Assembly (NCBI GenBank): GCA_028817405.1
Contig: JAPPPS010000151.1
Location: forward strand, 1-48,558
Origin: Gammaproteobacteria bacterium
Lineage (GTDB): Bacteria; Pseudomonadota; Gammaproteobacteria; Arenicellales; Poriferihabitantaceae
Length of the DNA: 48,558 bases
Reading direction: 5' to 3'
In this document: positions 1-48,558 of the stretch, piece after piece
How positions within the stretch are numbered: position 1 is the first letter of the stretch
How the letters are laid out: the number at the start of each line of letters is the position of its first letter
The notes under the pieces: generated by a model
Seen by the model: the letters and a program-made list of their open reading frames with translations, nothing else
Database searches by the model: none
Told to the model about the DNA's origin: nothing
Made by a program: the position numbers and the translations under genes

Positions 1-116
1 TCATCTTGCCGGAAACCTTGAAACGCGCCGCATGGATTTCTGTATTGCAAGAAAATATCGAAACTTGCAATATAAAATTTCCATATTGCGAGAAACGGCG
101 AAAACTCGCAATATGG
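1..116. repeat. Tandem palindromic repeats downstream of the atp/mrr transcription unit
   Basis: Two clean palindromes stand about 40 bp apart. One has arms TATTGCAAG (43-51) and CTTGCAATA (64-72); the other has arms CCATATTGCGAG (81-92) and CTCGCAATATGG (105-116). Both have a 12-base loop rich in GAAA. A degenerate third copy (TTGCCGGAAAC ... GCATGG) fills 1-35, giving three units with a period of about 40. The array lies just beyond the stop of the Mrr gene, so it could act as a 3' hairpin or terminator for that transcript, or be a REP-type or protein-binding repeat. No long U-tract follows on the minus strand. Function is unknown. Confidence 0.6.
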
Positions 117-168
117 CGGTGTTGGTGGCGAGGAAGATTCGAGTCATGTAATAAAGAATCGACGACGG

Positions 169-1041
169 TTATATGTTTTTGAACCAGTTGTCATCGATGG
201 TAACGCGCTCGACCATTTTGGTTGTGACGCCGAGTTCTAACTCTTTCAATTTGTCCATCAGCATTTCGCCGTCCATCAAATCAATCGGAACCGCGCCGCT
301 ACGCACCGCTTCAGTACGCGCGGTTTTGGTGAAACGTGAAGTGGTGACGAACAAACCGCGGTCGGCGCGCGTCATGAGCGAACCGCGAAACGCTTGAATC
401 TCTTTGTTGCCGACCGAGTTGCCCGGCCTGTAGCGTTTGCACTGAAACACTACCGAAAAACCGAGTAGGTCGTTGATTTTTGCGGTGGCTGTGCCGTCGA
501 TGCCATCATCGGCGCCCCTGCCTGTGACCTCCACATCGGTGAAGTTGCAGGCAAGCAACAACCGCTTGGTCAACCGCTCGAAAGCGTCAGACTTCAAATC
601 TGTTAACACGCCCAGAAGGTCGGTTTTCCACCCATCTTCCGCGTAGTTCTCCGGTTCCGCATCGTTTTCTCCCGGTTTCACCTCATCGCTGGATGACGCT
701 TTGCCTTTCCGCCACTTTGTGTAGACGTCGTTAACAATCTCATCAGCATCTATCTGGTCGATTTTTCCGGGAACAATCGCCCATGAACCGCGGGCAATAT
801 TTTCCAATATGCCGTACTCCTTAAGATAGGAACGTGCCCAGGCAATACGATATTCCAGTTCACCCTGCCCATTGGGCCGCGGCCGGTCAATAGTCTTGTT
901 AGGATGCGCATCCTGACATAACGAGATGACATTTTCATTGATTTGCTGATTCGACCCGGAACCGCCGAGCGCAACCAGCACATCAAATGTGGCCTTAACT
1001 ACGTCTGAGAAAGGAATTCTAATATAGCCGCTGTCGCTCAT
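169..1041 (-). CDS. mrr: Mrr-family restriction endonuclease
   Basis: A 290-residue type IV-like restriction enzyme; Mrr-family proteins cleave modified or foreign DNA. Residues 1-110 resemble the N-terminal winged-helix (Mrr_N) domain. A linker rich in charged residues follows, and residues 145-270 form the Mrr catalytic PD-(D/E)XK domain. The key residues are visible as DDGIDG (D182) and QCK (Q200-K202), the typical Q-x-K variant. The start MSDSGYIRIP is chosen because a GGAGG Shine-Dalgarno precedes it; the frame stays open further upstream, but that part lies inside the preceding gene. It overlaps the end of the HicB-fusion gene by 23 bases, so the two are probably co-translated. It sits immediately downstream of the ATP synthase operon on the same strand. 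Confidence 0.85.
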   Translation of the reverse strand: MSDSGYIRIPFSDVVKATFDVLVALGGSGSNQQINENVISLCQDAHPNKTIDRPRPNGQGELEYRIAWARSYLKEYGILENIARGSWAIVPGKIDQIDADEIVNDVYTKWRKGKASSSDEVKPGENDAEPENYAEDGWKTDLLGVLTDLKSDAFERLTKRLLLACNFTDVEVTGRGADDGIDGTATAKINDLLGFSVVFQCKRYRPGNSVGNKEIQAFRGSLMTRADRGLFVTTSRFTKTARTEAVRSGAVPIDLMDGEMLMDKLKELELGVTTKMVERVTIDDNWFKNI

Positions 1042-1471
1042 CACTCCCAACCTCCGATAACTTATTAGTCGTCCGCATCGATGTCGACGGAGAACGAACC
1101 TTGAATGTAAACAGCGCATTAGCGCCCTGATGCGGACCCGTTTTGAAAACCAAATCCACATTGAAAAACTCGCGGAACAACTTGGTGTCCAGCGCATTAC
1201 AAACCGCGCGCACCGGGCTTTCCAGTTTCATGTCACGGTGAACATCGCCGGCGCGGATTTGCACCGTGCCGCCGCCGTTTTTTCGCAAGGGTTCAATGTA
1301 TTTGTCCCCGGCGAATTGGCGGATTTCCTCGGCCAGATGAAATCGAATCGCGCTCTTGAGATTGCGCGCCACTTCGGCCCGGGTTTTGCCGGTGGCGACG
1401 CAGCCCGGCACTTCAGGCGAGTAGGCCGAGTAGTTGTTCGGGCCTTTTTCGACGCGGATGGTGTATGTCAT
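1019..1471 (-). CDS. HicB-domain protein with an extra C-terminal domain
   Basis: 150 residues. Residues 1-50 (MTYTIRVEKG, YSAYSPEVPGCVATGKT, AIRFHLAEE) are a recognisable HicB antitoxin fold. A second block, roughly residues 65-128 (IRAGDVHRDM, VRAVCNALDT, GPHQGAN, FTFKV), is not part of HicB; from memory it resembles short stand-alone uncharacterised proteins, but that is unverified. The last 20 residues overlap the start of mrr in another frame and may be non-essential. No HicA toxin is adjacent, so a simple HicAB pair is not supported. Linkage and overlap with mrr suggest a regulatory or specificity role for the nuclease, which is inference. It starts 16 bases after the atpC stop. Confidence 0.7.
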   Translation of the reverse strand: MTYTIRVEKGPNNYSAYSPEVPGCVATGKTRAEVARNLKSAIRFHLAEEIRQFAGDKYIEPLRKNGGGTVQIRAGDVHRDMKLESPVRAVCNALDTKLFREFFNVDLVFKTGPHQGANALFTFKVRSPSTSMRTTNKLSEVGSDERQRLY

Positions 1472-1487
1472 TTCAACCGCGCGCCGG

Positions 1488-1907
1488 TTACCGTTTGATT
1501 TCCCGCAGTTTTTCTATTGCGCGCAACTGGGCGACGGCGTTGGCGAGTTCGGCTTTGGCTTGGGCGTATTCCATGGCCGAGGTTTGGTCGCGAATCGCTT
1601 CCTCGGCTCGTTTTTGCGCGGCTTCGGCGGCCGCTTGGTCGAGGTCGTCGGCGCGGATGGCGGTGTCGGACAGCACCGTCACCAAGTGCGGCTGCACTTC
1701 CAGCAGGCCGCCGGAGATGAAGAAGAATTGCTCGCCGCCGTCTTCCTGCTGCACGCGCACATCGCCGGGTTTCAGGCGGGTGACCAGCGGCGTGTGCTTC
1801 GGCGCGATGCCGAGTTCGCCGAGTTCGCCGGGGGCGAACACCATGCTGCCTTCGCCGGACCAGATTTCCTCTTCGGCGCTGACGATTTCGACGCGGATGG
1901 TGGACAT
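1488..1907 (-). CDS. atpC: ATP synthase F1 subunit epsilon
   Basis: 139 residues, the usual length for the epsilon subunit, which links the c-ring rotor to gamma and inhibits ATP hydrolysis through its C-terminal helices. The N-terminal beta-sandwich motifs are present ([41 protein letters not shown]), followed by the two-helix domain (residues about 88-139, Ala/Glu/Arg-rich). It is the last gene of the canonical atp order, 45 bases after atpD, with no cargo between them. Confidence 0.97.
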
Positions 1908-1952
1908 GACGGACGCCCGGTCAGTTGCTCGGTGACTTGGTTGCTCGACCGC

Positions 1953-3338
<1,386 letters not shown>

Positions 3339-3368
3339 TTACCGAAGGGATAAAAGTTGGTTCACGGT

Positions 3369-3767
3369 TCACTGCTCATCGGCGGCCTGATAAATCATAA
3401 TCAGGTTGCCGCAGGTGTCGTCAAGCACGGCGGTCATTGTGCCGTTGCATAACGCGGGCTCGGCGCGAAACGAGACGCCTTGCGCCTTCAACCGCGCGTA
3501 TTCGGACTCGACATTATCCACCAAAAACGCGGTCAGCGGAATACCCTCATCGTAAAGCGCCCGTTTGTATGTCCGGGTCGCCGGGTGTTCGCCGTTGGGC
3601 TCCAGCAGCAACTCGGCGCCGTCCGGCTCATCGGCCGAGACCAAGGTCACCAGCCGCGCATCGCCGAGCGGCATGTCGCGCTTCTTGACAAAGCCCAGCA
3701 CCTCCACATAAAACGCCAGCGCTTTGTCCACATCGGAAATGGAGACGCTTTCGAGTTTGATTTTCAT
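3369..3767 (-). CDS. VOC (glyoxalase/bleomycin-resistance) superfamily protein
   Basis: About 132 residues with the beta-alpha-beta-beta-beta layout of VOC proteins: LESVSISDVDKALAFYVEVLGF, then DARLVTLVSADEPDGAELLLEP, LTAFLVDNVESEYARLKAQGVSF and a C-terminal DDTCGNLIMIYQ that carries the usual metal-ligand region. The substrate cannot be inferred. I place the start at MKIKLESVS, where VOC proteins normally begin; the frame is open to 3812, and the longer version would overlap the methyltransferase end. No strong Shine-Dalgarno decides it. It is the last of five cargo genes between atpG and atpD, 36 bases before atpD. Confidence 0.8.
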   Translation of the reverse strand: MKIKLESVSISDVDKALAFYVEVLGFVKKRDMPLGDARLVTLVSADEPDGAELLLEPNGEHPATRTYKRALYDEGIPLTAFLVDNVESEYARLKAQGVSFRAEPALCNGTMTAVLDDTCGNLIMIYQAADEQ

Positions 3768-3786
3768 CGGTGTTGATGTCTTGCTT

Positions 3787-4746
3787 TCAGCGGACGGCGT
3801 GGCGGTCATCATGATGCCGAGCGCCGGGCAACTGGCGTTTGAATTTCACGGCGGACGGGGCGGCGGGGGCGGCGCCCTGGTTGTCGCGCGCTTCCCCGAT
3901 TATATCCAATCTGGCGCGCATGACCCGCACTGCTTCCGGATTTTCGTCGATTAATATAAACCGTCGGCCGTGTTTCGCCGCCGCCTCGCCGGTGCTGCCG
4001 CTGCCGGCGAAGAAATCCAGCACGGTGTCGCCGGGGTTGGAATGGACGCGCACAATGCGCTCCAAAATCGCCAGCGGTTTCTGCGTTGGGTAGCCGGTTT
4101 TTTCCCGGCCGTTGGTCGGCACGATGGTCTGCCACCAGGTGTCGGTCGGGGTTTTGCCGCGCGCGGCCTTCTCGGCGCCAGCCAAGCCCGGCGCCATGTA
4201 CGGAATGCGGTCGATGGCGTCGTAGTTGAAGATATAGTCGTCGGGGTTTTTGGCGAACCAATAGATGTTGTCGTGCTTGGCTGACCATCGACTCTTCGAG
4301 CGCGCGCCGAAGTCGTAGGCCCAGATAATTTCGTTGATGCAGTGGCGCGCGCCGCCGAAAATTTCCTCCAGCAGCAACCGGCAACGCGCCGACTCGCGCC
4401 AGTCGATGTGGAAAAACAAACTGCCGTTGGCGGTTAAGATTCGATGCGCCTCGACCAGTCGCGGGCGCAGAAAGCCGGGATAGTCGGCGAATGAGTCGGC
4501 ATAACCGGAATCGCCGGCGCCGCTGACCACTTTGGTTTTATACCGCCGCCCGCTGAAACCGATGCGGTCGCCATGGTCCGCCGGCGCCGCATCCGCCACT
4601 GCCGTGACCCGGATGCGTTTGCGCGCCTGCGTTCTGCCGGTGTTGAACGGCGGGTCGATGTAAATTAACGCCGCCGACTCATCCGGCATTCGCCTCAAAT
4701 GCGGCAGGTTGTCGCCAAGGAGAATTTGGCTGGCGTTTTGCTGCAT
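3787..4746 (-). CDS. Site-specific DNA methyltransferase (N6-adenine/N4-cytosine, beta-type order)
   Basis: 319 residues. Motif IV DPPFNTG (D31-P-P-F34) comes before motif I DFFAGSGSTGEAA (F246-G250), the order of beta-class amino-methyltransferases (N6_N4_Mtase family). GYPTQKPLAILERIV is also typical of this family. The protein should transfer a methyl group from SAM to adenine or N4-cytosine; the recognition sequence cannot be predicted. It starts 2 bases after the stop of the small membrane/coiled-coil gene, so the two are probably co-translated. No dedicated restriction endonuclease is adjacent, so it may be an orphan methyltransferase or part of a nearby defence cassette. Confidence 0.92.
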   Translation of the reverse strand: MQQNASQILLGDNLPHLRRMPDESAALIYIDPPFNTGRTQARKRIRVTAVADAAPADHGDRIGFSGRRYKTKVVSGAGDSGYADSFADYPGFLRPRLVEAHRILTANGSLFFHIDWRESARCRLLLEEIFGGARHCINEIIWAYDFGARSKSRWSAKHDNIYWFAKNPDDYIFNYDAIDRIPYMAPGLAGAEKAARGKTPTDTWWQTIVPTNGREKTGYPTQKPLAILERIVRVHSNPGDTVLDFFAGSGSTGEAAAKHGRRFILIDENPEAVRVMRARLDIIGEARDNQGAAPAAPSAVKFKRQLPGARHHDDRHAVR

Positions 4747-4748
4747 CG

Positions 4749-4970
4749 CTATTTTGCGCGCCGTTTGCTTTCGAGTCGATTCAGGCGGTTGTCGAGCATT
4801 TGGAAAAACAGCCTTTTATAGTGCTGGTTTTCCTTGACCAAACGCTCGGTCTGTTGGCGGAAATATGTCAGTTCGTCTCGCTGCATTTTCATCCGATGGA
4901 CAAATTGCATGACGATGGCGACAAGCAACAGCACCGAGAATGAACTCAATACGACGGTCATTTCATTCAT
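4749..4970 (-). CDS. Small membrane-anchored coiled-coil protein
   Basis: 73 residues. An N-terminal hydrophobic helix (about residues 5-25, VVLSSFSVLLLVAIVMQFV) is followed by a basic, heptad-like amphipathic region (residues 28-70, rich in R, Q, E, L), as in a single-pass membrane protein with a cytoplasmic coiled coil. A GGAG Shine-Dalgarno 7 bases upstream supports the start. It ends 2 bases before the methyltransferase start and follows the proline-rich microprotein by 72 bases. I do not recognise a family. Confidence 0.65.
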   Translation of the reverse strand: MNEMTVVLSSFSVLLLVAIVMQFVHRMKMQRDELTYFRQQTERLVKENQHYKRLFFQMLDNRLNRLESKRRAK

Positions 4971-5042
4971 GGTTTCTCTCCGGCCGTTGACGAACCGTCG
5001 CCACCGCCGATGGTGGCGACGGCGGATTCAAGTTTGTGCCAA

Positions 5043-5183
5043 TCAGTCTTTCGACCTTGACGGCGGCGGAGGCGGCGCCGGTGGCGGTGGCGGACGCTTG
5101 ACGCCTGCAGGGCGCGGGTTGTAGTTCCGCCGGATTTTCCCGAGGAAATCCCTCGACGGCTTAGGGTTGGGCGTGCTGGTCAT
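5043..5183 (-). CDS. Proline-rich 46-residue microprotein
   Basis: A short reading frame read directly from the sequence: it starts MTSTPNPKPSRDFLGKIRR, continues to a VKR followed by PPPPPAPPPPP, and ends SRSKD. Three things support it: a GGAG Shine-Dalgarno 9 bases upstream, an ATGA overlap with the stop of the DUF6338-like gene (5183-5180), and clean termination. The polyproline run would adopt a PPII helix and could bind a partner protein. Polyproline also stalls ribosomes, so EF-P dependence is expected. Function is unknown; the overlap points to a partner role with the upstream membrane protein. Confidence 0.65.
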   Translation of the reverse strand: MTSTPNPKPSRDFLGKIRRNYNPRPAGVKRPPPPPAPPPPPSRSKD

Positions 5184-5770
5184 GACGATTTCTCCGGATA
5201 GCGAGATATGAATTCAACCATGTGTACGCGGCTTGCGTCAACAAGGATTCCGCGCACATTCTCCAATTCAACGACTTTTGCATCAGAATCATCTTCGCCC
5301 TGCACCCATGCGGCATTTTCAAGCAGGATGTGGCCTTTGTCAGGATTCGCGGGCCATATTTCTGGCCAGCCAATCAAACGCCTGCCGTCTTTCAGGTGTA
5401 ACACAATGTAACCGACTCTGTAACCTTCAAAAGATTGCAGCCATTCCGACTGGTATGATGTTCGCGTGGTGAAGCGCGCTCTTCTGAGCAGTTTGTGCAG
5501 CCAATCATTGTTTACAAAAATCGTAAAAACAATTCCCAGCAGAACCGCAGCCCCAAACGGCAGAATATTTTCCACCCATCCTTGCTGTGGAAAACACAAG
5601 CGAAAAGGAAAAACCAACCCTTGGATAAACAGCGTAAATATCAGCGCTTGTATCACACGCTCAAATTGCGAGGGCTTGGTATAGGATGCCAGTCCGTAAA
5701 AAATCCACGCCGCAAGAAACCCCGGCAGGAGGTATTGCAGCAGGGAAATGACTTGCTGGCTAACCGGCAT
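5180..5770 (-). CDS. DUF6338-like membrane protein
   Basis: 196 residues. Hydrophobic segments lie at about residues 8-27 (LLQYLLPGFLAAWIFYGLAS), 40-57 (VIQALIFTLFIQGLVFPF) and 70-88 (LPFGAAVLLGIVFTIFVN). A soluble C-terminal domain of about 95 residues follows, with GYIVLHLKDGRRLIGWPEIWPANPDKGHILLENAAW, an RNA-chaperone/Sm-like or barrel-like beta pattern. The LLPGFLAAWIFYGL start with the KPSQFERVIQALIFT stretch recalls the uncharacterised DUF6338 family; this is from memory. The gene begins 2 bases after the atpG stop and overlaps the proline-rich microprotein by 4 bases. Confidence 0.7.
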   Translation of the reverse strand: MPVSQQVISLLQYLLPGFLAAWIFYGLASYTKPSQFERVIQALIFTLFIQGLVFPFRLCFPQQGWVENILPFGAAVLLGIVFTIFVNNDWLHKLLRRARFTTRTSYQSEWLQSFEGYRVGYIVLHLKDGRRLIGWPEIWPANPDKGHILLENAAWVQGEDDSDAKVVELENVRGILVDASRVHMVEFISRYPEKSS

Positions 5771-5772
5771 TG

Positions 5773-6642
5773 CTAAACCGCCGCCGCCCCGCCCACTATC
5801 TCGGACAGTTCCTGCGTAATCGCGGCTTGCCGGGCTTTGTTGTAGACCAGTTGCAACTCGTCGATGAGTTTGCCGGCGTTGTCGGTGGCGGATTTCATCG
5901 CCACCATGCGCGCGGCTTGTTCGCAGGCGGCGTTCTCCGCGACTTCCTGATAAATCAGCGACTCGATGTACCGCGACATCAAGGTGTCGATAACCTCTTT
6001 CGCGTCCGGCTCGTAGATGTAATCCCAGTGGTGCGACATGTCCTTGTCCTCATCCTCGGCGTTGGGCGTGATGGGAATCAACTGCTCGATGAGCGGCCGC
6101 TGCGTCATGGTGTTGACGAACTCGTTGCTGGCCACGAACAGCCGGTCGATGCGCCCCTCCATATAGTCGTCCATCATCACCTTGACCGCGCCGACCAACT
6201 CATGCAGTTGCGGCGCGTCGCCCAAGTTGACCGCTTCCGAGACGATGTTGGCTTTGAAACGGTTAAAGAACGCGCCGGCCTTTTTGCCGATGACCGACAC
6301 CCGCACATCGGCGCCTTTGTCGTGCCATTCCGACATCGCGGCCACGGCTTGGCGAAACAAATTAACATTCAGCCCGCCGCACAACCCGCGGTCCGATGAC
6401 ACGACCACAAAACCGACCGCCTTGACTTCGCGCTCGACCGTATACGGATGCTGGTATTCCGAATGCGCGCGCGCCAGGTGCGCGACCACGCCGCGCATTT
6501 TGTTCGCGTACGGCTGCGCCGCGCGCATGCGTTCCTGCGCCCGCCGCATCTTGCTGGCGGCGACCATCTCCATCGCTTTGGTGATTTTCCGCGTGCTGCC
6601 GATGGAGTTGATTTGCGTGCGGATTTCTTTGGCGCCGGGCAT
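5773..6642 (-). CDS. atpG: ATP synthase F1 subunit gamma
   Basis: 289 residues, full length. Gamma is the central rotor shaft that turns inside the alpha3beta3 ring. The N-terminal coiled-coil helix ([36 protein letters not shown]) and the C-terminal helix ([38 protein letters not shown]) are both intact, as is the [10 protein letters not shown] motif. It starts 2 bases after the stop of the YajG-like lipoprotein gene with no strong Shine-Dalgarno of its own, so translation is probably coupled to that cargo gene. Ten accessory genes separate it from atpA. Confidence 0.98.
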
Positions 6643-6644
6643 GG

Positions 6645-7232
6645 TTAATTGGTACCGGTGAGAAACTGTTCCAGTTCGGCGTCGGCGGCGATGCGCGCGA
6701 GGATGTCGCTCAGCACATCGCTCGGCGTGGCGCCGGGCTTCGGCCGGTTCAATTCGAGAACCGCCTGGCGCTCGCCGACCGAGCGGTAGGTGCTGGTGCG
6801 GCGACTCGCGCCGCGCACCGCCTCGGCGACAAACACCGCCGCCGCTTCCTCGTCCGACGACCAGCGCTTGGTGGCGACCGCGTAATCGAAGACCCGCACC
6901 GCGACCGACAGCCGCGCGTCATGCGGCGCGCCGGCCGCGACCAAGCGGTAGCCCTTGCGCGCAAACAACTCGCGCACCGCCGCCTCAACCGCCTCGATGA
7001 CTTCACCGTCGCCGCCGTCGCCGCGCGCATCGCTGACCGACAACGCCAGCGCGGTGTCCCGCTCAATCGCCGCCAACTCGGCCGGCAACACCGGCGCAAT
7101 CGCCACCGGCGGCGGGGTGTAGGCGCAGCCGGCGAGCAGGGCGGCGGCCAAAGCGGCCGGGGCCGCGGACTGAATCAACTTCGACAACGCGCAATTGCGT
7201 GCGCGCGGATTGTGGCTTGGGAATGATTTCAT
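6645..7232 (-). CDS. YajG-like lipoprotein
   Basis: 195 residues from the ATG at 7232, which has a strong GGGAGG Shine-Dalgarno 8 bases away. A lipoprotein signal is clear: a basic N-terminus, a hydrophobic stretch and the lipobox LAGC with Cys36. The mature part has the pattern of YajG-family outer-membrane lipoproteins ([55 protein letters not shown]); this assignment is from memory and moderate. It has its own extended -10 promoter at 7262-7270 and ends 2 bases before atpG, so it likely feeds transcription and translation into atpG. Confidence 0.65.
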
Positions 7233-7261
7233 GACGCTGCCTCCCGGCGAATGGAGCGCGG

Positions 7262-7270
7262 ATTGTAGCA
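7262..7270 (-). promoter_or_regulatory. Extended -10 promoter for the YajG-like gene and atpG
   Basis: On the minus strand this reads TGCTACAAT, a TGN-extended -10 hexamer (TACAAT), about 30 bases before the ATG at 7232. The bases after it (GCGCTCCATTCGCC) closely match those after the two other -10 elements at 8594-8602 and 10638-10646, suggesting a shared promoter module. It would give atpG, atpD and atpC an internal promoter. Confidence 0.5.
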
Positions 7271-7355
7271 TGGGTGGGGCGGGTGGAATTTGGGCGGATT
7301 CATCGCTTCATCACGCCCGCCGGCGACGGGTGTTTCCACCGCTGGGCGCGTGGCG

Positions 7356-7766
7356 CTATTGCGCGGAATTTTTGGCTTTGGTCCGTTTTGATTTGCCGGA
7401 ATGATGCAAGTAGGCGATGACGGATGCCGTTACGATAACCGCCGCCACCACCCACACCGCGACGCGAAACAGCATGCTCCATTCCGTGAATACCGTGTCC
7501 AACAGGCTCAGCAACAAACCGATGAGATAATACAGCGCGACCGACATGGACACAAGCGCGGCGATGGCGGCGGCGTGCAAACTGGATTTTACGGCGGAAT
7601 CCGCGCTGTCGTCACCCCAAACAGCGGCGGCGACAACCCCGGCAACTAAAATGGAAGCCACGAGCAAGACGGTCTTAACACCGTCAAACACTTCGGCGAT
7701 GACGATGCCGGCGATGAGCGCGGCCACGCCGAAAAGAACTATGCGGATTCGGTTTTCAAAGGGCAC
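7356..7766 (-). CDS. Small four-helix membrane protein
   Basis: 136 residues with a GTG start at 7766 (AGAG 8 bases upstream). Four hydrophobic segments are visible: about residues 9-26 (IVLFGVAALIAGIVIAEV), 32-50 (VLLVASILVAGVVAAAVW), 66-92 (AAIAALVSMSVALYYLIGLLLSLLDTV) and 98-120 (LFRVAVWVVAAVIVTASVIAY). A basic tail (KSKRTKAK) suggests a cytoplasmic C-terminus. No family is recognised. It sits between the GIY-YIG gene (93 bases upstream) and the YajG-like gene. Confidence 0.7.
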   Translation of the reverse strand: MPFENRIRIVLFGVAALIAGIVIAEVFDGVKTVLLVASILVAGVVAAAVWGDDSADSAVKSSLHAAAIAALVSMSVALYYLIGLLLSLLDTVFTEWSMLFRVAVWVVAAVIVTASVIAYLHHSGKSKRTKAKNSAQ

Positions 7767-7859
7767 TTTTGTCTCTCTGCATGGTGGCGTTATTTCTCGC
7801 TATTAGCCGTTGCCACACTGGAAAACGAGTGGAAAATGAGCGCAGAAATGGCCACTGAC

Positions 7860-8375
7860 CTACTTTGCGGGCGGTAAGGTTGGAAGTTGCCTGTTTGCGA
7901 AAGGCAACCTTTTGTACTGACTGTTGAATTCATGGAGCATTTCCGCTTCGACATGGGCAGGCTCGCGGTCGACGACAACCTTGCAACAAACCTGCAAATC
8001 TCGATTATTCGCCAGTTGCCAGATGTAGCTGCCGCCCTTGTGATTGTCCGCCTTCTTGTCGCCAAAACGCACAAGTTGCCGAATTCGCGTACGCAAAGTT
8101 GCACTTTGCGAACTGCCGCCGGCTTTTCCGAAATACAACACGACTGTACCCTGAACCCATTTGGATTCAAGCACCGATTTTGCAACGGTCTCATTGACAG
8201 TTTTACCGCCCTCATTAGTGAGCAGAAATCGCGGCGGGTCATCGAGCAAGCGCGCGACCAGATAGACACCCGGCATGTCTGGAATATCGAGGCAACCGCG
8301 AATCATCAGATCGCTTACTTTTTGGAATCCAGCAAATCCAGCGCTGCGCAAAGCCGAAACATCATCAAAGTTCAT
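7860..8375 (-). CDS. GIY-YIG nuclease-like protein
   Basis: 171 residues with the GIY-YIG signature spread as MPGVYLV (GVY 36-38), VVLYFGKA (YFG 81-83), LRTRIR (R95/R97), a conserved Glu in HVEAEML (E143/E145) and an Asn in LPFANRQ (N161). These match the order of the catalytic residues of the family, so a metal-dependent nuclease is likely. A GGAG Shine-Dalgarno 7 bases upstream supports the start. It overlaps by 11 bases the antitoxin-like gene upstream, whose close paralogue precedes a zeta-like kinase 2 kb away. This arrangement suggests a toxin or defence effector, which is inference. Confidence 0.75.
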   Translation of the reverse strand: MNFDDVSALRSAGFAGFQKVSDLMIRGCLDIPDMPGVYLVARLLDDPPRFLLTNEGGKTVNETVAKSVLESKWVQGTVVLYFGKAGGSSQSATLRTRIRQLVRFGDKKADNHKGGSYIWQLANNRDLQVCCKVVVDREPAHVEAEMLHEFNSQYKRLPFANRQLPTLPPAK

Positions 8376-8565
8376 CGTCGACTCCGGACGCGGCGCGTTG
8401 CCAACGCAGTTGCTCCGAACGCTCGATGATTTTGCGCTGGTCAGCGATGGATTCGTCGATGGCTTTCATGAACACCCGCTCGCGTTCATGCGCGGGCGCA
8501 TTGCGCATGAACTCCGAGAATGCGTCGTTTTTTGCGGACGGTTTTGGGCTTGAGGAGGGTTTCAT
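8365..8565 (-). CDS. Antitoxin-like small protein, copy A
   Basis: 66 residues starting MKPSSSPKPSAKN, with a predicted helical core FSEFMRNA ... ERERVFMKAIDESIADQRKI and a basic tail. Over the first 59 residues only 10 positions differ from copy B (10418-10609), and DNA similarity continues into the 5' leader, so the two arose by a recent duplication. Its 3' end overlaps the GIY-YIG gene by 11 bases. Size, position before a nuclease and the paralogue before a zeta-like kinase fit a toxin-antitoxin antitoxin. It could also be a generic chaperone or regulator. Confidence 0.7.
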   Translation of the reverse strand: MKPSSSPKPSAKNDAFSEFMRNAPAHERERVFMKAIDESIADQRKIIERSEQLRWQRAASGVDDEL

Positions 8566-8593
8566 GGGTCTGTCTTCTGGCGAATGGGCGCAC

Positions 8594-8602
8594 ATTTTAG
8601 CA
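8594..8602 (-). promoter_or_regulatory. Extended -10 promoter of the copy A/GIY-YIG unit
   Basis: The minus strand reads TGCTAAAAT, a TGN-extended -10 (TAAAAT), about 29 bases before the ATG of copy A. The following leader (GCGCCCATTCGCC) is shared with the promoters at 7262 and 10638. Confidence 0.45.
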
Positions 8603-8603
8603 T

Positions 8604-9215
8604 TTAATGTGAACGCGGTTCGGCTATCTCAATCCACTCCGCGCCGTAGAAAACGATTGTGGGAATGCGAACCTCAACATCCCCTTTGAGAGATTTAACC
8701 GTAAAATCGAAATCTTGCATGTCTCCTTCATAACCCTCAAAACGGAACCATTGACCAAATATATGGCTTGCTTTTTCCGCCTGAGAGATTTGTTTTTGTG
8801 GTTGTACACGCCATTCGTCAGATTCATTAGATTCATCAGAAAACGAATATGTCGCTTCGTGCAAAAAGAATACAGCCCAGTTTTGGACATCATGAATAGC
8901 GATTGGTTTCAACGTTGCCATAGCCTTTTCATCGGGCAGCAAAAACCTCAGAAAAATTCCGGGTTTGATAACCTGTCGAACTGAAACTTTTGGAACTCTC
9001 GACTCCATTGTGAAAGATCCCAAAACTCGGCCCAACACTCTCCTCACAAAAGAGCGTTTTGGTTCCCAAAATTTCCCCATGGGTTGCCCACGATGCATAT
9101 TCAATTTTGCCATGCCGCCCACAAAGTTGGCATCGGTCCAGCCGTAATCCTCTCTCAAAATTGTGTTGAGAGTTCGTGAACATGTATCGGCTACTTCTGA
9201 ATTAAATGTACTCAT
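8604..9215 (-). CDS. Uncharacterised protein, second gene of a two-gene cassette
   Basis: 203 residues from MSTFNSEVADTC, supported by GGAGG 6 bases upstream. No signal peptide or membrane segment is visible and I recognise no domain. The composition is soluble and mixed, with an aromatic-rich C-terminal half (HIFGQWFRFEGYEGDM, VFYGAEWIEIAE). The coding region is clearly less GC-rich than the atp genes around it, which points to horizontal acquisition. It overlaps the 77-residue gene upstream by 14 bases, so the two form a coupled unit. Confidence 0.65.
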   Translation of the reverse strand: MSTFNSEVADTCSRTLNTILREDYGWTDANFVGGMAKLNMHRGQPMGKFWEPKRSFVRRVLGRVLGSFTMESRVPKVSVRQVIKPGIFLRFLLPDEKAMATLKPIAIHDVQNWAVFFLHEATYSFSDESNESDEWRVQPQKQISQAEKASHIFGQWFRFEGYEGDMQDFDFTVKSLKGDVEVRIPTIVFYGAEWIEIAEPRSH

Positions 9216-9435
9216 TTTTAACCTCCACATATTTTGCCAGTTTCATCCCAGCGCGAATGTACGGTCCTTTTCTGCCGGTTGCTCGTTCAGCCAGATTATC
9301 GATTGAAACTCCACAATCTTGTATTTCTTTGGAGTACATAACCCCAAACAAAACAAGCATGGCGTTCTTTTCTCCGGACAGTGCACCACTTTTGTGCATG
9401 CGACTTAACTCGGAGATTAATTTTTCAGGCGACAT
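9202..9435 (-). CDS. Small possible HTH protein, first gene of the cassette
   Basis: 77 residues from MSPEKLISELSRMHKSG. The middle and end (VSIDNLAERATGRKGPYIRAGMKLAKYV) look like a helix-turn-helix or winged-helix segment, but no family is recognised. The start is fixed by a GGGAG Shine-Dalgarno 8 bases upstream that is itself part of a duplicated copy of the atpA 3' end (9427-9454). It overlaps the 203-residue gene downstream by 14 bases, an arrangement common in toxin-antitoxin and regulator-effector pairs. Confidence 0.6.
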   Translation of the reverse strand: MSPEKLISELSRMHKSGALSGEKNAMLVLFGVMYSKEIQDCGVSIDNLAERATGRKGPYIRAGMKLAKYVEVKNEYI

Positions 9436-9454
9436 ATCACCAACTCCCATTCGC
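9427..9454 (-). repeat. Duplicated copy of the atpA 3' end (junction repeat, distal)
   Basis: The plus strand carries ATCACCAACTCCCATTCGC (9436-9454), identical over 19 bases to 11171-11189, which encodes the last residues of AtpA (ANGSW-stop). Extending to 28 bases, only three positions differ. Both copies have the same orientation and bound a 1.7-kb segment holding HicB, the zeta-like gene, copy B and the 124-residue gene. In minus-strand terms this copy follows the HicB stop and supplies the ribosome-binding site for the 77-residue gene. Confidence 0.75.
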
Positions 9455-9455
9455 A

Positions 9456-9668
9456 TCACGCATACATCAACCGCTCGCCCTTGGGCTGCGGTACGGGGTC
9501 GCCGAATTCTTCGGCAGTGGCAATCCACAGTTCAATCGCTTGCGTCACATTCGCGAGCGCGTCTGCAGGCGAATCGCCGTGCGCGATGCACCCGGGCAGT
9601 TCCGGGACTTCGGCGAGAAACGCCTGGTCGGCATCGCTCCAGTAAATGATGGTTTCGTATTTATGCAT
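9456..9668 (-). CDS. hicB: HicB-family antitoxin, solitary
   Basis: 70 residues: MHKYETIIYWSDADQAFLAEVPELPGCIAHGDSPADALANV and AIELWIATA are the partial RNase H-like HicB fold. A full HicB often has a C-terminal DNA-binding domain; this one is the short form. In hicAB systems HicB neutralises the HicA mRNA interferase, but no HicA-like frame lies next to it. It follows the zeta-like gene by 32 bases and is the last gene before the duplicated atpA end. Confidence 0.8.
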   Translation of the reverse strand: MHKYETIIYWSDADQAFLAEVPELPGCIAHGDSPADALANVTQAIELWIATAEEFGDPVPQPKGERLMYA

Positions 9669-9700
9669 TGCACTATTCCGACGGTTGATATTTTACCAAA

Positions 9701-10411
9701 TCAGCCGCCAATCAGCGCCAGAATCTCTTCCGCATTATAGCGCTCAGGGATGTGGTCATCGACCCGCTGGATGCTTTTATGGTGGGAGCGGTTGCCCGTG
9801 TTGTCGATGTTTTTGATAATCAGCGACAGCGTGATTTTGTCGCCAAATTCCGCCTTCATTTTGTTGACGACAGCGTAAGATGCGCAAAACTTCTGCGCGA
9901 AATTATCCGCAAAAATTCGCCGCCCCTCGACCTCCTCGCGGCGTTGCACAAAATCCCAGGCGATTTGCGGTGACTGGTAGATGAACATAACAAACACTTC
10001 CCGCCCGCGTTTCAGCGAGCGCTCGATATTCTGGCGCGCAACACCCTCATTGGCGAATGTACCGTCCAGCAAAAAACTGACTTGCTTTTTTAGAGCGAGG
10101 TTGTGAATCTCGTGCACCAACCGGGTCGCGGCTTTTTGGAACAGATGAGAATTCGCGCCATCGTAGCCGCACACGGTGAAGCAAACGCGCAACTCATCGG
10201 CGTCGATTCGCGCGACATTGCCGGCGCCCTGTACAAACCTTTTGGAAAATTCGGTCTTGCCCGCGCCCGGTGAGCCGGCCATGAAAGCGGATACCGGATT
10301 TTCTGCGGAATTGAAATCCGCCAAAAAATCCGCGGCGATTTGTTTGGCGTTTGCCCGGGCAAAATCATCCGCGCGCTGGCGCAGCGCCGATTCGTCGTCA
10401 GCAGCGCTCAC
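9701..10411 (-). CDS. Zeta-toxin-like P-loop kinase
   Basis: 236 residues with a Walker A motif AGSPGAGKTE (residues 45-54), followed by ARIDADELR at the position where zeta toxins carry the catalytic Asp, and HEIHNLALKKQVSFLLDGTFAN. Zeta toxins phosphorylate UDP-N-acetylglucosamine and block cell-wall synthesis; the substrate here is not demonstrable. The start is GTG at 10411, 6 bases after the stop of antitoxin-like copy B, suggesting coupled translation. It could instead be another zeta-fold nucleotide or nucleic-acid kinase. Confidence 0.8.
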   Translation of the reverse strand: MSAADDESALRQRADDFARANAKQIAADFLADFNSAENPVSAFMAGSPGAGKTEFSKRFVQGAGNVARIDADELRVCFTVCGYDGANSHLFQKAATRLVHEIHNLALKKQVSFLLDGTFANEGVARQNIERSLKRGREVFVMFIYQSPQIAWDFVQRREEVEGRRIFADNFAQKFCASYAVVNKMKAEFGDKITLSLIIKNIDNTGNRSHHKSIQRVDDHIPERYNAEEILALIGG

Positions 10412-10417
10412 GCCGAA

Positions 10418-10609
10418 TCAACACCCATTCGCCGCGGCGCGCTGCCGGCGCAGTTGCTCCGAGCGCTCGATGATTTTGCGCTGGTCGGCGATGGATTCAT
10501 CGATGGCTTTCATAATCACACGCTCTCGTTCACTGTCGGATGCATTGCGCATGAATTCCGAGAAATCACCGTTTTTCGCGGTTGCTTTGGGGTTTGAGGA
10601 TGGTTTCAT
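10418..10609 (-). CDS. Antitoxin-like small protein, copy B
   Basis: 63 residues starting MKPSSNPKATAKN, with the same helical core as copy A (FSEFMRNA ... ERERVIMKAIDESIADQRKI). GGAG lies 8 bases upstream of the chosen ATG. It directly precedes the zeta-like kinase, so it is the likely antitoxin of that unit. It is not like the classic epsilon or PezA antitoxins. DNA similarity to copy A spans about 10434-10647 versus 8393-8605, in the same orientation. Confidence 0.7.
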   Translation of the reverse strand: MKPSSNPKATAKNGDFSEFMRNASDSERERVIMKAIDESIADQRKIIERSEQLRRQRAAANGC

Positions 10610-10637
10610 GGGTCTGTCTCCAGTGGTCGATGGGCGC

Positions 10638-10646
10638 ATTGTAGCA
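10638..10646 (-). promoter_or_regulatory. Extended -10 promoter of the copy B/zeta unit
   Basis: The minus strand reads TGCTACAAT, preceded by TA, about 28 bases before the ATG of copy B. This is a good TGN-extended -10. The leader GCGCCCAT matches the copy A promoter region. Confidence 0.5.
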
Positions 10647-10695
10647 TAAATGACGGATCAGATGGTGGCGGAATCGTTTTGGTGTCGGGCATGAT

Positions 10696-11070
10696 TCATG
10701 CCCAAGGCTTTGGCGGGTATTTGCCGTCCCATGTATAGAGATTTTCGTTCAATTCTCCCTTTGTGCAGGCAAACCCGCGGATTTTATCTTCCATGATGAC
10801 TTTTTTGAGCAGTCGACCGACTTCCTGTGCGGCGACTTTATACGCAGTTTTACCGTCTGTTGTTTGCTTATCATACACGCATTGCAACGGCGTGCCTTCC
10901 CAATTCCAGTTCACGCCCCCCACTAAATTGTGGGCGGCGAACGGCTGTGTACCTCTGCTCTCGCACCACCCATAAACCATCCCGTGCAGATAGTTATGGA
11001 TGTCCCTCCGCTGCTCTTTCGTCAACCCGCTCACCTCTCTTGGCGGCTGGTTGTTTTCACCGATAATCAT
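10696..11070 (-). CDS. Uncharacterised 124-residue protein downstream of atpA
   Basis: The start MIIGENNQPPREVSGLTKEQ has AAGG 8 bases upstream; a longer frame runs into a palindromic repeat and atpA and is rejected. Features seen: LHGMVYGWCESRGTQPFAAHNLVGGVNWNWEGTPL, then LLKKVIMEDK. It appears soluble, with many Trp. The NW-x-GTPLQ-x-YD pattern recalls small hypothetical proteins often met in integron cassettes or accessory islands (from memory, unverified). It is the first cargo gene after atpA, separated from it by about 100 bases. Confidence 0.65.
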   Translation of the reverse strand: MIIGENNQPPREVSGLTKEQRRDIHNYLHGMVYGWCESRGTQPFAAHNLVGGVNWNWEGTPLQCVYDKQTTDGKTAYKVAAQEVGRLLKKVIMEDKIRGFACTKGELNENLYTWDGKYPPKPWA

Positions 11071-11097
11071 GTCTGTTACCTTGCGATTAAGAGTTAA

Positions 11098-11124
11098 CTG
11101 GATTCCCGCTTTCGCGGGAATGAC
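11098..11124. repeat. REP-like palindrome after atpA
   Basis: CTGGATTCCCGC (11098-11109), a short loop and GCGGGAATGAC (11114-11124) form a perfect stem in the atpA-cargo gap. The same GGATTCCCGC/GCGGGAATGAC arms recur at 22327-22358, so it belongs to a dispersed palindrome family. On the minus strand the hairpin could protect or partially terminate the atpA message. Confidence 0.7.
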
Positions 11125-11161
11125 GGCGGGGCGGTATGGTAGCAAAAAGCGAGTTATAAAA

Positions 11162-11189
11162 AGGCGGGTTATCACCAACTCCCATTCGC
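11162..11189 (-). repeat. Original copy of the atpA 3' end (junction repeat, proximal)
   Basis: This segment contains the last codons and stop of atpA. It is the partner of 9427-9454 (19 identical bases, 25 of 28 overall). The pair bounds the inserted 1.7-kb segment. Confidence 0.75.
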
Positions 11190-12719
11190 CTTAAAATCTT
11201 CCACCACCGCCTTTAACTTCGCCGCGATTTCGTCGTTGTATTCCGGGTTGCCGTTAATCTCCTCCAGCAACGCCGCGTGCGATGACTTCGCATGCGCTTG
11301 CAGCGCCGCTTCGAAGTCGACGGATTTGCCGACTTCCACTTCGTCCAAGTAACCTTCGTTCACCGCGAACAGCGACAGCGCCATCTCAGCCACCGACATC
11401 GGTTGGTATTGCGGTTGTTTCATCATTTCCATTACGCGTTCGCCGCGTTCCAGTTGTTTGCGCGTGGCTTCGTCCAAGTCGCTGGCGAACTGCGAGAACG
11501 CCGCCAACTCGCGGTATTGCGCCAGCGCCAGGCGGATGCCGCCGCCGAGTTTTTTGATGATGGGGGTTTGCGCCGCGCCGCCGACCCGCGACACCGACAA
11601 GCCGGCGTTGATGGCCGGGCGGATGCCGGCGTTGAACAGACCGGTCTCCAAGAAAATCTGGCCGTCGGTGATGGAAATCACATTGGTCGGCACGAACGCC
11701 GACACATCGCCGGCCTGCGTCTCGATAATCGGCAGCGCGGTCAGCGAGCCGGTGCGGCCGGTGACCTTGCCGTCGGTGAGTTTGCTCACCGCATCTTCGT
11801 TGATGCGCGCGGCGCGTTCCAGCAGGCGCGAGTGCAAGTAGAACACATCGCCGGGATAGGCCTCGCGGCCCGGCGGCCGGCGCAGCAGCAGCGAGATTTG
11901 CCGGTAGGCCCACGCCTGCTTGGTCAAGTCGTCGTAGATGATGAGCGCGTCCTCGCCTTTGTCGCGGAAGTATTCGCCCATGGTGCAGCCGGAATACGGC
12001 GCGATGAACTGCTCGGCGGCGGAACTGGAGGCCGCGGCCGCGACCACGATGGTGTGTTCCATCGCGCCGTGCTCCTCCAACTTGCGCACCACCGCGGCGA
12101 TGCTCGACGCCTTCTGGCCGACCGCGACATAGATGCATTTAATGCCGGTACCCTTTTGGTTGATGATGGCGTCCACCGCCACCGCGGTTTTGCCGGTTTG
12201 GCGGTCGCCGATGATGAGTTCGCGCTGGCCGCGGCCGATGGGCACCATCGCGTCGATGGACTTCAAGCCGATTTGCACCGGCTGGTCGACCGACTTGCGC
12301 GCGATGACGCCGGGCGCGACCTTTTCAATCGGCGACACCCCCGCGGCCTCAATCGCGCCCTTGCCGTCCACCGCTTGGCCGAGCGAATCGACCACGCGGC
12401 CGAGCAACGCCTCGCCGACCGGCACTTCGAGAATGCGCCCGGTGCATTTAACCGTGTCGCCTTCCGACAGGTGTTTGTATTCGCCGAGCACCACCGCGCC
12501 GACCGAATCCTGCTCGAGGTTGAGCGCCAGGCCGAAGGTGTTGCCGGGGAATTCCAGCATCTCGCCCTGCATGGCTTCGGACAGACCGTGGATGCGCGCG
12601 ATGCCGTCGGTCAGCATCACGATGCTGCCCTCGGTGCGCGCCTCGGCGTGCGCTTCGAAGTTTTCGATGCGCGCCTTGATGAGTTCGCTGATTTCGGACG
12701 GGTTAAGAGTGGTAGACAT
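11172..12719 (-). CDS. atpA: ATP synthase F1 subunit alpha
   Basis: 515 residues, full length. It is the non-catalytic nucleotide-binding subunit of F1. The Walker A motif is GDRQTGKT, and the conserved [45 protein letters not shown] stretch and the arginine-finger region [12 protein letters not shown] are present. GAGGAG lies close upstream of the ATG. Two nuclease-like cargo genes precede it and ten cargo genes follow. Its 3' end is duplicated at 9427-9454. Confidence 0.99.
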
Positions 12720-12775
12720 GTGTTCTCCTCAAGTTTTGAGGCCGGGTTGCGTGGGTGAATATTCAACGACAACCG

Positions 12776-13438
12776 TCAGCGGTCGCCGTTTTCGGATGTG
12801 GTCGACTTATTCTCGAAGTGTTCAAGATAAGTGATTGCGTTGCGGAGGCCAAACTCGCCGTTTTGGAAACTGGCAAGGCTTGTGTGGCAATTATCGCAGA
12901 GGAAACGGCGGAACCGGCCGTTTGAACGCTGGTGGTCCAGCACCACTTTCATGGTGACATCAACGATGCCGCGCTTTTCGCAGATTGGGCATTTCCACAG
13001 CGTACCTTTTTTCGGCCCGAGTTTTCTCGCTTTCCGTTGCATCGCTTGATGCATGGTTTTTCGGGCAAGGGCGCGACGGCAGAGTTCGCAACTGGAGCGG
13101 GATGAATTTAGTCCGTTAGTGTCGGTCGGGTTCTCTGCAAACTTTGAGTGCGATTTAAGCACGTAGCAAGTGTTGCATATCTTTTTGGCGAACCCGTTGC
13201 CGGTTTGCAACGGATCGATGCGTGACAGTTTTTTGGTGGGAACCATGTATTCCTCACCGTCGCCAATGACGTAAACACGCGCCATGTCGCCGTCCACCTC
13301 GCGCACTTCAGCGACTGATTTGCGCGTAAAGTGCGAAACCAATTCGTAAGCCGTGAAGCTGAGCAACACCCCCTTGCCGGTTTTGCACACCACAATGTCA
13401 TGCAGTGCAATCGTTTCGTTCATGTCAGTTGCCAGCAT
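12776..13438 (-). CDS. Zinc-binding HNH protein, endonuclease VII-like
   Basis: About 220 residues. The N-terminal third is beta-rich (VVCKTGKGVLLSFTAYELV, ARVYVIGDGEEYMVPTKKL). Then come two cysteine clusters: C88-x2-C91 with C117-x2-C120, and C150-x2-C153 with C181-x2-C184. The second encloses VLDHQRSNGRFRRFLCDNC, the signature layout of phage recombination endonuclease VII and HNH nucleases (D168-H169). A nuclease acting on phage or branched DNA is likely. The start may instead be the ATG at 13423; neither has a strong Shine-Dalgarno. It pairs with the GIY-YIG gene 16 bases upstream, between atpH and atpA. Confidence 0.75.
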   Translation of the reverse strand: MLATDMNETIALHDIVVCKTGKGVLLSFTAYELVSHFTRKSVAEVREVDGDMARVYVIGDGEEYMVPTKKLSRIDPLQTGNGFAKKICNTCYVLKSHSKFAENPTDTNGLNSSRSSCELCRRALARKTMHQAMQRKARKLGPKKGTLWKCPICEKRGIVDVTMKVVLDHQRSNGRFRRFLCDNCHTSLASFQNGEFGLRNAITYLEHFENKSTTSENGDR

Positions 13439-13454
13439 TTGTGTATGTGGCGTG

Positions 13455-14147
13455 TTACCGCGCCGTTCGCAACTGCTGTTGCAGTTGGTGCAGCGTGGTG
13501 CCTTGATATTTCCACCGTGTGCTGCCGGTGATTCGATGGGTGTCGCCGGTCGTTTGGCGTTGCACCAGTCGGGCGCCGGCGTGGACGGACATTACCTTGC
13601 CATCATACTCAACTTTTCCGCCAGCGACCACCTTTGCGATTTTAGACGAGTCATATGTGGAAATCAACTCCGCGCCGACCGCGATTCCCAGCGGCTCAAA
13701 AGCGAAACCGGCGCGCGAGGCGACCGCCTCCTCAGCGTTGCGCGCGTCAACATCCGCTTGCGTGATGTTTGGCGACAACTCATCACCGTCAATCGTGATT
13801 TCTTTGCCGGGGTATAAGTCTAAAACTTCAACGACCGATTCCGCGTCGATGCGAAAAAATTCGCGGTTCGGGTTGATGCGGGTGTGCGCGAAAATTTTGT
13901 GCAGTTTGGACTCCGCCGCTTGGCAGTTTTCAACCGCCTTGGCGTATTCCAAATCAAACGGCAGCGCCATGCTGGTGGTGAACAACTGCCCCATGCGCTT
14001 TTTCAGTGCGCCGGGGCTGGGCGGCGAAGTGCGCCCGATTTTCAGAATCGGCAACAACACTTCATCGTCTTCGCGCTCCGGCAACCACAAACTTCGGTTG
14101 CTGACCGCGTAAACGATGCCGTCCGGTTTCGCGTCCACCACCGTCAC
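13455..14147 (-). CDS. GIY-YIG (T5orf172-type) protein with RAMA-like C-terminus
   Basis: 230 residues. The N-terminal domain reads IVYAVSN (VYA 12-14), LKIGRT (KIG 36-38), LKKRMGQLFTTSMALPF (R51), CQAAESKLHKIF (E79) and INPNREFF: the T5orf172/MUG113 branch of GIY-YIG nucleases. The C-terminal 90 residues (LGIAVGAELIS, GGKVEYDGKVMSVHAGARLVQ, GSTRWKYQG) resemble the RAMA/DUF2924-type domain linked to restriction and modified-DNA recognition. It has a GTG start that overlaps the atpH stop (GTGA), so it is translationally coupled to atpH. A defence nuclease that senses modified DNA is a fair inference. Confidence 0.78.
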   Translation of the reverse strand: MTVVDAKPDGIVYAVSNRSLWLPEREDDEVLLPILKIGRTSPPSPGALKKRMGQLFTTSMALPFDLEYAKAVENCQAAESKLHKIFAHTRINPNREFFRIDAESVVEVLDLYPGKEITIDGDELSPNITQADVDARNAEEAVASRAGFAFEPLGIAVGAELISTYDSSKIAKVVAGGKVEYDGKVMSVHAGARLVQRQTTGDTHRITGSTRWKYQGTTLHQLQQQLRTAR

Positions 14148-14701
14148 CCCACGCTCAACGCGCTTTGCAGTTGCGCGAGTTGCCCGCGCGCTGATGCGTC
14201 CAGCACCCAGTCGCCGGCACGGACCACGATGCCGCCGATGAGCGATTCGTCCACGACCGTTCGCGCCGTCACCTTGCGCCCGAGTTTTTTCGCAAGCGCA
14301 TCGGTTATCGCATCGCGCTGGGCATCCGACACTTCAAATGCGGCGGTGATGACCGCCTGCACGGTGCCTTCGGCCTCGGCGCGCAGTTGCTCGAAACGCG
14401 AGGCGATGGCTGGCAACGCGGTGAGGCGGCCGTTGGCGGCGAGGAGTTTCAGTAGATTGCGTTGCTGGGCATCGTCGGCTGCGGCATCAGCACCGGCGAG
14501 CGCGATTTCCGCGACCAATTCCAGTAGACGTGTTTTGTCGGCGCGCGGATTCAGCAACAGTTGCGCGACCCGCTCATCGCGTACCACCACCGCGGCGCGC
14601 GCAAGGAACGTTGACCAGGCACCGATGCGCCCGGCATCGCCGGCCGCAACAGCGAACACCGCATCGGCGTACGGGCGGGCGATGGCGGAGAGGGAAGTCA
14701 T
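14144..14701 (-). CDS. atpH: ATP synthase F1 subunit delta
   Basis: 185 residues, usual length. Delta is the stator cap joining the b subunits to F1. Conserved features are IARPYADAVFAVA at the N-terminus, LLAANGRL mid-protein, and LIGGIVVRAGDWVLDASARGQLAQLQSAL at the C-terminus. The start ATG overlaps the stop of the 75-residue cargo gene (ATGA) and the stop overlaps the next cargo gene (GTGA), so atpH is embedded between two foreign genes by 4-base overlaps. Confidence 0.97.
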   Translation of the reverse strand: MTSLSAIARPYADAVFAVAAGDAGRIGAWSTFLARAAVVVRDERVAQLLLNPRADKTRLLELVAEIALAGADAAADDAQQRNLLKLLAANGRLTALPAIASRFEQLRAEAEGTVQAVITAAFEVSDAQRDAITDALAKKLGRKVTARTVVDESLIGGIVVRAGDWVLDASARGQLAQLQSALSVG

Positions 14702-14925
14702 GGACGGTTACCTACTATTGGAAAACACCGGCAGATGCGGACATCTTTGCCTGTTTTCCTTGCGGCTTTTAGTGCGGCCTGCGTTGTGGAAAGCGGGCCG
14801 CACCAACTCTCTTCCCACCTTTTCCTGTCGCGACCGTACACCGTTTTGGCTGTTCGGTAGTGACGACAGTTACCGTCATGGACGCCAACGCGCCAAGATT
14901 TTCTAATGTAAATCCAATAAGCCAT
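14698..14925 (-). CDS. Uncharacterised 75-residue protein coupled to atpH
   Basis: Features seen: a Trp/Arg-rich N-terminus (MAYWIYIRKSWRVGVHDGNC), a CRHYRTAKTVYG stretch and CGPLSTTQAALKAARKTGKDVRICRCF. Four cysteines and many basic residues are present; C20, C42, C65 and C67 could bind metal. No family is recognised. It begins 2 bases after the preceding 120-residue gene and its stop overlaps the atpH start (ATGA), so AtpH translation likely depends on ribosomes finishing this frame. Confidence 0.6.
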   Translation of the reverse strand: MAYWIYIRKSWRVGVHDGNCRHYRTAKTVYGRDRKRWEESWCGPLSTTQAALKAARKTGKDVRICRCFPIVGNRP

Positions 14926-14927
14926 GG

Positions 14928-15290
14928 TTAGTTCCCCTTTTTACAGTAAACGCCCCGGCTTTCGTATTCGGCTTTGTCGAACAATACGAATACACCGCCG
15001 AGAGTGGTGAAGTTGCAGTCGCCATCGTTATCCGATTTCGGGTATTCGCGCGAAAATTCCGTGTGGAGCAATTTTCCTGTGCAAGCCAATTGCTCTTCAG
15101 CCCATATAAAGGCTGAAAAAGGAACGCGCTTTGTTGAACCGGATGTTCCTGGGATGCGATAAACCAGCGCATCCTCACCACGAGAACGCCCAACACCCTT
15201 CACGGTGTAGATTTCTTCCGATTCGGGTTTTGGTATCGGTTCCCCATCGGGGATTTTTTTAATTTGGTCGATGATATTCACGACTGCCAC
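14928..15290 (-). CDS. Uncharacterised 120-residue protein between atpF and atpH
   Basis: GTG start one base after the atpF stop. Features: IIDQIKKIPDGEPIPKP, GRSRGEDALVYRIPGTSG, KRVPFSAFIWAEEQLACTGKLLHTEF and DGDCNFTTLGGVFVLFDKAEY. The last block resembles a domain I recall from small hypothetical proteins of accessory islands (C-N-F-T-T-x-G-G-x-F), which is unverified. It is soluble with no signal. Together with the 75-residue gene it forms a two-gene insert between atpF and atpH. Confidence 0.65.
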   Translation of the reverse strand: MAVVNIIDQIKKIPDGEPIPKPESEEIYTVKGVGRSRGEDALVYRIPGTSGSTKRVPFSAFIWAEEQLACTGKLLHTEFSREYPKSDNDGDCNFTTLGGVFVLFDKAEYESRGVYCKKGN

Positions 15291-15291
15291 C

Positions 15292-15762
15292 TCACAACTT
15301 CCCGGCCAGGTCTTTCAGCATGCTGTCGTGCGCGTCGGCGTCGATTTCCCGGCCTAAGATTTGCCGCGCGCCGGCCACGGCCAATTCCCCGACTTTGCCG
15401 CGCAGGGATTCTTTGGCGCGGTTGAGTTCGGTGTCGACCTCGGCGCGCGCGGCGGTGACGATGCGCTGGCCCTCGGCGCGCGCCGATTCTTTGGCCTCGT
15501 CGACCAACTCGGCGCCGCGCTTCTCGGCGCGGGCGATGATTTCCTTCGCCTGCGCTTTGGCCTCGGCGACCGTCTCATCGGCGCGCTGTTTGCCCTGCGA
15601 CTCGGCGGCGCGGCCCTTCTCGGCCGCGGCCAGGCCGTCGGCGATGGTGGTCTTGCGCTGGTTCAACGCGCCGATGAGCGGCGTCCACACGAAGCGCTTG
15701 CTGAACCACACGAACACGATGAAGAACAGCACCTGAAACAGCAGCGTGAGATTGATGTTCAT
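15292..15762 (-). CDS. atpF: ATP synthase F0 subunit b
   Basis: 156 residues from MNINLTLLFQVLFF, with GAGG 7 bases upstream; a longer frame to 15825 is rejected because it runs into atpE. One membrane helix (about residues 5-25) is followed by the long charged helix of the peripheral stalk (Ala/Glu/Lys/Arg-rich, residues 35-150). Length and layout match the E. coli b subunit. Confidence 0.97.
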   Translation of the reverse strand: MNINLTLLFQVLFFIVFVWFSKRFVWTPLIGALNQRKTTIADGLAAAEKGRAAESQGKQRADETVAEAKAQAKEIIARAEKRGAELVDEAKESARAEGQRIVTAARAEVDTELNRAKESLRGKVGELAVAGARQILGREIDADAHDSMLKDLAGKL

Positions 15763-15802
15763 CGGTTTGCCTCGTTGAATGGACGCGCGCGGTGTGCGGA
15801 CA

Positions 15803-17036
<1,234 letters not shown>

Positions 17037-17050
<14 letters not shown>

Positions 17051-17555
17051 GGCGTTCATGGTCACGGCGTTTGCGAAGTTCTTGGGCGCGTTCCTGGGCG
17101 CGGCGTTTGCGGCGGCGGCGGGCGTGGACGCTAATCGACCCGGAGATATAACCGGCCTGGATCATAATGAATCCGAGCAGCAGAAACAGCGGCCTTAAGT
17201 CGAAATATACCATGCCGACAAACGCGCCGCCGGCCACGATGAGGAGTTTCCACACCACGCCGGCGTAAACCGGCAGCATGCCGCGCGCGCCGGCGGCCTC
17301 GGGGTTGTCGGCCGAATCGGCCGCGGCGCGGCCGGACCTTAACACAACGCGGGCCGTGATGGCGGTGGTGAAAATGCCCAAGCCGGCGCCGAACATGAGC
17401 GCAAACGCGCGCGACAAGCCGAGCATGAAGCCGTCCGGCCCCGACAAAAACACCGTGACCAACACCACAATCCCGCCCAACAGCAGCGCGCCGTACGCCT
17501 GCAACTTTAACACCTCTTGCATGCCGCTGTCGAAGGTCAGTTTCTCTTCGCTCAT
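17037..17555 (-). CDS. atpI: ATP synthase subunit I-like protein
   Basis: 172 residues from MSEEKLTFDSGM, with GGAGG 8 bases upstream. Four hydrophobic segments are visible (AYGALLLGGIVVLVTVFL, AFALMFGAGLGIFTTAI, VWKLLIVAGGAFVGMVYF, LFLLLGFIMIQAGYISG). A very basic tail (RRRRKRRAQERAQELRKRRDHERRNRH) extends it beyond the usual AtpI length. Position before atpB plus topology support the AtpI call, a protein that helps assemble the c-ring. Confidence 0.75.
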
Positions 17556-17569
17556 GATAAATCCTCCGG

Positions 17570-18172
17570 TTAACTTCCGATTAACAAACTCGCGGCCACC
17601 GACCACATGACCGCGCCGATGATGGCGTCGAGAATTTTCCACGCCACCGGCCGGCTGAACAGCGGCGTGAGAACGCGCGCGCCGTAACCCAGCCCGAAGA
17701 AGAACGCAAACGACGCCCCTACCGCGCCGGCCGCGAACGCCGGCCGCGCGCCCGGATACTGCGTGGACACCGAGCCTAACAGCACCACCGTGTCCAAATA
17801 CACATGCGGGTTCAGCCAGGTCAGCGCCAGGCAAGCGGCCACCGCCGCGGCCAATTTGCCCTTGGCGCGCTCGGCCGCCTGCAGCGTTTGCGAGGCGCGC
17901 GCCGCGACCCAGAAACTGCGCGCGCCGTACGCCGCCAAAAATGCCGCCCCGCCGTACCGCGCCGCGGCCTCGAGGCGCGGGAACGCGTCGACCAAGTAGT
18001 GAAACCCGGACACGCCGGCGATGATGAGAATCGCGTCCGACAGCGCGCACACCAAGCATACCGCGAACACATGCGCGCGGTTTAACCCCTGCCGCAACAC
18101 GAACGCATTCTGCGCGCCGATGACGATAATCAACGACAAACCGAGGCCGAAACCGGCGGTGAAAGCGGTCAT
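17570..18172 (-). CDS. LysE/ArgO-type amino-acid exporter
   Basis: 200 residues with six hydrophobic segments and the family signature GAQNAFVLRQGL near residue 20, the ArgO/LysE branch that exports arginine or lysine. TWLNPHVYLDTVVLLGS mid-protein is also typical. It lies between parB and atpI, 14 bases from atpI, on the same strand, so it may be part of the same transcript. Confidence 0.88.
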   Translation of the reverse strand: MTAFTAGFGLGLSLIIVIGAQNAFVLRQGLNRAHVFAVCLVCALSDAILIIAGVSGFHYLVDAFPRLEAAARYGGAAFLAAYGARSFWVAARASQTLQAAERAKGKLAAAVAACLALTWLNPHVYLDTVVLLGSVSTQYPGARPAFAAGAVGASFAFFFGLGYGARVLTPLFSRPVAWKILDAIIGAVMWSVAASLLIGS

Positions 18173-18223
18173 GTCACTTGCGCCGCGGTACCGTTGACGC
18201 GCCGCCGGGACCCCCCAACCCGC

Positions 18224-19129
18224 TCATTTAATCCGCTCGACGATGCCGTCCAACTCGTCCAGCGAGTGGTAGTGAATCACCACCCGGCCGGCGTTGCCGC
18301 TGTGGCGGATGGCGACGCGCGCGCCGAGACGCTGCGACAGTGTCTCTTCGAGACGCGCGACATCGGCGTCGCGCGCCGCGGTTTTTCCCCGCCCGCCACC
18401 GCCACCGTCCCCGTCGCCGTCTTCCTCGCCGGCCAACAACCGTTTCACCAACGCCTCGGTCTGGCGCACCGACAACCGCCCGGCCGTCACCTTGGCGGCC
18501 GCGCCCGGCTGCGCCTCGGTCGGCAACGCTAACAACGCCCGCGCGTGGCCCATGTCGAGGTCGCCGCCGCCGAGTTGCTTCTTCACCGCTGAGTGCAAAG
18601 TCAGCAGGCGCAAATGGTTGGTCACCGCGGCCCGCGAGCGCCCGACCAAGTCGGCGATTTGCTGGTGGGTCAGGCCGAAGTCGTCGAGCAAGCGTTGAAA
18701 CCCCGCCGCCTCCTCAATCGCGTTCAAGTCCTCGCGCTGGATGTTTTCGATGAGCGCCACGGCCATGGCGTCGCGGTCGCTGATGTCGCGCACGAACGCC
18801 GGCACCGCGGTCAAGCCGGCCAGTTGCGCGGCGCGCCAGCGTCGCTCGCCGGCCACGATTTCATACCGCGCGCGCCCGACTTCGCGCACCAGCAGCGGCT
18901 GAATCACGCCCTGCGCGCGGATGGTCTCGGCCAGTTCCTCCAGCGCCGGCTGCGCCATGCGGCTGCGCGGCTGGTATTTGCCGCGGCTGAGTTGCTCGAC
19001 CGGCAATTCGCGCAGCGCGCCGCCGCCGGCTTTTGCGGCCGCCGCCGGGTCATCCGCGGCCGCGGGCCCGACATCGCCCAACAACGCCTCCAGACCGCGG
19101 CCCAATCGCGCTTTTTTTGGTCGGCTCAT
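18224..19129 (-). CDS. parB: Chromosome partitioning protein ParB
   Basis: 301 residues from MSRPKKARLGRGLEALLGD. It contains the CTPase/ParB-box stretch GKYQPRSRM and AGERRWRAAQLAGL, the central helix-turn-helix GLTHQQIADLVGRSRAAVTNHLRLL, and the C-terminal dimerisation region. It binds parS and spreads as a CTP clamp. A glycine/aspartate-rich insert (EEDGDGDGGGGGRGK) sits before the C-terminal domain. No parS site was seen in the window. Confidence 0.97.
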   Translation of the reverse strand: MSRPKKARLGRGLEALLGDVGPAAADDPAAAAKAGGGALRELPVEQLSRGKYQPRSRMAQPALEELAETIRAQGVIQPLLVREVGRARYEIVAGERRWRAAQLAGLTAVPAFVRDISDRDAMAVALIENIQREDLNAIEEAAGFQRLLDDFGLTHQQIADLVGRSRAAVTNHLRLLTLHSAVKKQLGGGDLDMGHARALLALPTEAQPGAAAKVTAGRLSVRQTEALVKRLLAGEEDGDGDGGGGGRGKTAARDADVARLEETLSQRLGARVAIRHSGNAGRVVIHYHSLDELDGIVERIK

Positions 19130-19151
19130 CGGTTGCGGTTGCGGTGAATTT

Positions 19152-19952
19152 TCATGCGCCGGCCGCGGCATCGGCGACGCGCTCGGTGAAGTCGGCGCGC
19201 CGCCGCAGCACCTCCCCGGCCAGCGCCAGATAGGCCTGCGCGCCGGCGCAGTGGCGGTCGTATTGCAGCACCGGCTTGCCGTAACTCGGCGCTTCCGCGA
19301 GGCGGACATTGCGCGGAATCACGGTGCGAAACAACTCGCGCGGGAAATGCGCCTGCAACTGCCCCGCGACTTCCGAGGACAGCGAATTGCGCGCATCGAA
19401 CATGGTGCGCACCAGCCCCAACACGCGCAGCGCCGGGTTCAAACCGCGCCGCACCAACGCGATGGTCTGCATCAAACTGGTCAAGCCCTCCAGCGCATAA
19501 TACTCGCATTGCACCGGAATCAACACCTCGCCGGCCGCGGCCAGGGCGTTGACGGTCAGCACATTCAGCGCCGGCGGACAGTCGATGACGATGAGGTCGT
19601 ACCGTTCGGCGAGGTCGGCCGCGACATCGGCGAAGCGGTAGTCGCGACGGTTCAGCCCGGCCATTTCCACCTGCGCGCCGGCCAGGTTGGGATGCGAGAC
19701 CAGCAAATCGTAGCCGCCGTCGGTGGTTACGATGGCATCGCCCGGTTGCGCCTCGCCCAACAGGACTTCGTAGATGCTGCGCGGCATCTCGCGCATGGCG
19801 ACGCCGCTGCCGACCGTGGCGTTGCCTTGCGGGTCCATGTCCGCCAACAGCGCGCGCCGGCCCGCGCACGCCAGCGCCGCGCACAGGTTGATGGCGGTGG
19901 TGGTCTTGCCGACGCCGCCTTTTTGGTTGGTGATGGCGATGATGCGCGCCAT
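19152..19952 (-). CDS. parA: Chromosome partitioning ATPase ParA/Soj
   Basis: 266 residues. The deviant Walker A motif KGGVGKTT (K11-T18), DMDPQGNAT and VIDCPPALNVLTVNAL are intact. It is an ATP-dependent DNA-binding partner of ParB in origin segregation. It is 22 bases from parB and 23 bases from rsmG, the common rsmG-parA-parB arrangement upstream of the atp operon. Confidence 0.97.
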   Translation of the reverse strand: MARIIAITNQKGGVGKTTTAINLCAALACAGRRALLADMDPQGNATVGSGVAMREMPRSIYEVLLGEAQPGDAIVTTDGGYDLLVSHPNLAGAQVEMAGLNRRDYRFADVAADLAERYDLIVIDCPPALNVLTVNALAAAGEVLIPVQCEYYALEGLTSLMQTIALVRRGLNPALRVLGLVRTMFDARNSLSSEVAGQLQAHFPRELFRTVIPRNVRLAEAPSYGKPVLQYDRHCAGAQAYLALAGEVLRRRADFTERVADAAAGA

Positions 19953-19975
19953 AGCGTGTACTTAATTGGGAGGAA

Positions 19976-20710
19976 TCAAAACGCGGCGATAATCAGGTGG
20001 CGTTCGGCGCGCAGGAAAGGGACGGTCAATCGTTGCACGGTGATGGCGGCGGTGACGGTTTTGGCGACGGTGGAGTCGGCGGCGATGGATTGCGCATTGG
20101 CCGCGGCACCGTCGGCCCCGGCACCGTCGGCATTCCCGGCGGCTCCGGCCCCGCCATCCACCGCGGCGATTTCCGCGGCCGGCATCCGCCCTTTCATCGC
20201 CAACAACCGTACCCCGGGCCGGCGCAACCCCGCGGTGAGTTGCAGCGTGCGCGGCAGCGGCGCGAACGCGCGAGCGGCGAGGGTATCAAATTTTCGCGCC
20301 GGGCGGTACTCCTCGACGCGCGCATGGACGACTTCCACATTGTCCAGTTGCAACTCCGCGCAGGCGGCGCGCAAGAATTCCACCCGGCGCAATCGACTAT
20401 CGAGCAACGCGACTTGCAGGTGCGGCGCGACCACCGCCAGCGGCAAACCCGGAAAACCGGCGCCGCTGCCGATGTCGAGCAGCGATTCGCCGCGCACGAA
20501 ACGCGCGATGGACAGCGAGTCGAGCAAATGGCGCACCACCATGGCGTCGATGCCGCGCACCGCGGTTAAGTTGACGCGACGGTTCCACCGTTCCAGCAAC
20601 GCCAAGTGCGCCAACAACCGCTCAGTCGCGCGCGCCGGCAAGTCGACGCCGAGTTGCGCGCAACCGCGCTCCAATGTGCTACATTCGCGCACCTTTTCCG
20701 CCCGCCCCAT
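19976..20710 (-). CDS. rsmG: 16S rRNA (guanine527-N7)-methyltransferase RsmG
   Basis: 244 residues from MGRAEKVREC. Motifs: WNRRVNLTAVRG, HLLDSLSIA and the SAM-binding LLDIGSGAGFPGLPLAV, then ARAFAPLPRTL and LLAMKGR. It methylates G527 of 16S rRNA. A low-complexity Ala/Gly/Asp stretch of about 30 residues (AAVDGGAGAAGNADGAGADG and on) lies after the MKGR loop and makes it longer than the E. coli protein (207 residues). The start has no strong Shine-Dalgarno and lies 15 bases from a divergent gene. Confidence 0.93.
   Translation of the reverse strand: MGRAEKVRECSTLERGCAQLGVDLPARATERLLAHLALLERWNRRVNLTAVRGIDAMVVRHLLDSLSIARFVRGESLLDIGSGAGFPGLPLAVVAPHLQVALLDSRLRRVEFLRAACAELQLDNVEVVHARVEEYRPARKFDTLAARAFAPLPRTLQLTAGLRRPGVRLLAMKGRMPAAEIAAVDGGAGAAGNADGAGADGAAANAQSIAADSTVAKTVTAAITVQRLTVPFLRAERHLIIAAF
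20677..20685 (+). promoter_or_regulatory. Extended -10 promoter for the class I methyltransferase
   Basis: TGCTACATT, a TGN-extended -10 (TACATT), about 40 bases before the ATG at 20726. The only -35-like hexamer is TTGCGC, 20 bases upstream. The element lies inside the 5' coding part of the divergent rsmG. Confidence 0.4.
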
Positions 20711-20725
20711 CACGGAATCATAACC

Positions 20726-21550
20726 ATGCCCCGCAAGAAAACAAAACCGCGCAAGCGCCACGCCAAACGCCGCCCAACCCTGGCCGAGCGCTGCGACAAA
20801 TTTTGGGCGTATGAACACGCGCTGCAGTCGCCGGAAATTGATGTCGAGTTGCTGCAGCAAATCTACAAGGATGCGCGCGGGCGCAAAGCGCGTCACTTGC
20901 GCGAGGATTTTTGCGGCAGCGCGGCGACTTTGTGCGCGTGGCTGCAGCAGGGCGCGAAGTTCACCGGCGAGGGCTACGACATCGACGCCGAGGTGCTGGA
21001 ATGGGGGCGGGCGACCCACTTCGCGCCGCTCGGCCGCCGCGCCCGGCGGGCCGAATTGCGCCACGCCGATGTGCGCGTACGCAGCGCGCGCGCGCCGGAT
21101 ATTCGCTGCGCCTTCAACTTCTCGTACTGGCTGTTTTTGGAACGCCGCGAAGTGCTGGAATACTTCCGCAAAGCGCGCGCCGACTTGGCGGCCGACGGTG
21201 TGTTCGTGGTCGACTTGAACGGCGGGCCCGAGGCGTTCTCGGAGGAAGAACAAGTCACCGACTGCGGCGATTTTGAATTGGTCTGCCACCAAACCGGGGT
21301 GCGCCCGCTCGACCACACCGCCGACTTGGCCATGCACTTCCGCTTCCCGGACGGCTCCGAGATGCGCGATGCGTTTAAGTACCGTTGGCGCATCTGGTCG
21401 CTGCCGGAAGTCACCGACATTCTGCGCGACGCCGGCTTCACCGACATCCGATGCCACTGGGACATCGGCGAGGAGGAAACCCAATACGAACTCACCCGCA
21501 GCGGCCACAACGACCCGGCCTGGATTGCCTGCCTTGCGGCGTTGAAATAA
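20726..21550 (+). CDS. Class I SAM-dependent methyltransferase
   Basis: 274 residues from MPRKKTKPRKRHAKRRP, a very basic N-terminus. The SAM-binding region reads LREDFCGSAATLCAWLQQG, an FCGS/A variant of the E/DxGxGxG loop, followed by GYDIDAEVLEWG; the protein continues through AFNFSYWLF and VDLNGGPEAF. The substrate is unknown. The divergent rsmG begins 15 bases away. The exporter gene downstream starts 14 bases after its stop, so the two probably form an operon. Confidence 0.82.
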   Translation: MPRKKTKPRKRHAKRRPTLAERCDKFWAYEHALQSPEIDVELLQQIYKDARGRKARHLREDFCGSAATLCAWLQQGAKFTGEGYDIDAEVLEWGRATHFAPLGRRARRAELRHADVRVRSARAPDIRCAFNFSYWLFLERREVLEYFRKARADLAADGVFVVDLNGGPEAFSEEEQVTDCGDFELVCHQTGVRPLDHTADLAMHFRFPDGSEMRDAFKYRWRIWSLPEVTDILRDAGFTDIRCHWDIGEEETQYELTRSGHNDPAWIACLAALK

Positions 21551-21564
21551 CCGCGCGCGAATTT

Positions 21565-22206
21565 ATGTCGGTTGATAGTTATCTTCTTTATGTTTTGATT
21601 GCCGTCGGTTACATCGCGTCGCCCGGGCCCGCGGTGCTTGTCGCCATCAACGGCGGCGTTGCGGTCGGCGCGAGACGGGCCTCGATGCTGCTGGCCGGCA
21701 ACACCATCGGGCTCGGTGTGCTGGCTTTCATTTCCGCGTTGGGCATCGGCGCGCTGATTTTGAACTCGGCGAAACTCACCGCCGCGATAAAACTATTGGG
21801 CGCGCTGTGGCTGGTTTATTTGGGCATAAAGACGCTGCGCGCGCCGGCCGCTTCCGACCCCGGGCTGGAGCAAAACCGTCTGCGAAAAATATACGCCGGC
21901 GCCGGCCGGTTTGCCGCCTTTCGCGACGGCTTGGTATTGGCGCTGACCAACCCTAAGCCCATCGTGTTTTTCGTTTCCATCTATCCGCAGTTTGTCGTCG
22001 CCGGTGAATTGATTGCGCGCCAGTTTCTGCTGCTCGGCGCGACCTTCATGCTGCTGTCGTTTGGAATTCTCAACGCCTATTCGGCGGCGTCCGCGGTCAT
22101 CGCCAAACAGTTCTTGGACGCAAAGAAAATGCGCGCGGTTAACTATCTGTTCGGCGGCGCCTTTCTGGCGCTGGCGCTGCTTCTGCTGGCGGAAACTTGC
22201 TGTTGA
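21565..22206 (+). CDS. LysE/RhtB family amino-acid exporter
   Basis: 213 residues from MSVDSYLLYVLIAVGYIASPGPAVLVAINGG. The SPGPA-x(n)-G start and the TNPKPIVFFVSIYPQF segment are characteristic of the RhtB branch. About six hydrophobic helices are visible. The substrate is likely threonine, homoserine or a similar amino acid, by family only. It lies 14 bases after the methyltransferase. Confidence 0.88.
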   Translation: MSVDSYLLYVLIAVGYIASPGPAVLVAINGGVAVGARRASMLLAGNTIGLGVLAFISALGIGALILNSAKLTAAIKLLGALWLVYLGIKTLRAPAASDPGLEQNRLRKIYAGAGRFAAFRDGLVLALTNPKPIVFFVSIYPQFVVAGELIARQFLLLGATFMLLSFGILNAYSAASAVIAKQFLDAKKMRAVNYLFGGAFLALALLLLAETCC

Positions 22207-22727
22207 TGCGTGTTATGCTGTTTCCAACTTTAAAATATGCGCGCGCTCACTGCCACTCCGGCAACAGCCGGAGTCCAGAGTCTTTTTTAATTGAACCGAC
22301 GAACAAGCAACGAAAAGCAAAGACTCTGGATTCCCGCTTAAAAACCTGCGGGAATGACAGCGCAACGCGCCGTGCTGCACAACTAAACCGGCGCGCGACG
22401 ATGCGAGGGGCCGTCATTCCGTGCGGTAGGAAAATGCCGGGGGCCGTCATTCCGTGCGGTTGGAAAACAAGGAGCGCAGCGACTATGTTTCGCGGATTCA
22501 ACAAGCAAGTGCAACGCCTCAATCTGGGGGAGGGCGAGTTGCGGTAGCATCGTCTTTCACCGTCGGGCTTATCGGCGGCCCGCCAATTCCCCGCTGAATC
22601 GCCAGAATCCTTGTAACGGTGGGCGTTTTGGGGTGTATAAAACAACTTTCTAACCGTCAGAAAAAACGGTTGAATTTCCCCCCCCCGCTATGCTGGACTG
22701 GAATTGAACGCACCGCAAGGGGCACCC
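22207..22727. other. Intergenic repeat-rich region
   Basis: No convincing gene. It holds a palindromic REP/MITE-like element (22251-22361), a tandem pair of about 27 bases with period 33 (22408 and 22441; GGCCGTCATTCCGTGCGGT), a short inverted repeat AACCGT/ACGGTT (22652-22671) and a C-rich run before the RiPP precursor pseudogene. Confidence 0.6.
22251..22361. repeat. REP/MITE-like palindromic element, copy 1
   Basis: Starts TGCCACTCCGG, then GGAGTCCAGAGTCTTT (22270-22285), a core containing AATTGAACCGACGA and CAAGCAACG, and the inverted arm AAAGACTCTGGATTCC (to 22334). The right end switches to the GGATTCCCGC/GCGGGAATGAC hairpin also seen at 11098. It is about 80% alike copy 2 by eye over the shared core. 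The two copies flank the NHLP peptide genes in direct orientation. Confidence 0.75.
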
Positions 22728-23074
22728 ATGAATCGGGCATCAGCGTCGCAAATCCGCGATGTCTATGCAATGTTGGCCGACCCGGCGGTGCGGCAACAGT
22801 ACCGCGACGACCCGAAAGCGGCCCATCAGAACCGCTTTCGTGGGCGGGCGAGAGCCGGGAACCGGTGGGCGGTGTGGAAATCAAGGCGGTATTCAACACC
22901 GCCGACACCACCTATATCGCGCTGCCCGCCAACAGCCCCGAACACGAAATCGGCGAGGCCGACCTGGCGCGCATGGCGGCGGCACCGGTAGCGCCGGTAG
23001 CGCGGCTTGCGGCGGTACCGCCGGCTGACCGGCGGCGAACCTCCATCAAACTTCCACCATCAACCATCAACTGA
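22728..23074 (+). pseudogene. Frameshifted NHLP-type RiPP precursor
   Basis: An ATG at 22728 with AAGGGG just upstream opens MNRASASQIRDVYAMLADPAVRQQYRDDPKAA. The matching continuation, GVEIKAVFNTADTTYIALPANSPEHEIGEADLARMAAAP, is in another frame, requiring a -1 (or +2) shift near 22822-22850. Joined, it gives an NHLP (nitrile-hydratase leader peptide) layout parallel to the intact gene downstream: an N-terminal helix with DP-x-A-A, a beta stretch ending in small residues, then a Pro/Ala/Arg tail. It is either a decayed precursor or a sequencing error. Confidence 0.6.
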
Positions 23075-23084
23075 GGAGCATGTC

Positions 23085-23483
23085 ATGAGCGAAATGAAAG
23101 CCGCGTTGGCCGCCACGCCGGAAGAAGCATCGGCGCAATGGTCAAAACTGTACCGCGAGGATGCCGATTTCCGCGCCGAATTCGACCGCGACCCGCGCGC
23201 CGCCATGGGCGCGCAAGTCGGCGGCGATTTGCCGGATGAAGTCGGTGTCGTGGTGCACCGTCAAAACCCCGGCGAGATTCACATCACCGTGCCGGCCGAG
23301 AGCGGCGCGGAAGTGTCGGACGAAGCGCTGGGGCAAGTCAGCGGCGGCGTCGGCGCGGGCGCGGCCGTAGCCCTCGGCGCCGCCATGGCGGTGTCGAACC
23401 TGCCGCCGGGCGCGTTCGTGCTGATGATTCCGGCGTTTATGCTGCCGGGCGCTGTCGGCGACCTGGGCGGCGGCCAGCCGTAA
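23085..23483 (+). CDS. NHLP-family RiPP/bacteriocin precursor peptide
   Basis: 132 residues from MSEMKAALAATPEEA, with GAGGAG 8 bases upstream. Residues 1-88 are a leader of nitrile-hydratase-alpha type (WSKLYREDADFRAEFDRDPRAAMG, VGVVVHRQNPGEIHITVP, VSDEALGQVSGG) ending in a double-Gly site at 87-88. The 44-residue core is hydrophobic and Gly/Ala/Pro-rich (GAGAAVALGAAMAVSNLPPG and on) and has no Cys. No radical-SAM enzyme, cyclodehydratase, LanM or C39 peptidase exporter is in the window, so the maturation genes must lie elsewhere if it is functional. Confidence 0.75.
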   Translation: MSEMKAALAATPEEASAQWSKLYREDADFRAEFDRDPRAAMGAQVGGDLPDEVGVVVHRQNPGEIHITVPAESGAEVSDEALGQVSGGVGAGAAVALGAAMAVSNLPPGAFVLMIPAFMLPGAVGDLGGGQP

Positions 23484-23627
23484 CGCCGCGGATCGGTACG
23501 AAAATGTAGCGCGGCGGGGGCGGTTACGCCTTCGCCGCGTTGCGTTTAATTCCGCGACGCAAAGCGCCGTCATTCCCGCAATCCCCCCGCCGCCACGCCC
23601 GCAGTCTGTTAAGCGGGCGCACCCCAC

Positions 23628-23728
23628 TGCCACTCCGGTGGCAACCGGAGTCCAGAGTCTTTAATTGAACCGACGAGCAAGCAACGGAAAATAAAGACTC
23701 TGGACTCCGGATCCAGTCCGGAGTGGCA
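23628..23728. repeat. REP/MITE-like palindromic element, copy 2
   Basis: A 101-bp imperfect palindrome. The outer arms are TGCCACTCCGG (23628-23638) and CCGGAGTGGCA (23718-23728), and the inner arms GGAGTCCAGAGTCTTT and AAAGACTCTGGACTCC. The central loop is nearly the same as copy 1. No coding capacity. It fills most of the gap 23484-23800; the rest of that gap shows nothing else. Confidence 0.8.
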
Positions 23729-23800
23729 ATTGAGCGTGTCCGCGGTTGATGAAATCCCCGCCGCATCGACCGTCACCACCGCACCGTCACCACCGCGCCG

Positions 23801-24727
23801 TCACCGTTTCACGGTGGCAATGGTTAACCCAAGAAAAGCGCGTTTGTCGGGCGGCGGGTAGTCGCCATCGTTGCCGCCGAGATATTCCACATCGGTGATG
23901 CCGAACGCCGCCAGGTCGGCGAGGCGGTAGGTCCAGCCGCCGGCGTTTTGCGGCACGCCGGATTCGGGCCGCAGGCCGTAAACCGCGCTGTCCGCGGCGA
24001 CGCCGATGCGCGCGAAGAACGCTTCCTCCATGCGCCGCCGGGTTTGGTGGCGGCCGAATTCCGCGCTGACGCCGGCCAACATTTCGGCCCGGCGCGGCGC
24101 GGGCTGGCCGCTGTCGGCGATGCCGGCCAACATCGCGGGGACGATTTTGCGCAGGAATTCTTCGGCCTCGGAGATGCCGGCGCGCGCCGCCAACACCGCG
24201 TCCTGGCGCGCCGAACCGTGCCAGCCGACGATGCCGCCGGCGGCGATGATTTTGCGTTTGCCGGCCGGGAACAGGTAGTTCGCGCACGACGAAAAACAGA
24301 TGCCGCGCACCCGCACATCCCAGCCGCGCGCGAAAACCAATTCGCCGATTTTCATGCCCCAAAACACCTCGCCGCCGAGCGAGTCGACGCTGAGCGTTTG
24401 CACCGCTTCCGACTCGGCGAGGGCGGACAACGCATCAAAACCCGCGGCGTTGACTTCGCCGGTGTAGGACGCGACGCCGCCGGCGAAAGTCACGGCCGGC
24501 TTGGGCGCGCCGAAGGCGATGTCCAGGGCGCGCAAGTCGCGTTCCAGTTGGTCTTCCGACACCGTCGGCGCGGCGATTTCCTCCGCGCGCACGAGGCCGA
24601 GGCCGGGGATGGAAAAACTGTCGCCGTCACCGTCACCGTCACCGGCGCGCGCGGTCGCCGACAAAAGCGCCGCCGCCAACAACAACGCCGGCGCGGTCAT
24701 CGAGACGGTGTTGCAATCGCGGTTCAT
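23801..24727 (-). CDS. Exported ClpP/crotonase-fold protein (COG3904-type)
   Basis: 308 residues from MNRDCNTVSM, with AGGG 7 bases upstream. A signal peptide is visible (APALLLAAALLSATARA, probable cleavage after ARA), followed by Gly-Asp repeats. The conserved core is VQTLSVDSLGGEVFWGMKIGELVFARGWDVRVRGICFSSCANYLFPAGKRKIIAAGGIVGWHG, the SDH/ClpP-like layout with a candidate nucleophile Ser in CFSSCANY and His in GWHG. It is probably a periplasmic serine-hydrolase-like protein. Its start is one base from the stop of the Na/Pi gene, so the two are co-transcribed. Confidence 0.75.
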   Translation of the reverse strand: MNRDCNTVSMTAPALLLAAALLSATARAGDGDGDGDSFSIPGLGLVRAEEIAAPTVSEDQLERDLRALDIAFGAPKPAVTFAGGVASYTGEVNAAGFDALSALAESEAVQTLSVDSLGGEVFWGMKIGELVFARGWDVRVRGICFSSCANYLFPAGKRKIIAAGGIVGWHGSARQDAVLAARAGISEAEEFLRKIVPAMLAGIADSGQPAPRRAEMLAGVSAEFGRHQTRRRMEEAFFARIGVAADSAVYGLRPESGVPQNAGGWTYRLADLAAFGITDVEYLGGNDGDYPPPDKRAFLGLTIATVKR

Positions 24728-24728
24728 T

Positions 24729-26348
24729 TCAGTACCCTGCATCGGTGGCAGTTTCCAAGAGTAGCGCAATGTGCAGCAAATCGCGCAGCGTGTCTTGGTG
24801 AATCGAACTACTGCCGAGGCTGTGCGCGTTCTTGTCGCTGAGGCGGCGACGGTGGCGCGCCAAACTGTCGCCGCACATGGTTTGGATTTGCCGCACGCGT
24901 TTGCGGATGGATTTTTGGCTGCGCTCATCGGCGGTCATAAAACCGGTGTTCACCGCCTTCAACAACTCCAGCACCGCCGCGTGGATGCGCGTGATTTCGT
25001 CCATGCCTTCGGCCGAGAACGCGGCGCTGCGGTCGAGGCGTTTGCTCGCCAACCGTGACAAGTTATAGGAAATGCTGTCGCCGACATTTTCCATCGTCGA
25101 GGAGAATTGCAATACCCGGTCGAGCGCGCGTTCGTCGGCCGGGTCGTCGATGTGCGCGCGCGCTTCGGTCAGGTAGTGCAAGATGGCTTTGTTGCGCGCG
25201 TTGATGTCGCGGTCGGCGGCAATCATAAAATCGATTTGCGACTGGTCTTTGGCGTCGAACATCTGCAGCGAGCGGGCGAAGAAGGTCTCGGCGGTGTCGC
25301 CAAGCCGGCACGCCTCGCGGCGCGCGCAGGTGACCGCGGCGCGCGGATTGGCGAGAAGCGCGGCGTCCAAACCGGCGCCGATGGACGGGTTTAAGTCCGC
25401 GCCGAGGTGACGGTTTTTGTCCTCCAAGTATCGCCGAACCGCGCCGGCGAATCGCCCGGCGAACGGCGCGAACACCGCGACCAACAGCAGGTTGAACGCG
25501 ATGTGCATCGCAATCGCCCGCAGCCCCGGCGCGTCGCCCGGCACATACCCGAGCCACCAGCCGGCGGTGGCGAACAGCAGCGCCGCCAGGGCAATTCGCG
25601 CGAGGAGGTTGGCGATGACCACGCTGCGCGCGGCCGGGTCGTCGCGCCCGACCAGCGGCAGGGCGATGAAGCCGGCGCCGGCGTTCGCGCCCAACACCAT
25701 GGCCGCCGCCAAGTCGGCCGGCAACGCCGCGCCCTGCGCCAGCGCCGCGATGAGCAGCACCGCGGCCACGCTGGAATGCGCGAGATACGCCAGCGCCGCA
25801 AACGCGGCCGCGCTCAGCAGTTGCACCGAGCGCAGCACCGCCAACCAGTCGTCGGTGACCGGGGCCGCCGCCAACGGCGCCAGCGCCAGGCGCAGCAACT
25901 GAATCGCCAACAGAATCAAACCGAGGCCGAGCAGCGCCCGGCCGACCCGCCGGCCGCGGTGGCTGTGCGCCCACCGGTAAAACGCGAAGCCGGCCACCAA
26001 CACCGCGGGCGGCAGCAGCGACAAATCGATGAACAGAATGCGCGTCGCCAGCGCCGAGCCCACATCCGCGCCCAACACGATGCCGAACGCGGCCGCGGGT
26101 TTCAGCGCGCCGGCCCCGCCCACCCCCGCGGCCAACAAAATGGTCGCGGTCGCGCTTTGCATCAACACCGCGACCGTCGCGCCGCCGAGCACGGCCCGCG
26201 GCATGGACGCCGATGCGCGGTGCAGCAGCGCGCGCAAGCCGGCCGAGAAGGTGGTCTCGACGGTGCTGCGCAGCACATGACTGCCCCACAGCAGCAGGCA
26301 GACCGCGGCCGCGAGGTTGAGCAGGAGGGGCAGGTGGGAATCGGTCAT
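24729..26348 (-). CDS. Na/Pi cotransporter family protein with PhoU-like domain
   Basis: 539 residues from MTDSHLPLLLNLAAAVCLLLWGSHVLRSTVE. The two inverted QSATA/S-type repeats of the PF02690 family are visible (AVLMQSATATILLAAG; LAHSSVAAVLLIAALAQG) with GANAGAGF, about eight membrane helices in all. The C-terminal ~200 residues form a PhoU-like helical domain (ILHYLTEARAHIDD, DRVLQFSSTMENVGDSISYNL, TADERSQKSIRKRV). It probably moves phosphate with sodium. A consensus TATAAT on the minus strand at 26465-26470 is its likely promoter. Confidence 0.88.
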   Translation of the reverse strand: MTDSHLPLLLNLAAAVCLLLWGSHVLRSTVETTFSAGLRALLHRASASMPRAVLGGATVAVLMQSATATILLAAGVGGAGALKPAAAFGIVLGADVGSALATRILFIDLSLLPPAVLVAGFAFYRWAHSHRGRRVGRALLGLGLILLAIQLLRLALAPLAAAPVTDDWLAVLRSVQLLSAAAFAALAYLAHSSVAAVLLIAALAQGAALPADLAAAMVLGANAGAGFIALPLVGRDDPAARSVVIANLLARIALAALLFATAGWWLGYVPGDAPGLRAIAMHIAFNLLLVAVFAPFAGRFAGAVRRYLEDKNRHLGADLNPSIGAGLDAALLANPRAAVTCARREACRLGDTAETFFARSLQMFDAKDQSQIDFMIAADRDINARNKAILHYLTEARAHIDDPADERALDRVLQFSSTMENVGDSISYNLSRLASKRLDRSAAFSAEGMDEITRIHAAVLELLKAVNTGFMTADERSQKSIRKRVRQIQTMCGDSLARHRRRLSDKNAHSLGSSSIHQDTLRDLLHIALLLETATDAGY

Positions 26349-26464
26349 CCGGTCATTCGGTCGCCGGTTGTTGGCGGGGGCGGCGTTGGCGACAGTGGCG
26401 CCGGTGGCGATGGTAGGCCGGTGGCACCGGTGGCGATGGCGACGCAACGCAGCGATGACGCGGC

Positions 26465-26470
26465 ATTATA
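26465..26470 (-). promoter_or_regulatory. -10 box of the Na/Pi cotransporter unit
   Basis: The minus strand reads TATAAT exactly, about 115 bases upstream of the ATG at 26348. No strong -35 is seen in the GC-rich flank. The 25-bp tandem repeat begins 8 bases upstream of this box. Confidence 0.45.
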
Positions 26471-26477
26471 GCGAACC

Positions 26478-26594
26478 GGGGCCGCGGCGACGGTGTTTAT
26501 GTGGGGCCGCGGTGATGGCGTTTGCGCGCGCGGCCCGCGCGACGGTGTTTAATGTGGGGCCACGACAACGGTGTTTATGCGGGCCACGGCGACC
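26478..26594. repeat. 25-bp degenerate tandem repeat between divergent promoters
   Basis: Units of roughly GGGGCCGCGGCGACGGTGTT + TATGT occur at 26478, 26503 (diverged), 26531, 26556 and a partial one at 26581. They lie exactly between the two divergent -10 boxes (26465-26470 minus, 26619-26624 plus). With them the 335-base gap 26349-26683 is accounted for; 26380-26450 is low-complexity GGTGGCGATGG-type sequence. Confidence 0.65.
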
Positions 26595-26618
26595 GCCGGC
26601 GCGCGCCGGCTTTAAGCG

Positions 26619-26624
26619 TATAAT
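26619..26624 (+). promoter_or_regulatory. -10 box of the ybdK-cas operon
   Basis: TATAAT, 59 bases before the ATG at 26684. No clear -35 hexamer lies 17 bases upstream (GC-rich). It is the best promoter candidate for ybdK and, because cas3 overlaps ybdK, for the cas genes. Confidence 0.45.
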
Positions 26625-26683
26625 GCCCGGCATCCCCGCCGCACCGTCCCCGCCGCACCGTCCGCCACCCCGCCACCACCGCC

Positions 26684-27814
26684 ATGCACGCCGCCCCCAG
26701 TTTCACCATCGGCATCGAAGAGGAATACATGTTGGTGGAGCCGCGCACCGGCGACTTGGCGCGCAAGGTGCCGCGCTCGCTGATGCCGGCGTTGAAGAAA
26801 AAATTGGGCGCGACCGTGTCGCCGGAATTCCTGCAATCGCAAGTCGAAGTCGGCACGCCGGTGTGCAAGTCGGTCGGCGAAGCCTGCCGGGAGTTGGCGG
26901 CGTTGCGCGCCGGCGTGGCCGAAGTCGCGGCGCGCCACGACCTCGCCATCATCGCCGCCTCCACCCATCCGTTCGCCAACCCGCACGGCCAGCGCATCAC
27001 CCGGCGCGCGCGGTACGCCGAATTAGCCGAAGACCTGCAAGCGGTGGTGCGGCGGCTGCTCATCGGCGGCATGCATGTGCATGTCGGCATCGACGACGAC
27101 GACTTGCGCATCGACTTGATGAACCAAGCCAGTTACATCCTGCCGCATCTGCTGGCGCTCAGCACTTCGTCGCCGTTTTGGCAGGGCATGGACACCGGGC
27201 TGAAGTCATACCGCCTGTCGGTGTGGGACGAGATGCCGCGCACCGGCCTGCCGCATCCGTTCGATTCGTTCTCGGATTTTCAGCGGCATGTCGATGTGCT
27301 CATCGACGCCGGCATGATTGAAGATGCGACCAAAATCTGGTGGGACTTGCGCCCCAGCGCGAGATACCCGACGCTGGAGATGCGCATCGCCGACCTCTGC
27401 ACCACGCTCAAAGACGCGGCCTGCGTGGCCGCGCTGTTCCAGTGCTGGCTGCGCATGCTGCACCGCCTGCGCCTGTCCAACTTGCGGTGGCGGCAGTATT
27501 CCAACTGGCTGCTGGAGGAGAACCGGTGGCGCGCGCACCGCTACGGCATCGACAACGCGCTCATCGACTTCGGCCGCGGCCGGGCGGTGGAATACGCCGA
27601 GTTGTTGGGCGAGATCCTGGCGCTGTTATCCGACGACGCCGAGGCCCTGAACTGCGCCGCCGAAGTCCGCCACGCCCGCACCATCCTCCGCCGCGGCACC
27701 AGCGCGCACCGCCAACTAAAAATCTACCACCACGCCATAAAACAAGGCCGCACCAAAGAAGCCGCATTAGCGACGGTGGTCAACTGGCTGCGGAAGGAGA
27801 CGCTGCGGGTGTGA
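26684..27814 (+). CDS. ybdK: YbdK-family carboxylate-amine ligase
   Basis: 376 residues, usual length for the GCS2/YbdK family, which forms gamma-glutamyl-type amides in an ATP-dependent reaction. Motifs: FTIGIEEEYMLVEP at the N-terminus, GGMHVHVGI, WWDLRPSARYPTLEMRIAD and LLEENRWRAHRYG. Its substrate is unknown. No Shine-Dalgarno is obvious. Its TGA (27812-27814) shares a base with the cas3 ATG, so the Cas operon is translationally attached to this housekeeping-type gene. Confidence 0.92.
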   Translation: MHAAPSFTIGIEEEYMLVEPRTGDLARKVPRSLMPALKKKLGATVSPEFLQSQVEVGTPVCKSVGEACRELAALRAGVAEVAARHDLAIIAASTHPFANPHGQRITRRARYAELAEDLQAVVRRLLIGGMHVHVGIDDDDLRIDLMNQASYILPHLLALSTSSPFWQGMDTGLKSYRLSVWDEMPRTGLPHPFDSFSDFQRHVDVLIDAGMIEDATKIWWDLRPSARYPTLEMRIADLCTTLKDAACVAALFQCWLRMLHRLRLSNLRWRQYSNWLLEENRWRAHRYGIDNALIDFGRGRAVEYAELLGEILALLSDDAEALNCAAEVRHARTILRRGTSAHRQLKIYHHAIKQGRTKEAALATVVNWLRKETLRV

Positions 27815-30282
27815 TGATGGAGTATGTTGCGCACATCAGAAAGACCGACGAATCCGAACAGCGTTTGGAGTCGCATCTGTTCGAGGTGGGGGAACTCGCC
27901 GAGAAATTCGCCGCCAAAATCGGCCTGCCAGAAGCTGGGCTGTTGCTGGGTCTCCTTCACGACCTCGGCAAATACAGCCAAGCGTTCCAAAACTACATCA
28001 ACTCCGCGGAAGGTAGAATCGACCCCGACCAAGACGGTTTTGTCGATGCGGGCAAATTGAAAGGGAAAATCGACCACTCGTCCGCCGGGGCGCAGCATGT
28101 GTGGCGACAATTGAAGCACTACGGCTCCGCGGGCCAAGGAGAATTATGCGGGCAAATTCTGGCGCTATGCATCGCGTCTCATCATAGCGGTCTGATTAAC
28201 TGCCTGGATGAGGATGGCATTCCGACCTTTTGCAACCGGATGGAAAAACCGGATGAGAAAACGCATCTCGGAGAATGCCTTTCGAGCGCCGATTCCAATC
28301 TTACGCAGCGCGTGGGGGAACTCACCGCCACATCCATGGTACAGAAAATGTTTGGAGTGATACGGCAAATGGTTCATCTGCCGGATAACCCGGAAGGTGA
28401 ACTGAATAAACTCGATGCCTTTGCGCTCGGCATGTTCGTGCGCTTTCTGTTCGGTTGCTTGGTTGATGCTGACCGCCTGAACAGCGCCGAATTTGAAGAC
28501 CCTTCGAGAAAAACCGCTAGAGAAAAGCGGGAAAAGCGATTGAGGTGGAAAACGGCCATAGACCGAGTTGAGAATCGGATTGCGCAGTTCAGCCAAGACA
28601 CCCCGATTGGGAAAATTCGGGCGCAGATTTCCGATGACTGCTTGCGCCGCGCGTCCGACCCGCAAGGAGCATACACGCTCACCGTCCCCACCGGCGGCGG
28701 GAAAACTCTGACCAGTCTGCGCTACGCGTTGCACCACGCCAAGCGCCATAAACTGGACCGCATCATCTATGTGATTCCCTACACCTCAATCATCGAGCAA
28801 AACGCCGGCGCCGTCAGAGAGATAGTGGAAAACAAAGGAGACCCTTTTCCATGGGTGCTGGAACACCACAGCAACCTGGATCCCAGCAAGCAAACTTGGC
28901 ATTCCAAACTCGTGACCGAAAATTGGGATGCCCCGATTATCTTCACCACGATGGTTCAGTTTTTGGAAATTTTGTTTGGCGGCGGCACGACAAGCGTGCG
29001 GCGCATGCACCAACTCGCCAATGCGGTTTTGATTTTTGACGAAATCCAAACCATCCCCATAAAATGCGTTCACATGTTCTGTAATGCGCTGAATTTTCTA
29101 ACCCAATCGGCCGGTACAACGGCGGTTTTATGCACGGCTACCCAACCGCTTCTGGATGAATTACGCAATCCTGAAAACGGCTCGCTGAATCTTGCCGCAA
29201 ACGCCGAACTGATGCCGAACAAAAAGGCGTTGGAGAAAAAATTACGCAGAACGGATGTTCAAAATCGGGTTCGACCGGGCGGGTGGTCGGAGGAAGAAAT
29301 CGCAGATTTGGCTTTGACCAACTTACACGATGCCGGAAGTTGCTTGGTGGTGGTAAACATCAAGGAATGGGCTAAGCGCCTTTTTGTTGCGTTGAAGAGT
29401 CGTTGCGAATATGGCGCGCTTTTCCATCTGAGCACCGGCCTGTACCCGGAACACCGCAGAAAGGTACTCGATGAAATCAAAAGACGGTTAAAATCCAACC
29501 AACCGGTTCTATGCGTCAGCACCCAACTCATAGAGGCCGGGGTGGACATCAGTTTTGCCAGCGTTATTCGGTTTCTGGCCGGTCTGGATTCCATCGCACA
29601 GTCCGCCGGTCGCTGTAATCGACATGGCGAACTGGGGGGGCGTGGCCGAGTTGTGGTGATTAACCCCAAAAGCGAAGATGAAAATCTTTCGAGACTGGCC
29701 GATATTCGCGCCGGTAGAGACGTTTCACAGCGCATTTTTGGTGACATCGCCCTCGACAAGATTTTGGCGCCCTGTACACTGACGACATACTTCAAATACT
29801 ACTTCTACGACAAGGCGAGAGAAATGACTTACCTCGTGAAAGGGGGCGACCGAGACGACAATCTGGTCAATCTGCTGAGCACGAATCTCATCAACCCTGG
29901 AAAATGCCATCCGTGTCTGAATCATCCCGGGAAGTTGCCGCTACTGAAACAGTCCTTTATGGATGCTGCGAAGTGGTTCCGTGTAATCGATGCGCCAACC
30001 CAACCGGTGATTATCCAGCATGGGGGAGGAAAAGAAATTGTGAATCAACTCTGCTCGCTCGCAAAGGCGTTTGATGCCGCAGGCTACTATCAGGCACTGA
30101 AAAGCGCCCAGCAATTTAGCGTCAATGTCTACCCCAATGTTTGGAAGCAACTGCAGGAGCGGGACGCAATCCGTGAAACGCAAGAGGGCGAGGGCGTTTT
30201 TTACCTGATGGAGACCTATTACAGTGAGGAATTTGGGTTATCCACCGAGCCGGTCGCCCCCTTGCCGCCTCAAATCTGTTAG
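27814..30282 (+). CDS. cas3: CRISPR type I-C helicase-nuclease Cas3
   Basis: 822 residues. The N-terminal HD nuclease has H21 and H49-D50 (LLHDLGKY) plus ASHHSG. The SF2 helicase part has Walker A VPTGGGKT near residue 290, the DEIQ box near 409 and motif VI QSAGRCNRHG near 600. It is recruited by the Cascade complex to degrade target DNA. The start chosen, MMEYVAHIRK, overlaps the ybdK stop (TGATG); the frame is open further upstream but that part lies in ybdK. Confidence 0.97.
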   Translation: MMEYVAHIRKTDESEQRLESHLFEVGELAEKFAAKIGLPEAGLLLGLLHDLGKYSQAFQNYINSAEGRIDPDQDGFVDAGKLKGKIDHSSAGAQHVWRQLKHYGSAGQGELCGQILALCIASHHSGLINCLDEDGIPTFCNRMEKPDEKTHLGECLSSADSNLTQRVGELTATSMVQKMFGVIRQMVHLPDNPEGELNKLDAFALGMFVRFLFGCLVDADRLNSAEFEDPSRKTAREKREKRLRWKTAIDRVENRIAQFSQDTPIGKIRAQISDDCLRRASDPQGAYTLTVPTGGGKTLTSLRYALHHAKRHKLDRIIYVIPYTSIIEQNAGAVREIVENKGDPFPWVLEHHSNLDPSKQTWHSKLVTENWDAPIIFTTMVQFLEILFGGGTTSVRRMHQLANAVLIFDEIQTIPIKCVHMFCNALNFLTQSAGTTAVLCTATQPLLDELRNPENGSLNLAANAELMPNKKALEKKLRRTDVQNRVRPGGWSEEEIADLALTNLHDAGSCLVVVNIKEWAKRLFVALKSRCEYGALFHLSTGLYPEHRRKVLDEIKRRLKSNQPVLCVSTQLIEAGVDISFASVIRFLAGLDSIAQSAGRCNRHGELGGRGRVVVINPKSEDENLSRLADIRAGRDVSQRIFGDIALDKILAPCTLTTYFKYYFYDKAREMTYLVKGGDRDDNLVNLLSTNLINPGKCHPCLNHPGKLPLLKQSFMDAAKWFRVIDAPTQPVIIQHGGGKEIVNQLCSLAKAFDAAGYYQALKSAQQFSVNVYPNVWKQLQERDAIRETQEGEGVFYLMETYYSEEFGLSTEPVAPLPPQIC

Positions 30283-30291
30283 AATGCGGAA

Positions 30292-31002
30292 ATGAAAAAC
30301 AGCATCAGTTTTCGACTGTGGGGCCGATACGCCCTATTTGCCGACCCAATCACCAAGATGGGCGGCGAAAAGTGCTCGTACCACATCCCCACCTACGAAG
30401 CCATCAAGGGCGTGCTCAAATCCATCTACTGGAAGCCGACCATTATCTGGTATGTGGATAAAGTCCGGGTCATGAAAAAATTTCGCACCCAAACCAAAGG
30501 CACGAAACCGCTTGTTTGGAACGCCACAGATGCTTCTCAACTCTCGATTTATACTTTTCTTCACGATGTTGAGTATCAAGTGCAGGCGCATTTTGAGTGG
30601 AATGAACACCGACCTGAACTCGCGCAGGACCGCATCGACGGCAAGCATTTTGCGATTGCGAACAGGGCGCTCGAAAAAGGCGGCCGGCAAGACATTTTTC
30701 TCGGCGTCCGAGATTGCCAAGGCTATGTTGAACCATGCGAGTTTGGCGATGGCGAAGGCCATTACGATGACACCGAGGAACTCGGGTTTGGACTAACGTT
30801 TCATGGTTTTGACTATCCTGATGAAACCGGAAAGGGGGAGTTCGTGGCCCGTTTTTGGCACCCAAACATGAAGAGGGGAGTCATAGAATTTCCTCGCCCG
30901 GAGGAATGCAATACCACGCGCTTTATCAGAGAGATGAGCGCAAAGAGTTTCAGCTTGAATCGAAACATTCAACCAGCAAACGAAGAGGCATTATCTGCAT
31001 GA
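30292..31002 (+). CDS. cas5c: Type I-C Cas5 (Cas5d), pre-crRNA nuclease
   Basis: 236 residues. In type I-C, which lacks Cas6, Cas5 cleaves the repeat RNA and caps the crRNA 5' end. The catalytic trio reported for Cas5d appears as Y46, K118 and H119 (DGKHFAIANRAL). The last bases overlap cas8c by 4 (ATGA). Confidence 0.96.
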   Translation: MKNSISFRLWGRYALFADPITKMGGEKCSYHIPTYEAIKGVLKSIYWKPTIIWYVDKVRVMKKFRTQTKGTKPLVWNATDASQLSIYTFLHDVEYQVQAHFEWNEHRPELAQDRIDGKHFAIANRALEKGGRQDIFLGVRDCQGYVEPCEFGDGEGHYDDTEELGFGLTFHGFDYPDETGKGEFVARFWHPNMKRGVIEFPRPEECNTTRFIREMSAKSFSLNRNIQPANEEALSA

Positions 31003-33002
31003 ACTGGCTTTCCAAATTGTCAGAAACATATGACAGGTCGTTGGCGCTGGATATTCCCGACCAAGATAAACCGACGCCCATCAATCACATACCTCAAAAC
31101 GCCCACATCAACATTGTGATTGGCGGCAACGGTGATTTCTTAAGAGCGAGAGTTCTTGAGAAAACACAGATTATTCTGCCGGCAACAGAGAGGGCGGCCG
31201 GGAGATCTGGAAAAAATCCGCCACCATATGCGCTCGCGGACAAATTGCAGTACGTTGCGTCCGATTACGCAGAGTACGTAGAGGGCGACAAGCCTTATCA
31301 CGGCGATTATGTCAAACAGTTGGAACAGTGGTGCGATTCCGATTTTAGCCACCCCAGCGTAGAAGCGGTGTTGAAGTATGTGAGAAAGAACTCTGTGATT
31401 TCCGATTTGGTTGGCGAAAAGGTTGTGTGGACTGGCGATGACAACCGCTTGCTAACTAAGTGGCCGCAAGACGGCGACGAACCGTCACTTTTTAAGGTAT
31501 TGCCAAAAAAAGAGGGCAGTACTAATCAAGGGGGCGCGCTCGTGTGCTGGTCTGTGGAATTCCCAGGGGACCCCAACAGCGACACATGGCTTGATTCGGA
31601 TGTGCAAAAATCATGGATTGATTATGAAAATAGCAAACAAACCCTTTCTGGCGTTTGCTATGTGTCCGGCGATGAACAACCTATCATGTTGAATCATCCC
31701 AAAAAATTGCGACACACGGGAGACAACGCAAAAATCATCTCTTCCAACGACTGGACGGGGTTTACTTTCCGGGGCCGATTTACCGACACCAAAGCGTCAT
31801 CCAAAGAGTCCGGGCTTCAAGGCGTCTCCATTGGGTCATTAACAAGTCAAAAAGCCCATAATGCATTACGATGGCTAATCAATCGCCAAGCTTTCAAGAA
31901 TGGCGACCAAGCCATCGTGGCTTGGGCGGTTTCCGGCAAAGAGATACCGGAGCCGTTGGTCGAGACCACCAAATTTGATTTAGACGATTTCAGCGAGGTC
32001 GAGGAAGCGCAAACCGCGGACTCCGTCACCGCAGAAATCGACCACACCATCGATATCGGTCAAAGTTTTGCGCGCAAACTGCGCAAGTATATGGCGGGGT
32101 ACAGCGCAAACCTTTCCCCAACTGACACTATTTCCATCATGGCCATCGACTCAGCCACACCCGGGCGAATGGGTGTCACCTATTACCGGGAATATTTGCC
32201 ACAGGAATATCTGGACCAAATCACCCGATGGCACACTGAATTCGCGTGGTTTCAGCGCGTCAGTAAGGAAATCCCCCAACAGGGAGGGAAACCCAAAACG
32301 GTGGGCGTTTGGACGCCATGCGCGCCGTCGCCGTCCACCATCATCAATTCAGCTTATGGGGACATCGTAAGCAAGGGGAACGAGTCGATAAAAAAGAACC
32401 TCTTTGAGCGCCTTGTACCATCGGTTATCGATGGGTTGCCGGTCCCCGGCGATTTTGTTAAAGTGGCGCTCAATCAAGCGCGGAATCCCGCCGGAAAGAA
32501 AATGTGGGAGTGGGAAAAATGCCTCGGCGTTGCCTGCTCTCTTTACCGCGGGTTTCACATCCGACACCCTCAAATCGCAAACCGAAGGAAGTTTCCCATG
32601 TCTTTAAACAGAGCGAACGCATCGAGAGATTATCTCTACGGCCGGTTGCTGGCGATTGCCGAACGCATAGAGGAGGTGGCTCTTCGTGCCGCCAGGGTTG
32701 AACGGCCAACAACCGCCAGCCGTTTAATGCAAAGGTTCTCTGATAAACCTTTCACCACCTGGCCGACCATCTACAAGCAACTGGACCCGTATATGCGGCA
32801 ACTCAAAACTTCGCGTCCGGGGTTTTTGACCAACATGGAAAAAGAACTCGACGAAGTAATGGACATCTTTGACGCAACCGAGTTCAAGTCAGAGAAAAGC
32901 CTAAGCGGTGAATTTCTGCTTGGTTTCCATGCTGAACGCCTGTTTTTGAAGTCGAAAAACAAGGCGCGTAGCCAAGACGTAACCGACTCACACGAGGAGT
33001 AA
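30999..33002 (+). CDS. cas8c: Type I-C large subunit Cas8c (Csd1)
   Basis: 667 residues from MNWLSKLSETYDRSLALD. It contains the family's conserved early segment (NAHINIVIGGNGDFLRARVL), the AHNALRWLINRQ region and the C-terminal helical bundle (AYGDIVSKG, SRDYLYGRLLAIAERIEE). It recognises the PAM and supports Cas3 recruitment. In many I-C loci an internal start yields a small Cas11-like subunit from the 3' part; a candidate was not pinned down here. Confidence 0.95.
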   Translation: MNWLSKLSETYDRSLALDIPDQDKPTPINHIPQNAHINIVIGGNGDFLRARVLEKTQIILPATERAAGRSGKNPPPYALADKLQYVASDYAEYVEGDKPYHGDYVKQLEQWCDSDFSHPSVEAVLKYVRKNSVISDLVGEKVVWTGDDNRLLTKWPQDGDEPSLFKVLPKKEGSTNQGGALVCWSVEFPGDPNSDTWLDSDVQKSWIDYENSKQTLSGVCYVSGDEQPIMLNHPKKLRHTGDNAKIISSNDWTGFTFRGRFTDTKASSKESGLQGVSIGSLTSQKAHNALRWLINRQAFKNGDQAIVAWAVSGKEIPEPLVETTKFDLDDFSEVEEAQTADSVTAEIDHTIDIGQSFARKLRKYMAGYSANLSPTDTISIMAIDSATPGRMGVTYYREYLPQEYLDQITRWHTEFAWFQRVSKEIPQQGGKPKTVGVWTPCAPSPSTIINSAYGDIVSKGNESIKKNLFERLVPSVIDGLPVPGDFVKVALNQARNPAGKKMWEWEKCLGVACSLYRGFHIRHPQIANRRKFPMSLNRANASRDYLYGRLLAIAERIEEVALRAARVERPTTASRLMQRFSDKPFTTWPTIYKQLDPYMRQLKTSRPGFLTNMEKELDEVMDIFDATEFKSEKSLSGEFLLGFHAERLFLKSKNKARSQDVTDSHEE

Positions 33003-33006
33003 ATCC

Positions 33007-33846
33007 ATGAGCATGCAACACAAAATCGACTTCGCCGTCATCATTGGCGTGAAAAACGCCAACCCGAACGGCGACCCGCTTAACGGCAACCGTCCAAGGA
33101 CCGACTACGAAGGCCATGGGGAAATTACGGATGTCTGTTTGAAGCGCAAAATTCGCGACCGCCTCCAAGAGAACGGACGTAGCATATTCGTTCAATCGGA
33201 CGAGAAAAAGGAAGATGGCATGACGAGTCTTCAGAATCGAGCCTACTCGGAAGAGTATGGACTCGGAAAAGAAGCATTTAATGCCAAAAAAACTTCTCCG
33301 GAAGAAACCGTCGGCAAAGCATGCAAAAAATGGTTTGATGTTCGCGCTTTCGGACAACTGTTCGCTTTCAAGGGCGATGCGAAAGACGGTGTATCCATTC
33401 CTATTCGTGGCCCCGTTACGATTCACTCGGCTTTTTCTGTTGAGCCCGTCAGTGTTACCAGCACCCAAATCACTAAGAGCGTCAGCGGTGAAGGCGATGG
33501 CGGGAAGAGGAGTTCCGACACGATGGGAATGAAGCACCGTGTAGACAGCGCGGTATATGTCGCTTACGGCGCAATAACCCCGCAACTTGCGGAACGAACC
33601 GGATTCAGCGACGACGATGCCAAGGTTATCAAGGACATCCTGCCCAAACTTTTTGAGGGCGATGCGTCTTCTGCTCGACCCGAAGGGTCAATGGAGGTAA
33701 AGAAAGTCATTTGGTGGGAGCATAACTGCCCATCCGGTCAATACTCATCCGCAAAAGTGCATCGCACACTCGATGTGAAACCGGATGGTAACTACGACTT
33801 GTCTACTCTGGACAATTTGGCGCGAGAGGAGATTGACGGATTTTGA
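33007..33846 (+). CDS. cas7c: Type I-C backbone subunit Cas7 (Csd2)
   Basis: 279 residues. It coats the crRNA spacer. Motifs: IDFAVIIGVKNANPNGDPLNGNRPRTDYEGHGEITDVCLKRKIRD at the N-terminus, and the DVRAFGQLFAF and IRGPVTIHSAFSV loops. It starts 4 bases after cas8c and overlaps cas4 by one base (TGATG). Confidence 0.97.
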   Translation: MSMQHKIDFAVIIGVKNANPNGDPLNGNRPRTDYEGHGEITDVCLKRKIRDRLQENGRSIFVQSDEKKEDGMTSLQNRAYSEEYGLGKEAFNAKKTSPEETVGKACKKWFDVRAFGQLFAFKGDAKDGVSIPIRGPVTIHSAFSVEPVSVTSTQITKSVSGEGDGGKRSSDTMGMKHRVDSAVYVAYGAITPQLAERTGFSDDDAKVIKDILPKLFEGDASSARPEGSMEVKKVIWWEHNCPSGQYSSAKVHRTLDVKPDGNYDLSTLDNLAREEIDGF

Positions 33847-34472
33847 TGTTGCATAACAACCCCATCCCCATCTCCGCCCTGCAGCACTTTGTGTTTTGTC
33901 CGCGGCAGTGCGCTTATATTCACATCGAGTGCGCCTGGGATGAAAACTACCTTACCGCCCAAGGCAACCAGTTGCATGAGCGCGTGCACTCCGATGAGTT
34001 TGAGGCGCGCGGCCCGATGCGAACCGAACGCGGCGTTCAAGTTTGTTCGGAGCGGTTGGGAATCACCGGCAAACTGGATTTGCTGGAAATCGGCTCCGAC
34101 CCTTTCTCGCTAACGCCCGTCGAATACAAACGAGGCAAACCGAAAATGTCCGACTGTGACCGCGTCCAACTATGCGCGCAAGCGTTGTGTCTGGAAGAAA
34201 TGCGCGACACGCGAATTACGCGCGCCGCGCTTTGGTATTGGCAGGTGCGCAAGCGGGAATGGTTGGAAATCAGCGAAAATCTGCGCACAAAGACCAAGCA
34301 AGTCATATCGCAAACGCGTGATTTGCTGGGCGCCGGTTTGTTGCCGAAAGCCGAATACACGACCGCATGCAAAGCATGCTCGTTTATGGACCGTTGCCAA
34401 CCGAAACTGAAAGACACATCCGCGCATCATCTGAAAAGGATGTTCGACAGCCATGAAGAAACTGCTGAATAA
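33846..34472 (+). CDS. cas4: CRISPR adaptation exonuclease Cas4
   Basis: 208 residues from MLHNNPIPISALQHFVFCPRQCAYIH. A RecB-like core (GKLDLLE, VEYKRGKPK) and four cysteines for an iron-sulphur cluster (the FCPRQC start and CKACSFMDRC end) are present. It trims prespacers and sets PAM-side orientation. It overlaps cas1 by 20 bases. Confidence 0.96.
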   Translation: MLHNNPIPISALQHFVFCPRQCAYIHIECAWDENYLTAQGNQLHERVHSDEFEARGPMRTERGVQVCSERLGITGKLDLLEIGSDPFSLTPVEYKRGKPKMSDCDRVQLCAQALCLEEMRDTRITRAALWYWQVRKREWLEISENLRTKTKQVISQTRDLLGAGLLPKAEYTTACKACSFMDRCQPKLKDTSAHHLKRMFDSHEETAE

Positions 34473-35472
34473 CCTCTACATCACCAGCGAAGGGAGTTAC
34501 CTTCATAAGGAACGCGAAACGATTGTCGTGGAACTGGAAGGGAAAAAGATATTTCAAGCGCCCTTCCATGCGTTTGGCGGCATCTACTGTTTCGGCCGCG
34601 TCATGGTGTCCCCCGCGCTTATGGGCAGTTGCGGGGAACGGGGAATTGAACTGGCGTTCTTTACCGGCCATGGTAAATTCCAAGCCCGCGTGTTGGGCAA
34701 GCAGACCGGCAATGTGTTGTTGCGGCGGGCTCAGTATCGTCTCGCCGACGCCAACCCGACATCGTTGGCGAGAATATTCGTGGGCGCGAAACTGGCGAAC
34801 GGCCGCCAAATCGTTATGAAGCAAATTCGCAACCATGGGCAAAACGAAAAACTCAAGCAATGCGCCGTGCAACTGGCCGGCGGATTGCGCAGGTTAAAAT
34901 TCTCATCAAACATGGACCGCATCCGCGGCATTGAAGGCGATTCGGCGGCGGGATATTTTGCCGTGTTCAACGAACTGATTGCCGCGGAACAACGCGTGGA
35001 CTTCCGATTTTCAGGAAGAACTCGACGCCCGCCATTGGATGAAGTCAACGCGATGCTGTCGTTTTCATACAGCCTTCTTGCCAACGAAATCGCTTCCGCC
35101 CTGCAGGGAATCGGGCTGGATCCATATGTAGGTTTCCTGCATGCCGACCGGCCCGGACGGTTGAGTCTTGCGCTGGATATGCTGGAGGAATTTCGCGCTT
35201 GGTGGTGCGACCGTTTTGTGCTGACATTGATTAACCGGAAGCAAGTCAAGCGGTCGGACTTTATAAAAGAAGCCAGCGGCGCGGTCCGCATGAAAGACGG
35301 CGCGAGAAAAGAATTTCTCACCGCCTGGCAGGAAAGAAAGCAGGAACAGATTACGCATCCCTTTCTCAAAGAGAAGGCGCCGGTCGGGCTGTTGCCGCAC
35401 CTCCAAGCCATGCTTCTGGCGAAACATCTGCGCGGCGATTTGGAAAACTATCCTCCGTTTTTTACCAGGTGA
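34453..35472 (+). CDS. cas1: CRISPR integrase Cas1
   Basis: 339 residues, the I-C form. The active-site Glu is E161 (RGIEGDSAAGYF), the His is H230 (GFLHADRPGR), and the acidic cluster is LDMLEEF near 241-247. With Cas2 it inserts new spacers at the leader end. Confidence 0.97.
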   Translation: MKKLLNNLYITSEGSYLHKERETIVVELEGKKIFQAPFHAFGGIYCFGRVMVSPALMGSCGERGIELAFFTGHGKFQARVLGKQTGNVLLRRAQYRLADANPTSLARIFVGAKLANGRQIVMKQIRNHGQNEKLKQCAVQLAGGLRRLKFSSNMDRIRGIEGDSAAGYFAVFNELIAAEQRVDFRFSGRTRRPPLDEVNAMLSFSYSLLANEIASALQGIGLDPYVGFLHADRPGRLSLALDMLEEFRAWWCDRFVLTLINRKQVKRSDFIKEASGAVRMKDGARKEFLTAWQERKQEQITHPFLKEKAPVGLLPHLQAMLLAKHLRGDLENYPPFFTR

Positions 35473-35478
35473 AATCAA

Positions 35479-35772
35479 ATGATGGTTCTTGTTACATATG
35501 ATGTGAGCGTGGCGACCGCCGCCGGAAGAAAGCGCTTGAACAACATCAGCAAAACTTGTTTGGATTACGGCATGCGGGTGCAATACTCGGTGTTCGAATG
35601 CGAGGTCAGTCCGGACAAGTGGGTTGAACTGAAGGCGCGCTTGCTGAAAATTTACGATGCTTCGGAGGACAGTCTGCGATTTTATCGACTCGGCGCAAAC
35701 TGGAAGCACAAAGTCGAGCACCACGGCACCAAGGAGCCGCCGGACATCCTGCGAAACCCCTTAATTATTTAG
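35479..35772 (+). CDS. cas2: CRISPR adaptation protein Cas2
   Basis: 97 residues. The ferredoxin-like fold begins MVLVTYDVSV with D8 and continues through RVQYSVFECEVSPDKWVELKARLL and DSLRFYRLG. It starts 6 bases after cas1. The leader follows directly. Confidence 0.97.
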   Translation: MMVLVTYDVSVATAAGRKRLNNISKTCLDYGMRVQYSVFECEVSPDKWVELKARLLKIYDASEDSLRFYRLGANWKHKVEHHGTKEPPDILRNPLII

Positions 35773-35947
35773 CGCGAACCGGTCGTTCTCGGCAATTGAC
35801 CGGGGGGTTGGCGGTCTCATAACAGGTTGTTTTTTATCCCTTTTTTAGAAATCAAAACGATGGGCGGTCATTTAATCAGCCAATCCGGCTTGGGTTGGCG
35901 AAAAATTGCCGTTTTCTTTCGTCTTTACAAATGGTTAGAATGCGGGA
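35773..35947 (+). promoter_or_regulatory. CRISPR leader
   Basis: A 175-base non-coding stretch between cas2 and the first repeat, more AT-rich than its surroundings with T-runs. A possible array promoter has TTTCTT (35913-35918), a 17-base spacer and TAGAAT (35936-35941), placing transcription start at about the first repeat. Orientation agrees with the ATTGAAAC 3' repeat end that forms the crRNA 5' handle. Confidence 0.7.
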
Positions 35948-38900
35948 GTCGCGCCCCTCACGGGGCGCGTGGATTGAAACATCTCAACGCGGGCGGCGCA
36001 GAGACGGTGCTCACGGTCGCGCCCCTCACGGGGCGCGTGGATTGAAACAATTGACGTTGTTAACCCTGAAGGTCGTCGCCGCGTGTCGCGCCCCTCACGG
36101 GGCGCGTGGATTGAAACTCAGACTAAGTTATGGAGTGCTCAGACGAAGGAGTGTCGCGCCCCTCACGGGGCGCGTGGATTGAAACACGGTAGAACAACCG
36201 TCCATTAGACGGCCTGGTTGTCGCGCCCCTCACGGGGCGCGTGGATTGAAACACCGAGATATTTGCCGCGTGGAGACCTTGATTATGTCGCGCCCCTCAC
36301 GGGGCGCGTGGATTGAAACTTTACGACTCTGTCAAACACAAACCACGCCTCCGAGTCGCGCCCCTCACGGGGCGCGTGGATTGAAACACCGATGGGCTTG
36401 GCAAGTTCTACTCGAACATCGTGTCGCGCCCCTCACGGGGCGCGTGGATTGAAACCTCAAGCAACTCATAAGAGTGCCCGGTGATGATGAGGTCGTCGCG
36501 CCCCTCACGGGGCGCGTGGATTGAAACAGTTCTCCGATGAGAGGGTGATTGGGTTAGGCAAAGTCGCGCCCCTCACGGGGCGCGTGGATTGAAACTACTC
36601 GCACCCAGATTTACATCGACTTCGGCAGTAGGTCGCGCCCCTCACGGGGCGCGTGGATTGAAACCTATCCATGCACCGTGGGTAACCGTCTATACCAACA
36701 CGTCGCGCCCCTCACGGGGCGCGTGGATTGAAACTAATGGCGGTTATGGTGTTTATGGACTGCACTGGCGTCGCGCCCCTCACGGGGCGCGTGGATTGAA
36801 ACCCAGTCCTCTGGAGGGACTAATATCATGGTAAATACGTCGCGCCCCTCACGGGGCGCGTGGATTGAAACCCACGATGATGCCATGCAGGTATTGAAAT
36901 CGAGTGAGGTCGCGCCCCTCACGGGGCGCGTGGATTGAAACCCAATCGGTAATCGCCATCGAGCCCGATGCCACCGTGTCGCGCCCCTCACGGGGCGCGT
37001 GGATTGAAACAACTTCGCGCCGTCGTCAAGTTTAAGCACCTTGACGTCGCGCCCCTCACGGGGCGCGTGGATTGAAACGGCACTACGACAGGGCGCGCGA
37101 AATCCAACTCGATAGTCGCGCCCCTCACGGGGCGCGTGGATTGAAACCCATGAATGCGGCGCTCCGTGATGCGCGCTTGGCTGGTCGCGCCCCTCACGGG
37201 GCGCGTGGATTGAAACTATGTCAAGAATGAGGCATCCAAATGAAAGGTCGAGTCGCGCCCCTCACGGGGCGCGTGGATTGAAACCAAATTGACCACAAGT
37301 CACTCGGAAGCCAACGCGGTCGCGCCCCTCACGGGGCGCGTGGATTGAAACAAGAAATTTTGGCATCATGGCTTTTCCGCGCCTATGTCGCGCCCCTCAC
37401 GGGGCGCGTGGATTGAAACGCCCTGGCACGGCAATCCGAATTTATGCGGCATGTGTCGCGCCCCTCACGGGGCGCGTGGATTGAAACCTTTGCCAGCGCG
37501 CGCACCTCACCTGACCACGCCTCGTCGCGCCCCTCACGGGGCGCGTGGATTGAAACCTGAGCATGTCGTCCCCGCTGAGCTGTATAATGGCAGGTCGCGC
37601 CCCTCACGGGGCGCGTGGATTGAAACGTCGAGCGCAAGGTGGAGTCGATGGGGTATGCCGGTCGCGCCCCTCACGGGGCGCGTGGATTGAAACTTTCGGC
37701 AGCCAAGGCTTGGTTGATGTGGCGAGCGGTCGCGCCCCTCACGGGGCGCGTGGATTGAAACTTGAGGCTAAACACAATAGCCTCCGCGCCAGTAAAGGCG
37801 TCGCGCCCCTCACGGGGCGCGTGGATTGAAACAGCGCGACCTTGTATGACAGCACCGGGTCGCCATAAGGTCGCGCCCCTCACGGGGCGCGTGGATTGAA
37901 ACGCTTTCAAGTGTATGTCGATGACCGTACCGGCCGCGTCGCGCCCCTCACGGGGCGCGTGGATTGAAACGAGAGTCGGCGTGGTCATTGCGTTGGATAA
38001 CAACCAGGTCGCGCCCCTCACGGGGCGCGTGGATTGAAACGAGAGTCGGCGTGGTCATTTGCGTTGGATAACAACCGTCGCGCCCCTCACGGGGCGCGTG
38101 GATTGAAACAATCTATGCCCGCGGTCCACGCCCGCCCGCGCCGCCCGTCGCGCCCCTCACGGGGCGCGTGGATTGAAACGAGAGTCGGCGTGGTCATTGC
38201 GTTGGATAACAACCAGGTCGCGCCCCTCACGGGGCGCGTGGATTGAAACGAGAGTCGGCGTGGTCATTTGCGTTGGATAACAACCGTCGCGCCCCTCACG
38301 GGGCGCGTGGATTGAAACAATCTATGCCCGCGGTCCACGCCCGCCCGCGCCGCCCGTCGCGCCCCTCACGGGGCGCGTGGATTGAAACGAGAGTCGGCGT
38401 GGTCATTGCGTTGGATAACAACCGTCGCGCCCCTCACGGGGCGCGTGGATTGAAACAAGCGCAATCAGGCGGGCCGGAGTTGCGGGCCGGGCGGTCGCGC
38501 CCCTCACGGGGCGCGTGGATTGAAACGGCCTCAAGTTGCATGCGCTTGGTCGCTTGATAGAGTCGCGCCCCTCACGGGGCGCGTGGATTGAAACATGTCA
38601 TTCACCTATCGGTTAAGAGTTGCTGATGCGTCGCGCCCCTCACGGGGCGCGTGGATTGAAACCTGGTCAATTACCCGGAGCACCCCGTCGCCGCCATGTC
38701 GCGCCCCTCACGGGGCGCGTGGATTGAAACCGGTTGTTGCTGGTGAATCTGTCGAAGTCGACCTGCAGTCGCGCCCCTCACGGGGCGCGTGGATTGAAAC
38801 GAAGCGCACGATTGCTTTAGTCGAGAAGGCCAGTGGTCGCGCCCCTCACGGGGCGCGTGGATTGAAACGAAGCGCACGATTGCTTTAGTCGAGAAGGCCA

Positions 38901-41900
38901 GTGGTCGCGCCCCTCACGGGGCGCGTGGATTGAAACGAACCCGGTAGTGCGCGCTGCGCTCAGAAACGCCGGTCGCGCCCCTCACGGGGCGCGTGGATTG
39001 AAACCAAATGATGCAATGGCATCAACTGAACCACGAGCGGTCGCGCCCCTCACGGGGCGCGTGGATTGAAACCAATGTGCGCTCGGTAACGGACGGAATG
39101 AACCGATGTCGCGCCCCTCACGGGGCGCGTGGATTGAAACATGAGTACGGTTATTTCTGATTTCGCGCGCGTTTATGTCGCGCCCCTCACGGGGCGCGTG
39201 GATTGAAACAGGCGACTTCGGTTTGCCAAAGTTATGGTTCTTTTGTCGCGCCCCTCACGGGGCGCGTGGATTGAAACTCGCAGTTGGCGCTCGGCTTGCG
39301 CGCGACCATCCGGGTCGCGCCCCTCACGGGGCGCGTGGATTGAAACATGGAAAATAATACACTTTTTTTTATCCTTTCTTTTGTCGCGCCCCTCACGGGG
39401 CGCGTGGATTGAAACCGTCGTGGTAGTCATGGTTTCCCCGCAACGATTCCGTCGCGCCCCTCACGGGGCGCGTGGATTGAAACGAAACGAACTCCCAAGT
39501 GCGGGGGCATGGAAACGCCGTCGCGCCCCTCACGGGGCGCGTGGATTGAAACACCTACATCATCGTGTTGAACCAGCGCAAACTCGTGTCGCGCCCCTCA
39601 CGGGGCGCGTGGATTGAAACCTACACGGGCGCGGTGAAAACTTACGAAGAGCCGAAGTCGCGCCCCTCACGGGGCGCGTGGATTGAAACCTGATGGTCAG
39701 GTGCGCTATACTCCGGTGACCGTTGTCGCGCCCCTCACGGGGCGCGTGGATTGAAACCATCCATCGACACGCCAACTGCACATTGACGGGCGGTCGCGCC
39801 CCTCACGGGGCGCGTGGATTGAAACTTTCGGCAACCAGGGCGTTGTTGATGTGGCGAGCGTCGCGCCCCTCACGGGGCGCGTGGATTGAAACTTAAAACA
39901 TGGTGGCGGTTATCCAAGTACATGACCACGTCGCGCCCCTCACGGGGCGCGTGGATTGAAACAGTCTCCGATATAAGTTGCGGTCCGTATTTGACCGGTC
40001 GCGCCCCTCACGGGGCGCGTGGATTGAAACATGGGGGGTGATATGAGGGGCACCGGCGATAAAGCCGTCGCGCCCCTCACGGGGCGCGTGGATTGAAACA
40101 AGTCATCGATTAACATCAGCATGAGTTTGCCTTCGGTCGCGCCCCTCACGGGGCGCGTGGATTGAAACTTATTATGTCTAATGAAACCGCAACCGCGAAA
40201 CACAGTCGCGCCCCTCACGGGGCGCGTGGATTGAAACCCAATTCGTCGTCAGCCAAATGCCCGCCGCCACAACGTCGCGCCCCTCACGGGGCGCGTGGAT
40301 TGAAACTCCACATCAGGCAAGGAAAGCGGTATTATACCGACGTCGCGCCCCTCACGGGGCGCGTGGATTGAAACCCGCCTACTTGCAGATTTGGAAAAGC
40401 CTGCCGGACGTCGCGCCCCTCACGGGGCGCGTGGATTGAAACGTCGTGCTTGCACTGAAACCATCCCCGGCCATTGACGTCGCGCCCCTCACGGGGCGCG
40501 TGGATTGAAACAAAAAACGCGTGGCCATCGAGTCGCCGTCACACTGGGTCGCGCCCCTCACGGGGCGCGTGGATTGAAACTACAAGGATTGGGGGGACAC
40601 CGGAAAATCGGACGACGTCGCGCCCCTCACGGGGCGCGTGGATTGAAACTCGACGTGTGGTGGCAGCCATCTGACCGCGCATGGTTGTCGCGCCCCTCAC
40701 GGGGCGCGTGGATTGAAACAATAACGCTTGACATTTGGAAAATGGCATGATAGGGGTCGCGCCCCTCACGGGGCGCGTGGATTGAAACGCGCTCTGCTGG
40801 ATTTGCATATCGTGCGGTCGCCGCGTCGCGCCCCTCACGGGGCGCGTGGATTGAAACATTTTATTGATATAAAAAAAGCTTGACAAGGGTTGTCGCGCCC
40901 CTCACGGGGCGCGTGGATTGAAACGCTGTCATGTGGCGCATGACGGTGTGGTGTTGATGTCGCGCCCCTCACGGGGCGCGTGGATTGAAACGCGTGTTGT
41001 TTTGCTTATCATTTTGGTTGATTATTGTCGCGCCCCTCACGGGGCGCGTGGATTGAAACTCTGCTCTTTAGTTAACATGTCCCCAGGGCCTCCGGTCGCG
41101 CCCCTCACGGGGCGCGTGGATTGAAACCTTTATCACATGCGCCCAAACGCGACTTGGGCGCAGTCGCGCCCCTCACGGGGCGCGTGGATTGAAACATTGT
41201 GTCGCCCTCGTCAGCGTCGCCGGCGGTGGGTCGCGCCCCTCACGGGGCGCGTGGATTGAAACTTGTCGCTCATTTCCACACCCCCTCCAGCGGGGATTGT
41301 CGCGCCTCTCACGGGGCGCGTGGATTGAAACTCGTCACCGCGCTTTCCACGCCAGCGAATCCGTTGGTCGCGCCCCTCACGGGGCGCGTGGATTGAAACA
41401 GCGAGGATAACCGCATCATCAAAGCGCACAACGGTCGCGCCCCTCACGGGGCGCGTGGATTGAAACCTCGCTGCTGGCGACTACTACCTCTGGCGCGTTA
41501 CGTCGCGCCCCTCACGGGGCGCGTGGATTGAAACCGGCCGGCTCCATCGCCGCCGCCGGCGACATCGAGTCGCGCCCCTCACGGGGCGCGTGGATTGAAA
41601 CGTTTCGCATGAACGGTGTGCATCCGCAGAACTATCGTCGCGCCCCTCACGGGGCGCGTGGATTGAAACATTCGAAACACGAGCGGGATTGTGCCGAGTG
41701 GGTGTCGCGCCCCTCACGGGGCGCGTGGATTGAAACATCGAATTGGCTCGACAGAAAATCTGCGCTCAGTTGTCGCGCCCCTCACGGGGCGCGTGGATTG
41801 AAACAGTGGAAGAGTGGAGCGCAGGCGTATTCGACGGGTCGTCGCGCCCCTCACGGGGCGCGTGGATTGAAACCCAACGGCGATAATGGAAAGCGCAATA

Positions 41901-44900
41901 TCCTTTTGGTCGCGCCCCTCACGGGGCGCGTGGATTGAAACCAAACTGCAGGGCGTGCTACTCGGTTATCTGGACGCGGTCGCGCCCCTCACGGGGCGCG
42001 TGGATTGAAACCCCGTCACGGGGACGCAGGTGCGTGTGCGCCGTGGGGTCGCGCCCCTCACGGGGCGCGTGGATTGAAACAGGTAGAGATTCCGAGCATG
42101 CACCAGTTTGTCCGGTCGCGCCCCTCACGGGGCGCGTGGATTGAAACACGAGTCGGCGACCGGCGACACGCCGTTAAACCACGTCGCGCCCCTCACGGGG
42201 CGCGTGGATTGAAACCCATATCGTCGATTAATGAAACCCATCACATCGAGGTCGCGCCCCTCACGGGGCGCGTGGATTGAAACACCCACATCCAACTCGG
42301 CGACCTCATCGCTATGGTCGTCGCGCCCCTCACGGGGCGCGTGGATTGAAACGTCGATAATCGCGCAACTTGGAATCGGGCCGCTTGTCGCGCCCCTCAC
42401 GGGGCGCGTGGATTGAAACCCGGGAAATGCGAAAGTATATGCGCACTTATATCGGTCGCGCCCCTCACGGGGCGCGTGGATTGAAACCAAAGCGATAACT
42501 GCCGTCGCCGCTGCGCATGCCGAGTCGCGCCCCTCACGGGGCGCGTGGATTGAAACCCCTTGTCGAGTTGGTCTTGCGCATCGGCCGCATGTCGCGCCCC
42601 TCACGGGGCGCGTGGATTGAAACTCGCTTTGGAAAGCGCGCAGGGCGGCGGCATCGGGTGTCGCGCCCCTCACGGGGCGCGTGGATTGAAACAATTCCTT
42701 CGGGCGTATTCTCGTGCGGCGGTTGAGGTCGCGCCCCTCACGGGGCGCGTGGATTGAAACGCTTCAAACCCTCTGAGCGTCGCCCCCAACTCGCGTCGCG
42801 CCCCTCACGGGGCGCGTGGATTGAAACAGCCAATTTAGCCAGGTCCGACTGGGCTTGCATCGTCGCGCCCCTCACGGGGCGCGTGGATTGAAACAGTTAT
42901 GGACGCAAACTTTACAGAATGAAAAAATGGTCGCGCCCCTCACGGGGCGCGTGGATTGAAACTTTTGACGAAGTCCACGTTGTCGGGGCCGAGTATGGTC
43001 GCGCCCCTCACGGGGCGCGTGGATTGAAACATTCGAAACGAGACACTCCCCGCCGCGCCAACCGGGTCGCGCCCCTCACGGGGCGCGTGGATTGAAACAT
43101 CAATTCCACAGCGAAAGCCGGCGTCGACACGATGTCGCGCCCCTCACGGGGCGCGTGGATTGAAACTTTTGACGAAGTCCACGTTGTCGGGGCCGAGTAT
43201 GGTCGCGCCCCTCACGGGGCGCGTGGATTGAAACATTCGAAACGAGACACTCCCCGCCGCGCCAACCGGGTCGCGCCCCTCACGGGGCGCGTGGATTGAA
43301 ACATCAATTCCACAGCGAAAGCCGGCGTCGACACGATGTCGCGCCCCTCACGGGGCGCGTGGATTGAAACCTCAGTTGCCGCCGTAAAACAAGGGGTAGG
43401 GCGGCAGGTCGCGCCCCTCACGGGGCGCGTGGATTGAAACCCATCCGAGAAACCATGCTTTTATCGCGCCGAAAAGTCGCGCCCCTCACGGGGCGCGTGG
43501 ATTGAAACCCATTTTTGCGTTGCGGTGTTGTAGTGAGAATGCCGCGTCGCGCCCCTCACGGGGCGCGTGGATTGAAACATCAATTCCACAGCGAAAGCCG
43601 GCGTCGACACGATGTCGCGCCCCTCACGGGGCGCGTGGATTGAAACCTCACGCAGTGATGATTGGCGCACCGGACATCGAAGTCGCGCCCCTCACGGGGC
43701 GCGTGGATTGAAACGAAGGCTTCCGCGTGCTGGACTCCATCCGCGCCGCGTCGCGCCCCTCACGGGGCGCGTGGATTGAAACATCAATTCCACAGCGAAA
43801 GCCGGCGTCGACACGATGGTCGCGCCCCTCACGGGGCGCGTGGATTGAAACAGAATCTCGATAGACGGAATCCAAACCGTGGCATCGGTCGCGCCCCTCA
43901 CGGGGCGCGTGGATTGAAACACCCCGACTAATAATGCGTTGGGGACGGACTTTACCGTCGCGCCCCTCACGGGGCGCGTGGATTGAAACGTCACGGCGTT
44001 GTGCAGGGCGTGTTGGTGGTCGGTGGTCGCGCCCCTCACGGGGCGCGTGGATTGAAACGCTGGCCGATGATGCCAGTGGGTTGTGGCTGCGGGGTCGCGC
44101 CCCTCACGGGGCGCGTGGATTGAAACACCCACATCCAACTCGGCGACCTCATCGCTATGGTCGTCGCGCCCCTCACGGGGCGCGTGGATTGAAACAGCAA
44201 ACTGAACTGGCTACTACCGCAACTGGCAACGTCGCGCCCCTCACGGGGCGCGTGGATTGAAACAGGGTATCGGGCTCGGTGTCTTCGCCGCTCGCCAGTC
44301 GCGCCCCTCACGGGGCGCGTGGATTGAAACACGGTCACGCTGCACCACCACCAACGCCGGCGCGGTCGCGCCCCTCACGGGGCGCGTGGATTGAAACCAG
44401 TTGGTCATGAGTGTCGTCACTTCAATTTTCGGAGTCGCGCCCCTCACGGGGCGCGTGGATTGAAACAGGTAGAGATTCCGGGCATGCACCAGTTTGTCCG
44501 CCGGTCGCGCCCCTCACGGGGCGCGTGGATTGAAACTATTTTAACGATGGCGCGCGACGGTCGATGGGCGGGTCGCGCCCCTCACGGGGCGCGTGGATTG
44601 AAACACAGAGATGGTGCGGTTTGGATTCCGCTTGGCAAGCGTCGCGCCCCTCACGGGGCGCGTGGATTGAAACAGCCGCAAAATGCTTCTGTTGTCAAAA
44701 ACCTTGATGTCGCGCCCCTCACGGGGCGCGTGGATTGAAACTGAATCGATGCCGCCGGTGATTTTCATCATCGACAGTCGCGCCCCTCACGGGGCGCGTG
44801 GATTGAAACATTTCGCAACTGAGAAGTTGACGAAGGCCGGAGGGTCGCGCCCCTCACGGGGCGCGTGGATTGAAACCAGTGCGAGCAAATACATGGCGGT

Positions 44901-45828
44901 GGAGTCTTTGGTCGCGCCCCTCACGGGGCGCGTGGATTGAAACGACAGGACTCGCATGGCGCGCACCACGACATCGGAGTCGCGCCCCTCACGGGGCGCG
45001 TGGATTGAAACCGAATCGCGCGCAAAGATTGTCGAGGGCATCGAGCGTCGCGCCCCTCACGGGGCGCGTGGATTGAAACTAACTCGCTCGATGAGTTGGG
45101 CTACTGCGTCATGCGTCGCGCCCCTCACGGGGCGCGTGGATTGAAACGTTTCCTTGTGCCTGGCGTGGCGACGAATCCCTATTGTCGCGCCCCTCACGGG
45201 GCGCGTGGATTGAAACATGACCAATGCGCTTTGAAGACTCACCAGTAAATGGTCGCGCCCCTCACGGGGCGCGTGGATTGAAACCACGCCGGTCGGCGAG
45301 TTGGGGGACATCCTCAAACGTCGCGCCCCTCACGGGGCGCGTGGATTGAAACATGGGCAGAGTCAGCAAGCGCGCGGTTAATGTTGGTCGCGCCCCTCAC
45401 GGGGCGCGTGGATTGAAACACGATGGGCCTGCCGGCTGCTGGCAAATCCACCATCGTCGCGCCCCTCACGGGGCGCGTGGATTGAAACCAATCGCAGGTG
45501 CTGCCGCGCTTCCGCGACGGTCAAGTCGCGCCCCTCACGGGGCGCGTGGATTGAAACACATTCGACATGACTTCGCGACCCGCCTGCGTCTGTCGCGCCC
45601 CTCACGGGGCGCGTGGATTGAAACATTATGGCGTTGAGGTTGAGCGGTGGTGGGGGATGTCGCGCCCCTCACGGGGCGCGTGGATTGAAACAATCGCTAT
45701 ATCGCCGGTGGACATCAGGACTTCGGGTCGCGCCCCTCACGGGGCGCGTGGATTGAAACCAATCGCAGGTGCTGCCGCGCTTCCGCGACGGTCAAGTCGC
45801 GCCCCTCACGGGGCGCGTGGATTGAAAC
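35948..45828 (+). CRISPR. Type I-C CRISPR array, about 145 repeats
   Basis: 33-base repeat beginning GTCGCGCCCC, with a CCCC-TCAC-GGGG hairpin, ending GGATTGAAAC: a standard type I-C repeat. Hand count gives 145 repeats and 144 spacers, mostly 34-37 bases. The first repeat is 35948-35980, the last 45796-45828. One repeat (41299-41331) has C>T at its position 9. Otherwise the repeats look identical, including the last one, which is unusual because leader-distal repeats normally decay. Long open frames across the array (repeated APHGARGLK or STRPVRGAT) are artefacts. Several spacers are duplicated singly or in blocks. Confidence 0.98.
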
Positions 45829-45831
45829 TTT

Positions 45832-46351
45832 GGGTCAAGATAACTTAAATGATGCAAAACATGCGTAACTTGTTGATTATCAATGGCAAATCGCTATGTT
45901 TACCATTCTCGAATTTCGGATGCGAAATTCCGCCGCATCTTGCGCCTGTTTGCGCTGGATTTGAACGCCGTGCAAATCGCCGCCCTGACCCGCTTGAGCC
46001 GCGTTTCCATCAACCGCCACCTGACCGCGCTGCGCCAGCGCATGGCCCGGCTTTGCGAGCAAGCCGCGCCGATGAGCGGCGAGATTGAGGTGGACGAATC
46101 CTACTTCGGCGCGCGCCGCGCAAAGGGCAAGCATGGGCGCGGCGAGTGGGCGCGCGACGAGGCGCACATCAACGGCATCGAGGGCTTCTGGGACTACGCC
46201 AAGAGCCGCCTGTCAAAGTTCCGCGGCATGAACAAACGCATTTTATCTGCACTTGAAAGAGTGCAAATTTCAGTTCAATCACCGGCATGAATAGGCGTAT
46301 AAAATCTTGCTGGAATCATGCCGGAAAAAGCCAATTAAGTTATCTTGACCC
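45832..46351 (+). mobile_element. Defective IS1595-family element
   Basis: 520 bp with perfect terminal inverted repeats GGGTCAAGATAACTTAA (45832-) and TTAAGTTATCTTGACCC (-46351). It carries the remains of an IS1595 (ISXO2/IS1016-like) transposase. No 8-bp target duplication is visible (left flank GAAACTTT, right flank TTTTTATT), so one flank has probably been lost. It starts 3 bases after the last CRISPR repeat and ends 3 bases before the cyclase stop codon. Confidence 0.88.
45883..46290 (+). pseudogene. IS1595-family transposase remnant
   Basis: The N-terminal zinc/HTH part and first catalytic Asp (VDESYFGAR, D71) are kept, and HINGIEGFWDYAKSRLSKFRG with the final Glu follows. The segment between them that should hold the second Asp, about 90 residues in relatives, is deleted in frame after KHGRG. 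A further frameshift near 46235 removes the native tail: FYLHLKECKFQFNHRHE reads in the next frame from 46241 to 46284. It cannot be active. Confidence 0.88.
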
Positions 46352-46354
46352 TTT

Positions 46355-47746
46355 TTATTTTGTCGGGGAATTTTCCGTTGCCGGTTGTGTTGTGATGCGC
46401 GGGGTGAAAATTTCGATGGACTGGGTGCGGCCGCGCACGGTGTCGAAGCCTTTGGATTCGAATTTAAACTGTTGCGGGTCGCATAGTTCCACGGTGCGCG
46501 CCGATGCCAGGATGTTGGTGCCGTGTTTTTTGTTGAGTTGCTCCAAGCGCGCGGCGATGTTGACCGCATCGCCGTACAAAGTGTAACTGGACAACTTTTG
46601 CGCGCCGATGACGCCGCCGGTGACCACGCCGGTGTTGATGCCGATGCGCGCGCGCAGCGGTTTGCCGATGGAAAAGGTGTGGCGCGCAAGAAGACGCTGC
46701 ACTTCGATGGCCGCGGCGACCGCGCAGGTGGCGTGCTCCGGGTTGTCGGCCGGCAGGTTGAAGGCGGCGAAAATCGCGTCGCCCTGGAAGAAGATGACCA
46801 CGCCGTTGTGGTCTTCGACCGCGGCCGAGAACAGCGCAAAGTATTCGTTCATGGTCTGCACCGTCTCGTCCGATGACAAGCCCTCGGACATCGAGGTGAA
46901 GTTCTCGACATCGGCGAACAGCATGGTGGCTTCGCGGTTCTCGGTCGGCAGTTTGCCCTCGGCGGTGGCGATGCGGCTGGCCACGCCTTCGGGGACGAAG
47001 TGCGACAAATCTTCCTTGGCCGAACTGTCGAAGATGGATTGAATCAACAACCGTCGCGCGCGCGCGATGGCCACGCACAGCACCGCGGTGACCACCATGA
47101 TGGACATGACTTTGTCGACTTCGCCGCCGACCAGCACGCTGTTGGAAGTGAGATAAACCACATAGTCGCGCGTGACCATGGCGCCGCCGGCCTCGCCCAT
47201 GACCGCGAAACCGACCAGCGCCAGCCAGCCGGCCGCGCCGACCAAGCCGGCCAACAACACATAGCCCGGCTCAAAACGCAACGCGCGCAAGGCGATGAAG
47301 ATGAACAGGTAAAGCAGCGTCGGCGCTTTCAAATAAAACGACGGCGGTTGTTCGTACTGCAGGTGGAACGACCAAATCAAACCGAGCAGCAGCGCCATGT
47401 CGACGCCGATGGAGACGACCAAAAACCACGCGGGCAAACTGCCTTTATAGGCCCGCCACAAGCGCAGGCAGGTGAACAAAAAATACGCGCCCAAGAACGC
47501 CGGCACCGGCTCGAACGCGGCCCCGGTCGGCGTGGTCTTCGGCGCCGCGACATACAGCGCGGCGAACGAAGTGAGAATGGCGAGTTGAATCCAGCCGATG
47601 AGGCGCTCGCTGCCGTCCTGCTGGCGGGCGATGGCGGCGCGAATTTTCGACGGCAGCGCGTCGAGGTCGGGGCGGCCGGCCGGCGCGCCGGCGCCGCCGA
47701 AGAGACGCCCGGCGGCGTTGCCAAGCAAACTAAAAAAATGCGGCAT
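46355..47746 (-). CDS. Membrane-bound class III adenylate/guanylate cyclase
   Basis: 463 residues. About six hydrophobic segments lie in residues 50-230 (LIGWIQLAILTSFAALYV, AFLGAYFLFTCLRLW, AWFLVVSIGVDMALLLGLIW and others). A helical linker and a cyclase homology domain (270-440) follow. The metal Asps are D279 (LFADVENFTS) and D323 (FQGDAIFAAFN), and the transition-state Asn/Arg are N396 and R400 (YGDAVNIAAR). The base-specifying position in YTLYGDAVN is Thr, as in class IIIb enzymes. The product is probably cAMP. The stop lies 3 bases from the IS remnant. Confidence 0.9.
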   Translation of the reverse strand: MPHFFSLLGNAAGRLFGGAGAPAGRPDLDALPSKIRAAIARQQDGSERLIGWIQLAILTSFAALYVAAPKTTPTGAAFEPVPAFLGAYFLFTCLRLWRAYKGSLPAWFLVVSIGVDMALLLGLIWSFHLQYEQPPSFYLKAPTLLYLFIFIALRALRFEPGYVLLAGLVGAAGWLALVGFAVMGEAGGAMVTRDYVVYLTSNSVLVGGEVDKVMSIMVVTAVLCVAIARARRLLIQSIFDSSAKEDLSHFVPEGVASRIATAEGKLPTENREATMLFADVENFTSMSEGLSSDETVQTMNEYFALFSAAVEDHNGVVIFFQGDAIFAAFNLPADNPEHATCAVAAAIEVQRLLARHTFSIGKPLRARIGINTGVVTGGVIGAQKLSSYTLYGDAVNIAARLEQLNKKHGTNILASARTVELCDPQQFKFESKGFDTVRGRTQSIEIFTPRITTQPATENSPTK

Positions 47747-47777
47747 GGTCGTGGTCAGCGGAGATGGCGCGCCTCGC

Positions 47778-48458
47778 TCAACCGCTCAACCGCGCAACTT
47801 CCGCAATCGTATTTCTCTCCAAAGTTTCTTTGTGTTTGTTGGTGAAGAAATTTGTGATGGCGTTTTTGTTGATGGTCTTTTTCTGGTCGAACGCCTTTCG
47901 TACGTAGGCGGCGAATCCATATCGCTGGGACGCCATCCGCGTTTTGTTGTATTCCTCGGTTTTGTTTTGCACATGATCCAGGTGGTCGTGCAACGCTCTT
48001 GCGTCCTCGGGGGAGATGACATCCCCGCCAAGGAAGAATGTAATTTCCCTTTCTTTGGCTGACCCGAAGATATAGATTCCGTTGGGCCGCGGCAGTCCGC
48101 TGTTCCAGACCGGCTTGGTTGCGCCGCCCCTTGAGAATTTCAATTCAAAAGGAATGATGAATTGATTTTCAAACGGAAGAATATCCGGGTAGTTCTGGGT
48201 TCCATATGGACCCATCAGAAAGTTTTGCCGGAATTCTGTCGTGTTGGCAACCGGCTGAGCGGTCGTTTTTTCCAGAACTTTTTGTTTGATTTGATTCCAC
48301 GCGCGGCGGCCGGCTTCACCGGCGAAATCCTCTTTCAGAATTTTGGTGTATCTGCGCGAGCGGAGTTTGCTCTCGATGCGCTGCTCAAAGTGCGAACCGG
48401 TATGCCCCCGCAAATAATCATCGGGATGGTTTTTCATGTCGATAAGAACGGACTTCAT
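47778..48458 (-). CDS. Type II restriction endonuclease-like protein, PD-(D/E)XK
   Basis: 226 residues with GGGAGG 8 bases upstream of the ATG. A catalytic core is visible as YPDILPFENQFIIPFELKFSRGG: D92 and E105-x-K107. TKPVWNSGLPRPNGIYIFGS follows, a segment seen in sequence-specific endonucleases. The recognition site cannot be told. The gene that ends 2 bases upstream (48461) may be its partner. Confidence 0.72.
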   Translation of the reverse strand: MKSVLIDMKNHPDDYLRGHTGSHFEQRIESKLRSRRYTKILKEDFAGEAGRRAWNQIKQKVLEKTTAQPVANTTEFRQNFLMGPYGTQNYPDILPFENQFIIPFELKFSRGGATKPVWNSGLPRPNGIYIFGSAKEREITFFLGGDVISPEDARALHDHLDHVQNKTEEYNKTRMASQRYGFAAYVRKAFDQKKTINKNAITNFFTNKHKETLERNTIAEVARLSG

Positions 48459-48460
48459 TG

Positions 48461-48558
48461 TCAGTCCCTCCCGCTGAAACCGAAGTCACGGATGTATGCC
48501 GCGACCACATCGTTTTTGCGAAAGCCCGGGGTGACGGTGATGTTGTCATGCGCCAGGC
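48461..48558 (-). CDS. C-terminal end of a gene cut by the window edge
   Basis: An open frame entering from the right edge reads LAHDNITVTPGFRKNDVV then AAYIRDFGFSGRD and stops at 48461. The stop is 2 bases from the endonuclease start, so it is the upstream member of the same operon, plausibly the cognate methyltransferase. That is inference: too little is visible to name it. Confidence 0.5.
   Translation of the reverse strand, partial: LAHDNITVTPGFRKNDVVAAYIRDFGFSGRD

Follow-up and report, generated by a model that had tools for sequence, protein, structure and literature searches.

Same-strand cargo rich in restriction-modification and toxin-antitoxin genes in the atp and nuo operons of a gammaproteobacterial lineage, and a possible route of entry through conserved respiratory genes

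Comparison of the window (the whole stretch of DNA analysed, which is one complete contig of 48.6 kb from genome G000) with related genomes leads us to favour, with moderate confidence, a reading in which recombination with its anchor in conserved respiratory genes brought in cargo rich in restriction-modification (RM) and toxin-antitoxin (TA) genes, which was then read with the operon. In the window, atpB, atpE, atpF, atpH, atpA, atpG, atpD, and atpC are all open, lie on the minus strand, and keep the canonical order. Cargo genes occupy atpF/atpH (590 bp, 2 genes), atpH/atpA (1424 bp, 2 genes), atpA/atpG (4529 bp, 10 genes), and atpG/atpD (2440 bp, 4 genes), which makes 18, and two more follow atpC (Table 1). 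The original prediction of intact atp genes interrupted at these places was borne out; its statement that the cargo shares the strand of the operon holds for every cargo gene, and its count of 19 becomes 20. The mean GC content of the cargo is 0.54, compared with 0.635 for the atp genes other than atpI (Mann-Whitney p = 6e-4). The cargo of the window is probably transcribed together with the atp operon, since no terminator-like site was found between genes on the minus strand of the operon and most neighbouring genes are closely spaced. Promoter-like sites on both strands numbered 12, compared with 6.5 (sd 2.4) in shuffled sequences, suggesting that internal promoters are possible.

Table 1. 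Positions of the atp genes, repeats, and cargo genes in the window
Feature	Position	Strand	Remark
atpI region (approximate)	17037..17500	-	by eye, within 340-aa ORF 17037-18059
atpB	16068..16931	-	
atpE	15803..16033	-	
atpF	15292..15762	-	Pfam ATP-synt_B 2.4e-29
cargo 1, 117-120 aa protein	14928..15281	-	between atpF and atpH
cargo 2, 75 aa protein	14698..14925	-	stop overlaps atpH start (ATGA)
atpH	14144..14701	-	nearest is AtpH of G038 (other family), not the congener's
cargo 3, T5orf172-domain protein, PDC-S57	13455..14147	-	Pfam; PADLOC 1.5e-45
cargo 4, Hpy99I-type restriction endonuclease	12776..13438	-	PADLOC REase_II 1.4e-37; PDB 3fc3 4e-36
atpA	11172..12719	-	
20 bp at atpA 3' end	11170..11189	-	exact repeat at 9435-9454
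REP-like palindrome	11093..11126	-	97% over 34 bp to copy adjoining same block in G038
cargo 5, about 124 aa protein	10696..11070	-	35 bp of 3' end (91%) also upstream of block in G038
cargo 6, small protein, presumed antitoxin of cargo 7	10418..10609	-	inferred from position
cargo 7, zeta toxin family	9701..10411	-	Pfam 5.1e-31; 108.1 bits, cut-off 22.3
cargo 8, HicB-like antitoxin	9456..9668	-	Pfam 1.9e-9, over cut-off
second copy of atpA 3' end (remnant)	9435..9454	-	immediately precedes HTH_73 start
cargo 9, HTH_73 protein	9202..9435	-	Pfam 2.7e-11
cargo 10, 203 aa protein	8604..9215	-	no Pfam or PADLOC family
cargo 11, second copy of presumed antitoxin	8365..8565	-	85% over 187 bp to cargo 6
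cargo 12, 171 aa, GIY-YIG-like by eye only	7860..8375	-	no Pfam or PADLOC match
cargo 13, membrane protein (by eye), 136 aa	7356..7766	-	Pfam: nothing over cut-off
cargo 14, lipoprotein (Lipoprotein_16)	6645..7232	-	7.8e-11
atpG	5773..6642	-	
cargo 15, DUF6338	5180..5770	-	8.7e-13
cargo 16, 73 aa, membrane segment (by eye)	4749..4970	-	
cargo 17, N6/N4 DNA methyltransferase	3787..4746	-	Pfam 3.1e-47; PADLOC 1.4e-121
cargo 18, VOC/glyoxalase protein, start codon provisional	3369..3758	-	6.6e-17
atpD	1953..3332	-	
atpC	1488..1907	-	
cargo 19, HicB-like N-terminus	1019..1471	-	Pfam match below cut-off
cargo 20, Mrr-type type IV restriction enzyme, start provisional	169..1080	-	PADLOC 2.9e-25

The location is unusual, as had been predicted. 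Among the best 80 of 590 atpG-matching stretches, taken as named loci, the junctions atpF/atpH, atpH/atpA, atpA/atpG, and atpG/atpD were measurable in 71, 72, 80, and 80 cases, with medians of 13, 6, 44, and 53 bp, and a distance above 200 bp at any of the four was found at two loci only, L080 (atpA/atpG, 1301 bp) and L082 (atpG/atpD, 331 bp). Within the family, atp cargo is present in G000, in its congener G001, and in G004 of the sister genus, while 15 other genomes have a tight atp operon; the cargo of G001 and G004 is partly different from that of the window. Both genomes compared from a second family, G028 and G038, also carry atp cargo and share several cargo genes with the window. The PDC-S57 gene is 81% identical to a copy in G028 upstream of SPFH-NfeD-atpA, where the G028 contig ends, and the DUF6338 gene is 77% identical to one that likewise lies immediately 3' of atpG in G028. 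The methyltransferase (MTase) is 81% identical to a gene within atpA/atpG of G038, and the VOC gene is 89% identical to one in G038 that is followed there by an atpD 5' fragment. The zeta gene has relatives in G038 (85%, beside apaH) and at the same junction in G001 (69-70%). More distant relatives were found for cargo 1 after atpF in G028 (36% over 81 aa, with a remnant in G038 recognised by eye), cargo 9 in atpA/atpG of G004 (42% over 77 aa), cargo 16 at the same junction in G001 (weak, 35% over 57 aa), and cargo 20 in G001, where it lies downstream of atpC and an htpX-like gene (43%).

Fragments of atp genes beside the cargo, including a window-like atpD 5' piece in G038, indicate that atp flanks travelled together with cargo between families. 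The atpA gene of G038 is 93-100% like that of G028 up to about nt 1440-1470, whereas its last compared segment matches G028 at 49% and the window at 67%, the latter likeness spanning some 50 bp in one case. The native atpA tail of G038 sits 3' of the cargo, and the atpD 5' piece before it is 87% identical to the window, 81% to G001, and 72% to G028 of its own family. In G028, cargo comes after atpF and gives way to a 5' piece of atpH and then to a 3' tail of atpF (56 bp, 79%). In the window, an exact second copy of the final 20 bp around the atpA stop lies after hicB, while in a shuffle test even a 12-mer was shared in only 21 of 2000 shuffles. Next to an apaH-like gene, G038 also has the block of presumed antitoxin, zeta, and hicB, together with the atpA-tail-like end and the cargo 5 3' end (86% over 1217 bp). 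The AtpH tree joins the window with G038 (97/95) and groups 16 family members without the window AtpH (100/96); forcing the latter into its own family was not rejected (AU p = 0.0995). Atp remnants were accepted at 3 of the 19 junctions scanned (window atpA/atpG, G028 atpF/atpH, and G038 atpA/atpG), of which those of the window and G028 stood out in the scan and that of G038, missed by it, was found by reading; beyond the window and G028, no upstream-tail repeat exceeded the shuffles at the other 17 of these 19 junctions. An atpD head that the scan also picked up in atpG/atpD of G028 (15.5 compared with a shuffle maximum of 11.5) lies within a cyclase gene and was taken as chance.

In the recombination reading, the atp and nuo operons of this lineage would be docking sites for short same-strand cargo rich in RM and TA genes. 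Incoming donor DNA would bring cargo with a conserved atp or nuo gene as its flank; one end would cross over within the homologous recipient gene, near its 3' end, and the other would be joined with little or no homology, leaving beside the cargo the tail of the upstream gene and the head of the next donor gene. Later full homologous exchange could spread the arrangements and sometimes swap a subunit gene, such as atpH. Cargo might be retained in that RM and TA genes are hard to shed and a deletion touching an essential gene would be costly. The positions, the shared cargo, the atp fragments, the atpA of G038 whose 3' end changes at a cargo border, the window-like atpD 5' piece in another family, and the low dN/dS of several cargo genes are observed; entry route, co-transcription, and reason for retention are inferred. 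Selection on the cargo and its co-expression with the operon are candidate ideas, as are the reasons given in the original prediction, constant expression and costly deletion. The changed 3' end of G038 atpA is consistent with a crossover inside a conserved gene, and the atpD piece with native atpA tail in G038 and the atpH piece with atpF tail in G028 are consistent with a non-homologous far joint that carries a recipient remnant; the accepted remnants, at 3 of 19 junctions, are fewer than the traces at most junctions that such recombination would predict. Homology-facilitated illegitimate recombination in Vibrio T6SS immunity arrays (PMC5361080) similarly combines one conserved anchor, a non-homologous far end, displaced 3' remnants, and arrays, but here an essential ATP synthase gene serves as the anchor and remains complete, and the cargo is rich in RM and TA genes. 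More tentatively, essential respiratory operons could form a shared, element-free platform for defence exchange, in which atp and nuo flanks, conserved across families, would act as homology arms suited to most co-resident bacteria and cargo would spread without an integrase; the price of such a platform would be pieces of ATP synthase subunits swapped between species. Plasmid (3 records) and phage (3 records) matches to PDC-S57 and plasmid matches to zeta (8 records) were all below 45% identity, and therefore no vehicle was identified. The comEC gene is present in 5 of 6 genomes but also in 10 of 14 controls, which is too widespread to discriminate. At up to 3 mismatches, the window holds a single copy of the REP-like palindrome that adjoins the atpA end, and a wider pattern had no other independent place among 209 loci; a near copy was later found in G038.

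Half of the window cargo is not recognisable as defence. Scans of the cargo proteins (10 of 20 with PADLOC, 19 of 20 with Pfam) gave firm RM, defence, or TA matches for 6 genes, weak ones for 4, and neither for 10. The view that the cargo is of defence type stands as a statement of enrichment but, as put, is not supported for this half, which includes a lipoprotein, the VOC protein, DUF6338, and proteins without a family. Four genes, assigned to PDC-S57, REase_II, MTase_II, and mREase_IV, cluster within 14 kb, as in a defence island, and the atp cargo of G001 and G004 is mostly not recognisable as defence. No integrase or transposase was among the Pfam matches of the 19 cargo proteins. Values of dN/dS were 0.13 for S57, 0.17 for zeta and VOC, 0.20 for the MTase, and 0.21 for DUF6338; dS was saturated for cargo 1 and 16 and above 1.4 for HTH_73, Mrr, and the small gene, and dS, which GC content influences, gives no date for the transfers, G028 looking closer than G004 by this measure. 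The Hpy99I-type enzyme may be dead, given a His in place of the CN-motif Asn, which we take to be catalytic. In the window it lies between PDC-S57 and atpA, with no cognate methyltransferase adjoining, whereas its relative in nuoI/nuoJ of G004 does adjoin an MTase. The small gene upstream of zeta presumably neutralises its toxicity; it had no Pfam match and a single PADLOC match (0.008, type I specificity subunit), and a plasmid zeta relative, annotated with a 389-aa DUF3596 protein upstream and a short integrase fragment downstream, was of no help for this assignment. Cargo 10 and 12, modelled from single sequences, gave poor structures (mean pLDDT 34.9 and 44.3).

The original prediction had singled out the atp operon as a site of defence genes. 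Cargo is indeed there, but RM genes or other inserts also lie in nuo, sdh, and further loci of G000, so it is not the sole site. MTase-type RM genes, tandem MTases among them, were found in nuoI/nuoJ in 5 of 5 genomes of both genera (complete in G002 and G004, from contig ends in G000, G001, and G003), whereas this junction is tight (up to about 110 bp) in all 28 other genomes in which a single contig carries both genes. G000 also holds cargo in nuoB/nuoC and sdhA/sdhB. A possible though less likely explanation is neutral accretion, in which drift-prone genomes flooded with RM and TA genes tolerate same-strand inserts and nothing is selected in atp or nuo; this is compatible with the recombination route. 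One MTase query gave 54 matches (pieces, not genes) in G000 compared with 0-5 in 16 of 24 genomes searched, the cargo is mixed and partly decayed, and RM and TA enrichment is known in sponge symbionts (PMC5649159). However, the inserts of G000 are unevenly placed, at 7 of 15 respiratory and 0 of 61 other junctions (Fisher p = 2.9e-6, for junctions that are not independent), the RM-rich genomes G010 and G013 keep tight atp operons, and several cargo genes have low dN/dS. In that count, the 61 empty junctions include some judged by size only (ftsQ-murC 901, secY-rpsM 352, tufB-rplC 409, and others of 250-271 bp) and rpsC-rplP (340 bp), read as a longer rpsC; sdhC-sdhA (440 bp) was scored from its gap size as a respiratory junction without cargo, and the truB to lpxD-like match (1784 bp), not being counted as an operon junction, was left out.

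RM systems are mobile units that reportedly insert with long target duplication, in work said to be that of Nobusato (2000) and Furuta (2010). It is rather unlikely that RM and TA units of this kind inserted themselves here, with operon genes as frequent targets and the atp flanks as duplicated targets. The 20-bp repeat of the window and the atpF tail of G028 do resemble target duplications, tandem MTases lie in nuoI/nuoJ, and 4 of 10 sampled G000 stretches have an MTase on the strand of a housekeeping neighbour named by eye (prs/rplY at L201, ilvC at L208, aspS at L207, and rpe at L203). RM insertion with long, variable target duplications and the presence of RM systems in operons are described in PMC3031569. 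Self-insertion leaves unexplained, however, the window-like atpD piece and changed atpA 3' end in another family, the atpH of the window that resembles the G038 family, and inserts without RM or TA genes, such as SPFH-NfeD and the lipoprotein. Compared with such mobile units, the present case is alike in its RM genes within operons and in short, seemingly duplicated host sequence at two junctions, and it differs in that TA and unrelated cargo are also present, in atp and nuo, and donor atp fragments moved between families.

If the recombination reading is true, the most conserved operons can dock defence genes, defence has a route to move without mobile elements, an explanation is at hand for the otherwise odd mosaic make-up of essential subunit genes like atpH, and atp and nuo genes are unsafe as phylogenetic markers in such lineages. 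In defence islands and hotspots, RM genes, TA genes, and candidate defence genes cluster at recurrent sites between core genes. The present cargo is likewise clustered at repeated sites, but these are inside essential operons, on the same strand, with 2-10 genes per junction. The gene classes and their large numbers are similar to those of sponge symbionts, which are enriched in RM and TA genes (PMC5649159, PMC6790972), and a thaumarchaeal ATP synthase operon with an amt gene inside it has been described (PMC6790972), whereas defence genes inside atp or nuo operons are not described in the available parts of these two reports. A limited survey of open-licence literature, available in part, yielded no published account of defence genes inside atp or nuo operons.

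It is very unlikely that the order inherited the cargo from its common ancestor and that most of its lineages then lost it. Two families do share genes at matching positions, DUF6338 behind atpG and PDC-S57 ahead of atpA, but the 15 family genomes lack atp cargo, and the fixation over deep time that would have spoken for other roles did not appear. When 7 cargo proteins out of the 20 (cargo 1, 3, 4, 7, 10, 12, and 15) served as the query, 12 of 109 genomes of the order, G000 included, gave matches at 1e-10, and these were mostly distant; the G038 atpD piece resembles the window and not its own family, and the window zeta is closer to G038 than to its congener. An artefact of assembly or binning is less probable still: every genome behind the claim is a draft and the nuo contigs of G000 end within or beside repeated MTase genes, but G001, G004, G028, and G038 carry atp cargo of their own that differs in content, with identities of about 35-90% that are not those of copies, and the atp arrangement of the window is contained in a single contig.

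The window is an entire contig (G000:C105) of a draft genome, G000 (2.86 Mb, 160 contigs, 93% complete), and its atp operon lies on the minus strand in the canonical gene order, with 18 extra genes, here called cargo, between atpF and atpD and two more after atpC. As originally noted, the cargo points the same way as the operon, with 20 of 20 genes on its strand. Neighbouring genes are separated by -14 to 123 bp, with one spacing of 209 bp, and the last two overlap by 62 bp with the start codons as chosen. Consensus scans of positions 1-17200 on both strands, with shuffles as control, gave 33 terminator-like sites vs 24.8 (sd 5.3) in the shuffles and 12 promoter-like sites vs 6.5 (sd 2.4); when held against the gene coordinates, every terminator-like site on the operon strand was located inside a gene.

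The proteins were scanned with Pfam (19 of 20) and PADLOC (10 of 20). Firm matches were obtained for the candidate defence protein PDC-S57 (1.5e-45), an Hpy99I-type restriction endonuclease (PADLOC 1.4e-37; PDB 3fc3, 4e-36), a zeta toxin, HicB, a type II DNA methyltransferase (MTase; 1.4e-121), and an Mrr-type type IV enzyme (2.9e-25). Weaker assignments concern two copies of a small gene, presumed antitoxins that precede zeta and cargo 12, cargo 12 itself, which is GIY-YIG-like by eye, and a protein whose N-terminus resembles HicB, with a score under the cut-off. This leaves ten proteins, among them a lipoprotein and VOC, DUF6338, and HTH_73 proteins, the others being membrane proteins or unknown. 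Therefore, the view of the cargo as defence genes holds only in part: with six firm and four weaker matches the cargo is defence-rich, but half of it has no defence assignment.

Such spacing is rare elsewhere. Among 80 named loci retrieved by an atpG search (the best 80 of 590 matching stretches), median distances at atpF|atpH, atpH|atpA, atpA|atpG, and atpG|atpD were 13, 6, 44, and 53 bp, and two loci exceeded 200 bp at any of these junctions. In a Candidatus Albibeggiatoa MAG (locus L080), atpA|atpG spans 1301 bp and atpD|atpC spans 446 bp. Comparison of atp distances in relatives, as had been proposed, showed a tight operon in 15 of 17 family genomes that have most of it on a single contig, in a further short family contig across atpA-atpG-atpD (L024), and in two order-level genomes. 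The exceptions were the congener G001 (atpA|atpG 1952 bp, atpG|atpD 958 bp) and G004 of the sister genus (292 and 612 bp). The cargo of G001, partly named by eye, comprises an outer-membrane-like protein, the small gene with zeta, a small membrane protein, and an unknown protein, two of its proteins giving no Pfam match, and that of G004 an HTH_73 relative and two small unknowns (partly by eye). The other genomes of these genera, G002 (an atpB piece only) and G003 (no atp match), are uninformative on atp cargo.

Cargo was also found in other respiratory operons. In a set of loci picked before any was inspected (nuo, S10-spc, dcw, rpoBC, and sdh), no visible inserts were present in the ribosomal, RNA polymerase, and division clusters of G000, an EamA transporter lies inside sdhA|sdhB, and two nuo contigs terminate in MTase genes, one behind nuoB and the other behind nuoI. 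No insert was seen in G000 in a further set (nusA-infB, lpx, trmD, his, and tol). Of 15 respiratory junctions in G000, 7 held cargo (atp 4/8, nuo 2/5, sdh 1/2), whereas none was seen in 61 others, whose gaps were read gene by gene in part (Fisher p = 2.9e-6, with neighbouring junctions non-independent and both nuo cases judged from contig ends). The clearest site outside atp is nuoI|nuoJ. In G002 an 83-aa gene is accompanied there by an MTase and by a 222-aa protein with no Pfam match, G004 pairs an MTase with an Hpy99I-type enzyme, and an MTase follows nuoI in G003 and precedes nuoJ in G001. In G000, at least three MTase-type genes and one more gene precede nuoJ, and another MTase start follows nuoI; the tandem genes before nuoJ, two of which are nearly identical at their starts, may explain the contig breaks. 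Among 40 genomes compared, the distance was at most about 110 bp in 28 others with both genes on one contig; in G008 only nuoI was seen, and in six genomes neither gene.

Both genomes of a second family, f6, that were compared (G028 and G038) carry atp cargo. Identities to the window cargo are 81% (PDC-S57) and 77% (DUF6338) in G028 and 81% (MTase) and 89% (VOC) in G038, and those of the G028 core proteins are 82% (AtpA), 84% (AtpD), 74% (AtpC), 69% (AtpG), and 56-64% (AtpF/AtpB). DUF6338 directly follows atpG in both the window and G028, and the MTase-VOC pair stands before atpD in the window and in atpA|atpG in G038, where the next 117 bp are an atpD 5' end, with a likeness of 87% to the window, 81% to G001, and 72% to G028, and the native atpA tail comes after that. 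Upstream of the cargo, G038 atpA is 93-100% like that of G028 in sequence windows up to about nt 1440-1470; the last ones are 76% and 49% like G028 and 64% and 67% like our window. The G028 operon continues after atpF with a 474-aa gene, then a 5' piece of atpH, an atpF tail, csrA, and atpH. Remnants of cargo 1, 2, and 3 follow atpF in G038 (cargo 1 and 2 by eye), and its small gene-zeta-hicB block sits next to an apaH-like gene, together with the final part of cargo 5 and an atpA-tail-like end, as though it had departed from an atp operon. This sharing points to exchange between the families, and AtpH would reflect the opposite direction of transfer: the window AtpH is 53% like that of G038 and 44% like that of G001, and the AtpH tree joins it to G038 (97/95), although a test does not reject family monophyly (p = 0.0995). 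Among 109 order genomes, matches of at least 69% to seven queried cargo proteins outside G000 occurred only in G001, G028, and G038.

Coordinates of features in the window and in the compared loci
Locus	Positions	Feature
Window	8365-8565	Presumed antitoxin, partner GIY-YIG-like protein
Window	10418-10609	Presumed antitoxin, partner zeta
Window	22619-23483	Two small genes resembling leader-peptide-type natural product precursors (by eye)
Window	27900-45900	Type I-C-like cas genes (cas3, cas5, cas8c, cas7, cas4, cas1, cas2; by eye), then CRISPR array of ~10 kb
Window	45883-46290	IS1595-like transposase piece (by eye) adjoining CRISPR array
L190 (G028)	6757-7632	csrA domain opening a frame that continues into atpH (Pfam CsrA and OSCP)
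L200 (G000:C66)	8627-13402	At least three tandem MTase-type genes upstream of nuoJ, two nearly identical at starts
L206	8321-8725	IS1595-like transposase piece (by eye) adjoining an MTase
L220 (G038)	about 2200-2300	IS1595-like transposase piece (by eye) adjoining zeta block
L239 (G028:C43)	9499-10448	hisA|hisH with SocA/Panacea antitoxin gene and 134-aa partner

An architecture was observed in which the upstream gene, complete but altered at its end, is followed by cargo, the head of the next donor gene, and the tail of the recipient gene. One-sided homologous crossover with an illegitimate joint, proposed for Vibrio immunity arrays (PMC5361080), would leave this. Among 19 scanned junctions it was found at two f6 junctions and, less completely, at one window junction, and the other 16 held no accepted atp-gene remnant; subsequent homologous exchange would erase such traces. 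A weak remnant flag in atpG|atpD of G028 was set aside as chance. We infer that the cargo may be kept through addiction and its position in an essential operon. For five cargo genes dN/dS was 0.13-0.21, indicating that their proteins are under constraint; several others are too diverged to judge.

It is known that restriction-modification (RM) genes behave as mobile units, operons included (PMC3031569), and that RM and toxin-antitoxin genes are enriched in sponge symbionts (PMC5649159, PMC6790972); in open-licence literature, mostly titles and abstract openings, no description of such cargo inside atp or nuo operons was found. RM genes are highly abundant in G000: one MTase query gave 54 matches (pieces) there, 22, 13, 16, and 26 in G001-G004, and 17, 12, and 29 in G010, G013, and G028. 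Of the 24 genomes searched, the remaining 16 gave 0-5 each. Four of ten sampled G000 stretches around MTase-type genes have a nameable same-strand housekeeping neighbour (names by eye), as in the one with prs and rplY on its two sides.

What the first reader, a model, noticed from the sequence alone, without database searches (positions are those of the whole stretch)
22728..23483. Pair of NHLP-type RiPP precursors, one broken, flanked by palindromic elements
The intact 132-residue precursor has a nitrile-hydratase-type leader ending in GG; the upstream paralogue is frameshifted. Direct copies of a 100-bp palindrome flank both (22251-22361 and 23628-23728), suggesting the pair can move or be lost as a unit.
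Basis: partly seen in the sequence, partly recalled or inferred. Interest (0 to 1): 0.6.

Follow-up and report, generated by a model that had tools for sequence, protein, structure and literature searches.

The report
Scattered RiPP precursor gene family, two members
The two small genes are real members of a known kind of peptide-natural-product precursor; they are part of a family of about 21 scattered through this bacterium's genome, the enzymes and exporter such peptides need lie elsewhere in the same genome, and the 'flanking palindromes' are a common genome-wide repeat rather than the ends of a mobile unit.

Summary
The intact gene (23085-23483, 132 aa) is a nitrile-hydratase-type-leader (NHLP-clan) RiPP precursor: 88-aa leader ending VSGG, 44-aa core. 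The upstream gene is a decayed NHLP precursor of a different leader subfamily, broken by two frameshifts, not one. Both belong to about 21 NHLP-clan genes on ten contigs of this 2.86-Mb assembly. This resembles the published 'dehydrazole' toolkit. Three same-genus genomes have no TOMM YcaO and at most one NHLP-profile hit. The intact core has one Ser and no Thr or Cys, so it is probably not a heterocycle substrate; I favour C39 trimming and export as a hydrophobic, little-modified peptide. The palindromes are real, but their core motif occurs 283 times in the genome and no clean empty site was found, so 'moves as a unit' is unsupported. Elements do lie near four or five of ten precursor clusters, a lead with a composition caveat. 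New member of a known kind; the dispersed expansion and a leader-identical, core-different pair on C37 are the interesting parts.

The parts
22248..22361 (.). left palindromic repeat element (composite; 22248-22334 matches the right copy)
22401..22466 (.). tandem pair of a 33-bp unit (GGGGCCGTCATTCCGTGCGGT...); a similar stretch lies near the end of contig C18
   Evidence: family D19; by reading
22728..23028 (+). decayed NHLP-clan precursor of the Ser/Thr/Cys-core subfamily; first frame to about 22838, second frame about 22850-22975, third frame about 22977-23028 (core remnant then stop)
23073..23078 (+). GAGGAG ribosome-binding-like site, 6 nt before the ATG at 23085
   Evidence: sequence
23085..23348 (+). 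leader region of the intact precursor (88 aa, ends VSGG)
23349..23483 (+). predicted 44-aa core VGAGAAVALGAAMAVSNLPPGAFVLMIPAFMLPGAVGDLGGGQP plus stop; hydrophobic (GRAVY +1.16), 1 Ser, no Thr or Cys
23624..23730 (.). right palindromic repeat element

Best explanation
The intact gene encodes an NHLP-clan RiPP precursor. Its roughly 88-residue leader is recognised by the one NHLM export system found in the genome; the C39 peptidase domain cuts after VSGG and the 44-residue hydrophobic core is released outside the cell. Because the core has one Ser and no Thr or Cys, the heterocyclase and dehydratase probably leave it unmodified or nearly so. The gene next to it is a dead member of the sister subfamily, whose Ser/Thr/Cys-rich cores are the likely substrates of the unlinked YcaO/SagB/LanM-type enzymes. 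The family expands, scatters and decays by birth and death of single genes with core exchange; the flanking palindromes are generic repeats. Shown by sequence: leader homology, family size, presence of the enzymes and exporter, the frameshifts, the repeat count. Inferred: cleavage site, export, lack of modification, mode of evolution.
For: Leader: TIGR03793 E 5e-11 and PDB NHLP 8tb1. About 21 NHLP-clan genes on ten contigs. Exporter NHLM_micro_HlyD and NHLM_micro_ABC1 both above curated cut-offs, on the same contig as two family members. YcaO SagD-type 250 bits, above cut-off, with a fused leader-binding domain also above cut-off; SagB dehydrogenase above cut-off and PF13575 dehydratase 201 bits. 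Congeners G001-G003 lack the YcaO and the expansion. Leader tree: intact gene, C18b and C20a form one clade (99/97), apart from the Ser/Thr/Cys-rich ones. Congener G002, without a TOMM YcaO, has an NHLP with a VSGG site and a similarly hydrophobic core. Repeat motif 283 times genome-wide, reversed control 0.
Against: The TIGR03793 curated cut-off is not reached (42 against 50.9 bits). No maturation or export gene is adjacent in the window. Only some modifying-enzyme families were searched: radical SAM epimerases and methyltransferases were not, so the core could be modified in other ways. No promoter-like site was found. The core has no orthologue, so selection on it cannot be shown.
Confidence: 0.7

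Rival explanations
1. The intact gene is a substrate of modifying enzymes not searched for here, for example radical SAM epimerases or methyltransferases as in polytheonamide-type proteusins, giving a hypermodified hydrophobic peptide.
For: Gly/Ala/Val-rich hydrophobic cores suit epimerisation and C-methylation (own knowledge of polytheonamides, not tested); NHLP leaders are the leader type of proteusins (PMC10676384).
Against: No such enzyme was recognised beside the precursor loci that were read, but those were not scanned exhaustively and the genome was not searched for them.
Confidence: 0.2
2. The pair is a mobile cassette bounded by the two direct palindromic repeats, gained or lost by recombination between them.
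For: Repeats in direct orientation on both sides; the four-gene cluster on C78 also has repeats on both sides; elements lie within about 350 bp of four clusters, and a truncated copy ends contig C18 near a fifth, against 6-10% of control segments.
Against: 283 motif copies genome-wide, often clustered; no second copy of the pair; no recombinase recognised beside it; the other five clusters have no element nearby; controls are mostly coding sequence while the elements look intergenic, so the enrichment may be compositional; the 3' ends of the two copies differ.
Confidence: 0.1
3. The intact gene is itself a dying remnant: a leader whose core has drifted and has no product.
For: Two of its relatives are broken: the upstream gene (two frameshifts) and C18a (in-frame TAG just before the core); the core is not conserved anywhere searched.
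Against: The reading frame, ribosome-binding-like site, full leader motif and VSGG are intact; a hydrophobic core after VSGG is also seen in the G002 gene.
Confidence: 0.15

Closest known systems
NHLP/TOMM precursor families of Haft, Basu and Mitchell 2010 (PMC2887384)
   Same: Long nitrile-hydratase-alpha-like leader without the CxxCSC motif, SDExLxxVxGG cleavage region, hypervariable cores, large paralogous families, co-occurrence with the HlyD/ABC1/ABC2 export trio; unlinked maturases were already reported (Microscilla, Methylobacterium).
   Different: About 21 members on ten contigs here, against 1-12 NHLPs per genome in that 2010 survey (different score threshold, so not strictly comparable); the intact window core is hydrophobic and nearly free of Ser/Thr/Cys; scores fall below the curated cut-off.
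Dehydrazoles / carnazolamide (PMC10676384)
   Same: NHLP precursors with Ser/Thr/Cys-rich cores, YcaO, dehydrogenase, and a PF13575 dehydratase without a recognised PF05147 cyclase; that paper mentions an uncultured Thioglobus cluster with two YcaOs, one such dehydratase and several divergent leaders.
   Different: Here the YcaOs (C14), dehydrogenase plus dehydratase (C52) and precursors lie on different contigs; zinc ligands of the cyclase region were not examined; the intact window gene lacks the substrate residues.
Prochlorosin-type leader/core diversification (Nif11 leaders; PMC10783134 abstract and own knowledge)
   Same: One machinery, many scattered precursors, conserved leader with exchanged cores; the C37 pair has identical leader DNA and unrelated cores.
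   Different: NHLP rather than Nif11 leader; TOMM-type enzymes in addition to a LanM-type dehydratase; at least two leader subfamilies.

Membership tests
NHLP leader family TIGR03793 | reaches the curated TIGR03793 score cut-off | tested here: not met
   42.3 bits against 50.9; E 5e-11, so I file it in the wider NHLP clan, not as a TIGR03793 member
NHLP leader clan (features of PMC2887384) | nitrile-hydratase-alpha similarity without the CxxCSC metal site | tested here: met
   weak TIGR01323 matches, E 0.049 for the window gene and 1.5e-4 for C18b; the intact protein has no Cys
NHLP leader clan (features of PMC2887384) | SDExLxxVxGG cleavage region at the leader end | tested here: met
   SDEALGQVSGG; aligned to 8tb1 SDEDLGAVTGG
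NHLP leader clan (features of PMC2887384) | genome encodes the NHLM export trio | tested here: met
   TIGR03794 and TIGR03796 above cut-off on C20; TIGR03797 614 bits on the 3' part of the third gene only
Dehydrazole / TOMM-type proteusin pathway (whole genome) | YcaO cyclodehydratase, dehydrogenase and PF13575 dehydratase present | tested here: met
Dehydrazole / TOMM-type proteusin pathway (whole genome) | YcaO and dehydratase genes clustered with the precursor | tested here: not met
   C14, C52 and the precursor contigs are separate contigs; the assembly is fragmented, so true distances are unknown
Dehydrazole / TOMM-type proteusin precursor (the intact window gene) | core rich in Ser, Thr, Cys | tested here: not met
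   1 of 44 residues
Radical-SAM proteusin (polytheonamide type) | PoyD-type epimerase or methyltransferase in the genome | not tested
Mobile element / cassette | terminal repeats restricted to the unit, or an occupied/empty site pair | tested here: inconclusive
   repeat is genome-wide; synteny with G002 breaks at the junction, no clean empty site

The most novel reading that the evidence does not exclude
One leader clan in a single cell serves two chemistries: Ser/Thr/Cys-rich cores processed by an unlinked dehydrazole-type enzyme set, and a separate leader clade (the window gene, C18b, C20a) carrying unmodified or otherwise modified cores exported by the same NHLM/C39 system, with new members made by swapping the core precisely at the leader's end.
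Probability: 0.3. Interest if true: 0.6.

Novelty: new member of a known kind. Interest (0 to 1): 0.42.

Why it matters
It shows that an apparently orphan RiPP precursor can be explained by machinery elsewhere in the genome, and that a cluster-based search would miss most of this bacterium's peptide repertoire: about 21 precursor genes on ten contigs, none found on the YcaO contig. The pair on C37 with identical leader DNA and unrelated cores makes core replacement directly testable, and the presence of the system in one species but not in three congeners suggests recent gain or loss.

Tried and rejected
The single-sequence structure prediction was weak (mean pLDDT 55; leader helices only, core disordered) and was not used for fold searches. 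Empty-site test: the left-flank LysE-type gene has an 85% identical orthologue in G002, but what follows it there is unrelated (TRAP-type transporter genes by reading), so no conclusion. A scan of GTDB genomes found one distant relative (34%); plasmids gave only Tistrella and Azospirillum matches. No Rfam family covers the repeats. Profile hits in relatives with frames above about 200 aa look like true nitrile hydratase subunits and were not counted as precursors (inferred from length, not scanned). Rejected: that the frameshifted gene is a close copy of the intact one. The mobile-unit reading was downgraded because of the repeat's copy number.

Full report
What is there. The ORF 23085-23483 encodes 132 residues. 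A GAGGAG site lies six bases before the ATG. Residues 23-88 match the NHLP leader family TIGR03793 (E 5e-11, 42 bits, cut-off 50.9), and phmmer aligns residues 13-89 with a solved NHLP leader construct, 8tb1, including the terminal GG (E 5.8e-5). Pfam has no match. The predicted core is VGAGAAVALGAAMAVSNLPPGAFVLMIPAFMLPGAVGDLGGGQP: hydrophobic, one Ser, no Thr, no Cys.

The upstream gene. The ATG at 22728 opens an NHLP-like N-terminus that leaves frame; a profile built from the genome's other precursors finds the next part in a second frame, and a third frame holds GGTGSAGSAACGGTAG before a stop, at the place where the intact relative C153c has GGTGSTGSAG. The DNA alignment with C153c and C143 shows indels. 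So the gene carries two frameshifts and belongs with the relatives of the other leader subfamily, not with its intact neighbour. The reads are not available, so an assembly error cannot be excluded, but the neighbouring genes are open.

The family. A search of the 2.86-Mb, 160-contig assembly (93% complete) with the intact protein finds three further relatives at 50-60% identity on C18 and C20. TIGR03793 and a ten-row profile raise the count to about 21 NHLP-clan genes on ten contigs: C153 x3, C37 x3, C78 x4, C105 x2, C18 x2, C20 x2, C60 x2, C143, C54 and C15. The C78, C60, C54 and C15 genes and the broken window gene were not rows of the profile, so they are independent finds; the rest match it by construction. 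One (C20:9480-9719) is a leader without a core, one (C18a) has an in-frame TAG before the core region, one is the broken window gene; 18 look intact with a core. Ten cores are 35-58% Ser/Thr/Cys; the intact window gene's is 2%. In a leader tree the window gene, C18b and C20a form a clade with support 99/97, though several other branches are long.

The machinery. Two SagD-type YcaO proteins lie side by side on C14, each with a fused leader-binding domain; one passes the TIGR03604 cut-off (250 against 219; the other reaches 198) and both pass that of TIGR03882. A SagB-type dehydrogenase (above cut-off) lies beside a LanM-type protein on C52 that matches PF13575 at 201 bits and no Pfam cyclase; it is below the TIGR03897 LanM cut-off. 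C20 carries a TolC-type protein, an NHLM HlyD, an NHLM peptidase-ABC and an NHLM ABC2 gene in one direction, with NHLP genes at 7597-7962 and 9480-9719. This combination is what the dehydrazole paper describes, including a two-YcaO, one-dehydratase case from an uncultured Thioglobus (PMC10676384), but there the genes are clustered. Unlinked maturases were reported for NHLPs in 2010 (PMC2887384).

Comparison with relatives. Of three same-genus genomes none has a TIGR03604 hit, and they have zero or one hit each of the precursor profile. G006, G009, G018 and G033, more distant, have a YcaO above cut-off and NHLP genes, in G033 within 1 kb of each other. In 109 genomes of the order the subfamily profile finds only leader-level similarity outside G000. 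G002 has one NHLP gene with a VSGG site and a hydrophobic core (GRAVY +1.05), with a near-cut-off match to a class IIb bacteriocin family (18.4 against 21.5 bits); that is the main hint for the window gene's likely product type. Whether G002 has the exporter was not tested.

The palindromes. Both elements are real, fold far better than shuffles and lie in direct orientation, but match over only about 87 nt at 86%. Their core motif CCAGAGTCTTT occurs 283 times in the genome, its reversed control never, which means very roughly 140-180 elements (my estimate, most having two arms), often in clusters. Elements lie within about 350 bp of the precursor clusters on C78, C105, C153 and C20, and contig C18 ends in a truncated copy; among control 1-kb segments 6-10% have one that close. 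A naive binomial gives 0.002 (four of ten) to 0.0001 (five of ten), but the control is mostly coding DNA, the test was post hoc, and the other five clusters have none nearby. I treat this as a lead, not as support for mobility.

Mechanism. Best reading: a folded leader addresses the precursor to the exporter, whose C39 domain cuts after VSGG; YcaO recognition of folded NHLP leaders is published (PMC12455567), but this core offers almost no residue for heterocyclisation or dehydration. Each step from translation on is inference. The family seems to evolve by birth and death with core exchange: C37a and C37b share identical leader DNA to within the last leader codons and then have unrelated cores.

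Verdict. Ordinary as a pair, more interesting as part of a dispersed family that its three sampled congeners lack. Interest 0.42.

Noticed in passing
window 35934-about 46000: A very long CRISPR array: about 145 copies of GTCGCGCCCCTCACGGGGCGCGTGGATTGAAAC at 67-72 bp spacing, with some spacers duplicated; a Cas3-type helicase gene lies at about 27340-30282.
   Followed up: partly
L044:6778-7119 and 7464-7796 (C37): Two tandem NHLP genes with identical leader DNA and similar upstream sequence but unrelated cores, the change falling at the leader's last codons.
   Followed up: partly
L039:9480-9719 (C20): An NHLP leader without a core region at the start of the NHLM export operon.
   Followed up: no
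L075:3742-6942 (C52): LanM-type protein with PF13575 but no recognised LanC-like domain, beside a SagB dehydrogenase; candidate LanMbC-type enzyme.
   Followed up: partly
L038 about 790-810 and window about 22679-22687: Poly-C tracts beside two decayed precursors, C18a and the window gene; possible slippage sites.
   Followed up: no
L067:3229-9260 (C74): A second C39-type ABC transporter with an adaptor, next to a protein rich in GGxGxD-like repeats, read as a type I secretion locus.
   Followed up: no
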